A stretch of DNA of 64,000 nucleotides, taken from the NCBI RefSeq assembly GCF_018320785.1, contig NC_054877.1, positions 38,524,151 to 38,588,150 on the forward strand, in the 5' to 3' direction. Shown in pieces: positions 1 to 64,000 of this stretch. This DNA is from Cheilinus undulatus (Eukaryota; Chordata; Actinopteri; Labriformes; Labridae). Under the pieces are notes generated by a model, which was not told where the DNA came from, did not search any database, and was given only the letters and a program-made list of their open reading frames with translations. The translations under genes were made by a program, and so were the position numbers. How positions within the stretch are numbered: position 1 is the stretch's first letter; the number at the start of each line of letters is the position of its first letter.

Positions 1-259
1 ATTTATTTTGGGGGAATTGATCAGAACGTCTCTAATATGTTGATGAATTTTCATGGAAATTTTAGGTAATTTCTTAACAATTTGAAATTCAGAACTCTTG
101 GTGAAAATTTCAAAATAATGAGACAAATGACTCCACCATACCTCTTTCAATGATTGACACCATTTCTTACTGCCTGAAAACCCCAACAACTGACCAACAG
201 GCCGACACAGCCAGAAAATATGATCTAAAATTGAGCCAGTACTTTATTTTTTGCAGAAA
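1..259. other. AT-rich non-coding edge
   Basis: No gene, repeat end or RNA is recognised in this stretch. It is AT-rich and leads into the tandem repeat that follows. Confidence 0.6.
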
Positions 260-690
260 CAGTTAGTTTACACTGATCAGTGCAATTTTGCACATTAGGT
301 GAGGCATTTTACCACAGTGAGCTTTCTTCCAGTACTGTTGTACAGTAATTAGATAAATTAGTGCAATAGTGTATATCAAGTGAGACATTTTACCACAGTG
401 AGCTTTCTTACGGTATCTGAATAAAGTAAATTGATTCATTTATGCAAATGTGCACATGAATAAAGGCATTTTACCACAGGGCAAATTTTTTGCAGTATTT
501 GAGTGTAGTAATAAGATGCATTTGAGCATCAGGAGAGGCCTTTTACCACAGTGAGCTTTCTTACAGTATTGGAGTACAGTAATTGTACTCATTTTGCAAT
601 TATGCATATGATGTGAGGAGTTTTACCACAGTGAGCTCTTTTAATGTATTTAGATAAAGTAAACAGATTAATTAGTGAAAGGGTGCATAT
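260..690. repeat. Degenerate tandem repeat, about 81-bp unit, 5 copies
   Basis: The phrase TTTTACCACAGTGAGCTTTC or a close variant recurs at about 309, 390, 471, 543 and 624. The spacing is about 81, 81, 72 and 81 bases. Between these anchors each unit has a run like CAGTAATTAGAT and a TGCA-rich segment. It is a small diverged minisatellite with no coding potential. Confidence 0.75.
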
Positions 691-2085
691 TTCTTACCGG
701 AGCTATAGTAAAACTGTTAAAAACAGTCCAGGATATCCATATTATGCAGAACTAGGATGCGTCTTAAAGTTCTATTTTCTGACACTCTGTGACTGCTGAG
801 TGGTCATCTGAGTGATTCTGTGACTTTTATTCTAAAAATGTAATCCAAATAAAAGTTCTGGTCTCATGAGGTTATTGCTATTTTTGATGGAAAAATGTGG
901 TTTTGCTTTTCTACCAACCAGGTTTAGCAATAGTTTGATTCACTAATTTTGGGATAATTCCCAAACACAACCAATGGTCGTTTAGATAGACATGAAATGT
1001 TTGTTTCTAATATTAAGAAAATAAAGTGTTATTTCATGCTGTCAGTGAGTTATGCTGAAAAAGGATAAAATGTGACACATTTGCCCCCTGTCTCCCCTAA
1101 TCTTCTTCTTTCCCCATCTAAAAAAAAAAGTTTTGATGAATCACTGAGTCAAATGATGATTCTTTTATTTAAATTAACACATGGATTGATCCATAGAAAT
1201 GATTATTAGATGTAAAGGAGAATAAAGTTTACCTTTGAATTATGCCACAAAACAACTCCCAGGTGAAATATTCCAGATGCCAACGCGTTTCAAAATGATT
1301 ACAAAGTAAGAGTTTTCCAGTCCAGACAGTTTTTAATTCCATCCATCAGACAGAGGTAGAGCAGGCAGCCGCTTTTCTCTCAGGCAGTACATCCACGCTG
1401 GTAGACAGAGAGCTCAGAAATGTCTCTGTGTACCTGTTGAATTCCTCAGCTCGCTCTGCGCGCTTCAGGCTGCGTGAAGCCGATGCTCATTTTGCGCTTA
1501 TATGCCAAATTTGCGCTTAGCAACGCACAACGCACAGGACCACGCCTCCACAAACCTTCTTTCTTCCTCTCACCCCCACCTTCCCCCCTCTCAGCCGACA
1601 GGAGTCTGTGTGAAGTCCAGGACTGATCTATTTGAGGAGGCATCTGATCGCACTAGAAGTGACGTGAGGGTAAACTTGTGGATGTTATGAGAACAGCCCA
1701 CTCCCGTTACAAATATGACACTTTTTGCTTACTTTCTGCAGGTTTGCTGTTTAACAGGAAGACACAGTCAGAAGTAGGAGGGAAAAAGGCTTCAGTTTTT
1801 ATTTCGGAGGCACTGTGAGGCCATGTGAGGCTACCTACAGAGAAAGGAATACTTTAAAGTAGGGCTGCCTGCATTAAGACAGTGGCAGCAAACTACAGAT
1901 CTCAGAACAATGCTGACGCAGCAGAAAACGTGCTTAAACGTTCAAAATGAAACTGGACTAAACTTTCAGTTAAATTTAGGGTTAGAGTTAGGCTTCAAAA
2001 AGTAAAAACCTGACCCACACAACCAAATTACAAAACGTTTATTAAAGCCAACCAAGCACTCTGCTTACAGGGAACAAAGCTTGTC
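691..2085. other. Non-coding, no gene recognised
   Basis: No exon-like reading frame or transposon end could be supported. A short CpG-richer patch near 1440-1700 holds CGCGC and GCGCTT runs and short open frames on both strands, but no family resemblance or convincing splice sites. It could be a promoter fragment or old repeat. Confidence 0.4.
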
Positions 2086-2300
2086 CTCCAACATAGCTTA
2101 GGCTAAAGCTAACAAAGCTATGTTAGCTATGTAGATAACATTGCTAATTCAATTAAAGAATTCACAATGCTTTGTTAGCTATGCAGGCTACACAGGTTAT
2201 GTAGCTACATAGCTAAAGCTAACGGAGCTCAAAGAGCTATGTAGCTAACTCAGCCAAAGCTAAAGCAAACAAAACCATGATAGCTATGTTAGATTATGCT
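2086..2300. repeat. AGCTA-type low-copy tandem repeat
   Basis: Interleaved direct and inverted copies of AGCTAAAGCTAAC and GTTAGCTATG fill about 200 bases. Because AGCT is self-complementary the stretch can fold on itself. No coding function is seen. Confidence 0.6.
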
Positions 2301-2738
2301 ATGCTGGATAAAGCTTGACATGTTTTTGAAGCAGTTATATGAATGGTGGCTCACTTTCGCTTTGATTGCTTTAGCAAAGTCATATAAAGCTATTTATACC
2401 ATGGTCTTGGTGTATACTGGATTCTGATTGGCTCTGGAAATTCCATTGGCGTCCATTAACTTCTAATATATGGACACTTATTGAACTTCTCAAGTAGTTC
2501 TGGTCAAAGAATTATTACACTGTTCCAAATTAATGCGCAGCAGCTGTTACATGATAGGAGTAACCATAGCAACCTGAGGCGGTCATATTTTCTGAGCAGG
2601 GAGAACACTGTTGCCAGAAGGAGCCTGCTGGTCACCATCAACCGTCACTTAACTGACATAAACAAATATAATGACAGACTCCAGGTTTAAGGCCATTAGC
2701 CAACGCAGTCTTATCTCCTATTCTCAACATACCACTAA

Positions 2739-3006
2739 GGCCGGCGACACACTACAGGATTTTAAGCCCAATTTCAAGCAAGATTTTACCCCCCTGTAGA
2801 TTCTGGGGGCTTATACCGACTGGAGCCTCGTCGAAACGATTATTTGTCCAAGTAGTCTGCATGTGTGTGGTGTCAACAGGATTAATTTACTGCTCCAAAT
2901 CACGTCGTAGCCTCCCAGACCGTGAATCGTAAATATCAAACATGTTTGGTCTCCCACAGTTTTGAAATAGTTTCAGATTAAAAAATCGTCTAGTGTTTGA
3001 CTTGCC
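2739..3006. mobile_element. MITE-like element with about 25-bp inverted ends
   Basis: The left end GGCCGGCGACACACTAC and the reverse complement of the right end, GGCAAGTCAAACACTAG, align over about 25 bases with roughly 70 percent identity, both leading into GATTTT. The inside has no open frame. The short length and inverted ends suggest a non-autonomous DNA transposon. The superfamily is not certain because the target duplication is unclear. Confidence 0.5.
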
Positions 3007-3580
3007 TTAGGCTCATCTTAACACTGAGAGGTGAGTGTCACAAAAACTCCTCCTAACTCTTATAAACTTTTGTCAGAAGATAAACCAGCATGATAATATC
3101 TGATAAGTATTGACATGTCTGTAATGGGGAATCAGCACCTGCAGGGCGTGGACAGCCCTGTCTCACCTCTGTGACCTCGTAGTGCATAAGAGGTATTATT
3201 CTGTTTATCAAACAGAGCTGGTCTCTTAAATGATGCTTTCTATCAGATGACTGTTCATGTTAACAGACAGGTTTATAGTCTGATCACAGATGACTCTTCG
3301 TCTTCCTCGTCTTTATGCCTTTTAATTGATAAATCCGTTCAGAAGGTGCGCTGAGCGGACTTGTTTTTTTGGTCCGCTGTGACTTAACCCTATTTACTGG
3401 AGTACTAAACTACGTTTACATTCCCTAAGAATGTTATGGGATGGAATGACTTATCTAGTTATTAGACAAGCCCTCAGGCGCTGACTAATAACTGGAATAG
3501 TGCATTGGTAGCCAAAGGGAGTTCAAGTGGAACAGTGTGCCAAACCACCCTCACTGAGCAATGTAGGCCCCTCATCATAT

Positions 3581-4902
3581 TTATACATATATATAAACTG
3601 AAGTATCACAGTCACTCTCTTCTCTGAATGGGGTCAGATGCTCTGTCAGGTTGCACAGGAATTGGGCGTGAACAGCCCTCTTCAAGTCCAGCCACAAATT
3701 CTCTGTTGGACCTCTATTGAGGTCTGGGCTTTGACTCGGCCACTCCAGAACACTCACCTTGTTGTCTTTAGACCATTTCTGTTTAACTTTCGCTGTATGC
3801 TTCGGGTCATTATCTTGCAAGAAAATAAATTTTCTTCCAAGCTGTAGTTCTCTACAGACTGAATAAGACTATCCTCCAGGATTTTCCTATATTTTGCTGC
3901 ATTCATTCTACCCTCTACCTTTACAAACCTTCCAGAGCTGGCTGCCAAGAAGCATCCCCACAGCATGATGCTGCCACCACTGTGCTTCACAGTGAGGATG
4001 ATGTGTTTGTGGTGATGTGCCAAACATAGTGTCTTGTCTGATGGCCAAAAAGCACCATTTTGGTCTCATCAGACCAAAGAACTTTCTTCCACTTGACCAT
4101 GGAGTCTCCCACATGCCTTTTGGTGAACTCTAGTCAAGATTTAATCTGAGTTTTCCTCAACAGTGGCTTTCTCTTCACCACTCTCCCATAAGGCTTTGAC
4201 TGGTGGAGAACCCAGACAACAGTTGTTGTATGCAGAGTCTCTCTCATATCAGCTGCTGAAGCTTGAAACTCCTTCATAGTAGTCATAGGTGTCATGGCGA
4301 CCTCTCTCTCTCTCTCTAGTCTCCTTCTTGCACACTCACTCAGTTTGTGATGACGGCCTGATCTAGGCAGATTTACACATGTGCCATATTCCTTCGATGT
4401 CTTAACTGATAGATGTAACTGAACTCTGGGGGGATGTTCAGTGCCTTGGATTTTTGTATCCATCCCCTGACTTATTCTTTTCAATAACCTTTTCTCTGAG
4501 TTGCATGGAGTGTTCTTTTGTCTTCATGGTGTAATGGTAGCCAGGAATACTAATGAACCAGTGACTGGACCTTCCAGACACAGGTGTCTTTATTCTATAG
4601 TCTTTTGAGACCCATTCACTGCTCTCAGGTGATCCTCATTTAACTAATTGTGAGATTACTAGCACCAATTGGCTGGCCCTCTGCTGAATTAGGTCAGTCA
4701 CTTTAAAGAGGGTGAATATTTGTGATGTCACCAATTTTACATTAAATATTTTTATTTGACATTACTCTGTAGAAATGTTTTCACTTTGTCATTAGAGAGT
4801 TTTTTAAATAAAATACATGTATTGACCATGATTGATTTATAAAATCAAAAGATTAAAAAAGAGTAAAACACCCAGAGGGTGAATACTTTGTATTGGCACT
4901 GT
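3581..4902 (-). mobile_element. Broken Tc1-like DNA transposon
   Basis: The minus strand encodes pieces of a Tc1 transposase spread over several frames. An N-terminal helix-turn-helix region lies near 4134-4484. A central part with GGSIMLWGCF lies near 3950. A C-terminal part with DNDPKHTA, WPSQSPDLN and ENLWLDLKRAV lies near 3600-3800, giving the later acidic residues of the DDE triad. Several frameshifts separate the pieces, so it cannot make an active enzyme. The 5' (right) end reads CAGTGCCAATACAAAGTATT on the minus strand, a typical Tc1 terminus, followed by TA. The matching end beyond the transposase C-terminus is missing, so the element is truncated there. Confidence 0.9.
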
Positions 4903-6061
4903 ATTGTAATGCCCAATAATCTACATTCATCAACTATTTACAAATGTAACACGGATGTTATCTACACTTTGAAGACTTAGCTGTGACTTTGCAGTCGTGA
5001 CCGTACTTTTAGTCTGAGTTTAAACACATCAAACATCCCCATTCATGAGCCTGTGCTACTGGTGTACGGCTCTTCCTGAGGCCTGAACTTGCCCTGTATC
5101 ACAGCAGGCTCTCTTGCTGTGTAAGAATGAAGCAGCAGCAGTAGCTGCAGCCAGCAGGGTGGCCAGTATTCCCCTGTGACATGACCACAAAGCACTGATT
5201 CATCTGTCTTTACATACACTAGAATATTTGTGAAACTTTGTGGCCTATGTGTGTGTTCCCTCACTCCTCTCTTTCTCTGCTTCCTCGAACACACTTTCTC
5301 AGGACTCTGCTTCAGCACATACAATTCTGTTCATTTAAAAAAGACTAGCGAGTCATAAAACAAGGTCAAATATGGGGGAATATATCAATGGATGGAAATA
5401 AAAGTCCAGTAAGTAAACCAATGCACAAGGTCAAAACCAAGCACGGGTGTTTGTCTAATTTCTGATCATCTGATTTCCCTCATTATAGGCCACAAAACAC
5501 CAATAAATCAAGATAACCACATTTTTACAGATTAAACAGGTAAAAAATAAGTCTTAAATTGCTTGTAAAAATTATAAATATCCAGCGCTGGGGCAGCCAA
5601 ATTTAATTTGAGTGTCTAGAAATAAGTAGACACCCCAGATTAGTGCAGACATAAAATTTCAAGACACCCAGGGGAAATCTGGTGAGAAGTTATTTTTACT
5701 TTTTGAATGCAGCTAAAGCCTTTTTTAGGTTGTACTTTCTATTCCCTTAAGAAATTTATCTATAAAAAGAAAAAAGGCTAAGCTAACTTGTTTAGCCTAG
5801 CTTTTTGTTTTGCCCATGGTACAGCTAAGGTCATCTGCAATTTTTAGGCCCACCATATTCAAACCCATGCAAAGCATTATCTTCAACGTATATTATGGTA
5901 TCTGTAGTTGCTATTTTCTTGTTTTTGTAACAGTGCATGTTTGCACAAATTTTCACTACACACTTAGACCTGCACACACCAGTGTGCCTTGTTACATTGT
6001 AACTGTTGTAAGGAGACACAAGCTCCCCTCTCTGACTGCTGTAGTTTAATTCTTTGACAAA
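4903..6061. other. Intergenic, nothing recognised
   Basis: No exon, RNA or clear repeat terminus is visible. Short open frames on both strands lack any family resemblance. Confidence 0.5.
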
Positions 6062-7515
6062 GCCGCCCATAAGGGGGATAAAGAGAAGAGTATTAGGGCC
6101 AAGCCAAACCTGGGGCCAGTGAAGGTCAGCAAAATCATGGTCCATCGTAAAGCTAAGCTGTGATAACCATATTTTATTTTGAACCTTAATGATAACCACT
6201 CTTGTCAAAGCTACAAAAAATAGAGTTACTAGTTATGCTTGTTTACAAAATAACCATCTTAAAAAAAGTAAATCTGTTTCTTAAAACAGAAAAGCCTTTT
6301 ATTGGTAATGCTAAAAATGTGGATGGGCACTCAAATCTAAATAATTAGCAAAGTCATGTCAACTTCACAGCACAGCCATGATGCGCAGAATCATCAGGAT
6401 GCCAGAAAATGAGGAAGAAACTGAGACAACTTCAATAGAAAGAAAAAATGAATGGTTGTGAAAAACAGAAAGTGGCAAACATGGGTTAAAGGGGGGCAAA
6501 AAGGTGCAAAACAAGGATGAAAAAGTAGCCAAAATGGGCATAAAGAGGCAGATTTGTAACACAGTAGAACTGGATTAAAAGTTGTTAAAAGTGGGAAAAA
6601 AGAAAGAAAAAAATTACCACAATTGATAAAAGATGCAAATATGGGCAAAAGTCATAAAAATTAGTTAGAAGGGACGGAAAAGAAGTGGTAAAAATTGAAA
6701 AGGTAAAAAATTGGTTAAACGTGGCAAAGAAGTGAAAAAAACAAAGGCAAAAGTGGCAAAAAAGAGTTAGAAGTAGCAAAAAGATGTGGCTCAATAGGCC
6801 AAATGTGGCAAAAAGGGGCAGAACTGGCTAAAAGTGGCTTAAAGAAGTAGTAAAAAAGTGGCCAAATTTTGCTAAAAATGGCAGAAATTTGCAAAACATG
6901 AGCTTAAGTGGCAAAAAGAAATGGCAAGAATTGGCAAAAGTGGTAAAATCAGCTAAAAGTGGCAAAAGAATTTTCTGAAAGTGGCAAAAAAAGAGGTGAA
7001 AAAAAGCGGCACTGATTGGAATGGGTTGAAAATTTGGTAGGTGTTAAAAGTTAGTTAAAAGTGGAATAAAAGAAGTGGCAAAAATTTGAAAAAGTGGAAG
7101 AAAGTGTCAAAAAGTGAAACACAAGGGTGAGAGAGTTTAAAAAAGTGACCAAATGTGGCAAAAACTGAGTTTTGTGGCAAAAATTGGCTAAAAGTGGCAA
7201 CATAAAGTGCCATAAAGTGGTTGAAAGTAGCAAAAAAGTGGAAACAAGGGCAAAAGCAGGAACAAAGGGTTAAACTGGCAGAAATGGGTAGGAAAAAGCA
7301 GTGAGGTGGGTGGAAAAGAGCTTGAATGAACAATTCCAACATCAGACCCAATAATAATTTGACACACTGTTCAGCACCAGAATGAAGTAAAAGTTAGCCA
7401 GGATGCTAGCACCAATGCTATTGATCCAACACACATGCACTGATACATCAATTAATCACCACTGTAGAGTGGGGAGGGCCCTTTCTCTGGGGTTTTCAGG
7501 GGCCCAGACGATTAT
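6062..7515 (+). mobile_element. Composite repeat (family R), copy 1, near full length
   Basis: The left end GCCGCCCATAAGGGGG and a right end containing TTTTCAGGGGCCCAG are shared with other copies in the window (notably 59933-60812). The outermost bases form a short inverted repeat of the type GGCYGCCCAYA. Between conserved flanks of about 400 and 200 bases lies an array, about 6470-7290, of variable units built on GGCAAAAATGGG and AAAAGTGGCAAAA. There is no transposase. It behaves like a non-autonomous DNA transposon with an internal variable array. Confidence 0.7.
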
Positions 7516-8059
7516 CCACCATCCACCATCAGTGTGTGAACATGGTGTTTGGGTTAGTGTGACCTTTGGTGTAAAATGCTCTGTGAGGGGTCAGATGACT
7601 AGAAAGCACTATAAAAACTCAAATCCATGTCTCACTTACTGCTTATCATTAGTTTAAACTGGTTTTAGTAATGAGAGCACTCAGGACAGTGTTTGCTGTT
7701 TGCTCCTGAATACAAGTTACTGAACACACAACCTGACATCTCAAACATTCAGATGATGACAGAGTTTAAGAGTTCCTGGATTTCTTCAACAAGCATCTGC
7801 TGCCCCCCTGTGGAGAATAAGACCTTAGTCTGAAATGACTTAAACAGAAACTCAGAAATCTGCTAGTCCATCACTGTGAAATCTTAAATTGTAATTTTTT
7901 GACTTTTTTAAACATTGAGATTCTGAATTTGATTTCTTGTTAAAAATTGTAAAAATACTTCATTATCTCAAAAATATATATATTTTTTCCTAATCTTGGT
8001 TTTGAAAATTAAATGTACATCTAATTTTGACAACAATAGAGCAGACATGCCCCCAAAAT
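7516..8059. other. Intergenic, nothing recognised
   Basis: AT-rich sequence between a repeat and a minisatellite. A short stretch near 8010-8050 resembles one near 49918-49960 (both hold AGAGCAGACATG/AGCAGACAGCG and C-runs), suggesting a shared old hAT-like repeat, but ends were not defined. Confidence 0.4.
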
Positions 8060-8540
8060 AATACATTTTAAATGCAAAAATGTGATAAATTCCAAATCAT
8101 ACATTCTAATGTCAAAATATGAGATATAATTAAAAATAACAAATGTTAAAAATCAAGATAAAAGTTGAAAAATCAAATCATGAGTTTCCAACATCAAAAT
8201 AAGAGATAAAATTGGAAATCATTAAGTTTAAAAGCCCGAATACGATATAAAACTCAGAATCATAGGTTTAAAAGTCAAAATATGACATAAATTAAAAACA
8301 TGGGTGTTGAAATTCCAATATAAGATAAAACTCAAAACAACACGTGTTAAGTCAAGATATGAGATAAAATTTCAAATCATGAGTTTCAGAAGTCAGAACA
8401 TGAGATAAATTTCAAAATAATGAGTTTTAAAAGTCAGAAGAAGAGATAAAAGTCCAAATCATGAGTTTTAAAAGATCAAAATATGAGATAAAATATAAGA
8501 TTATGAACTGAAAAGGTCAAAATATCAAATAACAAGTCGG
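8060..8540. repeat. Degenerate A-rich minisatellite, unit about 45-60 bp
   Basis: Repeated units combine AAAATATGAGATAAAA with AAATCATGAGTTTTAAAAG. About nine copies can be followed, with many substitutions and length changes. It lies about 0.6 kb upstream of gene copy A. Confidence 0.75.
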
Positions 8541-9057
8541 AATCAGTCTTTACTTTTCAAATGTTTGTGACTTAAGGATATTTCAAATCATCAAAGTGAA
8601 GTTTATATTTCTATATTGGAGTAAATCTGCAGACCTCATACCAGTGTGACAGCTATTATAGAGATAGAATATGTGATCTTGCTGGCCTGTGTAACCCTGG
8701 CATGGGTCAGATTTATTCCCCGGGCTTTTACTTTGACATCCCTACCTGTTTTAAATTAACAGTTCCTAAAATGTCAACACAAATAGGATAAATTTACAGG
8801 ACTGGATACAGCCAGTCTTTTTGGATTTTTTGTATGTCTCAATGTAGCTTTAAGGACAAGATCAATAATGGGTAAGATCAAATCAAAAATCCGGTCATGT
8901 TTGCATGTCTTATCTGTCTGCTGGGAATCTTTTATGTAACTTGTTTTCGTTGTCCCTTAAATCTCGCTGAAAGTGGGCCGTGTTTGTTGGAATCAGATCA
9001 GATGCCTTTGTCATTGCTGACTGAGCACTGTTGACATTGAGGTCAGGCATACACTGC

Positions 9058-9064
9058 TGACTCA
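9058..9064 (+). promoter_or_regulatory. AP-1-type site TGACTCA upstream of copy A
   Basis: An exact TGACTCA lies 63 bases before the ATG of copy A. Copies C and D have the same site in the other orientation about 175 bases before their ATGs. Conservation of a 7-mer across otherwise diverged promoters is suggestive only, since such sites occur often by chance. Confidence 0.35.
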
Positions 9065-9126
9065 GAGCTAAGCTTCTAAAGCAGCAATCAAACACAGCTG
9101 GACTGTTTTTCACAGAGATCATCAAG

Positions 9127-12100
9127 ATGGGGAACCTGCAGTGCCCGGCTGAGGATGCGGCCCGTATGGCCTCTGTAGCTCGAGACGTCTGCCCTTTCCC
9201 AGACTACAACCCCAGTCCCTTTTTCAACAACATGCTGTCCATCAACTCTTCACGTCACCTGAGGGACCACTACATGGCAGTCCAGTCCTCCCTGAACCCT
9301 AAACAGCTGGAGGACTTCACCCAGAACCTGAGGAGAACCTTTGGCAGGGAGGGCAGGGTCTCTTATGGCGGGGTGGGGGTGGTGGCTCTGTCCCTGGCTG
9401 TGCTGTTTGACACCCTGGCTAAACAGGCAAGAGGAGAGTGGGTGCCGGACTCAGGACCCATCCCAGGTTTATTCCTCGAAGATCCGAGAGGGTACTACCC
9501 ACCACATGTCTACACGATCAGCGAGTACCTGAGGCTGGTTCCTTACATTGCTAACAACCCTGACAGGATGAGAGAGGAGACAGAGAGGTAGGTACTGCAT
9601 GGGCTTTAGGTGTCACAGAATTTATCATGAAAGCTTCTGTATTTGAAAAAAATAAGCATTTCTTTTTTGGACTATGATAAGTTACATAACCACTACATGG
9701 CACATGGTGGACACCACGACCCAAGCAGTACTGCCACCTTTAATAAAACCAGGCTCAGTAGGCTCCAAAAGGTTTTCTTTAAGTAAGCTGGCTCAAAAAA
9801 GCCAAGATATGACATATAAATACTTTGCATTTGATCTGTATCTGACAAAGATGATAATCCTCTCTTTGCCCCCCAAAAGATCCTGAAATTAGACTAAAAA
9901 AAAAAAGTAGTTACATCAGGAAGTGAATAAAAGGTTAACAAAAACTTTTATTTTATATAATTTAAAGATGAAAATTGCAACCCTGATAAAAAAAAAAGTT
10001 GGGACACTGCCAGGCAAAAATAGAATGCAATGATTTGCAATTCTCATAGAAACGTATTTTACTCATATCAGATGCTGAAACTGAGACATTTTACCATTTC
10101 ACAAAAATGATCAGCTTATTTTAAATTTAATGGCAGAAACATGTCAAAAAAAGTAGGGACGGGACAGCTGAAGGATGGAAAAGCAAGCAATAGCAATGAA
10201 AAACAGCTGGAGGAACATTTTGCAACTATTAGGGTAATTAGTTGTGTCAGTAAGTGATCTTAAAATTCATTTTTACAGACTTGATTTTATTTGAGATGAT
10301 TTTCTTATTGTTTTTTTATCCTCTCACAAATGTTTACCCTTGTTACAAGTTTTGGCTTTTTCTAATTTCTATTGCCTTCCTCTCTTTAGTGCTTGTATCT
10401 TTATATGTTTCCTTTTTATACTTTCGCCATTGTATTTAATTATTTTACTGTCTCTATATTTATAGAGCTTATTTTATCATGATTTTACTCTTTATTCATA
10501 ATTAACTGTTTTTATTGACTCACAATCTGTTTCTCTTACCACATCTTACTGCTTTTGCCCTCCTGTTAATGTTTTGATCTCTCACATTCATTCCTCTTTC
10601 CTCTGTTTTTAATCGATCACACCTTAAATCTTTGGTCCTCTCAGTCTAAGCCCATGTAGCTGGGCTCCTATTGTTTTTCTGGTACCTATGATATCATGCG
10701 AAAACTCACCCACAGATCGGCCGGGCCCCTGACAAACCAAGAATGGTCCCTCCCCAGGAGTGATTTATTGATGACGTCAAAGTGTGTGTGTTTTATCAGT
10801 AGCTTTGGTGTGAGTGTCCTGGCTCACAGTTCTGTCATTTTGGAGCTGAAAAGTGTAGAAACTATTACTGGGTTCCAGTATTGAAAGTATTTATTTTTGT
10901 CACTGTTTTACCACTTTTTCCATCCAACTCTTGCCACTTTCTGCCTATTGTTGCCTCTGTCAACCCACTGTTGCAGCTAGTAAGCCCCTTTCACATCCAT
11001 TTTAACCACATTTCTGCCACTTTGCCAGTTTAACCCTTTTCTGCCACTTTCTGCCTATTTTTGCCCATTTAAACCAATGTTCACCACTCTTTAATCCTTT
11101 TTCACCACCTTTCCAGCTATTTTTTCTCCTTTAAACCCCTTTGTCATTTTTTAAATTCCATTTAACTACCCTTTCTGTCCATTTTTCCAATTTAAAGCCA
11201 TGTTGTCCATTTTAAACCCTATCCACCACTTTTTTTAACCACTTTTGCCACTTATAAACCAATTCTTGCTACTTTCTGCCCATTGTTGCCTCTGTTGACC
11301 TACTATTGCCACTATTTACGTCTTTTGACCACTTTTTACAACAATTTTGACCATGCTTCCCCATCTCTAATGCCATTTTTTGACAGTTTAAGCAATTTCT
11401 TCTAATTCTGCCCATTTTGCTGCCTCAGTTAACTCATTGTTGCCAGTTTAAACCAATTTTTCCCATTTTTAATCCTATTTCACCACATTTCCTGCCCGTT
11501 GTTGCCACTTTAATCCCATTTCACCACATTTTCCACCAATTTTGTCATTTTTAACCAATTTTAGCCGTGTTTAACCCATTGCAATTCTGTTCTTGAAAAA
11601 AGGGATTCACATTTTTAAAGACACTGTAAAGTGAAATCCAATGTTTTTGTCTTAATACACTAGATATGTTGGAATATGGTTGCTGTAAACATGTGAAAAC
11701 ACTGAGAGCTACATGTGACTGAATTCTGGATTTAGACTGTTAGAAAGTTTTTCACCTTTTTCCTTGCTGATGGGACTAATACATGTGCTCATGATGTCAT
11801 GAGACCACAGTAGGGAATGACCCCGTCCCTCTAACAAAACAATATAAAATCACAGAGCAGTTTATCTCAGTACAGGCTGTTGTAAGCTGATGTCACTGCC
11901 TTTATTGAAAGTTAACAGTCATTAAGGGCTGTTTTTTTTTGTTCATTGTGGAGTAAATTTGTCAAATCTATGAGCCACAGTGGTCTATGGATCATTTAAA
12001 GCATCATTACAGAGATTTGTGCCAGAAAACAGACTTCCTCTCTTCTTCTAAGGTCAACAAAAGGTCAGGTGGCAGGCTAATGGTGTGACAGCTGTTCTTA

Positions 12101-15100
12101 ATTCAGATTGTAGCATTTTTTTAATTTGAGAGGATCGTATTTTTTCCTGAGTGGGCGTGGCTTCAGCTCACTCAACAGACACCCCCACACCATCCTGGAG
12201 CAGATTTTAAGGCCTCATTTTTCATGATTTTAAAAACTTAGAGAAGTTTCATTTGAATGAAATGTACAGGGTCTTTAAGATGGCTATATGGTACAGCACA
12301 AATTGATTTTTTTTTTTTTTTTTGCTTTGATAAGAGTGTTTAGTATTCAGGTTAAAAAAAACAGTAAAACGAAATATGGATATCACAGCTTAACTTTTAC
12401 AATGGACAATGATTTAGCTGACCTCCATGGGCCTCCAGTTTGGCTGGTTCTAGAAACCTCCCCCTTCATCCCCCTCATGGATGGCCTTGTCTGCACATGA
12501 CTATTCTTGAATGTGCATGGCTGTGCTCAACCACCTTCAGGTACTGTGGGGATCCCTGGTCTCTTGCACCTTTATTTTTGGGGGTTGTGGGCTGAAAAGT
12601 TTGAGAATCCCTGCTTTAGGACATAAACTGCTCTGTATCAAAGTAACGTAATGAGATACACCAGCAGGAGTGTCTTGTTAAAGCATCCACTAATACATAA
12701 CTTTTCAATGCCTGACAGGTTGAATATTTCTTTAATTGCTTAACAGGTAACAATTGGATGTTTTAATTCTCAAATGTTCTACCGAACATTTGTGAGCAAA
12801 CTAGGGCTGAAATGATTCCTCTATTCGAGTGATTTGATTAAAAAAGCATTCCTCGAGACAAATTATCTGCCTCAAAGCTTCGCTTAAATCAGTCCTGTAT
12901 CCATATATGCCTGCGCTATAGACCTGGACATCACGGCGTGTATTACACGGTGTGCTGTGTTTCACACAGACCGCTATTTGTGTGGCACAATGCACTTGTT
13001 TTTGTTGTTACTATTACACAACATGCATGATTTGAGGCGTGAAAATCACGAGGGAAGAGAAGTTGATGCAGTAATGTTGACGGGCACGTGTCCTGTGTTA
13101 TGCAGCCAGTGCCTGTGGCTTCATGAAAAATATAGCGCTATGCCTGCACCGGTGACCCTATGCAGATCTCCAGGTTTACACGCTGCCTGCATGACCCTCT
13201 GGTGTGAGACAGCACTCAGATTATGTCTGTGGACTTCAGGGCATTTCATAAACTTCTCTGATTGACCCAACGGTTTCACAGAAAACCGTCAGGCGTCTTC
13301 TCTCTTTCTTTCTCTCTCCCTCTCTACCACGTGCGCACATTATACATTTAATTATAAATTATTTAAACACAATGCACTGACATCTTGATTACAGCGTATT
13401 TCTCAAAATGTTTCAGCATCCCAAATAATTTGATAAGACTTATATTGATAATAAAGTGACACCAATTAAAGAGAAACACGCTATTGCCACAGACAGTGAC
13501 TGATACTAAATAGGTTAAAGTTCATCATCATATAGTCAGGATTCAACAGGTCACAGAGGCAGCTTTATCCCTTAAAATCTTAAAATGTGTTCTCCATGTC
13601 AGTGGATGGTCTTAAAATGTCATATTTTTATGGTGCATGAACTCACAAACAAAATGTGCAAAAGTGAACACTGTTTGAAAAATCGACCATATTCCTGTAA
13701 TCTAAAGGTTCACCGTTCAGACATCATCAGACCGCTATGTGAATGATGGAGCTGTATTCTTGCTAGAATGTGAAATATTACATTTATGCATAAACTAGAA
13801 CAGTGGTTCCCAAACTGTTTTTGTCGGGCCCCCTTTGGCAGATGAAAATATCCCCCCCCCCCCCCCCCACCCCCCCACCCCCACCCCTCATTGTGCATAT
13901 CAACATGTAAAAACAAAAATTTATGACAAACACACCGGCATTCACAACTTTTGAAAACATATTCCTTTCTTCTTTTTTTTTAAAATTGACCATAACATAA
14001 AACCAAAAAAATTCAGTTTTAAAATTCTGACTCTCCGAAGATTAACAGTTTGCTGAAAAACAACACAATACAAACATCTCTAGGATTTGTAAGTCCTTCA
14101 GTACTTTCAGCAACTACTGTGGGGGGTTTTTGGAGTTGTGGATACAGATGTGAGACTGACAATCTCAGGGCATTTTTGATGTCCAGCTTTGGTTTGTTTT
14201 TTGTCTTAATTGCAGCAGCAGCAGAAAAAACAAAGGATGTTGTAAAAGGAAAGAGTACGGCCAAAGCTTTAAAATGACACTGTTGAATCTGAGGTGACAT
14301 CAGTGGACTGCTTTTGTTTTTGTGTTGAAGTCATCAGCTTGTGTTGCTTAGCCTTGCCTTGTTGCACCCCACCTAACATGACCTTGCACCCCCCTGGGGG
14401 GGCCCACGGCCCAACTGAACTAGAGGATGTTAAAATGATTAAGTGTCCCTTCACTTTAATGGCCAATTGGAGAATAGAAATAGACTACAATAGAAAAAAT
14501 AAAGTGTTAGCACCAAACATTTCCTGGAAGAGGATCCCTAAAACCCCAAATATGGCATAATCTAATGTAATTATTCAACTTCCTGAATCTGTTAATACCA
14601 ATTTTTAATATAGAAGTAGTTAATTTAAGGGACCAATCTTCTGTTCTCATTTGTCTAACACTTTTTCTCTTAAAAAAGCAAAAGTGATTCGTAAAAAAAA
14701 TGCAATATTTCTTATTAGAGTACCTAATTAATCGCCAGAAGAATCGATAGAGTACTCGATTACAAAATGAATCAATTACTGCAGCCCTTGAGCAAACAAT
14801 TTGAAGAAAGTATTTTCTTTCCTTTACAATTACTGAATATTTAACTAGTCAGATAAAAGATTGAATTTTTAAATGTTGCCCTTCTGTTGTCTGTGTTTGT
14901 GTGTATCTAACCAGGTACATCCAGCAGCTGAAAGACAAACCAGAAGAGAAACTCAAAAGTCGGTTTGGTGAAGACATCCATGGGGTCAACAGCGCACTTG
15001 GGGAGTTATTTCTACACCACCTGAACACTCACCTCCTCCGAATTACCAACTCTGCGGAAAGAGCTGATTCTGTCCATGAGCAGAAGACAAAGCCAGTCTC

Positions 15101-15455
15101 TGCGGAGGGGTCCAATAAAACTCAAGGTGATGCTGCTCACATAGGAAAGGCCAGAAAGAAACGATTGATTCCACCTGAAAATATTATGTCCTTCAGTCTC
15201 AACTGTGATCCAGAGAGTTCCAGTAAAGACTTTCTGGATGAGGTGCAAAAATCAAATGCAACACGTGCATCTTACATGGCATGTTTCCCACATAGGGGCA
15301 TTCCAAAAACATGGATACACTACGCTGCCAGACTGGTGTGGTTGGATGTCATCAACGGCAACATGTTTGATTTTAGACGTGATCAAGACTTAGTGGTTGC
15401 TCAAAGAGGGGATCTTGACCTGAAGGTCGATGCTCTAAGAAGATGGGATGACTGA
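9127..15455 (+). CDS. Unrecognised two-exon family, copy A (333 aa)
   Basis: The exons are 9127-9587 and 14915-15455, joined in phase 2 (GAG AG then G TAC), with donor AG|GTAGGT and acceptor CCAG|G. The protein starts MGNLQCP, with a glycine at position 2 and a nearby cysteine that could carry lipid. It then has ARDVCPFPDY and a conserved exon-1 core, including a hydrophobic run GGVGVVALSLAVLF at about residues 81-94. Exon 2 keeps only scattered family anchors: NTHLLRITN, FSLNCD and DLDLKVDAL. Compared with the sisters it has about 30 extra residues rich in lysine and arginine (KARKKR) between the first two anchors. No signal peptide is seen, so it is probably cytosolic or membrane-attached. 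The intron is 5.3 kb and full of transposons. I do not recognise the family and assign no function. The frame is intact. Confidence 0.8.
9985..10240. mobile_element. Fish interspersed repeat fragment in intron of copy A
   Basis: Phrases such as AAAAGTTGGGACACTG, GAATGCAATGATTTGCAA and AAAAAAGTAGGGACGGGACA are ones I associate with a widespread teleost DNA-transposon repeat. No coding sequence is present. The superfamily cannot be set from this piece. Confidence 0.45.
10706..12490 (-). mobile_element. Composite repeat (family R), copy 2, split by a MITE
   Basis: In minus orientation the right-end phrase (GGCCGGGCCCCTG) lies at about 10717 and the left-end phrase (CCCCCTCATGGATGGCC) at about 12471. 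The internal array of TTTTGCCACTTT-type units runs 10900-11590. A TTAA-target MITE occupies 11619-12274. The repeat fills much of the intron of gene copy A. Homology to copy 3 continues beyond the left end to about 12612. Confidence 0.65.
11619..12274. mobile_element. TTAA-target MITE (piggyBac or Kolobok type), 656 bp
   Basis: TTAA flanks both sides (11615-11618 and 12275-12278). The ends are AGACACTGTAAAG and, on the right, TACAGGGTCT, forming an inverted repeat of about ten bases. A paralogous empty site at 29269-29272 reads through the same flanks with a single TTAA, which confirms the insertion and its target duplication. TTAA duplications are made by piggyBac and Kolobok transposases. 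The AG start favours Kolobok, but this is inference. No open frame of note. Confidence 0.8.
12491..12612. repeat. Repeat flank shared with 29415-29535
   Basis: This stretch matches 29415-29535 closely, including TGAATGTGCATGGCTGTG and GGCTGAAAAGTTTGAGAA. Its end, read on the minus strand, starts like a hAT terminus (TTCTCAAACTTTTCAGCCC). It may be an extended end of family R copies 2 and 3, or a second element into which they are set. Confidence 0.5.
12802..14789. mobile_element. Non-autonomous hAT element with perfect 8-bp target duplication
   Basis: The ends TAGGGCTGAAATGATTCC and (right, reverse complement) AAGGGCTGCAGTAATTGA are flanked by identical copies of GAGCAAAC at 12794-12801 and 14790-14797. 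This eight-base duplication is the hAT hallmark. No transposase domain was recognised inside. A second hAT element is inserted at 13801-14417, so the original length was about 1.36 kb. It sits in the intron of gene copy A. Confidence 0.85.
13801..14417. mobile_element. Nested hAT element, 617 bp
   Basis: It begins CAGTGGTTCCCAAACTG and ends CCCAACTG. The flanks are AACTAGAA (13793-13800) and AACTAGAG (14418-14425), a target duplication with one mismatch. Near the left end lies a C-rich run that is almost pure C over about 35 bases. No transposase is encoded. It lies wholly inside the larger hAT element and is therefore younger. Confidence 0.8.
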
Positions 15456-15496
15456 TTTACTGTTTCAAATCTTCTAATGAAGAACTATGAAAATAC

Positions 15497-15502
15497 AATA
15501 AA
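15497..15502 (+). terminator. Poly(A) signal of copy A
   Basis: AATAAA lies 42 bases after the stop codon of copy A. A second AATAAA occurs near 15636. Confidence 0.6.
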
Positions 15503-16449
15503 AAATGTAATTGCTCTTTTGCTGTCTTGATATTTTTATAGCCATGAAAAAAGTAGATCTCAGCTTTATAATACAAAAAATTTGTAACAAAATAATTATA
15601 GATTATTCATTTACTCATTGTTTATTCTAAAGTCAAATAAAGATGGAACTGTTCCCTGATCTCTGGAAAGTTTATGTGTCAAAACTGCAGCCCACTCCCA
15701 TCAGCTCTCACAGACAGAAGGCTAATGTTTACTCTATTTACACAATCCTGTTAGACACTGGAACCCTAAGGGTTAGGGAAATGGGGGGGGGGATATAATT
15801 AAAATAACACATCACAAACTAAGGAAAAACTCAACAATGGTTGGTACATCACTTCCTGCCCCATGGTCAAGGTCACCTGATAGTCGAGGTCTGCAATAGA
15901 TGAGCCCAAATCGCCCCTCCGTAGAGGACTGCAGCTAGATGCCTCTTGATGGACTTCCCAGACTCCATCTCAGTCATCAAGCAAATCCATCTTCAAAAGC
16001 TCCAATCTACAACGCTTGTGCCAAACAACACTGTTCAGACCAGTCAGCGTCATTAGAGGAGAACAAGGCCGTTGCTACAGACAGGGCGTCCTCGTACTGA
16101 AAGACATTCGCAATGGCTGCCTCAACTACGGTGATAACCTCGGACATAGCTTCAGTATAGCAGCAGTTTTAACAGAACTGGACCATGCTTCTGTATGAAA
16201 TAAAGAGTAAAAACAACACTTTGACCTTTTTATTAAGGTTTTAACCTGACACAGTTTTAACCACGGAAAGCTTCAACAGGAAATGTTTGAGAAAAGGCAG
16301 AGGCTTTGAAAAAAACTCGGCGTGTGATTGGATGAACGTTTTGTCTGTCACATCTCTACGGGCCAATCAGAGCAACAAACACGTGATATGGCCGCTATCA
16401 AGCTGTGCGTGCGCAGTGTGTGTCAAAACTTTTGACTGATACTGTATAT
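15503..16449. other. Intergenic, nothing firmly recognised
   Basis: No family-like exon is present. The stretch 16220-16440 has CCAAT-type (GGCCAATCAGAGC) and CACGTG elements like a promoter, but no exon follows before a mariner remnant begins. Confidence 0.4.
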
Positions 16450-16577
16450 TGAGAACTGTACAGCAGGGTGGAATTATTGATTTATCCCTTCAGAACAATG
16501 CTATTTCCTCTCCAAACAAAAAATAATCATGAATGAATGAATGCTACGGAAAGGTAAGTTTCCTTTTACACCAGCTT
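16450..16577 (+). repeat. Paralogue of the 5' flank of copy B
   Basis: This segment matches 22213-22345, which lies 250-380 bases before the ATG of copy B, including an AATG microsatellite (ATGAATGAATGAATG) and the phrase TTTCCTTTTAC. The match stops at a TA where a mariner element has inserted. It may be the promoter remnant of a lost family member, or a dispersed repeat. Confidence 0.55.
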
Positions 16578-17193
16578 ATTACACTGCGCACCAAATTATT
16601 ATGCAAATTAGATTTTAGTGTCATAAACATTCAAATTTTTGTTTTTTAATCAAACATTGATGGTATTGTGTCTCAGGGCTCTTTGGATCACTGAAATCAA
16701 TCTCAGACACCTGTGATAATTAGTTTGCCAGGTGAGCCCAATTAAGGATTACTACCTAAGAAGGATGTTCCACATTATTAAGCAGGCCACAGATTTCAGA
16801 AATATGGGAAAGAAAAAGGATCTCTCTGCTGCTGTAAAACGTCAAATAGTGTAATGCCTTGGAAAAGAAATGAAAACATTAGATATTTCATGAAAAATTA
16901 CGTGTGATCATCATACTGTGAAGACATTTCTGGCTGATTCAGAGCACAGACGGGTTCATGCAGATAAAGACATAATGAGGAAGGTTTCTGACAGACAAAC
17001 TCATCAGATTAAGAAAGCAGATGCTAAAATGTCATTACAAAGCAGCGAACAAATATTTTAAGCTGCTGGCGCCTCTGGAGTCCCACCAACCTCAAGGTGT
17101 CGGATCCTCCAGAGGCTTGCAGTCATGCATAAACCTACTATTTGGCCACCCTATCCAATGCTCACAAGCAGAAACAGTACATGAAGACTCATT
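16578..17193 (+). mobile_element. 5' half of a mariner-like element
   Basis: The terminus CACTGCGCACCAAATTATTA follows a TA target. A start codon region GKKKDLSAAVKRQIV begins at about 16806, and transposase-like phrases follow across frames (TCDHHTVKTFLADSEHRR, then ILQRLAVMHKPTI near 17110-17140). It contains stops and frameshifts. It is cut off where the left arm of the large palindrome begins near 17194, and its 3' half is not found on the other side. Confidence 0.75.
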
Positions 17194-18941
17194 TCGTATG
17201 CAAATTTTGAAACCGCAAGATAAACGCAGTAATCTTGGAATTAGCATGTAAACTGATGAAAACGGTTTGTTGAAAATCTCTCCGAGATTCTCCCGAGACG
17301 ACATTTCGATGGCCCAAACTGATGAGGTCATCGCAATAGGATCTCCTGACTGGTTCATGGATTCGTCCGTGCTGCCAGCAAAGCGGAACAGACTGCCCCC
17401 ACAAGGCTTTTTAGCCAATTAGCAACACAGTAATTAAACATTTACTAAACAGATAGGTCCTGCTCTATCCTTCGCTGCTGCTGGTCCCCCCTCTCTCCAA
17501 ACCATCAGGGTCAGACTCCAGGTCTAACACATACAGATGAATATCAAAATTTGCCATATTTTACTCAGTCGAACCGGTTCATTCAAAGCTTTCAACTACT
17601 AACATAACAACATTAGCCACATTGGAGGGGGCGGGCACAAAACATTGAGTCCTGCCGCTGGCCAGCCTCTGGAAAATCGGCCAATCGGAGGAAAGCAGGT
17701 CCGTGGAGCGGGGGCTGTCAAAGAGACAGCAGCGAAAACAAAGCGTTTCAGACGGAGGTCAAAAAATAAGGGTTTTCAGGACGCCAGTGTGAGAAACATG
17801 AGTTTTTGAGCTGTAAACCATGTAAACCATGTAAAGCTACTACGTGGGTATCAGAGAGATGGTGTAAAGCTTTGAAAAAAGGCAAAATACCCCCACTTTA
17901 AGATATGATACTCAAACCATTTTGTAACATGCAAAATACTGACCATGGAGTAAGAGCAAACCAAGGCCCATAACATTTTCCCAAATGAACTCTAATATAC
18001 ATATAATGATGACATATTTGAGGATTAAAATGTGTAATGTGAAATGAAAAAACAGATTTAAGATGTTGTCTGTTTAATGTTACTTCCTGTTTCCTGTCTG
18101 GGCGCATATATCTGCACCCACAGCCTTCCATTGTTGTTATGAAATTATAAACAAGATAACACAGGAGATACATCACACAGTGGTGAACCTTTGATTAATT
18201 TGCTGTTATTTGTAGGTTGTAGTTGGCGGTGCTGCGTAAACATGTTTGAATATGTATCTGTCTCTGTGGAGCTGAACAGTGTGATGCTTTGTCAAAGCTC
18301 CATGAAGTGTGCGCTCTAAATCTTTGTAAAGAAGTTAAAAGGCAAAGCTTTAATGCTCCCCTTGTTATGAGGTAGACCTATCACCTCAAATGTGTTTAAA
18401 GTGTGCCATATTAACCAGTGTCAAATTAACTGGTGACAGTCTGGGGGCGTGGCTTCTTGAAATGTTTAATATCTACCATCTTGAGTCAGAGCACCTCCGA
18501 TCAGGTCAGAGAGGGAAAAAGTCACTCTGAACACACCCCAGAATAAAATATCATCTTTAGAACCATCTGATAATCAGGCCTTGACTGGCTGGTTGTAAGA
18601 GGGGATTTAGGCTGACAATCAGCACGATTATCGTCTAGAGTGTGACCCACTTTAGCAACATCCTGAAAAAAGAGATTCAACCAGAAAACTAGGATTTTAT
18701 TGTTTGCTTATTTCTTCATTTTATCAAAGTTTACAGGCAAGCAGGTAGCTGTGTGTGCATAACCTTGGTGTTGCCAGTAAAACAGTGATAGAGGCGTATG
18801 TTCAAGCTGAACTGGCTTACTTTTAGGGACATTTATGGGAACATGACTGAAGGGAACATATAAGACTCCCATCAGATAAAACATGTTTGGTAGAGGTGCC
18901 AAAACAAATTCAGAGAGTTTTCAGTCTGTTAATTTAATGAT
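17194..18941 (+). repeat. Left arm of 3.6-kb palindrome
   Basis: This arm of about 1.75 kb is the reverse complement of 19057-20827 with roughly 97-98 percent identity by eye. Small differences show it is not an exact copy. The left arm has a duplicated CCATGTAAA near 17818-17836. The right arm has an extra 18-20 bases near 20120-20150. The arm includes a 64-codon open frame (18708-18902, minus) repeated identically in the other arm, with no known family. No transposase and no clear target duplication were found. Confidence 0.9.
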
Positions 18942-19056
18942 TAATTTAAAGTGTATTTATACTATTTTATCTCAGTATTCAGACAGCTTAATCAGTACTT
19001 GAAGTTTAGAGAATGCTTTGTTAGAGCAGCACAGTTCAGCTTGTAATGTGCATCAG
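18942..19056. repeat. Loop of the palindrome
   Basis: A 115-bp spacer separates the arms. It resembles 25349-25470 (shared TACTATTTTATC and GTTAGAGCAGCACAGTTCAG). The resemblance seems to continue a short way into the right arm. Confidence 0.7.
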
Positions 19057-20827
19057 ATCATTAAATTAACAGACTGACAAACTCTCTGAATTTGTTTTGG
19101 CACCTCTACCAAACATGTTTTATCTGATGGGAGTCTTATATGTTCCCTTCAGTCATGTTCCCATAAATGTCCCTAAAAGTAAGCCAGTTCAGCTTGAACA
19201 TACGCCTCTATCACTGTTTTACTGGCAACACCAAGGTTATGCACACACAGCTACCTGCTTGCCTGTAAACTTTGATAAAATGAAGAAATAAGCAAACAAT
19301 AAAATCCTAGTTTTCTGGCTGTATATTTTTTTTCTAGGATGTTGCTAAAGTGGGTCACACTCTAGACGATAATCGTGCTGATTGTCAGCCTAAATCCCCT
19401 CTTACAACCAGAGTCAGTCAAGGCCTGATTATCAGATGGTTCTAAAGATGATATTTTATTCTGGGGTGTGTTCAGAGTGACTTTTTCCCTCTCTGACCTG
19501 ATCGGAGGCGCTCTGACTCAAGATGGTAGATATTAAACATTTCAAGAAGCCACGCCCCCAGACTGTCACCAGTTAATTTGACACTGGTTAATATGGCACA
19601 CTTTAAACACATTTGAGGTGATAGGTCTACCTCATAACAAGGGGAGCATTAAAGCTTTGCCTTTTAACTTCTTTACAAAGATTTAGAGCGCACACTTCAT
19701 GGAGCTTTGACAAAGCATCACACTGTTCAGCTCCACAGAGACAGATACATATTCAAACATGTTTATGCAGCGCCGCCAACTACAACCTACAAATAACAGC
19801 AAATTAATCAAAGGTTCATCACTGTGTGATGTATCTCCTGTTTTATCTTGTTTAAAATTTCATAACAACAATGGAAGGCTGTGGGTGCAGATATATGCGC
19901 CAAGACAGGAAACAGGAAGTAACATTAAACAGAGAACATCTTAAATCTGTTTTTTCATTTCACATTACACATTTTAATCCTCAAATATGTCATCATTATA
20001 TGTATATTAGAGTTCATTTGGGAAAATGTTATGGGCCTTGGTTTGCTCTTACTCCATGGTCAGTATTTTGCATGTTACAAAATGGTTTGAGTACCATATC
20101 TTAAAGTGGGGGTATTTTGCCTTTTTTCAAAGCTTTTGCCTTTTTTCAAAGCTTTACACCATCTCTCTGATACCCACGTAGTAGCTTTACATGGTTTACA
20201 GCTCAAAAACTCATGTTTCTCACACTGGCGTCCTGAAAACCCTTATTTTTTGACCTCCGTCTGAAACGCTTTGTTTTCGCTGCTGTCTCTTTGACAGCCC
20301 CCGCTCCCCGGACCTGCTTTCCTCCGATTGGCCGATTTTCCAGAGGCTGGCCAGCGGCAGGACTCAATGTTTTGTGCCCGCCCCCTCCAATGTGGCTAAT
20401 GTTGTTATGTTAGTAGTTGAAAACTTTGAATGAACCGGTTCGACTGAGTAAAATATGGCAAAATTTGATATACGTCTGTATTTGTTAGACCTGGAGTCTG
20501 ACCCTGATAGTTTGGAGAGAGGGGGGACCAGCAGCAGCGAAGGATAGAGCAGGACCTATCTGTTTAGTAAATGTTTAATTACTGTGTTGCTAATTGGCTA
20601 AAAAGCCTTGTTTTTGGGGGCAGTCTGTTCCGCTTTGCCGGCAGCACGGACGAACCACGAACCAGTCAGGAGATCCTATTGCGATGACCTCATCAGTTTG
20701 GGCCATCGAAATCTCGTCTCGGGAGGATCTCTGAGAGATTTTCAACAAACCGTTTTCATCAGTTTACACGCTAATTCCAAGACTACTGCCGCATACGTTT
20801 ATCTTGCGGTTTGAAAATTTGCATACG
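19057..20827 (-). repeat. Right arm of 3.6-kb palindrome
   Basis: Inverted partner of 17194-18941. Its outer end reads TTTGAAAATTTGCATACG, matching the inverse of CGTATGCAAATTTTGAAA at the start of the left arm. No gene of known family lies within. A GC-rich stretch near 20270-20400 with GATTGGCCG (CCAAT-like) looks promoter-like in both arms. Confidence 0.9.
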
Positions 20828-21526
20828 TGGAGTATGGACACCCAACATTGTGACTTTATATTTATGTTTTAAAAAGCGTAAGAAAAGAAAAGTGTAAGAA
20901 AAGTGTAATACCCCCTCTTTAAGAGAAAAAATTCTGAACCCCACTCATTTCATAAACATGGCTATGGCCCTCAACAAAACAAGTGTTTGACAAAGTGTAC
21001 CACAAAGCAGACCTCAGAAGAGCTGGAGCGAAATGGCAACCACAACAGACTTAGCAGGAGGCTAACAGCTAGCCGCATTACCTAGTTCACTCTAAAGTGG
21101 CATTTGATCACACAAGATTTGTCATTTTGAGAGTCAGGGCCAGGCTGAGACTCTGGTAGTTTTTGAACAGAATATGTTAGAGTGAGTGCTTTATTGATCC
21201 TCTTGTTCTTTTCCAAAACTGTACCAACAAAACAATAAAATCAATGATTATTCTCACCATGTGTGGGGCCTCTCACATTGAAAAAACATCATCTTTAGGT
21301 CCAGTTAATGCTTGGACCTTTACTTACTTTAGTCAGAAGCCACAGGCACAGAAACAGCTTGTTCTGAGCAGGGCTGACACAGAGGGTTTGTAGACATGCA
21401 CAAATCCAATACTGGAGTATTTTTACAGCAACGGTCTTTACAGGCATGTTTTGGGGACCTCTGAGAACAACATAAACTTGTCTTAAAAGGGTAAAATATG
21501 TCCCCTTTTAGGAATGCACTTATCTT
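20828..21526. other. Intergenic, nothing recognised
   Basis: No exon or repeat end could be supported between the palindrome and the LINE fragment. A short purine-rich AAGAAAAG run lies near 20880-20905. Confidence 0.5.
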
Positions 21527-22150
21527 GGGCTAAAACAAAGATCCAGGCATCTGGGGATGCCTTGGATGCTAAAGGTGGGAGCGTGGATGTTGTAGAGCAG
21601 TTCACCTACCCTGGCAGCTAATCCATCGATCTGCTGACTATGGGAATGAGATCAACTGCAGACTTGGGACACACACATGGGGCAATGGGTTTGCTGAGCA
21701 AGACAGTGTGGCATTCCCTGTATGTGAGAATGTGCACGAAAGTCAGAGTTTTTTCAATCCTCGGTCCTTCCAGTCTTGCTATACCCTTGTGAGGCCTCGA
21801 TGCAGACTCATGGCAAGAGGCACTGACTGGACTCCAGTGTGACAACTTCTCTTCAAATATCTTCTCATCTTTGGGTATCGTTGGCAAGACTGTGCAGCTA
21901 TGCTTTTACAGGTACCTGATGCACTTTTCCTGGCTGATCGAGCTCACTGCATAATGGGTGCCCGGGACCTGGTGTGCTGGTCCAGACACGGCGGTTGACC
22001 ATGTGTGTCGTGTAGGGAGCAACTGGGAGGATACCTGGAGAGATGGGGCAGGGGCATGGGCCTGGCACAAGCCTGGAGGATGGCCATCAAGAGGCTTGAG
22101 CAGTACAGGACCATGGTTCATGCAGCAGTAGTTGTCCAACACTACTTCCA
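21527..22150 (+). mobile_element. LINE ORF2 C-terminal fragment
   Basis: Conceptual translation gives phrases typical of the end of a non-LTR retrotransposon polyprotein: EQFTYPGS, FGYRWQDC, and AQAWRMAIKRLEQYR, spread over frames with stops. It is a dead 5'-truncated copy. A related short piece lies at 44237-44420 on the other strand (FGYHWQDC). The LINE clade was not set. Confidence 0.65.
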
Positions 22151-22212
22151 TTTTTGAGTAAATATACCTGCAGGAAGGTACACAATTTATTGAACCTGGT
22201 GACATCATGTTA

Positions 22213-22345
22213 AAACTTTACAACATGGTAGAATTACTGTTTTATCTCTTCAAAACAATCCTATTTTGCATTCAAAATAACAAAAAATAATTATGAATGA
22301 ATGAATGAATGCAACAGAAAGGTATTTTTCCTTTTACCTGAGCTT
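22213..22345 (+). repeat. Duplicated 5'-flank segment before copy B
   Basis: Partner of 16450-16577. It reads through the TA site where the mariner entered the other copy, so it serves as the empty site (TTATTATAAATC). It includes an AATG microsatellite of four to five units. Confidence 0.55.
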
Positions 22346-22594
22346 ATTATAAATCAGTTTGAACATTCATTGCACGAGGTCAAGGTTAATGATTACTTTG
22401 GTGGGATTACTATCAGATCCAACATCAGGTCAAGAGACAACTGGCAGTCACATGTGGGGGAAGCGGGTGAATAATTACTCACAGATGTGATGTCATAATC
22501 CAACAGTGCTTAAATACACATGGAAAGCAATCAGTGTTTAGTAGCTCGAAGCTTTTCTTAATTACAAATCTTTAACCTGCAAAATTTCAGCGAG

Positions 22595-23600
22595 ATGGGA
22601 AACTTTATATGCCCTGTTACCTCTCCACTGGCCTCTGTAGCTCGAGACATCTGCCCTTTCCCAGACTACAACCTCAGTCCTCTCTTCACTAACATGCTGT
22701 CCATCAACTCTTCACGTCACCTGAGGGACCACTACACAGAAGTTCAGTCCTCCCTGAACCCCAAACAGCTGGAGGACTTCACCCAGAACCTGAGGAGAAC
22801 CTTTGGCAGGGAGGGCAGGGTCTCTTATGGCGGGGTGGGGGTGGTGGCTCTGTCCCTGGCTGTGCTGTTTGACACCCTGGCTAAACAGGCAAGAGGAGAG
22901 TGGGTGCCAGACTCAGGACCCATCCCAGGTTTATTCTTCAAAGATCTAGGGGGGTACTACCCACCACATGTCTACACAACAAGTCAGTACCTGAGGCTGG
23001 TTCCTCACGCTGCTAACAACCCTGACAGGATGAGAAAGCTGACAGAGAGGTAGGCAGAACAAATATGCCTCTGTGAAAAAATTCACAATGATAGATTTCA
23101 TGCAGTGTGATGTGATTTTATTGTTTGATTTCTCACAAAGATACTTGAAGAAGATGAAAATTGAAGACCAAGCACTGGCAAAATCTGGACTTGACCAAGA
23201 ACTTCTTCTTGAAGACATCTCTGTACTAAATGTGCTTGTAAGTGTGGTGTTGGCATTGGACGCAAAGAAAATCTACTTGCACATTAACGGCACTGATAGT
23301 GATGAGCTGATAAGCAGTTCTTCTTTAAAGGATCCAAATGTCACCTTCAGTTTAAATTGTGACATAAAGACAGCCGACCAACAATTTTTGGCTGAAGTGC
23401 AAAAATCTGACATTCACATCCAAGAGGCGTTTAAAGAACTTGTGACAGATCAACAAGAGTCATTACTGTTGCAGGTAGCTAAGACAGATATTTCAAGTGA
23501 ATTTTTCAACTTTTTGTTATGTTCAAAACAAACTGATACCAATATCCAAAGAGTAGACTTTGACCTGAAGGCCAATGCATTGGGAACATGGAGAGAGTAG
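22595..23600 (+). CDS. Unrecognised two-exon family, copy B (304 aa)
   Basis: The exons are 22595-23049 and 23141-23600, with a 91-bp intron, donor AG|GTAGGC and acceptor CACAAAG|A. The protein begins MGNFICP and keeps the family core ARDICPFPDY, a hydrophobic run GVGVVALSLAVLF, and GPIPGLFF. Exon 1 matches copy A almost base for base across about 175 bases near 22770-22940. Exon 2 is diverged, with anchors FSLNCD, EVQKSD and DFDLKANALGTW still visible. It lacks the basic insert of copy A and is rich in leucine, aspartate and glutamate. No signal peptide. Function unknown. The frame is open throughout. Confidence 0.82.
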
Positions 23601-23873
23601 TTAACAATATAGCATTAGCTAGAACATGCAGATGCCGTTTGATGGATCTTTTCAATTCATTAAGGAATATTTTTTTATTGTTTTTCCATTTGTAAACATG
23701 CTAGGTATTTGAGCTTGTGTAACTTTGTCAAGTTTCATGATTCATTTCTTTCAACAGTTGCAGTGTTGAAAATCAAGTGTTGACTTAAAATCTTAGTGGT
23801 ATTTAGATTTCAAGACTATGTACTATATTACTACTTGAGTGTAATTCTCATCTGTACTTCAAGACTTTGTATC

Positions 23874-23879
23874 AATAAA
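23874..23879 (+). terminator. Poly(A) signal of copy B
   Basis: AATAAA about 270 bases after the stop codon of copy B, the first good match downstream. Confidence 0.5.
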
Positions 23880-25348
23880 TTTAAATTTGATTCCATGACC
23901 TCTCCATTGTGTGTCTGGGTAAAAGTTTAAGTCAGAAATAAAACAAATACTACAAGTCTGTATTTTGTTTCCAAACTTGTTTGAATGTCAAAAACCACAT
24001 GTCAATATCGATTTTAATGCACTTACTGTAGTGTTTAACCCCTTTAAGCCTGTGGGAGCGCCGCCACTCTCATTTGCATCTTTATTTTTAACTGGGAGTA
24101 AAGTCACAACCAAACGAAATAGAGCAATAATTCTTTTTGCATATAAAACCCAGAGAAGTAACACTAACATATCACACATTCAGTGAGTCCCGGAGTTCTG
24201 TTGTTTCCAGAAATATCCTTCCTTCTTTTGCAAAAATGTAGGAAAAAGTGCACAATTTCAGTCGTTCACTGCACTTCCTACTTTAAGTGAACATTGACGT
24301 TTGTCTGCATGAATTGCGTTTCTTCTTAAAAGTCAGGAGTTGCACTTGTTATTCTGCAAACTTTTGTATGCTCAAAGGTATCTGACACACTTAGAGATTT
24401 GACTGCACTACTGTAACAGTTTATTCACTTTTAAACATGCTATCTTTTTACAAATTGAGCACAATTTCATTTTATTTTCACTTTTTCCACCATTTATAAA
24501 GATGTGTTTTTAAAAAATAAAGTTATGAACACATTCAAAACACATTTTTTTTTTTTTTTTTTTTTTTTTTTTGTGGTTTGAAATGATCTTGTGCATAATA
24601 TACAATCACAATCCAGGTGAGGGATATAGCTATGATAGCTGTGGGTTTTTTTGCATTCAAATTTAGGTTCTTAGGGTTGTATTGATGAAGCAATTCAAAG
24701 ACTCCAAAAAAATGGCACTACAGCGTGTAAAAATATAAAGATATGCTCTTGCGGACTTGTCCTGTGGTAGAAAATAAAAGGTTAAGATTATGTTCAGTTT
24801 AGGCATTTTTTTTTTAATAAAGACAAAATTGGTCAGACTTGTCCATGAACTTCAGTCATTAGTGTCACTGAATTCTTTCACACATCATTGTAAGGCTGGG
24901 TATTTAACACAGCCTCATTATGAGAGACCCCTATCAGGATGCAGAGGCCACAATAATATACACACAATAAAATTATACTGTTATTTAGACAAGAAATATG
25001 TCACATACAGATTTCCTTCAGCACATGTTCCTTATAATAGAGACCGACAGCAAAAGCCAAGTCCAATATTCACTTTTTTATGCTGTTAAACCTTCCTAAA
25101 ATTCTCCCACAGTTTACGGTATAGCTCTAGGTGTTTGAAAAGCACACGGCAAAAGAAAACGGTCAGACCAAAAACTTATACATGCTTCTACAAGTCCAGC
25201 AAGCAGAGTAAGACACTACTCACTCCTCTCACCCACTCACATTCAATCCTTTTACAAAATGCATCAAAATTCAAAATGGAAGAAGACATTAAAAAAATAA
25301 CCTGGACATTATTTTACAGGAGCTCTAGAAGGGCTGCTGTAACTGGAA
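23880..25348. other. Intergenic; poly(T) run
   Basis: No exon recognised. A run of about 27 T lies at 24546-24572. The rest is AT-rich with no defined repeat ends. Confidence 0.5.
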
Positions 25349-25470
25349 GTGTATTTGTACTATTTTATCCAAGTATTCTGTGTGGAAACACAACACTTCT
25401 GTTAGAGCAGCACAGTTCAGCTTTAAAATGCAACAGGTAATCAAAGAAACAGATTGAAAATCAGGGGTGT
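25349..25470 (+). repeat. Second copy of the palindrome-loop sequence
   Basis: Matches 18950-19085 with moderate identity, sharing GTGTATTT, TACTATTTTATC and a 20-base GTTAGAGCAGCACAGTTCAG. It continues with similarity into the start of the right arm, then diverges. It is a single copy here, with no inverted partner. Confidence 0.6.
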
Positions 25471-25794
25471 TTAATGGGTATTTAGGGCCTGGTATTTTAT
25501 GATACCACAACAACTCTATACTAACAACTAATGCTAATTCTGAAACAGGTCTCGAATACACCTTAGCAACATCTTGTCTGGTGATCTGTGCATGAACTTT
25601 TTAAATCCTGCCATCATGGCTGGGAATGGTTTCCACAACATCCATGGACTGGTCATTCCTTTTGTGTGTCATTCAGAAGAACTAAATTTCTGGTGTCGAC
25701 TCAGCATTTCTTATCTCTACAGTGTGACTGGACGCATTTTTCCTTATGACCAAAAATACAGAAAATTTTTGTATTCCTTGTTAAAGACCCTGTA

Positions 25795-26345
25795 AAGTGA
25801 AATCCATTATTTGTGTCTGAACACACTAGATATGTTGGAATATGGTTGCTGTAAACATGTGAAAACACTGACATCTACAGGTGACTGGATTTTGGATTTA
25901 GACCGTTAGAAAGTTTTTCACCTCTTTCCTGGCTGGGTTTCATGTGGGTGGTGTTGTGGCAATTTTTCTATGCTGCTGATGAGAAAAGAAACAGAGATGT
26001 CTGCCGGCTGACAAATAGGTTTTATTCCTTGCAAGGAAGGTAAATCTCTCTCACACACACACGAGCGGTCAGCATGCAGAATGACCCAGAACATGGGGAG
26101 ACTAAAACATTTATCAATCGAGGGATCAAATTTCTCCTGAGTGGGCGTGGCCTCAGCTCATTGAACAGACACGCCCACAACATCCTGCAGCAGATTTTAC
26201 TGCCTCATTTTTCATGATTTTGAAGCTTAATTTTATAAACCTTAAGATGTTTGATTTGGCTGAAATTTGACCTGGCGGTTCACAACACAGTGACCTGTCA
26301 TACAATAAAATGTAAATACAGATTTATTTTCACCTTACAGGGTCT
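25795..26345. mobile_element. TTAA-target MITE, second copy, 551 bp
   Basis: Flanked by TTAA at 25791-25794 and 26346-26349. The ends AGACCCTGTAAAGTGAAA and, inverted, AGACCCTGTAAGGTGAAA match at 17 of 18 bases. The body matches the copy at 11619-12274 at both ends, including GATATGTTGGAATATGGTTG and CTGAGTGGGCGTGGC. The middle differs, with a segment near 25940-26100 absent from the other copy. Confidence 0.8.
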
Positions 26346-26608
26346 TTAACAAATAACTCACATTTGCATGTATTTCCTTTTCAAAACTGTAGGATTGTGA
26401 TTTTAACATTACTGCATCTCCTAACATTCTCACCCGTACTATTCTTAACAAACACTGCAAAACTACACGAAGAAAACCAGGGTAAATGCAGAACATCTGA
26501 TATTAGATTTAATACATTTTAAGACCTTTTTCAAGACCCTCTTCATGCTTTCTTATCTTACTGTAGCATTCAAATTAAGCTTTCTTAGAGAATTTCAAAT
26601 GTCTACAG

Positions 26609-27258
26609 CAGGGCTCTTCAATTGGGCAAATTTCAAAATCAAGAAATGTAGCTGGGCCGGACATGTTCGCTACCTAGTAAGCAGCTGGTAATGTCAAATT
26701 TGGAACCAATACAGATCAGTTTGATGACAAATATGCACTTTTTATTCATAGTCTCCCTTTTAAATTTAGCAGCATGACAAAGGCACATCAAAAAGTGCTT
26801 AAAAACACAACAACAGAGCTGTGTTTGAACATAAACTGAGGTGATAGAAATGTTTTTTTCACTTGAATGAAAATAAAACAAATAGAATGAAAAAATAAAC
26901 TGAAATTCTGTAAATTATCATTTTGGTCTCATCTTACCCAGGCATGTCTTAAAGTGCATAAAAACTAACTTTGCACAGTTGTGGGTAACGTTGAAAAGGA
27001 CATATTTTTTTTTGGGAAGGGCTACTTCTGTCAGCATTGCTAGCCATGCTTCATAACAACACAGTGCATTTTAGGTAGACTGTTGCTAGGCTACGCAGCT
27101 GCATTTACAGTTGCATTTACAGTCTGAAATGCTGTGGGAATTTATGAAAACTTGCGAAACACATTGCCCTCTGCATCTCTGGCATGACCACAGGCTGGGC
27201 CACTTGGGGTTGGTTCTGGGCCGCATTTGGCCCCTGGGCTGCTAATTGAATAGGCCTG
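26609..27258. mobile_element. Non-autonomous hAT element, 650 bp
   Basis: The left end CAGGGCTCTTCAATT and inverted right end CAGGCCTATTCAATT match at 13 of 15 bases. The flanks GTCTACAG (26601-26608) and GACTGCAG (27259-27266) agree at 6 of 8, an aged target duplication. Near the right end lies GGGCCGCATTTGGCCC, a phrase common in fish hAT elements. No transposase. Confidence 0.7.
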
Positions 27259-27514
27259 GACTGCAGTCTCAAAGTACCTTCTAACAAATTTTGCACTTCA
27301 GCTAAAACTACAAAGTAAAACATCTGACAGTTAGGGAAAAATAGCAAGTTATTATTGCTCATTTTGGAATTTTTCTAATATTCTTTAATGGAGATTTTGA
27401 AAAAAGCACAGAAATTCACAAAATGGGGTCACACAAATAAACTGAAAAAGATACAGAGAAACACAGAAAGCAAATAGACAGGGAGCATTCAGATGCAGGG
27501 AGACAGGTGTGGCA

Positions 27515-27660
27515 CATGAGACACAGGTGAGGGCAAATGAGACAGGTGAGGGCAAATGAGACAGGTGAGGGCAAATGAGACAGGTGAGGGCAAATGAGAC
27601 ACAGGTGAGGGCAAATGAGACACAGGTGAAGGCAAATGAGACACAGGTGAAGGCAATCAA
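27515..27660. repeat. Minisatellite, 19/21-bp unit, about 7 copies
   Basis: Units GCAAATGAGACAGGTGAGG (19 bases) and a 21-base variant with an extra AC repeat head to tail. An array with units of 21 bases stays open in one frame on both strands, giving repeats like VRANETQ, which explains the spurious open frames here. Confidence 0.85.
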
Positions 27661-27872
27661 GGAAGCTGGAAAAATACCAGGGCAGGAAGAAAACCAGCGA
27701 TCACACACAAGGAAGGAAAACTACAAAATAAAACTTGAAACAGTGAAGAGAAAACTGGAGGAAAGGAAAAAACCCCCACAAAGGAATAGAACAAGAGAAC
27801 ACCTGACTAGAAACTAAACTGGGAAACGCTCAATGACTAGGACACACAGAAGGTTGAAACAAAAAAACAGAG

Positions 27873-28390
27873 CTCAGATAAATAAATAATTAGATACATA
27901 AATAATTAATTGTGTCATTGATTATTTAAAATTGGTAATATATAAATAAATAAATAATTTATGAAATATATAAATAATTAAACAAATGTTTAACTAATTA
28001 TTTAAAATATCAATTCATTCTATGTGAAACCACATCTACTTATTCCACTATTTATTTAATTATTTCATGGTTCCTGCTCCAGCAGTGCATCATGAAAAAT
28101 TTTTATCTGTCATCCTCTCCCATCAAACTCAGTGGGCGGGACTAACGCTGATCACAAACCATTGCTTTGGTCTGCTGGGTTGCCAGACTAGGCGGTTTCC
28201 CGCCAAACAAACAAACAAACAAACAAACATGGCAGCAATCATTGCCACAATTAATTATTTAATTACACATGCATTTGATTAATTAAATAATTATATATTT
28301 ATTTATATATTTGTTGATTTATTTCCAATATTAAATAATTGATGACACATTTAATTATTTAATTAATTAAATATTTATATATTTCATTTT
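27873..28390. mobile_element. AT-rich foldback MITE-like element
   Basis: Left and right parts, each over 100 bases, are inverted copies rich in AAATAATTAA. For example AATTGTGTCATTGATTATTT on the left pairs with the inverse of a similar right-hand stretch near 28330-28355. The centre is GC-richer, with GGGCGGGACTAACG and an AAAC microsatellite. No coding sequence. Confidence 0.6.
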
Positions 28391-28539
28391 AGCACTTTTA
28401 GTCCTCCATAGGCTCTGACGTGATTTTGAGCAGTAAAATCATCGCCTTGACACCACACACTCGAAGATCATTCAGACAAATAATAGCTTATTATCTGAAT
28501 ATAGGGCTTCTACTCAGGACAAACCCCCACGATTGTTGG

Positions 28540-29415
28540 GGGAGGCAAAACCCCTTTTTACCAATTTTTATGCCTGTTTTTGCCACTTTAACCCTTAGAT
28601 GTCCACTAGCTATTTTGCCATTTTGTTCATTTTGACAAAATAAATCACTTGGAAAATGTGTACCATGCTCATGTTTGGTAAAATCTTTTTCCACACTACC
28701 TCAACTTTATAAAATGAAAACTACATATCTTAAACTACATATCTGTTTTAGATTTAGGACCTCCAAAATCACAACACCCCACAGATTTTTTTAAAATTGT
28801 TATTTAAAACAATATATTGTCATTCTGAAAAAAGAAATTACAATATGCTTAAATTATGAAAAAATACCAGCCCCAGTCCTGTACAGCATGGTCCATTGTC
28901 CCCTATGCTATGTGTAACATCAGTTTTTATATCAAATTAAAATTATCCTATTTCCTCTTTTACTTGGCCTATTGAAATCAAACAAAAACTGAAAAAAAGC
29001 TTAAAGATCATGCTTTCCACACGAAGTGATTGCAATGCAACATGTGGCTTTTTTTTCATGCTGTCATGTGACAAAAGTAGTACATGATGAAATCACGCTG
29101 GCGTGATCATGGACCCTTAAGAGTTACTATTTGCCTCCTTTTTGCAAATTTTATCTTATTTTTGCCACTTTTAATCTAGTTTTGCTACTTTTAAGATCCA
29201 AATTTTCCACCAATTTTGCCATTTTTAAGCCATTTCAGTTCTATTTATAAGAAAAGAGATTTACATTTTTAAGATGGCTATATACTATGGCAAATACTTG
29301 TTGTCTTGATAAGATTTATTATTTAGGTAAAAACTGAAATGTGGATTTAAGTTTACAATGGGCCATGATTTTGTTGACTCCATGGGCCCTTAAAAACTTT
29401 TATGGACTGCCTTGT
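28540..29415 (-). mobile_element. Composite repeat (family R), copy 3, partial
   Basis: Pieces of the internal array (TTTTTGCCACTTT) lie at about 28570-28625 and 29130-29245, and the conserved left flank at 29250-29415. Here the flank has an intact TTAA at 29269-29272, the empty site for the MITE found in copy 2. The segment between the two array pieces is unrelated and may be another insertion. Confidence 0.6.
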
Positions 29416-29744
29416 CTGCACATGACTTTTCTTGAATGTGCATGGCTGTGTTCAACCACCTTCAGGTTTAGTGGGGGTCCCTGGTTTCTGGCACCTTCAT
29501 TCTGGGGCTCGGGCTGAAAAGTTTGAGAAGCCCTAGTCTAGTCAATATCAACATTGGATAGCATGGCTTTTGAAATTACAACAAAAAAATAGATATGAAA
29601 CAACTTTTACTGTCTAAAACTAAACTACAATTTTTTCCCACTAAATCTAGAATCAAACATTTGAACTGACTAAAATGTCACAAAAACTAAAAAGCTTTTA
29701 AATTTACAAAGTCAGAAGTTCAAAATGCCAAAACAAACACTGCA
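29416..29744. other. Repeat flank then unrecognised intergenic DNA
   Basis: 29415-29535 repeats the flank seen at 12491-12612. The remainder before the copy C promoter block has no recognised content. Confidence 0.5.
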
Positions 29745-30095
29745 AGGACAAATAGTTCAGCCTGACTGCACATGTTGACCGCAATGATATCGTCACAAGG
29801 AAATTACCAGTGGATGTCATAAGCACACATGTTCCTGTAGGTGATTTGTAATTTAGGTTTTTACACACTCATTAAGTGTGTGTTTTGAGGAAAATCCAAC
29901 ATTGCTGCAACACACTGAGTCAGACAGAGCTGCATGCTGGGGAAGCAGGTCAATGATTATTGACAGATTTGACATCATTAACTCACTGTGAATTTATTCA
30001 GGAGGTTTGGGGCCCGATAGACACAGGCACATGGAGCAAAGTTGTGTGGCTCATCTGATTTTTATTTTTGAATTTGTAACTCACAAACTCTCGGG
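29745..30095 (+). promoter_or_regulatory. Promoter block of copy C, shared with copy D
   Basis: About 340 bases match 33578-33929 at roughly 85-90 percent by eye. The match includes TGCTGCAACACACTGAGTCA with an AP-1-type TGAGTCA at 29916-29922, then GGGGAAGCAGGT and GTGAATTTATT, a possible weak TATA region. A shorter match (GGGGAAGCGGGTGAATAATT) is present before copy B, so the block is older than the C/D split. Core promoter position is inferred. Confidence 0.5.
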
Positions 30096-31116
30096 ATGGG
30101 GAACAATTTTTGCCCTGCTGATGACTTATCCCCCCTCTCCTCAATAGCTCGAGATGTCTGCCCTTTCCCAGACTACACCCCCAGTCCCCTTTTTACCAAC
30201 ATGCTGTCCATCAACTCTTCACTTCACCTGAGGGACCACTACACGGCAGTCCAGTCCTCCCTGAACCCCGAACAGCTGGAGGACTTCACCCAGAGCCTGA
30301 GGAGAACCTTTGGCAGGGAGGGCAGGGTCTCTTATGGCGGGGTGGGGGTGGTGGCTCTGTCCCTGGCTTTACTGTTTGACATCCTGGCTAAAGAGGCAAG
30401 AGGAGGATGGGTGCCAGACTCAGGGCCCATCCCAGGTTTATTCTTCAAAGATCCAAGAGGGTTCTACCCACCACATGTCTACACGATCAGCGAGTACCTG
30501 AGGCTGGTTCCTCATATTGCTAACAACCCTGACAGGATGAGAGAGGAGACAGAGAGGTAGGTACTGCATCATGCAGCTCATCACATGTGCTTTTTGCAAA
30601 ATATGTGAACTCTGTGTCAACAGTTCCTGTTTTTTACCTCCTAGGTACATGAAGCGGTTAACAGCTGATGAAGACTCACTGGAGACCTTGAATGAAAAGG
30701 ATCTGCTACTGATGTATGAAGACGTCGTTCTACGAAACAGACTTCTGGCTAAATGGTTTGGAGTCAGTCTGAACATTCACCTCCTCCGTTTGACAAATGG
30801 CACAGCTAACGATCTGGTCAAATGGCCAAATGGCAATCAACTGACTGTTCTCACCCACAATCTCAACTGTGATCTGGAAACAGCTGACAAGGAACTGAAG
30901 GCTCGAGTCGAAAGATCTGACGACCTCACGCAAGAAGCTTTTAGAAGATACATGACCAACGGAAGGCCGTGGCCGCTCCAGGTGGCCGGGCTGGAATGGG
31001 TGAACACCAGGTTTTTTCTGGCGTGTGAAATTGGAGACAGAGATCATGATACAAAGATTGCACAAAGGGAAGATTTTGACCTGAAGGCGAACACACTTGG
31101 GAAATGGAAAGAGTAG
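30096..31116 (+). CDS. Unrecognised two-exon family, copy C (310 aa)
   Basis: The exons are 30096-30556 and 30645-31116, with an 88-bp intron, donor AG|GTAGGT and acceptor CTAG|G. The N-terminus is MGNNFCP, then ARDVCPFPDY and the shared exon-1 core ending RMREETER. Exon 2 includes LNIHLLRLTNG, NLNCDLETADKELKARVE and DFDLKANTLGKWKE. It is close to copy D and diverged from A and B. The exon-1 hydrophobic run is the only candidate membrane segment. No signal peptide. The frame is intact and the promoter block is shared with D. Function unknown. Confidence 0.82.
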
Positions 31117-31400
31117 TTCACTGGGGTGATGTATAAACATATACTCAAAGAAAATGATGTCCTTATGCAGCCACTATAGGAAAAAAAGTCTGCTCTATGG
31201 TTTGAATGTCTGATATTTCTTTTTTGTTTGGCCATTTCTGATCATGTTCTTTGCCTATTGTGTACTTTCTGTCCTGTCTGCATGTAATAATTGAAGTGTT
31301 GAAATTTGCAGTATCCTTGTTGTGTTGTTATTGTGTTCCCCATGTCATAGAAACATACTGTAATTGTACAGTTTTGGCTGAATTAAACTTTTGATAAATT

Positions 31401-31406
31401 AATAAA
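31401..31406 (+). terminator. Poly(A) signal of copy C
   Basis: AATAAA about 285 bases after the stop codon of copy C. Confidence 0.5.
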
Positions 31407-31450
31407 TAATACGTTTGATGGTGATTTTTTTTCTGTGTTTTGATACTTAA

Positions 31451-31655
31451 AGCCTTTGTAAAGAAAAATAAGACATATTGGAATAAAGTTGCTGTATACA
31501 CTAGAAAAAGACTGAGAGATACATATGACTGAGTTTTGGATTTAGACTGTTAGAAAGTCTTTTTTTTTTTTTTTTTTTTAACCTCTTTGGAGCTTTTTGG
31601 GAAGGGCAAAATGTAGAGCTCTGATGCACATGAGCTGCAAATGCATCACCCTATC
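31451..31655. mobile_element. TTAA-target MITE, 5' half only
   Basis: After TTAA at 31447-31450 the sequence AGCCTTTGTAAAG and the body phrases TTGGAATAAAGTTGCTG and TTTTGGATTTAGACTGTTAG match the other two MITE copies. It breaks off at a long T run and then a family R element, so the right end is missing. Confidence 0.6.
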
Positions 31656-31661
31656 CCACTA

Positions 31662-32225
31662 ACAAGGCCGCCCACAAGGCGGGATGGGGGAGGGATTTTT
31701 TGGGGCCCAGCCCTCATGAAAGTTAGGAAAATAAAGGTCAAATGTAAAGTTACGCTATGACCTTATTTTAGTTTAAACCTGAATAATAACGGCTCCCAAC
31801 TTAGCCACATTTTCTTAAATGTATTTATGCTGTACAACAATAAAGCCTTTTAAAATGTAAATCCCTTCTCTTCAAACAGAATGAACATTTTCTGTAATGT
31901 TAAAAATGTTGATGGGCACATTGGAAGTAATGTCAGACTTCATAGCTCTGCCATAATCTGCACAAATGTGCAAAAAAGAGCAGCAGAATAGGGTGGAAAG
32001 TGGCAAAAAGTGACAGAAATTGGGAAAAAGTGGCATAAAGAGGTTGCAAGAGGAGAAAAACTGGAGAAAAACAATCAAAATGGGCAAAGAGCGGCAAAAA
32101 TGGGGAAAGGTGGCAAAAAGAGGTGGAAAAAATGGAGGATTGAAAAATGGAAATTATGTGGCCAAGATTGGTTAAAAATTGTAAAAAAAAAAAAAAAAAA
32201 AAAAAAAGATGGAAAGTGTCAAAAA
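31662..32225 (+). mobile_element. Composite repeat (family R), copy 4, right end missing
   Basis: Starts GGCCGCCCACAAGG, keeps the left flank (GGGGCCCAGCC), and enters an array of AAAGTGGCAAAAAG units at about 31975. It ends in a run of about 23 A near 32185. The right-end block seen in copies 1 and 7 is absent. Confidence 0.6.
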
Positions 32226-32875
32226 GAAGTTCCAACACTGGCCTGAAAGGATGTGAGGTAGTGCAAGGCAGGAAATGACATTTCTGAATGAGATTGAAAA
32301 AAAAAACTATAACAATAAAAAAACAAAAGCCATCAGATTATACATACATTCATTTGGTACCAACTTCTGCTGTCTTCTTTTTGACAAAAAAAAAAAAAAA
32401 AAAAATGACTGAGGTCCAGACTTTGGTGACCTCAAAGCCTTGAAAGTGAGCCAGCATTTGGATGAATTATATTCTGCAATCATGCATGTTGGGAAGTTGA
32501 GAGGTGCTCGTACGACAGAGCTGCTGTATACGTTAAAATGAGGTTATCAGAGTTACTGTGCATAGCTGTTATTTCTCTATGCATTATCCAGTGTTGTAGG
32601 ACTCGGGTCCTGTTTGGGGGGCTCATGACTCAGACTTGGACTCGGACTCTAGCTTTAACTACATCAAGACTTGAGGATGACAAGGAGGACTCAAATGTTT
32701 TTTCCTTAAGACTATTTTATTCTGTAATATTAGTTGTTTTTGTGTGAGAAAATCCCTCATAACCTATCAGTGTCCATGTAACACCCGGTGTGTGCGTTCA
32801 CCTGCATGCGCGTTTACGTGTGTCTAACCAGCTGTCTGTTAAAACAACCAGAGGAAAGAGAGCAGGAGGAGAGAG
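32226..32875. other. Intergenic, nothing recognised
   Basis: Contains A runs and short open frames without family resemblance. Confidence 0.5.
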
Positions 32876-33412
32876 CATCAGGTTTAGGTCAGGGGAGGTC
32901 GGGGGCAACATCCTCTCCTTTTATACCCATGACAGCCAATGAAACAGAGGTATTCTTTGCAGCATGAGATGGTGCATTGTCATGCATGAAAATAATTTTG
33001 CTACAGAAGGCACGGTTCTTCTTTTTGTACCATGCAAGAAAGTGGTCGGTCAGAAACTCCATAGACTTTGCCGGGGTCATTTTCACACCTCCAGGGACCC
33101 TAAAGGGGCCTACCAGCTCTCTACCCATGCTTCGGCCCAAAACATGACTCCGCCCCCTCCTTGCTGACGTCACAGCCTTGTTGGGACATGGTGGCCATAC
33201 ACCAACCATCCACTATCTGGAATGTTCTTCTTAAGTAGTTTTCCTTCAATTGGGCTCTCCTGGCAAACTATCATAGGTGTCTGAGATTGACTTCAGTGAT
33301 CCATAGAGCCCTGAGACACAACACCATCCATGAGTTTAAAGTAAAACAAAAAAAAAGAATGTTTCTGACACTAAAATCCAGTTTGCATAATAATTTGAAA
33401 TGCAGTGTAGAA
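32876..33412 (-). mobile_element. Internally deleted mariner-like element
   Basis: On the minus strand the 5' terminus (ACACTGCATTTCAAATTATT) near 33410 is followed by the same non-coding leader as the mariner at 16578. The leader joins directly to a transposase C-terminal part containing KMTPAKSMEFLTDHFL and IIFMHDNAPSHAAKNT (around the second catalytic Asp). Most of the N-terminal half is missing. The end beyond the catalytic region is also lost. Confidence 0.75.
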
Positions 33413-33577
33413 CACTGTAGTGCACATTGGAAATGAGGTTCCCCTTAAAAGTACTGTATAATTTGAGCACTATTGTAATGATTAAGAGAAAAATGGATGT
33501 TTCCTTGTCTGTACAGAGCTCTTTCCTTGTCCTAGCCTTGTTAGTAAGGCCAGTGATTGGAAATGTCATCACATTTC

Positions 33578-33929
33578 AAGATAAAATAATTCAGCCCGAT
33601 TGCACATTTTGTCCACAATGATGCATGATCAGGAAATTACCAGTGGATGTCATAAGCACACATGTTCCTGTAGGTGTTTTGTAATTTAGGTTTTTACACA
33701 CTCATTAAGTGCGTGCTTTGTGAAACATCAAACATTGCTGCAACACACTGAGTCAGACAGAGCTGCATGCTGGGGAAGCAGGTGAATGATTAATGACAGA
33801 TTAGACGTCATCAGTTCCCTGTGAATTTATTTGGGATGTTCAGGGGATTTCGATAGACACGGGCACACGGAGCAAAGTTGTGTGGCTCATCTGATTTTTA
33901 TTTTTTTGGAGTTAAAATTTCATACAAAG
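33578..33929 (+). promoter_or_regulatory. Promoter block of copy D, shared with copy C
   Basis: Duplicate of the block before copy C. It carries TGAGTCA at 33749-33755 and a CRE-like GACGTCATC near 33805, which is GACATCATT in copy C. The match begins at about AATAATTCAGCCC, setting one edge of the duplication unit. Confidence 0.5.
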
Positions 33930-34923
33930 ATGGAATTTATTTGCCTTGCTGTTGACTTATCCCCCCTCTCCTCTTTAGCCCGAGACGTCTGCCCTTTCCC
34001 AGACTACACCCCAAATCCTCTTTTTACCAACATGCTGTCCACCAACTCTTCACTTCACCTGAGGGACCACTACACGGCAGTCCAGTCCTCCCTGAACCCC
34101 GAACAGCTGGAGGACTTCACCCAGAGCCTGAGGAGAACCTTTGGCAGGGAGGGCAGTGTCTCTTATGGCGGGGTGGGGGTGGTGGCTCTGTCCCTGGCCG
34201 TGCTGTTTGACACCCTGGCTAAACAGGCAAGAGGAGAGTGGGTGCCGGACTCAGGGCCCATTCCAGGTTTATTCTTCAAAGATCCAAGAGGTTACTACCC
34301 ACCACATGTCTACACAATCAGCGAGTACCTGAGGCTGGTTCCTCACATTGCTAACAACCCTGACAGGATGAGAGAGGAGACAGAGAGGTAGGTACTGCAC
34401 CATGCAGCTCATCATATGGGCTCTTTGCAAAATGTTTGAACTCTGTGTCAGCTCTTCTTCTTTTTTGCCTCCTAGGTACATGAAGCGGTTAACAGCTGAT
34501 GACAAATCATTGCAAAACTTGAAAGAAAACCACACACTACCCATAAATGAAGACATCACATTTAATAACAGAGTTCTGGCTAAATGGTTTGCAAGCAGTC
34601 TGAACATTCACCTCCTCCGTTTGACAAATGGCACAGCTGACGATCTGGTCAGGTCCAATGAAAAACACTCAGCTATTACCTTCAATCTCAACTGTGATCT
34701 GGAAACAGCTGACAAGGAACTGAAGGCTCGAGTTGAAAAATCTGACAACTCCACACAGAAAGCTTTCAGTGACCTCATGAAAAATGGGAAGCTGTGGCCG
34801 CTCCAGGTGGCCGAGCTAATGTGGTGGAGAAATATGTATCATCTGGCTTGTGAAATTGGAATAGATGATGATGCAAAGATTGCACAAAAAGAAGATTTTG
34901 ACTTGAAGGTCAATGCACTTTGA
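33930..34923 (+). CDS. Unrecognised two-exon family, copy D (301 aa)
   Basis: The exons are 33930-34387 and 34476-34923, with an 88-bp intron, donor AG|GTAGGT and acceptor CTAG|G. I chose the ATG at 33930 because it aligns with the starts of the sisters. The frame is open upstream to 33831, but that part matches the untranslated leader of copy C. The N-terminus is MEFICLAVDL, so the MGN start of A to C is gone after a three-base loss and substitutions. The core of exon 1 is unchanged. Exon 2 resembles copy C (LNIHLLRLTNG, NLNCDLETADKELKARVE). It ends early at DFDLKVNAL, lacking the usual last five or six residues. Function unknown. Confidence 0.8.
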
Positions 34924-35118
34924 GAAAAGTAAACATGTCCTGAAACAAAAGGTCAAAGTTCATGGTCTAAATCCAGGGGCTAGTTAGAACCCAAAAGTGG
35001 GACATGAAGCAGTTTTTAAGAATGTTATACATACATTTTGGTGTACTTATGCCACAAGTAACAGTAAATTCAAGTATTTTTAAGAGATCTCAATTTCTTT
35101 ATATCATTGTAATGGAAT

Positions 35119-35124
35119 AATAAA
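35119..35124 (+). terminator. Poly(A) signal of copy D
   Basis: AATAAA about 195 bases after the stop codon of copy D. Confidence 0.5.
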
Positions 35125-36537
35125 GCTGCTGGAAATCATGTGCAACAGAGGTAAATAAAACAAGTACATCCCAGGGTCTCTGTATGATGTTCTTTTCTTC
35201 AGTCGTATCTTTTATCATATTCATGGTCAAATCTGCAGCATTTTTCAGAAACAGGTAAAGAAGTGGAGCTGAGGCTGGACTTTCTCCCTTTGATGCCCCC
35301 TTTGAAGCAAACTTGCATTCTAGAGTAGGGTGACAGTGTGACACACTCCTCAGGCTTTTAACACAGTATATTTACCTGAGTACATTAAACTCAAATTGAA
35401 TAATACTTTACTCTGAAAAAGCTAACATTTGGTCCGAGTCTAATTGGAATAAAATTTACCCTGCTTGCAGAGTAATGTTTTCAGAGTTGTTTTTACTCTA
35501 TAAAGTGTCTTTATTTAATTCAAAATTATGATTACTCCATAATGAACAAAATAAAAACAACTCTACAGCAACTGTATTCACTACAATGTTGTATGTAGTC
35601 CTTTCAGAACAGTTTTTTATTCCTTATAGAAATGTTCTCCACTCATTATGGCACTATTTCTTCTCCATATAGAAGAACCGTATCTAACCCTAAAAAGATT
35701 GATGTTCCTCTTTATATAGAGCTACATTTTTCTCTTAAAAGATAATTCTGCTGCCTTTCTACCAATAAATGAAGGAACAAAAAAGAGGACTTTTGCCTAT
35801 ATATATCAGTTTTAGAAATAGTCTCCTAATATTAAAGAAATATAACAAAAACCTGGGAGCAGAGCACGAGATGAGGCAGTAAGGTTAAGGAAGTTTATTA
35901 CAACAATAGTACAAATGACAGTGTCCTGGCTGTACTTTGCAGAAGTACTGGCACAGAGATGGAGACACTGCAAAAAAAGGACAAAATGGAGTTAGACAAG
36001 CCAAAAAAAAAAAAAAAACAAGACTGAAAAATTACTAGATTTAAAGGTTAAAGAGGAGCCAGGTTACCTCGTTGGATGCTGTAGTACACTGGATTCTCCA
36101 AGTTTATCACCAGGTGTGTAGACCTTGATTGCAGTGATTAGCTGCAGCTGGGGAAGCTAACGATCAGCAGCCGTGGCCGTCCGTGAGTGATGGCAGCTGA
36201 GATGAAACTTAAGTGGGTGTGATTAAAGTTTTGCTCCAACAGAAATTCCTCCATGATTTTACTCCAGCTCTGATAGTGGCAGGTAATAAATACACTCAAA
36301 AAAGAGTCAGTTTCACTAGTTTTTCAGTAAAATGATTTTTACTAAAAAAAAATACTCCACAGATTTTCCTGTGTAGTTTTTTTTTTAAATGTATTTATTT
36401 TTTTATTAGTATTTGATGTTTATTGTAACAGGGAGAACAATGAAGCAAGCAAACTGTTGCCACTCACTATAGCATTTGTAGCCACAGCTTATTTGAAATG
36501 CCTGTCCCAAGCTGGGCCTTTAAAATGAAGTACTATA
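35125..36537. other. Intergenic, nothing recognised
   Basis: No exon-like sequence. An A run of 16 lies at 36004-36019. The block 35850-36235 has mixed composition and might be an old repeat, but no ends were found. Confidence 0.45.
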
Positions 36538-37160
36538 CATGACAATAATAATAATGATAATAATGATTAAAAAAATAATAATAATGACACTAAACTTGAT
36601 AAAAAAAATTAACAATAATTTAATTATATTATTATTATTGCAGTTGTTTTTAAATGATAAAAATAATGCAAATTATTATTATTATTTAAATAATGCAAAT
36701 TACAACTATAATATTATAATTATAAATCTTTTATTATTGTTAATATTAATATTAATGATAATACAACTACTACTAACAATAAGAAATTATATAATAATAA
36801 CAATCCTAATTATTATTGTAATTATTATTATTATTTGTATTATTATAAACATGATTATTTATTATTATTATAACCATGATTATTTATTATTATCATTATT
36901 ATTATTATTATCAATAAAGATAATAATATTGTTTACTGTTGTTATTGTTTTTATTAATAATAACAAATATAATAATTATTATTATACAATTTATAATTGT
37001 CATTATATCAAGTTTAGTATTATTTGTATTGCTATTATCACAATAATAAAAATAATAGTATTAGTAGTGACGATGTTGATGATTAAAATATTGATAGAAT
37101 GTTGATAAAATGTTGATAAATTAAAATATTGTTGTTATTGTTATAATTATAATTATTCTT
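36538..37160. repeat. TTA/TAA-rich imperfect trinucleotide array, 0.6 kb
   Basis: Almost the whole stretch consists of ATT, TTA, AAT or TAA triplets in blocks that switch strand sense (ATAATAATAATG early, TTATTATTATTA later). A 188-codon open frame of Asn, Ile, Tyr and Leu arises from this composition and is not a gene. Confidence 0.85.
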
Positions 37161-38925
37161 GCTGTTATTGTTGTTTTACAAAAAAGGTGCATCATAGATC
37201 CAGTGTGGCCATTATAAGTTATAAATGAACTATTTTGTGGTTTCTCCTGTGTATATTTTACATTGTTCTTGATGTTTTGTTTTAGCACTTATTTAATTGT
37301 ATCATATAATTTGATGTTAATCAATCAAATGATTGATCAAAGTCAATGTGGGCTTACAAATACACCATGGCAATTCAAACTTAAAGACCCAGGAGTTTGT
37401 CAGAGGCAGTGCATAAACAATCAGAAATGCTTACTGGCACAATGACTCCCTCATGTGGCCAATCAAGTAATGACACTTCAGGACAACCATGCAAATAGTA
37501 ACTACAGTATAAGAACAGAAAAAAAAATTTAAAAAATAGTTGAGGTGTACGAAAATACATTGCACATTACATTTTTAGTCTACATACAATCAGAGAATTT
37601 AAAAGAGCTTAAAGACCACTGGCGTAAGATGACATTAGTGCTGAGATGTTTGTGACAGCAGCACTATTGACCACAGAGGTGTATGAACTTTTGTTCCATT
37701 GGTTTAGAAATCTACAATTTGAAAAAATCTTTCTAAGATCAGGATCCCCCATCTCTCCTGAAAGGTGTTAATATGAATATTACTACAGGATTATACAGAA
37801 AATGTACATGAGGGGTGATTATGTTCTCTAAGATAATACCTACATGTAGGACATACTGTATCACCTCTAAAAGCCAGGGTTCATGTTATTTTGTAATGCC
37901 AACAAATGAGAGCATGAGCATTTGGCAAATGTCTCATATCTGATTTTTGACCTCAAATATAATTAATGCCACTCTGCTTAAGCTGTAATGACTCTACCTC
38001 CTTAACATTCCTACTAATGGCAGCAGAAATTTACTTATTGGAAACTTACAGCAGTTGTGTGTGAATACCCAACCTTTAATATATAGCCCTCAGTGTGACT
38101 GTGAATAAGAGCAGTCTCATTTTTAATTGCCATACCTCCTATTTCACTACTTTTGAATATAGAATACAGTTGGAAAATAGAATATTTCAAGCTCTATGTA
38201 TCAGTTAATTTAAATTCTTTCACTATTGCTGTAAAAATAATGATTTTAGTATTCACTGATGCTTAATAATACTAAAAGTGTGTCGTTACTTTAAAGTAGC
38301 ACCAAGAACTCTCCCATTAGACCTAAATTCACCCATAAGCACTGAGTAATTCTAGGATTTAAAGCAAGTTCTGTCTGACTCTTACACTTCATTTCCTGCT
38401 GTTTGATTTTTCTTTGCATGAAAATATTTTTTCTAAATAATCCAGCTCTGTAACACCGAGCACAGATGGATTTACTCAGCAATATGTTGACCTGAGTTTG
38501 CCTCATTTTTCATCCCACAAATACATCAACCAGGCCGAGATTTCATATCCCAACAGTACCTTTGAACTTTAGAGTGATGGTTGAAATATGATTCATAATC
38601 AAACGACCTTTTCCACACGTGTTTATTTCCATGCATTTAGTGGGACATAATGCTCTTTTTCCATTTATGATTTCTTTAAGTGAGTTTAAATTTATTTTGA
38701 TTTTTAAATCTTAAAAGAAAAAAGAAATCATTATTCTTTTTTTTAACCTTAGACCTGATGTCTTATTTGGTATGCATTTTTATTTCTCCTAGTTATTTGG
38801 TATTAGTAAAACCTGAGTATGAAAATACAAAAACTTAACTTTTTGTCAACAAGCTTTCAAAAGAAACCGTATAACAAAGAAACCATTCTGTACAGATATG
38901 AGCCATTTCAAAATGACGAAATGGT
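37161..38925. other. Intergenic, nothing recognised
   Basis: AT-rich DNA with no exon, RNA gene or repeat end that I can support. Confidence 0.5.
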
Positions 38926-39140
38926 TTCATTGTGGACGGTCCAGTCACTGGTTAGTCAGTATTCCTGGCTACCACTACACCATGAAGACAAAAGAACACT
39001 CCAAGCAATTCAGAGAAAAGGTTATAGAAAAATATGAGTCATGGGATGGAGACAAAAAATGATCCATTGCACTGAACATCCCCCAGAGTTCAGTTAGATC
39101 ATCTTCAAGAATTGAATGAAATATGGCACATGTCAACAGA
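38926..39140 (+). mobile_element. Tc1-like 5' fragment, same family as 3581-4902
   Basis: Phrases GGTCCAGTCACTGGTT, ATTCCTGGCTACCA and CACCATGAAGACAAAAGAAC match the reverse complement of about 4370-4560, covering the leader and N-terminal start of the transposase. The rest of the element is absent. Confidence 0.75.
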
Positions 39141-40044
39141 TAAACCGTTGGTTTCTTTTCAGATTCTTCCCAAGCTTTATTTCCTTATCATACCACCAGA
39201 AAACAGACACAGTGTCCTCATACGAGTACTTTCTGTTTAGTGATGTTGTAGTTTGTTGCTGTTATGAAACTTGTCATATTTTCTTGCCATATCAAATTAC
39301 AAACACTACAAGCATACATAAACAAGTTTCAGTCGTAACATTTGCAGGGTTTTTGTTCCTTGACCAGTTGGTCAGGATCAGCTGTGAAGCCTTTTTGAAA
39401 CGGCAGCCATCTTTATTGTACACTGATAATTGTAATGTGCTTTTGTGACCACACGATGGCAGACAAAGTGTCTGTAAATGAAGGTTTAAGTGAAACAAAA
39501 TTAAGAGTAAAGGTGCAGGGAACCCAAAATGTAATGTCCTCATACGAGGACGCAGGGTTGTAGGAGGCTGTTGGTACATACGGCTTTAATAAGGTGTCAA
39601 CTCATCCCTAATGTGCGGCACCCTTATCTTTTATTTTGTGATGTAATTTTGGAGCAATCTGGAAATAGTAATGAATAAAGCTCTGATCTTATCTTCTGAT
39701 CTTAAATGATCCGCATGCACACACACATAAACAGGGCGGTTGTCTCAGCCCACTTCACACAAGCGCTGCTCCGTCAATGACCATATATCTTGTGAGAGGA
39801 TTAATGCAGCCTAAAGGTGGAGCAGAAATTGTGAAGGTTTGTGGGACTGTAATCCTTTGAGCTCTCGGGGAGACAGAGACAGAGCGAGAGAGAGAGAGAG
39901 AGAGATGGGAATGTTGTACTCTGCTCTTGGATTTTATAAGAAACTGATGGGATGGTAATCATTTTTCCACAATAATGGGACTTTTGGTCAGGACTGTTTA
40001 ATGGCAGTATTTGAGACAGAGCTGCTCATCCTCAGGGAACAGAC
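39141..40044 (+). promoter_or_regulatory. neto1: 5' flank and probable leader of neto1
   Basis: A GA microsatellite (39872-39905) lies about 140 bases before the neto1 ATG and probably sits near or in the 5' leader. No upstream exon could be fixed. Transcription start is not visible. Confidence 0.4.
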
Positions 40045-41920
40045 ATGCTGCACAAAGTTCTGCTGCCCCTCGGTAAGTTTACAGCTGCAAACATGTTTCA
40101 TAATAAAGCCTGAATGAGTATTCATCACAGGATAATAATCCTGCAGCCCAAATGGTGTTTATACTTACTGTATGTCCCTTGGTATTTCAATAGCAGCTGT
40201 TTTTCTTCAGTTAATGATTCAGACGTGTTTAAAGGAAGTCTAATATTCAAAAACTTTAACCTCTCTCTCTTTCTTCAGCTCTGGCAGCCAGTTTCATCTC
40301 ACCTGTGTCGTCGGGTACTTCCTCTACAAAAACAAAAACTCAAGGTATCCCATCACTTTTTCATCACTTTTTTTCATATAGTTATTTTCTATCATAAATC
40401 TACTAAAACAGCTTGAGAAAGAAAGGTATACTGCCATTTTTTCAAACTGTGTGCCAAAGTGTTCACCTTAAAAATCAAGCAGACTGAAATACGGGTCAGA
40501 TTATAGATAAACTGTTAATTGTTAAATGTGATCCACATGCATGGAATTTATCAATGTGGTTTTGATGGTTGAAAAAAGACAATCAAGCAAAATATTTGCA
40601 AAGAGAACGTTTTCAGGATAAAGAATGCATGTTTTCTAACTGTTTAAATCTACAGAAGCCCTGAGAGGGCATGCATCCTGACATATCTTTACTCTATTTT
40701 CTCACAAGAAGATCATTTTCCTTGAGATTTTGAATTGAATTCTGGTCCTTTTTGGCCAAAAGTACTTTCAGCACCAGGAACTTCTCTTGAAGGGACTAGA
40801 TGGTTCTTGTTGCCTAATGTAGCCCCATTTCCATTTGCAGGGCTGCCCACAGACTTGGCTGGGCCCCTGGAAAACCCAGAGAACAGGCACTCCCCAGCAT
40901 GTGTGTTGGATATGTAGAACTGGCGCTAGGGTCCTGGCTACAATGTCCTCATTTTAGACCAGAGAAGTCTGTCAAACTTTTAATGGAATTATTTATTCAT
41001 GCTACTTTAACCCCTTTTCAACACTTTATGCGTCAATTTTTGCCACTTTTTTTTTTGGCATTTAAATCTGTTTTGGCTTTTTTTTCCCTATTTTTGGAAC
41101 GTTAAACCCATTTTTGCCCTTTGAGTAAATTTTTGCCACTGTTTAACCACTTTCAACCAATTTTGATGCATTATTTTCCCCATTATTGCTATTTTTTGTA
41201 ACTTTATGCCAATTTAAGCACTTTTTTCCCCATTTTCCCACTGTTTTACCACTTTAGATCCATTAATGCAACTTATTTTTGGCATTTATGTCCTATCTTT
41301 GCTGCTTTTCAGCAAATGTAGTTGATTTTCACTAATTTCTGCCACTTTTTTACCCATTTTTGCTACTTCTTTGGCTGTGTTTTTGCTCTTTTTGTAACTT
41401 CACAGATATGTTTGCCTTTTCTGCTATTTTTTCCCACTGCTTAGCCACTTTTAACTCATTTTGATGGATTTTGCCCATTATTGCTGCCTATTTGCCACTT
41501 TATATCAATTTTTTGCAATCTTTTGGCATTTAAATCCTCTTTTTCCATGCATTTAGCCCATTACAGCTAATTTTCACAATTTTTTTCCACTTTTTTGCCA
41601 CTTTCTATGCTTTTTTTTCTGCTTCTCTGGCTGTTTTTTGCCCTTTTTCACCACTTTAAACCCCCTACTAATTTTTGGTGTTCACCTAATTTAGTTGATT
41701 TTCACTCATTTTTTGCCACTTTTTCCCATTTTCGCTACTTCTTTGGCCGTTCTTTTTGTCACTTTAAATACATTTTTGTCTTTTCTGCTATTTTTTCCAG
41801 TACATAGCCATTTTTAACCAATATTTTTATGCATTTTTGCCTGGTATTGCCACCCATTTGCCACTTTACATCCATTTTTGCCACTTCTTTTTGGCATTTG
41901 TTGACAAGTTCTATATTGGG

Positions 41921-41957
<37 letters not shown>

Positions 41958-44900
41958 TTTGCCCCAATTCAGTTTTTCACCAGTTTTTGCCACCTTTGTT
42001 GCCACTTTCTACCCATTTTTTTGCTATTTTCTTTCACTGTATGCACACTATTAACACATTTTAATGTTTTTTTTGCTATTATTCCTACCCTTTTGCCACT
42101 TTGACCAATTTTTGCCACATATTTCCCCATTTTTCCTCTAGCTGCTGAATGTTTTCTGTTGGTCAGAGATCTGGGCTGCAGGCAGGTCAGTTCAGCACCT
42201 AGACTCTATGGAGCATGTGTTGCTCTAAAACCTCTAGATACTTTTCAGCATTGATAATACCTTTTCAGATGTGTAAGCTGCCCATGCCATAGGTTCTAAT
42301 GCAACCCCATACCATCAGAGATGTAGGCTTTTAAACTCTTCCTGTATAATAAGCTGGATGGTCCTAACCTGACACGCCAGATAGACTGGTTCATATCTCC
42401 ACTGCATGGAGATATTTCACATTCATCAGGGAAAGCTTCTGTGCAGAGCGCTTGGGAAGGACAGGACTTTAAAAAAAATCTCAGAAGATGATTGGAGGAA
42501 CAAAAAGACAAAATGAGGTAGTAGACATGTGCACGAATAGGTCAGGTAAACGCTGCCGCATCAATAAACAGTGGATGTGATATGGATAGAATTTATGCCG
42601 AGGTGGATCAGGAAGGAGCGATAGCAGCTACACTACCAAGAGGAGTTTACAGAGTGACTCTTTGCTTTTTGTTTTAATAGAGAAGTTTTTTACAGCTACA
42701 TCCAAGCTAATCACTAACAGCTTGCAGTACACACCCCCGTAACGATCATAAACTCATAATAAAGCAGGACGGCAAAATAGCCAAAACATCTTCCCATCGT
42801 GACAAGCTTCCGTTGTGTCTGTTTGCTCTTGTTTGAATAAAGAAATGTGGCCTAGTTCTGATGAAACTGACGCTATACTAAAGCTACATTCGAGCTACAT
42901 TAAACATTAGCCATTGCTAGCTCACAGTACAACTAAGCTACGCCTGTAGCTACTGCCGCATTCTTCAATGATGGCTGGCTGACTACTTTTTACATTCCTT
43001 GTTGTGCCAAAAATGATGGAATGTGTGTGAGCTGCACACTTTAGAAGCTTTTGGATGCATGCAAGACATAAAACTTCATAAAACCATCTTTATCTTTAAA
43101 ACTCAAGTGTAATATCCTAAAAAGTTGAAGTTGTGTTTTTATTGCTTGTCCACAACCTCTTTTTTATTCACCTGTGTCTCCTCAGTGAAGAACAACTCAG
43201 GTGTGACTCCAGCGGGCCAGTGTGGCGCCTGGGTAAAGGAGCCTGATGGAGGTTACTTCACCTCCCCCAACTACCCACAGAAATACCCACCTGAGAGGGA
43301 GTGTGTGTACATCATAGAAGGTGAGAGAGAGTTTGATGCTTTCCTTGTTTCTCTCTGACGGTTGGATGAGCTTACTCAGACTTAACCAGATTTTGATCCT
43401 GTTGCATCTTTGCTACCCATCATCAAACAACAGCCCTGAATATTAACGTCTGAAAAACAAACTCATTTGTTGTAATCAATTATGCATCCAGGACAACAAA
43501 CAACCCTGATGAATGGACTAGTGGCCAGGGGTGAAGGGTAAAGTGCTGCACACTACAAGGACAGAGTTGAAATGGCAAGAAAAAAGTTCAAATTTTGACA
43601 ATAAAGTTGAAATGTAAATACCAGATCTGGACTGACTCTACAAAATGCACCAACCACCAACAGCAAACAGCATCAAGAAACATGGAGGAAAATACAATTG
43701 AATGGCATTAGCTTTGAAAATCAGACTTGTTTTCCCCTATGGAGGGATGGAAAGTGGGAAGTGACTTTGCACTGCTCTTATCCATCAGTAGACGTCCCGC
43801 CTCTTCTTGATTTTGATTGGCAGGTGAGGTGGAAGTGACATTGACAAGCGCAGCGCAGTTCCAAAAGTTGAACAGTTATCAACAGAGAGCGCTTTAAACA
43901 CGGCCACAAAAACAGTTGATGCTGGGGTGCTTTTCCACCCAGGGCAGTGAGCACTCATTACAGTGGACCACCTTTGGTTTTGAATTAAAAATAAGTGCTG
44001 CCAGCGCTTAAAAAGCCGTCTATGACACAGGCCCTGAAGGTTGAATGTAGGCATGTAAAGAGTGGAACAGGAGACAGATCTAAGTGCACATTTATCCTGT
44101 TAGATTAGGATTTATAAATAGGGAGTTTTGTGAAGATCATAAAACTGTTATATAAATCTGAATTATTTCTGATCTTGTCTTTTCTGGGGTTTAGGTGCTC
44201 TTGCACTGTCTGGTTTCTACATGAGACAGTTTGGCACTAGGCAGCATTAACCTGCTCTGGCCTCCTGATCCAGGCCAAGGCCTGCACCAGGCTGACAGCA
44301 TTAGACGCACAGTCTTGCCAGTGATACCCAAAAAATGTGCAGAAGGGAAGTCGCCCACAGTGGTACCTCAAGTTGTAGTTGAAGGATAGCCAGTACATGC
44401 TGTCCCTGTTTTGAAACACGAGGGCGAGTCCACAATCATTTCTACTCTGATATATTATTTTTCAGAGTACAAGACTGCTAACTTCACACATAGCACTTCT
44501 CTTGTAGCCATGACTTACACTCCTTCAAACCTTCTCTCTGACGACCTACGAACTCACATACAGTCGCTAAGAGGGCAGATAACGCCACAACGATAGTGTG
44601 TGATGATTGGTGGAGATCGCTGTTATTGTGTTGCCAGTCTGTCCAGGAAAAGGAAAGGACAAGATTTTTGTGTCAGGCACAGTGCCATTGCAAATAAAAT
44701 AAAGATCCCATAGTTTCTCCTCTCCTCCTGCCTCACCTTCTCTCACCCTCCTGTCCTCCTCAGCCTCTCCCCGGCAGTGCATCGACTTATTCTTCGATGA
44801 AAAGTACTCCATAGAGCCATCCTGGGAGTGCAAATTTGACCACATCGAGGTCCGCGATGGGCCATTTGGTTTTTCCCCCATCATTGGACGCTACTGTGGG

Positions 44901-47900
44901 CAGGAGAGTCCAGCATACGTCCGCTCCAGTGGGCGCTACCTGTACATCAAGTTTGTGGCTGATGGAGAGCTGGAGGCCATCGGATTCTCTGCTCGATACA
45001 ACTTTACACAAGGTGAGTGATCACAGTCTGATGGTACCAGGGCTGCATTTGTCAGCATTGGCTGTTTTAATCTAAATGGACAGAATTCACATTTTAGCTT
45101 CTTTTGATGTATTTATCTTATTTCATAGGCCAGCATTTTTTTTAAGTCACAGCCATTCTACTATTATTCATCCATTGGCTGAGGAGCTTAACAGAGTCCT
45201 AAATTCAGAACAAGAAATAAAGAGCAGAGCTGGCCATTTTGTGTTATTGCTTTGGTTGAGAGACCCCTGGTGGCAGAATTTTACATACAGTTTATTCAAA
45301 AGAAGAGCAAAGAAGATGATTTTGCTCTTTGCTATGAGTGAATTTTAACCAACTGGCCCCAGTAATAGTTGGCAACCAGGAAGCTACTGTGCTGAGGTCT
45401 CACTGGAGCTGTGCATGCATGCTAATTCATTTTGTCTTGTTGCTCTGATTGGCCCATCAAGACAGACAGAAAGTTTGTCCATATCTTTTTTGGCAGGTGC
45501 TCTGCCTTTACCGAACACTTTCAATGGACTCTTGCCCAGAGGCATGTGAGAAATGTCCAACCCAATGGATATGTGAAAGAGTCTCTCTGGTGAGCTCAGG
45601 TTACTCATCCAACTGACCAAAACTGTTCATAATTGTTGCAAGAGAGCCTGGCTGCAGACTTCAGACATACCATGGATACCATGGTCCTTAAACCAGGTAT
45701 TCATGTTTTTGGCAGTGTGGGCAGGTGCCAAGTCCTGCTGGAAGTGCTCTAAAACCTCCTGGTAGACGGCTGCACTGACCTCGGACCTGATAAAACACAG
45801 TGGTAGATGACATGGCTCCCCAAACCATCACTGACTGTGGAAACTTTATACTGGACATGACACACTTAAAGATTGTGTGCCTCTCCACTCTTCCTCCAGC
45901 CTCTGGGACCTTGGTTTCCAAATGAAATTCAACATTGACTTTCATCTGAAAACAGGACTTCGGACCACTGAGCAACAGTCCAGTCCTTTTTTTCCTGGTT
46001 CGAGTTTTGACACAAGGAATACGACAGTTGTAGCCCATGTCCTAGCTACGCCTGTGCATGGTGGCACTTGAAGCCCTGACTCCAGCTGCAGTCCACTCCT
46101 TGTGAAGCTCCCCTAAATTCTTGAATGGGCTTTCACAGTCCTCTCAAGGCTGCAGTTATCCCTGTTGCTTGTGCACCTTCCATGTAATAAACTAAACATG
46201 CCCTGATAGGGCCTCTCCATCTCAAAGTCCCAAACTGAATTTCTGTCCCAGCCTGTCCCTGATTTTAATGTTCATTGTTCTTTCAAAAAGATTGCACTGA
46301 CTGTTGTGGCAGAGGGAATGGAACACTTGCATAAAGTCAGCCGTTTTGTTGACTCAGCCGGACTTCCTTCTTATATCATACCAGCTGCTGCTCTGTCTGG
46401 CTGCTCGGGTTCATGTTTAGAGTATTACTACTGCTCTAAGCCTTTGACTTCTTTCTTTGGCACTCTGTCCCGATCCACCAGCCTGCTGTGAATTTGATAT
46501 GTTGGCAGTCTCAGGTCAAAACAGGCCATCTGTTTCACATAGATGATATTTGGGCATTCATACAACCTCTTTCTACCAATGGATGATACATTTGATAAGA
46601 TTTGTTAGAAATTATAGAAAACTTTACGTAGCCATAGATATGTGCTGTGTTTCAAAATTGCAAGTGTTAAAAAAGTTTTTAAACAAAACTTTATTAGTGG
46701 TCTGATGGCATGCTGCTGGGAATGGAGCCTCATTTCCATGTGCAGGCGAACCAGTTGCAGCTGACAGGGACAGAGAAGGGCTGGCTTTCTCACATATACA
46801 CGCATGCACTTACACACACAGTACCTCTGTCACACACACACACACACACTCAGACCCAAGTTAATGAAAGCTTGTCTTCAGGGGAATACAGCTTGTCAGC
46901 GCTGAGCCGCAGCAGCAGCTTAAGGGAGTGGAAGGCAGAGGCTTTATTAACAGCAGATTTTATAGGCCACCTTCACTGACGGGGGGCAGAGATTAATCTG
47001 CATCCTTCTGTCCATCCGGCCTGTCCTGCTATCTTTCTTCCTCCTTTCTCAACATGATGAAGCCTGTGTGTGTTATCTGTTTGTTCTGCAAGGGATGTTC
47101 CAGTTTGAGACAGTCCTCTGAGTTTGTCGCACACAAACAAACAAGTTTTTACTTTGCCGGGAGGCAGGGGTTGTTTTTCTGAAAACAGCAGACAAATTTC
47201 TGTGATATTTCACCATATGCGACAGTGGAGCCACTTTATCCTCCAGTGTTCATAACTTACTAGGCATGATTAATTTTTAATATTCTCAGAAACTGAATTC
47301 TTATGCAGCCACTTTCTGTCCCTTTTAAACCGGCTTCTTAGAGCATTAGCTCTCCCCCTTATTATTGGCAGATCAGGATTTCTCTCTGTTTACACCACAT
47401 GTAATGAGTCTCCCATGCCAAATGCTAATCTTCTGTCTAATTCCACTTATCACTGGCAAGGCCGCCCATAAGGGGGGATAAAGAGGAGAGCTTTCTGGGG
47501 CCCAGCCAAACTGGGGGGAGCAAGGAAAATAATTATATAACTGAAATGGGTTAAAAGTGGAAAAATTAGTGGAAATAAGTGGTGAAAAATGGTTAAAGAC
47601 CAGCAAAAATGTGTCAAAAGAGGCAAAAATGGGTTAAAGGGGGCAAAAAATGGACTAAAATTGGCAAAAAATATTATTAGTGGCAGAAAGAGATAAAATT
47701 CAGATATGGGTTAGGAAAGGAAAAAGGTCGCAAAAAAGGACAGCAAAAATAGCAGAAATGGGTTAACGGTGGGAAAAAAATGGCATGAAACATAAATGGC
47801 TTAAATGTGGTAATAATTGTTAAAAGCAGGTGATAAACATTGTGTAAAAGCGGTTAGAAATGGGCAACAATTGGGGGCAAAAGTAGTGAAAAGGATTAAA

Positions 47901-50900
47901 AGTATAGCAAAATTGGCAAAAATTGGCAAAATGGGTTCAAGGTGGCACAAATGAGCAAAAATAAGTTTTTTAAGTTTAAAAAACAGAAAAATGGGTTAAA
48001 ATAGGATAAAAAACAAACAAGGGGGAAAAATGGGCAGAAATTGTGACAAAAAGTGGTTGAAGAGTGATAAAAATTGTATATTAGTAGCAAAATATTGAAT
48101 ATTAGTAGCTATATTGGGCTAAAAGGGGCAAAAGGGGGATAAAGAAGCAAATATGTGTTACGAACGAAAAAGTGGCAAAAATGGGCAGTAAAAATAGCAG
48201 AAATGGGCTAACAGTGGAAGAAATGGTTTAAAAGTGGCAAAAATGGGTTAAAAGTGCCATAAATGGCTTAAAAGATGATAAAAGTGGCTAAGAGTGGAAA
48301 AAATGGGTAGTGAAAATGATGAAAAGTCGATAAAAAGTGGAAATAATGGGTGGCTAAAATAGTGTAAAGGATTAAAAGTAGCAAAAAATTGGCTAAAAGT
48401 GGCAAAAGTTGGCCAAAAAAAGGTAGAATTGGTTAAGGTAGCAAAAATTAGTGCAAAAAAACATGTTGAAAAATGATTAAAGACGGGCAAAAATCAGTTA
48501 AAATAGGTTAACTAAAGAAAAATGGATAAAAGTGGCAAAAATGGGATAAAAAGGCAAAGAAGGGGTGAAAATAGGCAGAAAACTGTGACTGGGTTATGCT
48601 CTATGTGCTAAGGAGCCTTAAGATAATGGCACTCATGCCTAACTTGTCCTATTTCACAGTTTATGGTGTCAGTGTAGCCATGGTAAAGGACGGGTTTAAG
48701 TGACAGCTTTCACACCTGTCATACTTTTGATATTGTAAAAGTAAAAAACTATATCTCATGTTAATCTTCAGTGTTCTTGTGTGCACCACATACCTTCAAA
48801 GTGAATAACATTAGGGGAGGATTTACATAAACCATCCTACATCCTAGATCTGGCCTTAAGCTCATCTTTACATTTTTCTCCTCTATAATAGGCTCAAAGC
48901 CTGTGGGGATTCATTGTAGCACACACACACTCATCACACGTAGGAATGAATGTGAATAATCAGGACGACTCTGAAGCACAGCTGGGTAAGAAACACGAGA
49001 GGATTAATAAGAGTCACTATTGATTTAAGCCTCAATGTTCTCCTCCTGCTCTCTCACTGGCTCTGATCATTATGGTGCATTATAAATAAACAATGCATTG
49101 AATTGTATTTTATACATACATGATATATCATTAAAACTCTAACTGAAATAAACTTTATAAAGTTCCCCTTCTCTGTTCAATTTTGCATTTCTTAAGATAC
49201 ATTTCATGCACTTTCTTTGCTTCCATAGGGGTTATTTAACATTTAAAGTGATTTTTTAAACTCAAAATCAAACTTTGGGAGGAGAGCAAGAACAAAATAA
49301 GGAGTGCCATTTTTATCACAGTTGTCAGCACATGTTGGGCCTAATCTGTCCCAAATGAAGCCAAAATATCAGGATTAATAATCAACCTGATACATTGATT
49401 CATTAAGGTTAGGAGGCACAATTTCTCTTTCCTTTCAAATGTTTGTTTTTCCTCTTTTTGATGAAGGACATCAGAGTTCATATGAGGGCAAAGGGAATAT
49501 TGTGCAGAGATTATGTAAATCCCAGACAGATGTGTTTTTATTCTGTTGTTTCTGTAATATTGTCATTTTTAATATGAGGTATGATGTTACTTTGGCTCTT
49601 TGGATTTTGCCCCTTTATGCTTTTCCTGGAGAAAAATGATCGCATGCTTGAATATAAACCATTTTGGTAATATCCATTATGTCTAGTTGTTTTTTTTGTT
49701 TTTGTCCTGTAAATTTAAGAATTTTTAAACTCTTAAATTCTAAGTTTTCATTGTAAGCATAGCCTTTATTAGCTCAAAAATCACTGCCCCCCATGTAAAC
49801 TTTTTGGCAAAAAATGAATGGATCCTTTTTTTTATTTATTTATTTATTTATTTATTTCGCCTTAATACACTGTCACCCAATATGTTTCTAATCATGATTT
49901 TCTCAAAAATGTATGCACGTCTAATCTGACAGACATCAGAGCAGACAGCGTCCCATGCCCCCCCTCAAATCTTTGGGACCTCCCCTAGAGGTGCCCACAC
50001 CCCAGGTTGGGAACCACTGCCCATGACGTGTCTCTCAATAAAGTTTGGCTCATAGCTGCTGCTTCCTGTTTATATTTTTTTTAATCTGTCTTCAGTCCTC
50101 CAGGTTTCAGCTTCCTTATATCCAGGGATTCAATCAAAATACTTCCTTGCTTTCACTTTCCCGCTTCATAATAGTATCTTCTCTGAAGATGGATGTTGCT
50201 TGACGTTCTTAGTCTTGAGCTCATGAATCTCTGCTCTATCTATTTTCAAACCCTTTTTTTCTCTAGAAATCTGATATCATTTCTTTCTGAATTATCCCTA
50301 CTCATACAGTGGAAAACTCCCTGTTCAATATGTCGCGTGCAAAAGCTGCACAGGTGTTATAATCATGAGGGGCGGAGCTTAACAATGTCAATACCACTGT
50401 TAAATTTAGGGTCAGTGTTTGGAAATGTAGGAAATTGTTGTGAGACCCAGGTGTTGTCATTGCTGCCTGAAATGTGCCTGTTTATTCATAAAAGAGGGCA
50501 TTTTCACAACGGTAACACTGTCATTTCTGCTTTCAGATCCTGAGTTTAAAGAGCTTGGGGAACTGCCAGCGCTCCCACGTAAGTATTCAGCCTACTTGTA
50601 TAAATATATCACAACAAAATATGTCACCAGCACAGAGACTGCAGTCTTCAGACAAACTACAGTTTATCTACCAGAATTATTGTACTCAATATTCTAACTA
50701 AGTTTTGTGTTAAAAAAAAAAAAAAAGGGAAAACTGAAAAATAAATAGATAATCTCAGTGCGAACATTCCTTGGCAAGATGCTGAACAACATAATTGCTA
50801 CATTGGCAGATGATTAAAAAGGTTTTATTTCTTGCTTTGTAGGTATTGGATTTTCTTTTAACCGTGATTAATTGCTTACTCATGGTTTATTGCATATTGA

Positions 50901-53900
50901 AAGCCTTGATCTGGGAATCCAACAAATGCAAGGAGAGGCATTTTATAACATTGATATTAATATTCATAATTAAAACATGCTACACCAGTGTGATCTGATA
51001 CCATGTCTTAGAGGTAGGAGACAGCTTCATGGTGCTTATTCTGTCAAGTACAATGTAAACATGGTTACACACTGAGAAGTATGCAGGAGTGCATGTACAA
51101 AATGACTCACAGGCTTCTAACAATCCCCCGTTATTGTGACAATGTTCGCACTTTTCTGTGGAAGCAACCCATGTAAGGTTAACAACTAAGCTGTGATTAC
51201 ATATTAAGCTAAGGTTACTACTACTATTAGTTTTAGTTAACTATAATAACCTTGGCAGGACCTCTAACCCAGCTGATAACTTCACTCATGGTGTGAATGT
51301 TTCCCACATCATGAACAATGACAATCCACCAGAAACATGAGCAAAAAAAAAACCCCAGCAGGAATCACTGTACGGCAGGCAACATCTAAACACAACTACA
51401 CACACACTTAAACACTCTGCCCAAGGGCATGATGGGAAACTCCAACCACAAACAGCCCAGGATTTGAAATTGCATTTGGTAGAACTCAGATAAACTGGTT
51501 TTCTACAGAGTTTACCAAACACCGGTGGATCAACACTGTCTGAAAACGCCAACACTGAAGACCACTTCCCTAAGAATGGTGTTAAAATAAAGCCTGATTT
51601 ATGCGTCTGCGTCGCGTTGATGACGTAGGTATGCCGTCAACGCGATGTCGTCGTTGACCATTCGAAGTTCTGCGTCGAGGGAACGCGTCGCTCTGTAATT
51701 CACCACCATGTCGCTAGGGGGTGTGGCTGTGTGTGGGTGTGGTTTCACACCCGAATCCTTGTTTATCTTCCAGTCATGGCAACTGAGGTGGAGTGGGTGT
51801 GTTTGGAGTTGGAGCCCATCGATATCGACAAACAAATTCTTTTGTTGCAAATGTTGAAGTGCAGGGGACAGGGAAGACGTTTGCGGAGGTGGTCTGTACG
51901 ACCACTAAACGAGTCAAGGCTGAGAACGGGTGAATTTACCACACTGGTTCACCCACTGAGGGACCTGGATGAAAGAATGACGTTTTGAGCGGACCAATCA
52001 CAGCCCTTGGTGTCCATGTTGCCGTGACGCGTAGTTAGGATTTTTTGGAGGTGCACGTCAGGCTACGGCGTAGGGGTCCGCGTTGACACAGAGGACTACG
52101 TGTACCTACGCCGTCAACGCGATGCAGAAGCATAAATCAGGCTTTACACTACCAAATCAACAGCTGATCTGGGGTTTCATACAGAATCGTCTCAGTATGT
52201 GTACAAGAGTATTGTACTCTAGTTAAAAAACAATTACTCTGGTGAAAACTTACTTAAGTAGAAGTAAAATCTTAAAATCTAAAAAAAAGAAAAAAAAAAG
52301 TAAAAAAACAACACTCAAAAACGACTCCATCACAGTACTTTAAATAAATGTGGTTATATACTTTCTATCCCTGGACATTCAAGGGATCTGTGATGTTCTT
52401 ATTTCCCATCACTGTAAGAGCAGGAAAACGCTACAGTGAGTAGTATCCAGCCTTAGCTGTGGTACTGTGGCTCAGCTACAGGTTGCCTACAAGGACAGTG
52501 CAGGTGATTAATGAGATCAAATACATTCAGGGTTAATTTTGGACTTTATTTTATCACATTTAACTTGTCTATGCTGACCGCTCTATCTGAAATAAGATGA
52601 TTATCCAGGTCAAAGGCCAAGCCTGGTGTCCTGCAGTTTAAAATTGTACACTCTAAAATTAGCATGGCTTTAACACAGAAATATTTCCCTCCACAGTTTG
52701 TGAGTTTGAGCTGAGTGGTCCGGAAGGCTTCGTGGAGTCGGTTCAGATAAGCACAGAGGGCCGAGCACAGCCGACTGAGGCTGTTGACTGCAGGTGGTAC
52801 ATCAAGGCTCCACCCAGAGCCAGGGTTTGTATTCATCCAGCAGTCATTAGTGTTTTTCTGTTGGTGATGGTACATGAAGCAGTTTCTATCAGATCCAAGC
52901 ATTTGTTTATAAAGCAAGGTATTTCTATATCAGTTTTTTAGATTCAGAAATGCAAGCAGTAATACTGGAAAATATTGTACAGCAGGTAGCTATTTTTTTT
53001 TTCTAATACCGTTTGACCCTCCCAGAAACGCTCCTGCTGTATACAAGTTAAGGTTACTTTACTTCCTGTTCAATAGAATGAAAGATAATATGGAACCTCT
53101 GGTTGATTCAAAGGCTTCATTGGCTTGACTACAGAAAAGTTGTACTCATGTTTGGATGAGCTAAGTGCTGATTTGGATCCTGTTCAATCTTTCATCCACA
53201 GATCTACATGCGTTTCCTGGAGTATGAGATGCACAACTCCAATGAGTGCAAGCGTAACTTCGTCGCCATTTACGATGGCAGCAGTTCTGTTGAACATCTG
53301 AAGAATAAGTTCTGTTCCACGGTGGCCAATGATGTCATGCTGACCTCTGCTGTGGGTGTGGTCAGATTGTGGGCGGATGAAGGAAGCAGGAAGAGCAAAT
53401 TCAGGATCCTCTTCACAACCTTTCATGAACGTGAGTGAATCTGTGTCACTGCAAGTGTTTTTATAGATATGCAAGGATGGAACAAACAATGCAAAGACAG
53501 CTTACCACTGATGGATGGAGCAACACCACCAGGGGGTGAGGTGAAATTTACAGATCTCCCTGCTGATTGGCTGCAATAAAGGTAATACACCCTGCATACT
53601 CCATGTTAACAGATGGGGCATGGGTAAAAATATTAAGTTAAAATGCATGTGAGAGTAAGTTTTTGGCAAAACCAAAATCACTGGTGACCATTACTATCAT
53701 GCTTATTTATGTCAAAATGCTAACCTTTCTTCACTCCAACTTAAACGGGTGTTCTTAAAGCAATTTACAAATCCAACAACAGACAGGGTTGATCTAGACC
53801 AGCGATACTCAATGTGTGGCTCTGGAGCCACAGGTTATTCCCAAGAAAACCTTTTTTTCACTTTTCACCCATAAGAGCTATCTTTTGCCATTAACTACAA

Positions 53901-56140
53901 CTTGTTGCCTATTTTTTGCCCATTTTTTCCACTTCTTTTTGCAACTTTTGTCTGATTTTTGCCATTTTCTTCCAATTTCTGCCACTTTATCCAATTTTTT
54001 TTCCCCATTTTTACAGTTTTTTGCCACTTTTCACCCATTTAAGCTACCCTTTGCCATTAAATACCACTTGATTCCTATTTTTTTCCATTTTTGCCACTTA
54101 TTTTTTCCACTTTTTTGCCCATTTTTGCCCCCCCCCTTCATCCATTTAAGCTACCTTTTCCCATTAAATACCCCCTTTTTCCTAATTTTTTGCCCATTTT
54201 TGCCAATTCTTTTTGCCAATTTTTTTCTCCTATTTCTGCCCTTTTTAAACCACTTTTAACCCATTTAAGCTACCTTTTGCCATTAAATACCTCTTTTTTC
54301 CTTTTTTTTTTTTCCCTTTTTTGCCACTCTTGACTGTTTTTTGCCCATTTTAGCCAATGTCCAACCATTTTTTTCCATGTTTTTTCTAGTTTTGGACCAT
54401 TTTTGCTACCTGTACCATTTTTTTTTTTTTGCACTTCTCATCCATTTTTGCTATTTTCTGACCCTTCTTCCACTTTATTCCCCATTTTAGCCCCTTTTCA
54501 CCTAATTTTGCTGCTCTATGACCATTTCTTACTTTTAATGCTACTTAAGCCATTTTTTTTTTTTGCCATGTTTCACCACTTAGATTGTGGCCCTTGCAAT
54601 GGTATTTTTTAACAATTTGGCTCTTTGGTTGAGCAGAGTTGAGTAACACTGATCTAGACTGATGACATGATTATGAGGGCAAGTGTGAGACACATATCTT
54701 GGCTGCAGCATTTTGATTTTCATTTTATAGCATTTTGATAAGTCAGGGCTTTCAAACTGCCTGTGTGAGCACCACATCTCATGCACAGAGAATCTAGAGA
54801 ATAGAGGGCTCACCTGTTTTTTGTATCTGTATGCTGTTATTGACCTAAAGAGCAAAGATCCATATTTACCTTGTTTAGTTTAGTTGTTTAGTTTACAGTT
54901 TAGAGGGAATCTAGAGGGAATCTGCAGACCTCATACTGGTGGGCCAGTTATGATTAAAAAAAAAAAAAAATTGATATGATCCTGCGGGCCAGATGTGACT
55001 GTACCACTGGCCGGATTTGGCCACCAAGCCTAGAGTTTGACACCCCTGTGTTAAACAATAACAAATCAGGAAGGAGGTTATTTTTCTGGTTACAGCTTCA
55101 TTTCTATCGTCTTGTTTTGCAGCTCCATGTGAAGGAGACACTTTCTTTTGCCACAGCAACATGTGCATCAACCACACCCTCGTGTGCAACGGCATCCAAA
55201 ACTGTGTTTACCCGTGGGATGAGAATCATTGCAAAGGTACCAAGATATAAAACTTTCACTACCAGTCATGTACTGGCAGGGGAAAGAAATTATGTTTTTC
55301 AAATGTTGTCTCCCAAACTAGAAAAGAGGAAGCCCAGTATCTTGGACACACTGGATAACACCAACCTCACTATCATTGGAATAACCTGTGGCCTCGTTGT
55401 CATCCTGCTCATCATCTCTGTCGTCATCCAGGTCAAACAGCCTCGCAAGAAATACATCATCCGCAGGTTAGAACGACTCACTCAGAAATGTCGTTTTTAC
55501 GGTATTTCTCATTGGTAAATCAGTCATTTACCATAGTATATATTAGATGATCCATAGTCCATCCCTACTACTGCCTCCACTTTCCTCTATTACCCACAGA
55601 GACGACTTCGACCCTGCCCTCCTCCACCCTGGTTTTGAGCCTCCTCACTATGAGCTCTGCACTCTGCGCCGCGCCCCGTCTGGAGACCTGACTGATGCAG
55701 CCCTGGCCGAGGATTATGAAAAGTTCCATAAGCTCCGCCGCTCCTCCTCCAAATGCATCCGCGACCACCACTGTGGCTCTCAAGCGGGGAGCATGCACGG
55801 CAGTGTCCACGGCAGCCGCAGTAATCTGAGCATGCGAGACGGCACCCTTGCAGCAGACGGGGGTGCTTTTGTTCCACCACCGCTGCCCCCGTTGACTGTG
55901 AGCCAACAGTCTCCACACCTGTCCCACCTGACCACGCCTGCAGGGCGGAGGAGTATCCTGGTGATGAAGCATAGCTACTCTCAGGACGGGGCTGATGGGT
56001 ACAGAGGGGAGGAGGAGGAGGATTTAATGATGGATGATGGCCCCACAACCAGCCAGCACCTCATGCACCACCATCAGCTCCACCATGGCCCTCTAGGGCT
56101 GGACCACGCTGTCCACCGTACACTGTCTAATGACTTTTAA
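40045..56140 (+). CDS. neto1: neto1, neuropilin and tolloid-like protein 1 (558 aa)
   Basis: The ten coding exons are 40045-40072, 40279-40344, 43186-43320, 44764-45012, 50537-50578, 52697-52824, 53202-53430, 55123-55236, 55322-55466 and 55600-56140. All have GT-AG introns and the total is 1677 bases in one frame. A signal peptide ([15 protein letters not shown]) is followed by CUB 1 (about 44-156), CUB 2 (about 175-288), an LDLa module (295-329, [16 protein letters not shown]), a membrane helix (about 346-368) and a cytoplasmic tail with [20 protein letters not shown] and [15 protein letters not shown] proteins are auxiliary subunits of kainate receptors, and NETO1 also associates with NMDA receptors. 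[14 protein letters not shown] and the [11 protein letters not shown] tail favour NETO1 over NETO2. The tail ends in SNDF, not the TTRV recalled for mammalian NETO1. Introns hold many transposons. Confidence 0.95.
40841..42135 (-). mobile_element. Composite repeat (family R), copy 5, in neto1 intron 2
   Basis: In minus orientation it begins with the right-end block (GGCTGCCCACAGACTTGGC, GGGCCCCTGG). It then runs through a long array of TTTTTGCCACTTTT and GCATTTAAATCC units from about 40985 to 42135, including T runs. The conserved left flank is missing, replaced by a Tc1/mariner-like fragment. Confidence 0.65.
42140..42520 (-). mobile_element. Tc1/mariner-like transposase remnant
   Basis: On the minus strand the phrases [15 protein letters not shown] and, after a stop, GCTTACACATCTGAAAAGG and TGAAAAGTATCTAGAGG resemble the catalytic region of a fish Tc1/mariner element with a large internal deletion. 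The family is not certain. Confidence 0.5.
42521..43185. other. neto1 intron 2, remainder
   Basis: Contains a stretch rich in AGCTACA near 42880-42950 similar in style to repeat ends, but no element was defined. Confidence 0.4.
43321..44236. other. neto1 intron 3, left part, nothing recognised
   Basis: No exon, repeat end or RNA gene is supported between exon 3 and the LINE fragment. Confidence 0.4.
44237..44420 (-). mobile_element. Short LINE ORF2 fragment in neto1 intron 3
   Basis: Minus-strand translation gives [18 protein letters not shown], similar to the FGYRWQDC part of the LINE piece at 21527-22150. It is under 200 bases and non-functional. Confidence 0.5.
45590..46165 (-). mobile_element. 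Tc1/mariner-type transposase remnant in neto1 intron 4
   Basis: Minus-strand translation includes [18 protein letters not shown] and [13 protein letters not shown], the region around the first and middle catalytic parts of a Tc1-type DDE enzyme, with degraded sequence on both sides. No inverted ends were found. Confidence 0.7.
46166..47458. other. neto1 intron 4, unrecognised
   Basis: Holds a short CA microsatellite at about 46829-46848 and no exon. Sequence 46700-47100 is of higher complexity but without a recognised element. Confidence 0.4.
47459..48590 (+). mobile_element. Composite repeat (family R), copy 6, in neto1 intron 4
   Basis: Starts AGGCCGCCCATAAGGGGG, then GAGAGCTTTCTGGGGCCCAG. 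It passes quickly into about 1.05 kb of GGCAAAAATGGGTTAAA and AAAGTGGCAAAAATGGG units. The right-end block is not seen. The left flank is shorter than in copies 1 and 7. Confidence 0.65.
48591..50536. other. neto1 intron 4, remainder
   Basis: A TTTA microsatellite lies at 49829-49857. The stretch ending GGTTGGGAACCACTG near 50017 is a typical right end of a hAT-type repeat, but its other end was not found. Confidence 0.45.
50579..51587. other. neto1 intron 5, left part
   Basis: No exon or defined element. A run of 15 A lies near 50713. Confidence 0.4.
51588..52145 (+). mobile_element. PIF-Harbinger-derived element, 558 bp
   Basis: The inverted ends AAAGCCTGATTTATGC with CTGCRTCGCGTTGA extend for about 45 bases. 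The right end is the inverse with a few changes. Inside, 51776-51988 encodes [20 protein letters not shown] and [18 protein letters not shown], resembling the N-terminal part of Harbinger transposases, and the frame then stops. The rest of the transposase is gone. It lies in neto1 intron 5 and is GC-richer than its surroundings. Confidence 0.8.
52146..52696. other. neto1 intron 5, right part
   Basis: A-rich stretch near 52278-52315, otherwise unrecognised intron sequence before exon 6. Confidence 0.4.
53800..54651. mobile_element. hAT-type element with perfect 8-bp target duplication and internal array
   Basis: The ends CAGCGATACTCAA and, inverted, CAGTGTTACTCAA match at 11 of 13 bases. ATCTAGAC flanks both sides (53792-53799 and 54652-54659), an exact eight-base duplication typical of hAT. 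Nearly all of the inside is an array of TTTTTGCCACTTTT-like units with a longer period holding GCCATTAAATACC. Family R arrays have the same style although their ends differ. It lies in neto1 intron 7. Confidence 0.88.
54652..55122. other. neto1 intron 7, right part
   Basis: The phrase GGCCGGATTTGGCCACC and GAGTTTGACACCCCTG near 55010-55050 is a common right end of fish hAT repeats. The left end was not found. Confidence 0.45.
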
Positions 56141-57500
56141 TAAGACAATGCAGAGTTAAAAGAAACATTGTTCTTTTAGCCATCTGTTGGAGGAAAATAA
56201 TCACTCTGACTTTTAATAACATTACATTTTAATGTATGTTGATTATAGGGCTGAATTTTACAGGTCTTTAAATAATGGTTTATGTTCATCCATAATCAAA
56301 GCCAGTGGTTCTAAACTTGTGGGTTGAGACCCCCTTAGGGGTCACAAGACACTTAGAGGGGGGTCTCCAGAGTCCTGTAATAAACTTAGAATACTTTTTG
56401 AATTATACATTTGTTGGTTCAAGTCAATTAGAAAAAAAAAACATCAAAAATGTGCTGTCTAGGCCCTGTAAAAGACAGACAGTTAAATAGGACTTATTCT
56501 TATTGAGCGGAGACAAAGCAGCTGACAAAGATCCAGTGCAAAGCATGAAACTGATATTTCCAACCCTTGTCCCTAGCCCATAGAGCGTGGCCGTTTTGTA
56601 GCATTTTTGGTCTTTTTATTATGATTATTTTGACTGTGTAAATGCTAACAACATACATTTTTATAGGGTGCATTGTTTCCATAATATTTTAAATTGTAAT
56701 ATCAGCACCTCAATGATAAGCTCTTTACACTGTTTATTTACACTCAGGGTGTTCATGACCAAAAATGCCACATTAAAACCTACTGAAATCACAGTTTTTG
56801 ATCCCCGAGCCTTCTGGAGTTACTGCTTCAAACTGGCATTTTTTCCTGTTTGTCACCAAATTTAAGCCACTTTCTCATACTTGACATGAGGGAAAATTGC
56901 ATGATGTTCCTGGTTTCCTAATGGGGTGCTATTATAGCAATTTATCAAAATAAAACAAACAAACAAACAGAAAAGAAAAGAAATCAAATTGTTGCTTGCT
57001 ATCATCACATTGAAGGATGTGATTATATCATCCAAAGAACTTTAATTTGCATGAAGTATAGAGAAACATTTAATTTTTTTGTGTTTTTGCTTTACAAAAA
57101 ACAAGTTTTTTCTTTGCTGCTGTTGATGTATGGCATCCATTTTTTGGCTACATACACCCTGGGTGTAATAATTTACAACATTCTAAAAAGAAAATAATGC
57201 AGAGAAATAAAAGGTGTTGCTCAACATAGTCAAGGCTGTGATAACCCTTTTCGAGTAAATTAAATTTGCATGTTGTATATAAAAATATTTAATTTTTTGT
57301 TTTTATGTTACAAAAAAAACCTGGGGTTTGTTTCAACTGGCATTGAGAGGGTTAAGTTCTGTAAAAAGTAAACAATATTCTATATTTATGATCAGGTCTG
57401 ATCTTGATTAAAACTGAATACTTTTTTTTTTTGCTCCCATTTATGTGTGGCATCCATTTTTGGCCACTTACACCCTAAGTGTAACAATTTATGAAAATCT
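56141..57500. other. 3' flank of neto1
   Basis: Probably includes the 3' untranslated region, but no poly(A) signal is close to the stop. Candidate AATAAA motifs lie near 56380 and 56950. CCAGTGGTTCTAAACTTG at about 56303 starts like a hAT repeat whose right end was not found. Confidence 0.4.
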
Positions 57501-59054
57501 TACAATTAAAAACATGCATAAAAATAAAAGTCTTTTTAAAAATATTCAAGGCTGTGATGATACCCTCAATATGCATGTCATATATGAAATATATTCCATT
57601 TTTTGTTTTGGTTGCACACACAGCAGGGTTTTGGGCAAACTGTCATTTAAAAGGGTTAAATTCCAATTAATATTTGGTATTTACTTTTCAAATTGATGCA
57701 AAAGAAGTTGGGAAAAGTTGCAGTTATTTTTCTTTAATTGTTATTTATATATGCTGCCATTTTGGCAGAGTAACATTTTCTTTTACGCCTTCTGAAGACT
57801 AGCTGGGTTTTCATTTTTAGAAAACTCAGTCTATAAAGAAGCATGTATTAGCAGTGCTTTACAGTGTCAGGTACAATAAATACATATACCACATATTTAA
57901 ACAATGCATAAATTCTCTAAACTGGTACAAACTGTGACTTTAAAATACATCAGTCTTACTGTCTTGTCACTTTTAGCCTGGGCTTCACCTGGACTATGAC
58001 AGATTTAAATCTGTGATTGATTTTATTTTAGTGCTAATGCATTCCAGAGTTTACAGCCTTTAATTAAGAAAGCAGACAACAAATCACAATACAATCAAGT
58101 GATGGGTATGATAAACACTTTTTCCTACAAAGTACATTTTTGGGCAAATAATAGCGAGTGAAGAAATTTGAAATGATTAGTTATGCGTTCTTGTTTGTCT
58201 GAAGTATTTAATGATGTTTATTTATGTGAATCAGTCTGTCAAGTCTGTTCTCCCACTTTTCTTCTGTCTTACTTATTTTATTGTATGACCATCTCTTTTA
58301 TTTGTCTAAATAAATGTATTCCTTTTCCTTTGCTTTGTATGACTTTATATGAACATGTGACTTTATCTGGTCTTTTTAAATGTATTTAGTTGTGCTAACT
58401 TGCAGGGAAGGATCTCATGGGGGAATGCCAGTGAGACTGAAATGCCACCAGGTGGCAGTAAGGGTACAATTCTCACCATTATAGCTGCTTGTTTCATGCA
58501 GCATAGTAACTGCTTATTAGTCATTATTTAGAGATTATGAGTACTTTATACTACAAGACCATAATCTATTACTAATAGGCCATTAACTTTAATATGCTTT
58601 CCTTAGTATGACTCTTGTAGTTGAATAGTTCTTCTCCCTTATCAACTCTATAAGGGAGAAGTATACAATTATCCAAACATACACTGCAGTGTACTTAGTA
58701 TATTAAGTTTCTATTGTAATATAAACATATTATCTTTTTTAAATATAGAATAAATTCAATTTATTAATATATTTTATCAGCAAGATAACAATATGTAAAT
58801 ATACGTAAATTAATATTACAATAATTCATCATATTGATTAAACTATTATTTAATAGAAATAATAAAGTTTATCATTAAAATATTATAAATAAATTCAACT
58901 TCATATATTTTTAACATCGATTTTTTTTTTTTTTTTACATTACTTAGTAACGTAATATATAGTGCGTACTTACACGTGTAAAAGTCATGTAATAAACACA
59001 CTGTAAATGATACTGACCCCAGTTTATCCCTGGTCACCCTGGCTAAAAAGGTTT
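57501..59054. other. Intergenic, nothing recognised
   Basis: AT-rich sequence between neto1 and atpsckmt with a T run near 58921. No exon or repeat end is supported. Confidence 0.5.
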
Positions 59055-59120
59055 GATCCGCCCCCGCTAACTATCTGACCAATAGGGAACGAATGTGAAG
59101 CGGAACTTCTGAGAGCTTGT
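59055..59120 (+). promoter_or_regulatory. atpsckmt: Probable atpsckmt promoter elements
   Basis: A CCAAT box (GACCAATAGG, 59077-59086), a GC-rich CCGCCCCCGC, and an ETS-like GCGGAACTTC lie in a short GC-richer patch about 300-360 bases before the ATG. This fits a TATA-less housekeeping promoter. The transcription start is inferred. Confidence 0.45.
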
Positions 59121-59417
59121 CTTTGTTGTCCTGACGGGCTTGAGATAGCGCCGAACAGGTCATCAGTCTGTAAAGGCATGGATGTCCAAACAGAAACAAA
59201 GAATGTGAAATAGATTATTGTTGTCTCTGAAAATGTGTCTTTCGGTTTTAACATAGCATTCTGAAATGAAGCTGTTTAAATGTGATTATTTTATTTGTAA
59301 CTATACCTTGTTAGCTAGCTAGTCCAGCTAACCTTTAGTCCCAGCTGCCATTCATACCCTTCAGTTCAGCTGGCGTCACATGCTAAATAACGCTCAACAT
59401 CTCTAGCTGTTAGCATC

Positions 59418-62302
59418 ATGTCACAGGAGGGGCTCTTTCTCGACTCGGGACAGTCAAAGAACGATGTCAGGGAGGAGAAGAGCAGAAGTCGGCTTGGTCT
59501 GGTGGTCACCGGGGTTCTTGGAGGGTCTCTGGTCGCCCTGTACGCAGTGGCTGCTCCGTTTGTGACACCTGCTCTGAGGAAGATCTGCCTCCCGTTCGTA
59601 CCTGCGACCTCAGTCCAGGTGGAAAATGTCCTCAGTGTACTGAGAGCCAGATCAGGGACCCTGGTGGACATTGGGAGCGGAGATGGGAGGATAGTAAGTT
59701 CTCCTGTCTTCCTTTTGGGTTTTAACAGAGGTGGGAAAGTACATAACTGTTGAAGTACAAATACTATGATTAACATTTACTAAAGTAAAAGTACTGATCC
59801 ATAATATACACAAAAACAAAGGGTAGTTCATTTGAAGTGTTCTTTAAGTACTGAGTAGCTACTGAGGAGTTTACAACAAAATATGGTCTTTCCTTATTGG
59901 CCAGAACAACATGAAAGTAGATCTTCAACCATGGGCGGCCATAAGGGGGTTAAAGGGGAGAGCTTTCTGGGGGCCAGCAAAATTAGGGGCCCATGGAGTT
60001 GAGTAAAATCATGACCCACTGTAAGGTTAAACTGTGATAACCATATTGTGTTTTAAAGTAATGTCAGACTTTACAGCTAAGCCATGATGTGAACAAACAC
60101 CAAGATGCCAGACAATAAAGCAGAAAAAACTGAGACAACCTTACTGGAGAATATTTACATAATTGTAGAGACAGGGAAAAAGTTGAGAAAAAAAGTGGCA
60201 AGAATGGGCCATAACTGGTGAAAAATAAAAAATAAAAAGAAGATGGCTAATATAGCCAAAAAGTTGCCAAAATGGGTTCAAACTGGCTTAACAGAGTAGC
60301 AAACATGGACAGAAAGAGGCAAAAATGGGGGGTACACAGCAGCAGAAACCTGATTGAAAAGCACAAAAATGGACAAAAAAGCATCAAAAAAGGTTTAAAG
60401 TGACAAAACTGTGTCAAAATGTGACAAAAAGTGGAATAAAAGAAGCAAAAAGAAGTGGCAAAAAAGGAGCAAGAAATGTTGAGAAGCAAAACAGCAGCAA
60501 AATGGCATAAAAGGGTTAAAAGTGCCATAAAAGGGCAGCAAACAGCAAAACGGGTAGCAGTGGTAAAAAGAAGTAAATATTGACAGAAATTGAGCTGAAA
60601 AGAAGTTGCATCAAAAAAATAATCCCAACATCACAACTCAGTAATAATTTGACACACTTTTAAGATCCAAAATGAGGAAACTGTTTGCCAGGATGCTAGC
60701 ACCAATGCTACAGATCCAACACACATGCATGCATTGATGTTACCAATGAATCACAAATGGAGAGGGCCCATCCTCTGGGTTTTCAGGGGCCCAGCCAATT
60801 CTGTGGGTAGCCATGTGTTTAGGTAAAGTCACACCTCAATAATAAAATAAAATACACGGCAAAATTAACAGTGTTAATTAAGCTCATATAGAGTTAAATT
60901 TCCTTAGATATCCCATGTTTTCATACCTTTTTCCCCGTATTGCATGAAGCCTGGGACTTGCTTAAAAATGTGGAACATCCTCCTTTAGTAGTATACCTTT
61001 AATTAGGCTCACCTGGCAAACTAATGACAAAACCTGTCTGAGCTTGATGTCAGTGATGGAAACTGATAGGAGAAGCAACACAATTGAAAAACTAAAAATG
61101 AAACGTTTGTTTAATTAAAATTGTGTTTGCTTAAGAACTTGGAACACAGTGTAATTCTCCAAGTCCTGTGGGTTTACCCTGAATTGGGGAAATCTTTTAC
61201 AACACAAACATACGTTTGACACTCGTTTCTTTTAGTCTGTTTGAGCCAGTTATTCAAATAATTTTACTTCGGTTTGTAATTGTTTCTCTGAGAAAATTTA
61301 AATCGTTCTTATTTTCCTCATAATTGTAATTGTACTTTGTTTTTAAATTCTGTAACTCAACATAATTTTAAATGAGGGAAACCTCAACAATCCTTGTGAT
61401 TTAGATCGCTGATGATAAGATCAATGAGATGAGATAAAGTTGATGATGATGAATAAAAACACTGTTGGATGTGTCTTCTTACAGGTCATTGCAGCAGCAA
61501 AGAAGGGATTTAAGGCATCAGGCTTTGAGCTGAACCCCTGGCTGGTGTGGTTTTCTCGCTACAAGGCCTGGAGGGAGGGAGTCCACAAGTCCACCTCCTT
61601 CTACATCTCTGACTTATGGAAGGTCAGTGCTATCAAATGGGAACAGGATATATTTTGAGGGATTATTTGAACATATATTTGGTATCAAACTGTACAAAGA
61701 CACATTGTGTGTCTTAAAACTATAGTACTACAGATGTTTCTGTTTCCTTTCCCAGGTCAATTTTTCTCAGTATTCAAATGTTGTCATATTTGGAGTTCCT
61801 CAGATGGTGAGTTCTTTGTTTTTCCAATCGCATTTTAATCAACATTAAATTTCTGTACTTTATTATGTGACAAGTTAAGTTTTTAAAACATTAAAGTAGT
61901 ATTATTACCATTTTTGTCATTGAAGTCAGTGTTTATAAATTGTATATAATTCGTTGTTTGTTGCCTGTTTTGGGTAAAATGCTGAAGACCTTGGTTCACT
62001 CTCTCTTGTTAATCTTCTATCATGCCAATTTTTGAAAGTGTTAACCTTGATTTCATAACTGTTTCTGTTGGTGCCTGCAGATGGAGCAGCTGGAGCTGAA
62101 GTTGGCAAGCGAGTTACCGACCACAGCCAAGGTGGTGGCCTGCCGCTTTCCTTTCCCTACCTGGATCCCTGAAAATACTGCCGGGGAGGGAATTGACACT
62201 GTGTGGGTGTACGATGCAAAGACTTTTAAATCAGACTTGCAAAATGGAATGAGAAGAAAGACAACACCAGAACACAAGGACACAATGGATTCACAACAAT
62301 AA
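59418..62302 (+). CDS. atpsckmt: atpsckmt (fam173b), ATP synthase c-subunit lysine methyltransferase (228 aa)
   Basis: The four exons are 59418-59693, 61485-61622, 61756-61806 and 62081-62302, all in phase 0 with GT-AG introns. The human enzyme trimethylates a lysine of the mitochondrial ATP synthase c subunit using S-adenosylmethionine. The protein has an N-terminal hydrophobic segment (about 26-46, [17 protein letters not shown]) that would hold it in a mitochondrial membrane. [16 protein letters not shown] follows, then SAM motif [13 protein letters not shown] at about 82-93, [16 protein letters not shown], the [14 protein letters not shown] block and a GIDTVWVYD strand near the C-terminus. 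The pre-domain match favours ATPSCKMT over its paralogue ANTKMT (fam173a). Intron 1 contains a family R repeat and a mariner remnant. Confidence 0.95.
59933..60812 (+). mobile_element. Composite repeat (family R), copy 7, near full length, in atpsckmt intron 1
   Basis: Starts GGGCGGCCATAAGGGGG and ends TTTTCAGGGGCCCAGCCAAT then CTGTGGGTAGCC. The left flank (AGCCATGATGTG, ATGCCAGACAATAAAG) and right flank (GCCAGGATGCTAGCACCAAT) match copy 1. The internal array, about 60175-60605, is shorter than in copy 1. This copy and copy 1 define the family. Confidence 0.72.
60935..61155 (-). mobile_element. Mariner leader remnant
   Basis: The minus-strand sequence shares AATTAGTTTGCCAGGTGAGCC-type phrases with the leader of the mariner at 16578 and the one ending at 33412. 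Only the non-coding 5' part remains. Confidence 0.6.
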
Positions 62303-63831
62303 ATGGAAACACTTGGAGCTTTGGTGCACTATTGTCATAAGTTGTGCTCTCAAGATTGACTTTAAATTCATGCTAGTTCTACAGAGCTGAATGGGATAAA
62401 TCGATATGCTTTTGAAGGTCTAAATTTAGACAAATGTTAGTTATTTATAAACAATGTCCAAGTTTGAGATTTGGCACAAAAAGATAGGAAGAAGAAACTG
62501 TGTGACACTGGAGTAGTCTTACAGATGCATCTCAATAAATTAGAATATCACAGCAAAGTTAAAGTTTTCCCCATCATTTTTGACAGGAAAGACTTTAACT
62601 TGTGTACTTACTTTACTTTTGTAATTCACTGTACAAGAAGCCAAAAAATTAAGGTTTAAAAAGGAGATGTGTTTCTATCGCTGGAGTTAAACTCAGTTTT
62701 ATTTTGTAGAAAATGGTTTCTAATGCTATTTTTTAAGCTTACAAGCGTGATTGATTTGGGTTTTTTTTTTCTCATATTTCAAAAGTTGGTTGCTTTATTT
62801 GACAATAATGTATGATAGGTTTTTCAATGCAGTTTGCTTCTGCCTATGCCTTTTCAGTCACTGCTCAATAAATGACAGTTAACTTAGTTAAAAATGTATG
62901 TACTGTGTAAAATGTTTGAAATTTGTGTTATGACAGAACAAAATTAAAGAGTGAGATTGTAGCGTTTTGGAGAAAACAGCAATGAGTTTTGCTAATTATG
63001 TCTAAAAAGGAAATGTGTTCCAGGTTTTGGCAACACGAGGGTTTGGATAACTGGGGAAGGCTCTGAGCCTTTTTTGCTATGCTGCTGTCGCTCACAATTC
63101 CACATCCTTCTCAGTCGAGACCACGCACCCCACGCCAGAACAGGGCCAAAAATTTGAACCTGAAAAATTATGATCTGAAAGTGGAAAAAAATAAATAAAA
63201 TCTGAACCCAAGAAAAGAAGATTTGAATGTAAAACAAAAATATTTTAATCTGAAAAAATTAAACCTGCGACTGAAAAAACACATCTCAAATGTGAAAATA
63301 TATTAAAGAGTAAAAAATGAAAATAAATTATTTAATTGAAATAATCACTGAGCTAAAGAAAAATAAATTTAGATTGAAAAAAACTTCTTGTATGCATATT
63401 TGTAGTTTCCGTTTAGTGTTTTTATTTAATTCAGGATCAAACCATAAACTTCTTATTTCAATTTTCCTTTTTCAATTACATTGGTTTTTTCAAATTCACA
63501 AAATTTTGGCCGTTTAGCTCCATAAGGGTAAATGTAAACAGAAAAGGCCTGAATCTGCGGATTGTGCTTGGTTGCCATCTAGTGATGGAAACCCACACTT
63601 TCATAATGTTGTCTGAGCATGTCCTGACCGCTCGCCAAATGTAACCTTGAATACTATGTTATTTATTGAAAAAGCTTCATTTAGTAACTCCTCGTATCTC
63701 CTGACATGTCTCTTGTAGCTAAGTCTCGACGTACACTCTGAATTGTAATGTTTACATCCAGATAGCTGGCGGTCACCGCCGACTAGCCTGACTACCGTGG
63801 AGCAGCGCTGCTGCTTCTGCAGCCAGTCAAG
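62303..63831. other. Intergenic; poly(A) signal of atpsckmt
   Basis: AATAAA occurs at 62867-62872 (CTCAATAAATG) and earlier ones near 62297 and 62533. The best 3' end is not decided. No other gene is seen. 63520-63831 becomes richer in CG, as expected of the next promoter. Confidence 0.5.
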
Positions 63832-63850
63832 ATGGACACCGCAGACGAAG
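63832..63850 (+). CDS. march6: Probable first coding exon of march6 (partial)
   Basis: ATG GAC ACC GCA GAC GAA G followed by GTAGCT encodes MDTADE and one base of the next codon. MARCHF6, an ER-membrane RING-CH ubiquitin ligase, begins MDTAEED in mammals with the RING-CH domain straight after. A G-phase donor would give Asp at position 7. MARCHF6 lies close to ATPSCKMT in human, and both would be on the same strand here. The exon is very short, so the call rests on start, phase and synteny. The rest of the gene is outside the window. Confidence 0.65.
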
Positions 63851-64000
63851 GTAGCTAATGTTTAAACTTTATTAGTCACATTGTAAACGGTATCTGATCA
63901 AGCCAACCGTACTGTGCCACAGCAAAACTCAAATTCAGGGTCTCACTGTACGTTTTTTGTTGATTTTGTTCACAACTGACTATTGTTTCGGAATCAAAGT
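63851..64000 (+). other. Start of march6 intron 1 (probable)
   Basis: Follows the donor GTAGCT. No further exon before the window ends. Confidence 0.45.

Follow-up and report, generated by a model that had tools for sequence, protein, structure and literature searches.

In mammals, recurrent gene conversion has homogenised the 5' ends of IFIT1 and IFIT1B, the 3' ends diverge, silent sites included, and the C-terminus was linked to the functional difference between the two (PMC4887208). This pair is the nearest precedent in mode, front homogenised and back diverging, for the gene array from the fish Cheilinus undulatus described here. The array differs from it in that its proteins show no TPR in Pfam up to E 10, nor any other Pfam match above the cut-off, and in that the break between the two parts falls on an exon border.

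As a candidate for what the family is, a different system comes closest. The Gig1-like genes of salmon form three tandem copies with the annotated domain PTHR38706 (PMC12247413, PMC7316828). The former paper calls them fish-specific and describes proteins of 222-240 aa coded in one exon, a long 5' intron, copy differences near the C-terminus (two deletions, and divergence of the Ssa06 paralogue) and abcc6/nlrp3 as neighbours (PMC12247413).

We consider it probable that the present locus is an array of an unnamed fish family in which exon 1 has been homogenised by conversion while exon 2 diverges, likely with a use in innate immunity.

The array and its comparison with Gig1-like genes

The window is a stretch of 64,000 nucleotides (contig C13, 38524151-38588150); relatives were sought in the genome of 1.17 Gb in 46 contigs, and all gene comparisons come from this one genome. 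On the + strand of the window lie four genes, A to D, with two coding exons each. As the original prediction had it, they are intact and run in one direction: all frames are open (301-333 aa), and each is interrupted by a phase 2 GT-AG intron, which measures 88-91 bp except in A, where it reaches 5,327 bp. Gene A comprises exon 1, the putative constant module, at 9127..9587 and exon 2, the putative variable module with a long insertion, at 14915..15455 (protein of 333 aa). Gene B follows at 22595..23049 and 23141..23600 (304 aa), gene C at 30096..30556 and 30645..31116 (310 aa), and gene D, the exon 1 of which is without the MGN start seen in A-C, at 33930..34387 and 34476..34923 (301 aa). The DNA block that A has in common with the other copies (9167..9600, + strand; identity to B 93.0%, to C 94.0%, to D 94.2%) begins at codon 14-15 and ends 5-13 bases beyond the splice donor. 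C and D are the halves of a tandem duplication, of which the C half (29737..31110, + strand) has 85% identity to 33571-34933, including the 5' flank and the intron. The C-terminal tail of the array proteins is conserved.

Between A and B, at 17226-20789 of the window, there is a large near-perfect inverted repeat, the arms of which come in five pieces that are 96-99% complementary, with the innermost arms 158 bases apart. Elsewhere in the window, exons at 43113-56137 encode three CUB domains and one LDL-receptor class A domain, resembling a NETO gene. Open stretches at 59391-62299 presumably belong to a FAM173-type methyltransferase, and two stretches on the - strand (3584-4523 and 45630-46041) are presumably Tc1/mariner transposase remains; the three pieces scanned of the former and the two of the latter gave no Pfam match.

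It had been remarked that no known domain could be recognised in these proteins. This is borne out for Pfam, with no match of the A-D proteins passing the cut-off, and for a PDB sequence search, which returned scattered weak matches only (best E 0.039), none of them credible. Patterns matched 32 and 70 stretches in viral and bacterial/archaeal collections, and at the sensitivity of these scans no relative was confirmed. In the open-licence literature, we found no description of a constant/variable plan for the family of the array.

The body motif of the family, as we judge it, resembles Gig1-like, and the family may be fish Gig1-like, this being the nearest identity candidate by comparison of descriptions. 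Both occur in fish, are arranged in tandem and differ near the C-terminus, the salmon genes being called fish-specific (PMC12247413), whereas the array has two coding exons and proteins of 301-333 aa against one exon and 222-240 aa in salmon. The salmon paper was the only one, among the literature searched, in which PANTHER and zebrafish names were found. A strict ISRE was absent upstream of all four array genes (2.5 kb) and of 14 single-exon genes elsewhere in the genome (1.4-1.5 kb); loose matches numbered four among these 14. In the 5 kb upstream of the array genes, C and D had a single loose match apiece, and A and B had none. Given the long 5' intron of the salmon copies, the promoter may lie beyond the scanned stretch. 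Neighbours of the abcc6/nlrp3 type were not seen by eye within about 10 kb on each side of the main single-exon groups on contigs C21 and C3. An ABC search, with 19 of 233 candidates scored, gave one match, resembling ABCC10, at 72 kb from the paralogue E introduced below. The tests run on this identity, namely exon number, length, ISRE and neighbours, did not support it. That we are dealing with an ordinary interferon-stimulated Gig1-like (PTHR38706) family is a reading we regard as possible but lean against; it overlaps with conversion in an unnamed family, to which it would mainly add a name.

Exon contrast, conversion and constraint

Silent and replacement rates were calculated per exon by the Nei-Gojobori method, with bootstrap intervals on dS. 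For exon 1 and exon 2, respectively, dS amounted to 0.17 and 1.33 (A/B), 0.15 and 1.31 (A/C), 0.17 and 1.53 (A/D), 0.21 and 1.32 (B/C), 0.20 and 1.42 (B/D), and 0.12 and 0.34 (C/D). Excluding the young pair C/D, the mean over five pairs was 0.18 for exon 1 and 1.39 for exon 2, where values above 1 are near saturation. The bootstrap intervals of the two exons did not overlap in any of the six pairs, and dN followed suit: exon 1 gave 0.05-0.09, whereas exon 2 gave 0.65-0.94, except for 0.24 in C/D. Where the amino acid of a codon is unchanged, silent differences were significantly rarer in exon 1 for five of the six pairs (P 1.6e-6 to 4.4e-5); for C/D the exon contrast had a P of 0.37. The predicted contrast between a uniform exon 1 and a diverged exon 2 is thus real, dS being unequal between the exons among the four copies. 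Exon 1 itself is less alike in codons 1-31 (dS 0.27-0.59) than in codons 32-115 (0.08-0.15). Exon 1 has the higher GC3 (0.62-0.69, against 0.39-0.51 in exon 2), an expected outcome of GC-biased conversion. The dN/dS ratio of exon 2, 0.45-0.71 over six pairs, does not demonstrate positive selection on this exon.

Some details of the original prediction need correction. A long match between A and B does exist in exon 1, but the stretch described as about 175 bases with one difference holds two in 173 bases (A 9303-9475), at 9447 and at the end base 9475. Its partner in B is found at 22765-22937 and not at 22772-22944; when the latter range is compared without a shift, 127 of the 173 bases differ. 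An unbroken identity between A and B in exon 1 spans 146 bases (A 9301-9446). Likewise, the exon 2 anchors HLLRxTN, NLNCD and DFDLK are present, but none is common to all four copies as given: the first is missing in B, the second reads SLNCD in A and B, and the third reads DLDLK in A.

A GENECONV-like run test, giving raw P values for each of the six pairs, was significant over the whole CDS for A/B (P 0.00035), C/D (0.00045), and A/C and A/D (0.04), with B/C and B/D not significant. Within exon 1 alone, A/B had a P of 0.002 and the remaining five pairs were not significant. Restricted to the 29 silent sites, the test singled out A/D (P 0.015) and A/C (0.025), with A/B at P 0.57 and three further pairs not significant. 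Along exon 1 the nearest partner of A shifts, from B in the middle to C and D near the 3' end.

Could strong constraint, for instance from codon use or RNA elements, hold the silent sites of exon 1 in place with no conversion at all? The A/B result on silent sites would fit this, and paralogues outside the array provide a control. A search of the genome with the array genes gave eight places: A-D themselves, E and F on contig C4, G on C12, and H on C1, a match of 36 residues. E is an open two-exon gene with its intron at the same place as in the array genes. F (L010, near 48721643-48722092) is a lone open exon 1; reading about 17 kb downstream of it revealed no second exon. From codon 21 onwards, exon 1 dS averages 0.125 within the array (five pairs, C/D excluded) and 0.434 against E, a ratio of 0.29 (95% interval 0.17-0.45), so that these silent sites are about 3.5 times more different from E than from one another; taking exon 1 in full raises the ratio to 0.37 (0.24-0.56). 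Against F, the array has a dS of 0.48-0.56 for exon 1 from codon 21. In exon 2, dS is 1.393 within the array and 1.395 against E, a ratio of 1.00 (0.55-1.63). Silent sites are thus more alike within the array than to a paralogue elsewhere in exon 1 only. Since exon 1 silent sites can change, as E demonstrates, yet are homogenised in the array, recurrent gene conversion best explains their likeness. On the other hand, exon 1 dS is lower than that of exon 2 even against E on another contig, and the values against E and F (0.37-0.56) stay below most exon 2 values, suggesting that some constraint or older conversion is also at work.

Trees of the two exons place the genes differently. With six rows in exon 1, A-D group apart from E and F (support 99/98), and forcing B together with E is rejected (p-AU 0.009, or 0.0002 minus the first 20 columns); the same grouping has a p of 0.052 on third positions and is not rejected with five rows, F being excluded (p-AU 0.149). 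In the exon 2 DNA tree, B pairs with E (100/99) and the test rejects a forced pairing of A and B (p-AU 0.005), although this tree is without an outgroup and the B-E split is also compatible with an A-D clade if the root is placed on E.

The C/D duplication provides a second line of evidence. The JC distance between these copies is 0.151 in the intron and 0.140 in the 5' flank, both below the exon 2 dS of 0.34, and a pS test of intron and flank against exon 2 silent sites gives P 0.0011; in the 45 bases preceding the C start codon the two are less alike (JC 0.43). Intron and 5' flank being closer than exon 2 silent sites favours conversion over pure constraint. We therefore regard an explanation by constraint without conversion as improbable. 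As judged from these comparisons, recurrent conversion inside the array is the best explanation, along with some constraint on exon 1; of the two alternatives that the original prediction had left side by side, it is the conversion that is favoured, by the paralogue on another contig as well as by the C/D intron and flank.

Positive selection on exon 2 of C/D was also considered. Its pN of 0.207 lies above the 0.130 of flank and intron combined (P 0.006), with P 0.17 when the intron is taken by itself. As pS is raised too (0.273), conversion of the flank explains the excess equally well, for which reason this candidate was rejected.

Two further explanations fare worse. If exon 2 were decaying under relaxed constraint, its high dN outside C/D would follow, but all four frames are open, the tail is conserved, the E copy on the other contig is open, and dN stays below dS throughout, all of which makes decay very unlikely. 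That a recent copy of exon 1 was shuffled next to older, unlike second exons, once and for all, would suit a shared block ending near the exon border but can hardly be upheld when the second exons are related to one another and to that of E, the intron of E sits at the same place, and the nearest partner of A changes along exon 1.

Single-exon relatives in the same genome

Gene G is the bridge between the array and a single-exon gene family. A search with one single-exon member led to 22 places on C21, C3, C12, C5 and, weakly, C6, of which 17 (L030-L046) entered a profile and 14 (L030-L039, L041-L044) the ISRE scan. Frames of 306-346 aa are open in 14 of the 17 read, with L040, L045 and L046 being shorter, and L047-L051 are fragments or weak matches. 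The profile of 17 single-exon proteins matches G at E 1.5e-10, and A-F weakly (E 0.004-0.16) but above all 300 shuffled decoys. Conversely, a profile of A-G scores 12 of the 17 single-exon proteins above all 300 decoys. In a comparison of profiles, exon 1 matched six single-exon proteins with P 2e-4 and a probability of 46%; for exon 2 alone, the comparison with single-exon proteins was not significant (P 0.13). Judged by these profiles, the array is the branch with two exons in a larger family that has no Pfam match. G itself (L011, C12 near 44275882) has an apparent intron within the stretch matching array exon 1 and none seen at the array's intron place, so that intron positions seem to differ between the branches.

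Patch and body were analysed in 13 genes (L030-L035, L037-L039, L041-L044; L036 was excluded as a lone copy), comprising six on C21, one of which lies 0.27 Mb from the others, four on C3 and three on C12. In all three groups the body is fairly even and a hypervariable C-terminal patch occupies approximately columns 238-278 (235-290 on C3); in the C21 group the first 30 columns are variable too. With the body taken minus its first 30 columns, pS is higher in the patch than in the body at P<0.05 for 13 of 15 pairs on C21, three of six on C3 and two of three on C12, P values that overstate the significance as the patch limits were chosen after inspecting variability. A-D are thus not alone in pairing an even body with a variable C-terminal part. 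The idea of a constant module joined to a variable one is in this respect strengthened, since the pattern recurs in three other groups. The single-exon family thus resembles the array in this pattern and through distant homology, mainly via G, but differs from it in having one intronless frame and a short, late patch, where nearly all of exon 2 is variable in the array.

Near 6.77-6.78 Mb on C12, amino-acid change between L041 and L043/L044 is concentrated in a single patch, about 37 codons long, in which pN exceeds pS. For L041 against L043, pN and pS are 0.374 and 0.195 in the patch, and 0.018 and 0.044 in the body; L043 and L044 are near-identical over their full length.

Protein features and a proposed division of labour

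No signal peptide stood out in a hydropathy scan, and from sequence we infer that the array proteins would be intracellular. The best 19-residue hydropathy means (A 1.7, C 2.0 and D 1.8, all in exon 1; B 2.2 at residue 173, in exon 2) are borderline for a candidate membrane helix. An N-myristoylation start was rejected: D does not have the MGN start of A-C, in which, as we understand the usual pattern, the proline at position 7 breaks it. AP-1-like heptamers occur in the 300 bases upstream of A, C and D; B has none there.

So what might such an arrangement do? The protein would combine a conserved N-terminal module, encoded by exon 1, with a fast-changing C-terminal module encoded by exon 2. 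Recurrent conversion from neighbour to neighbour would homogenise exon 1 from around codon 14 to just beyond the splice donor, and exon 2 would escape it and diverge, as the divergence patterns support. The constant part may then serve a shared task, for example in assembly or signalling. Contact with changing targets may fall to the variable half, which would make this half the recognition part. More tentatively, the array and its relatives could form an undescribed fish superfamily of innate recognition, with about 20 genes on several chromosomes, in which conversion keeps the body uniform while a hypervariable C-terminal patch is under diversifying selection, the two-exon branch having the whole of exon 2 variable.

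If this holds, fish would possess a family in multiple arrays with a constant chassis and a changing tip, and the single-exon groups would amount to replicates inside one genome. Alongside IFIT1/IFIT1B, it would also give vertebrates a second example of conversion halting at a module border.
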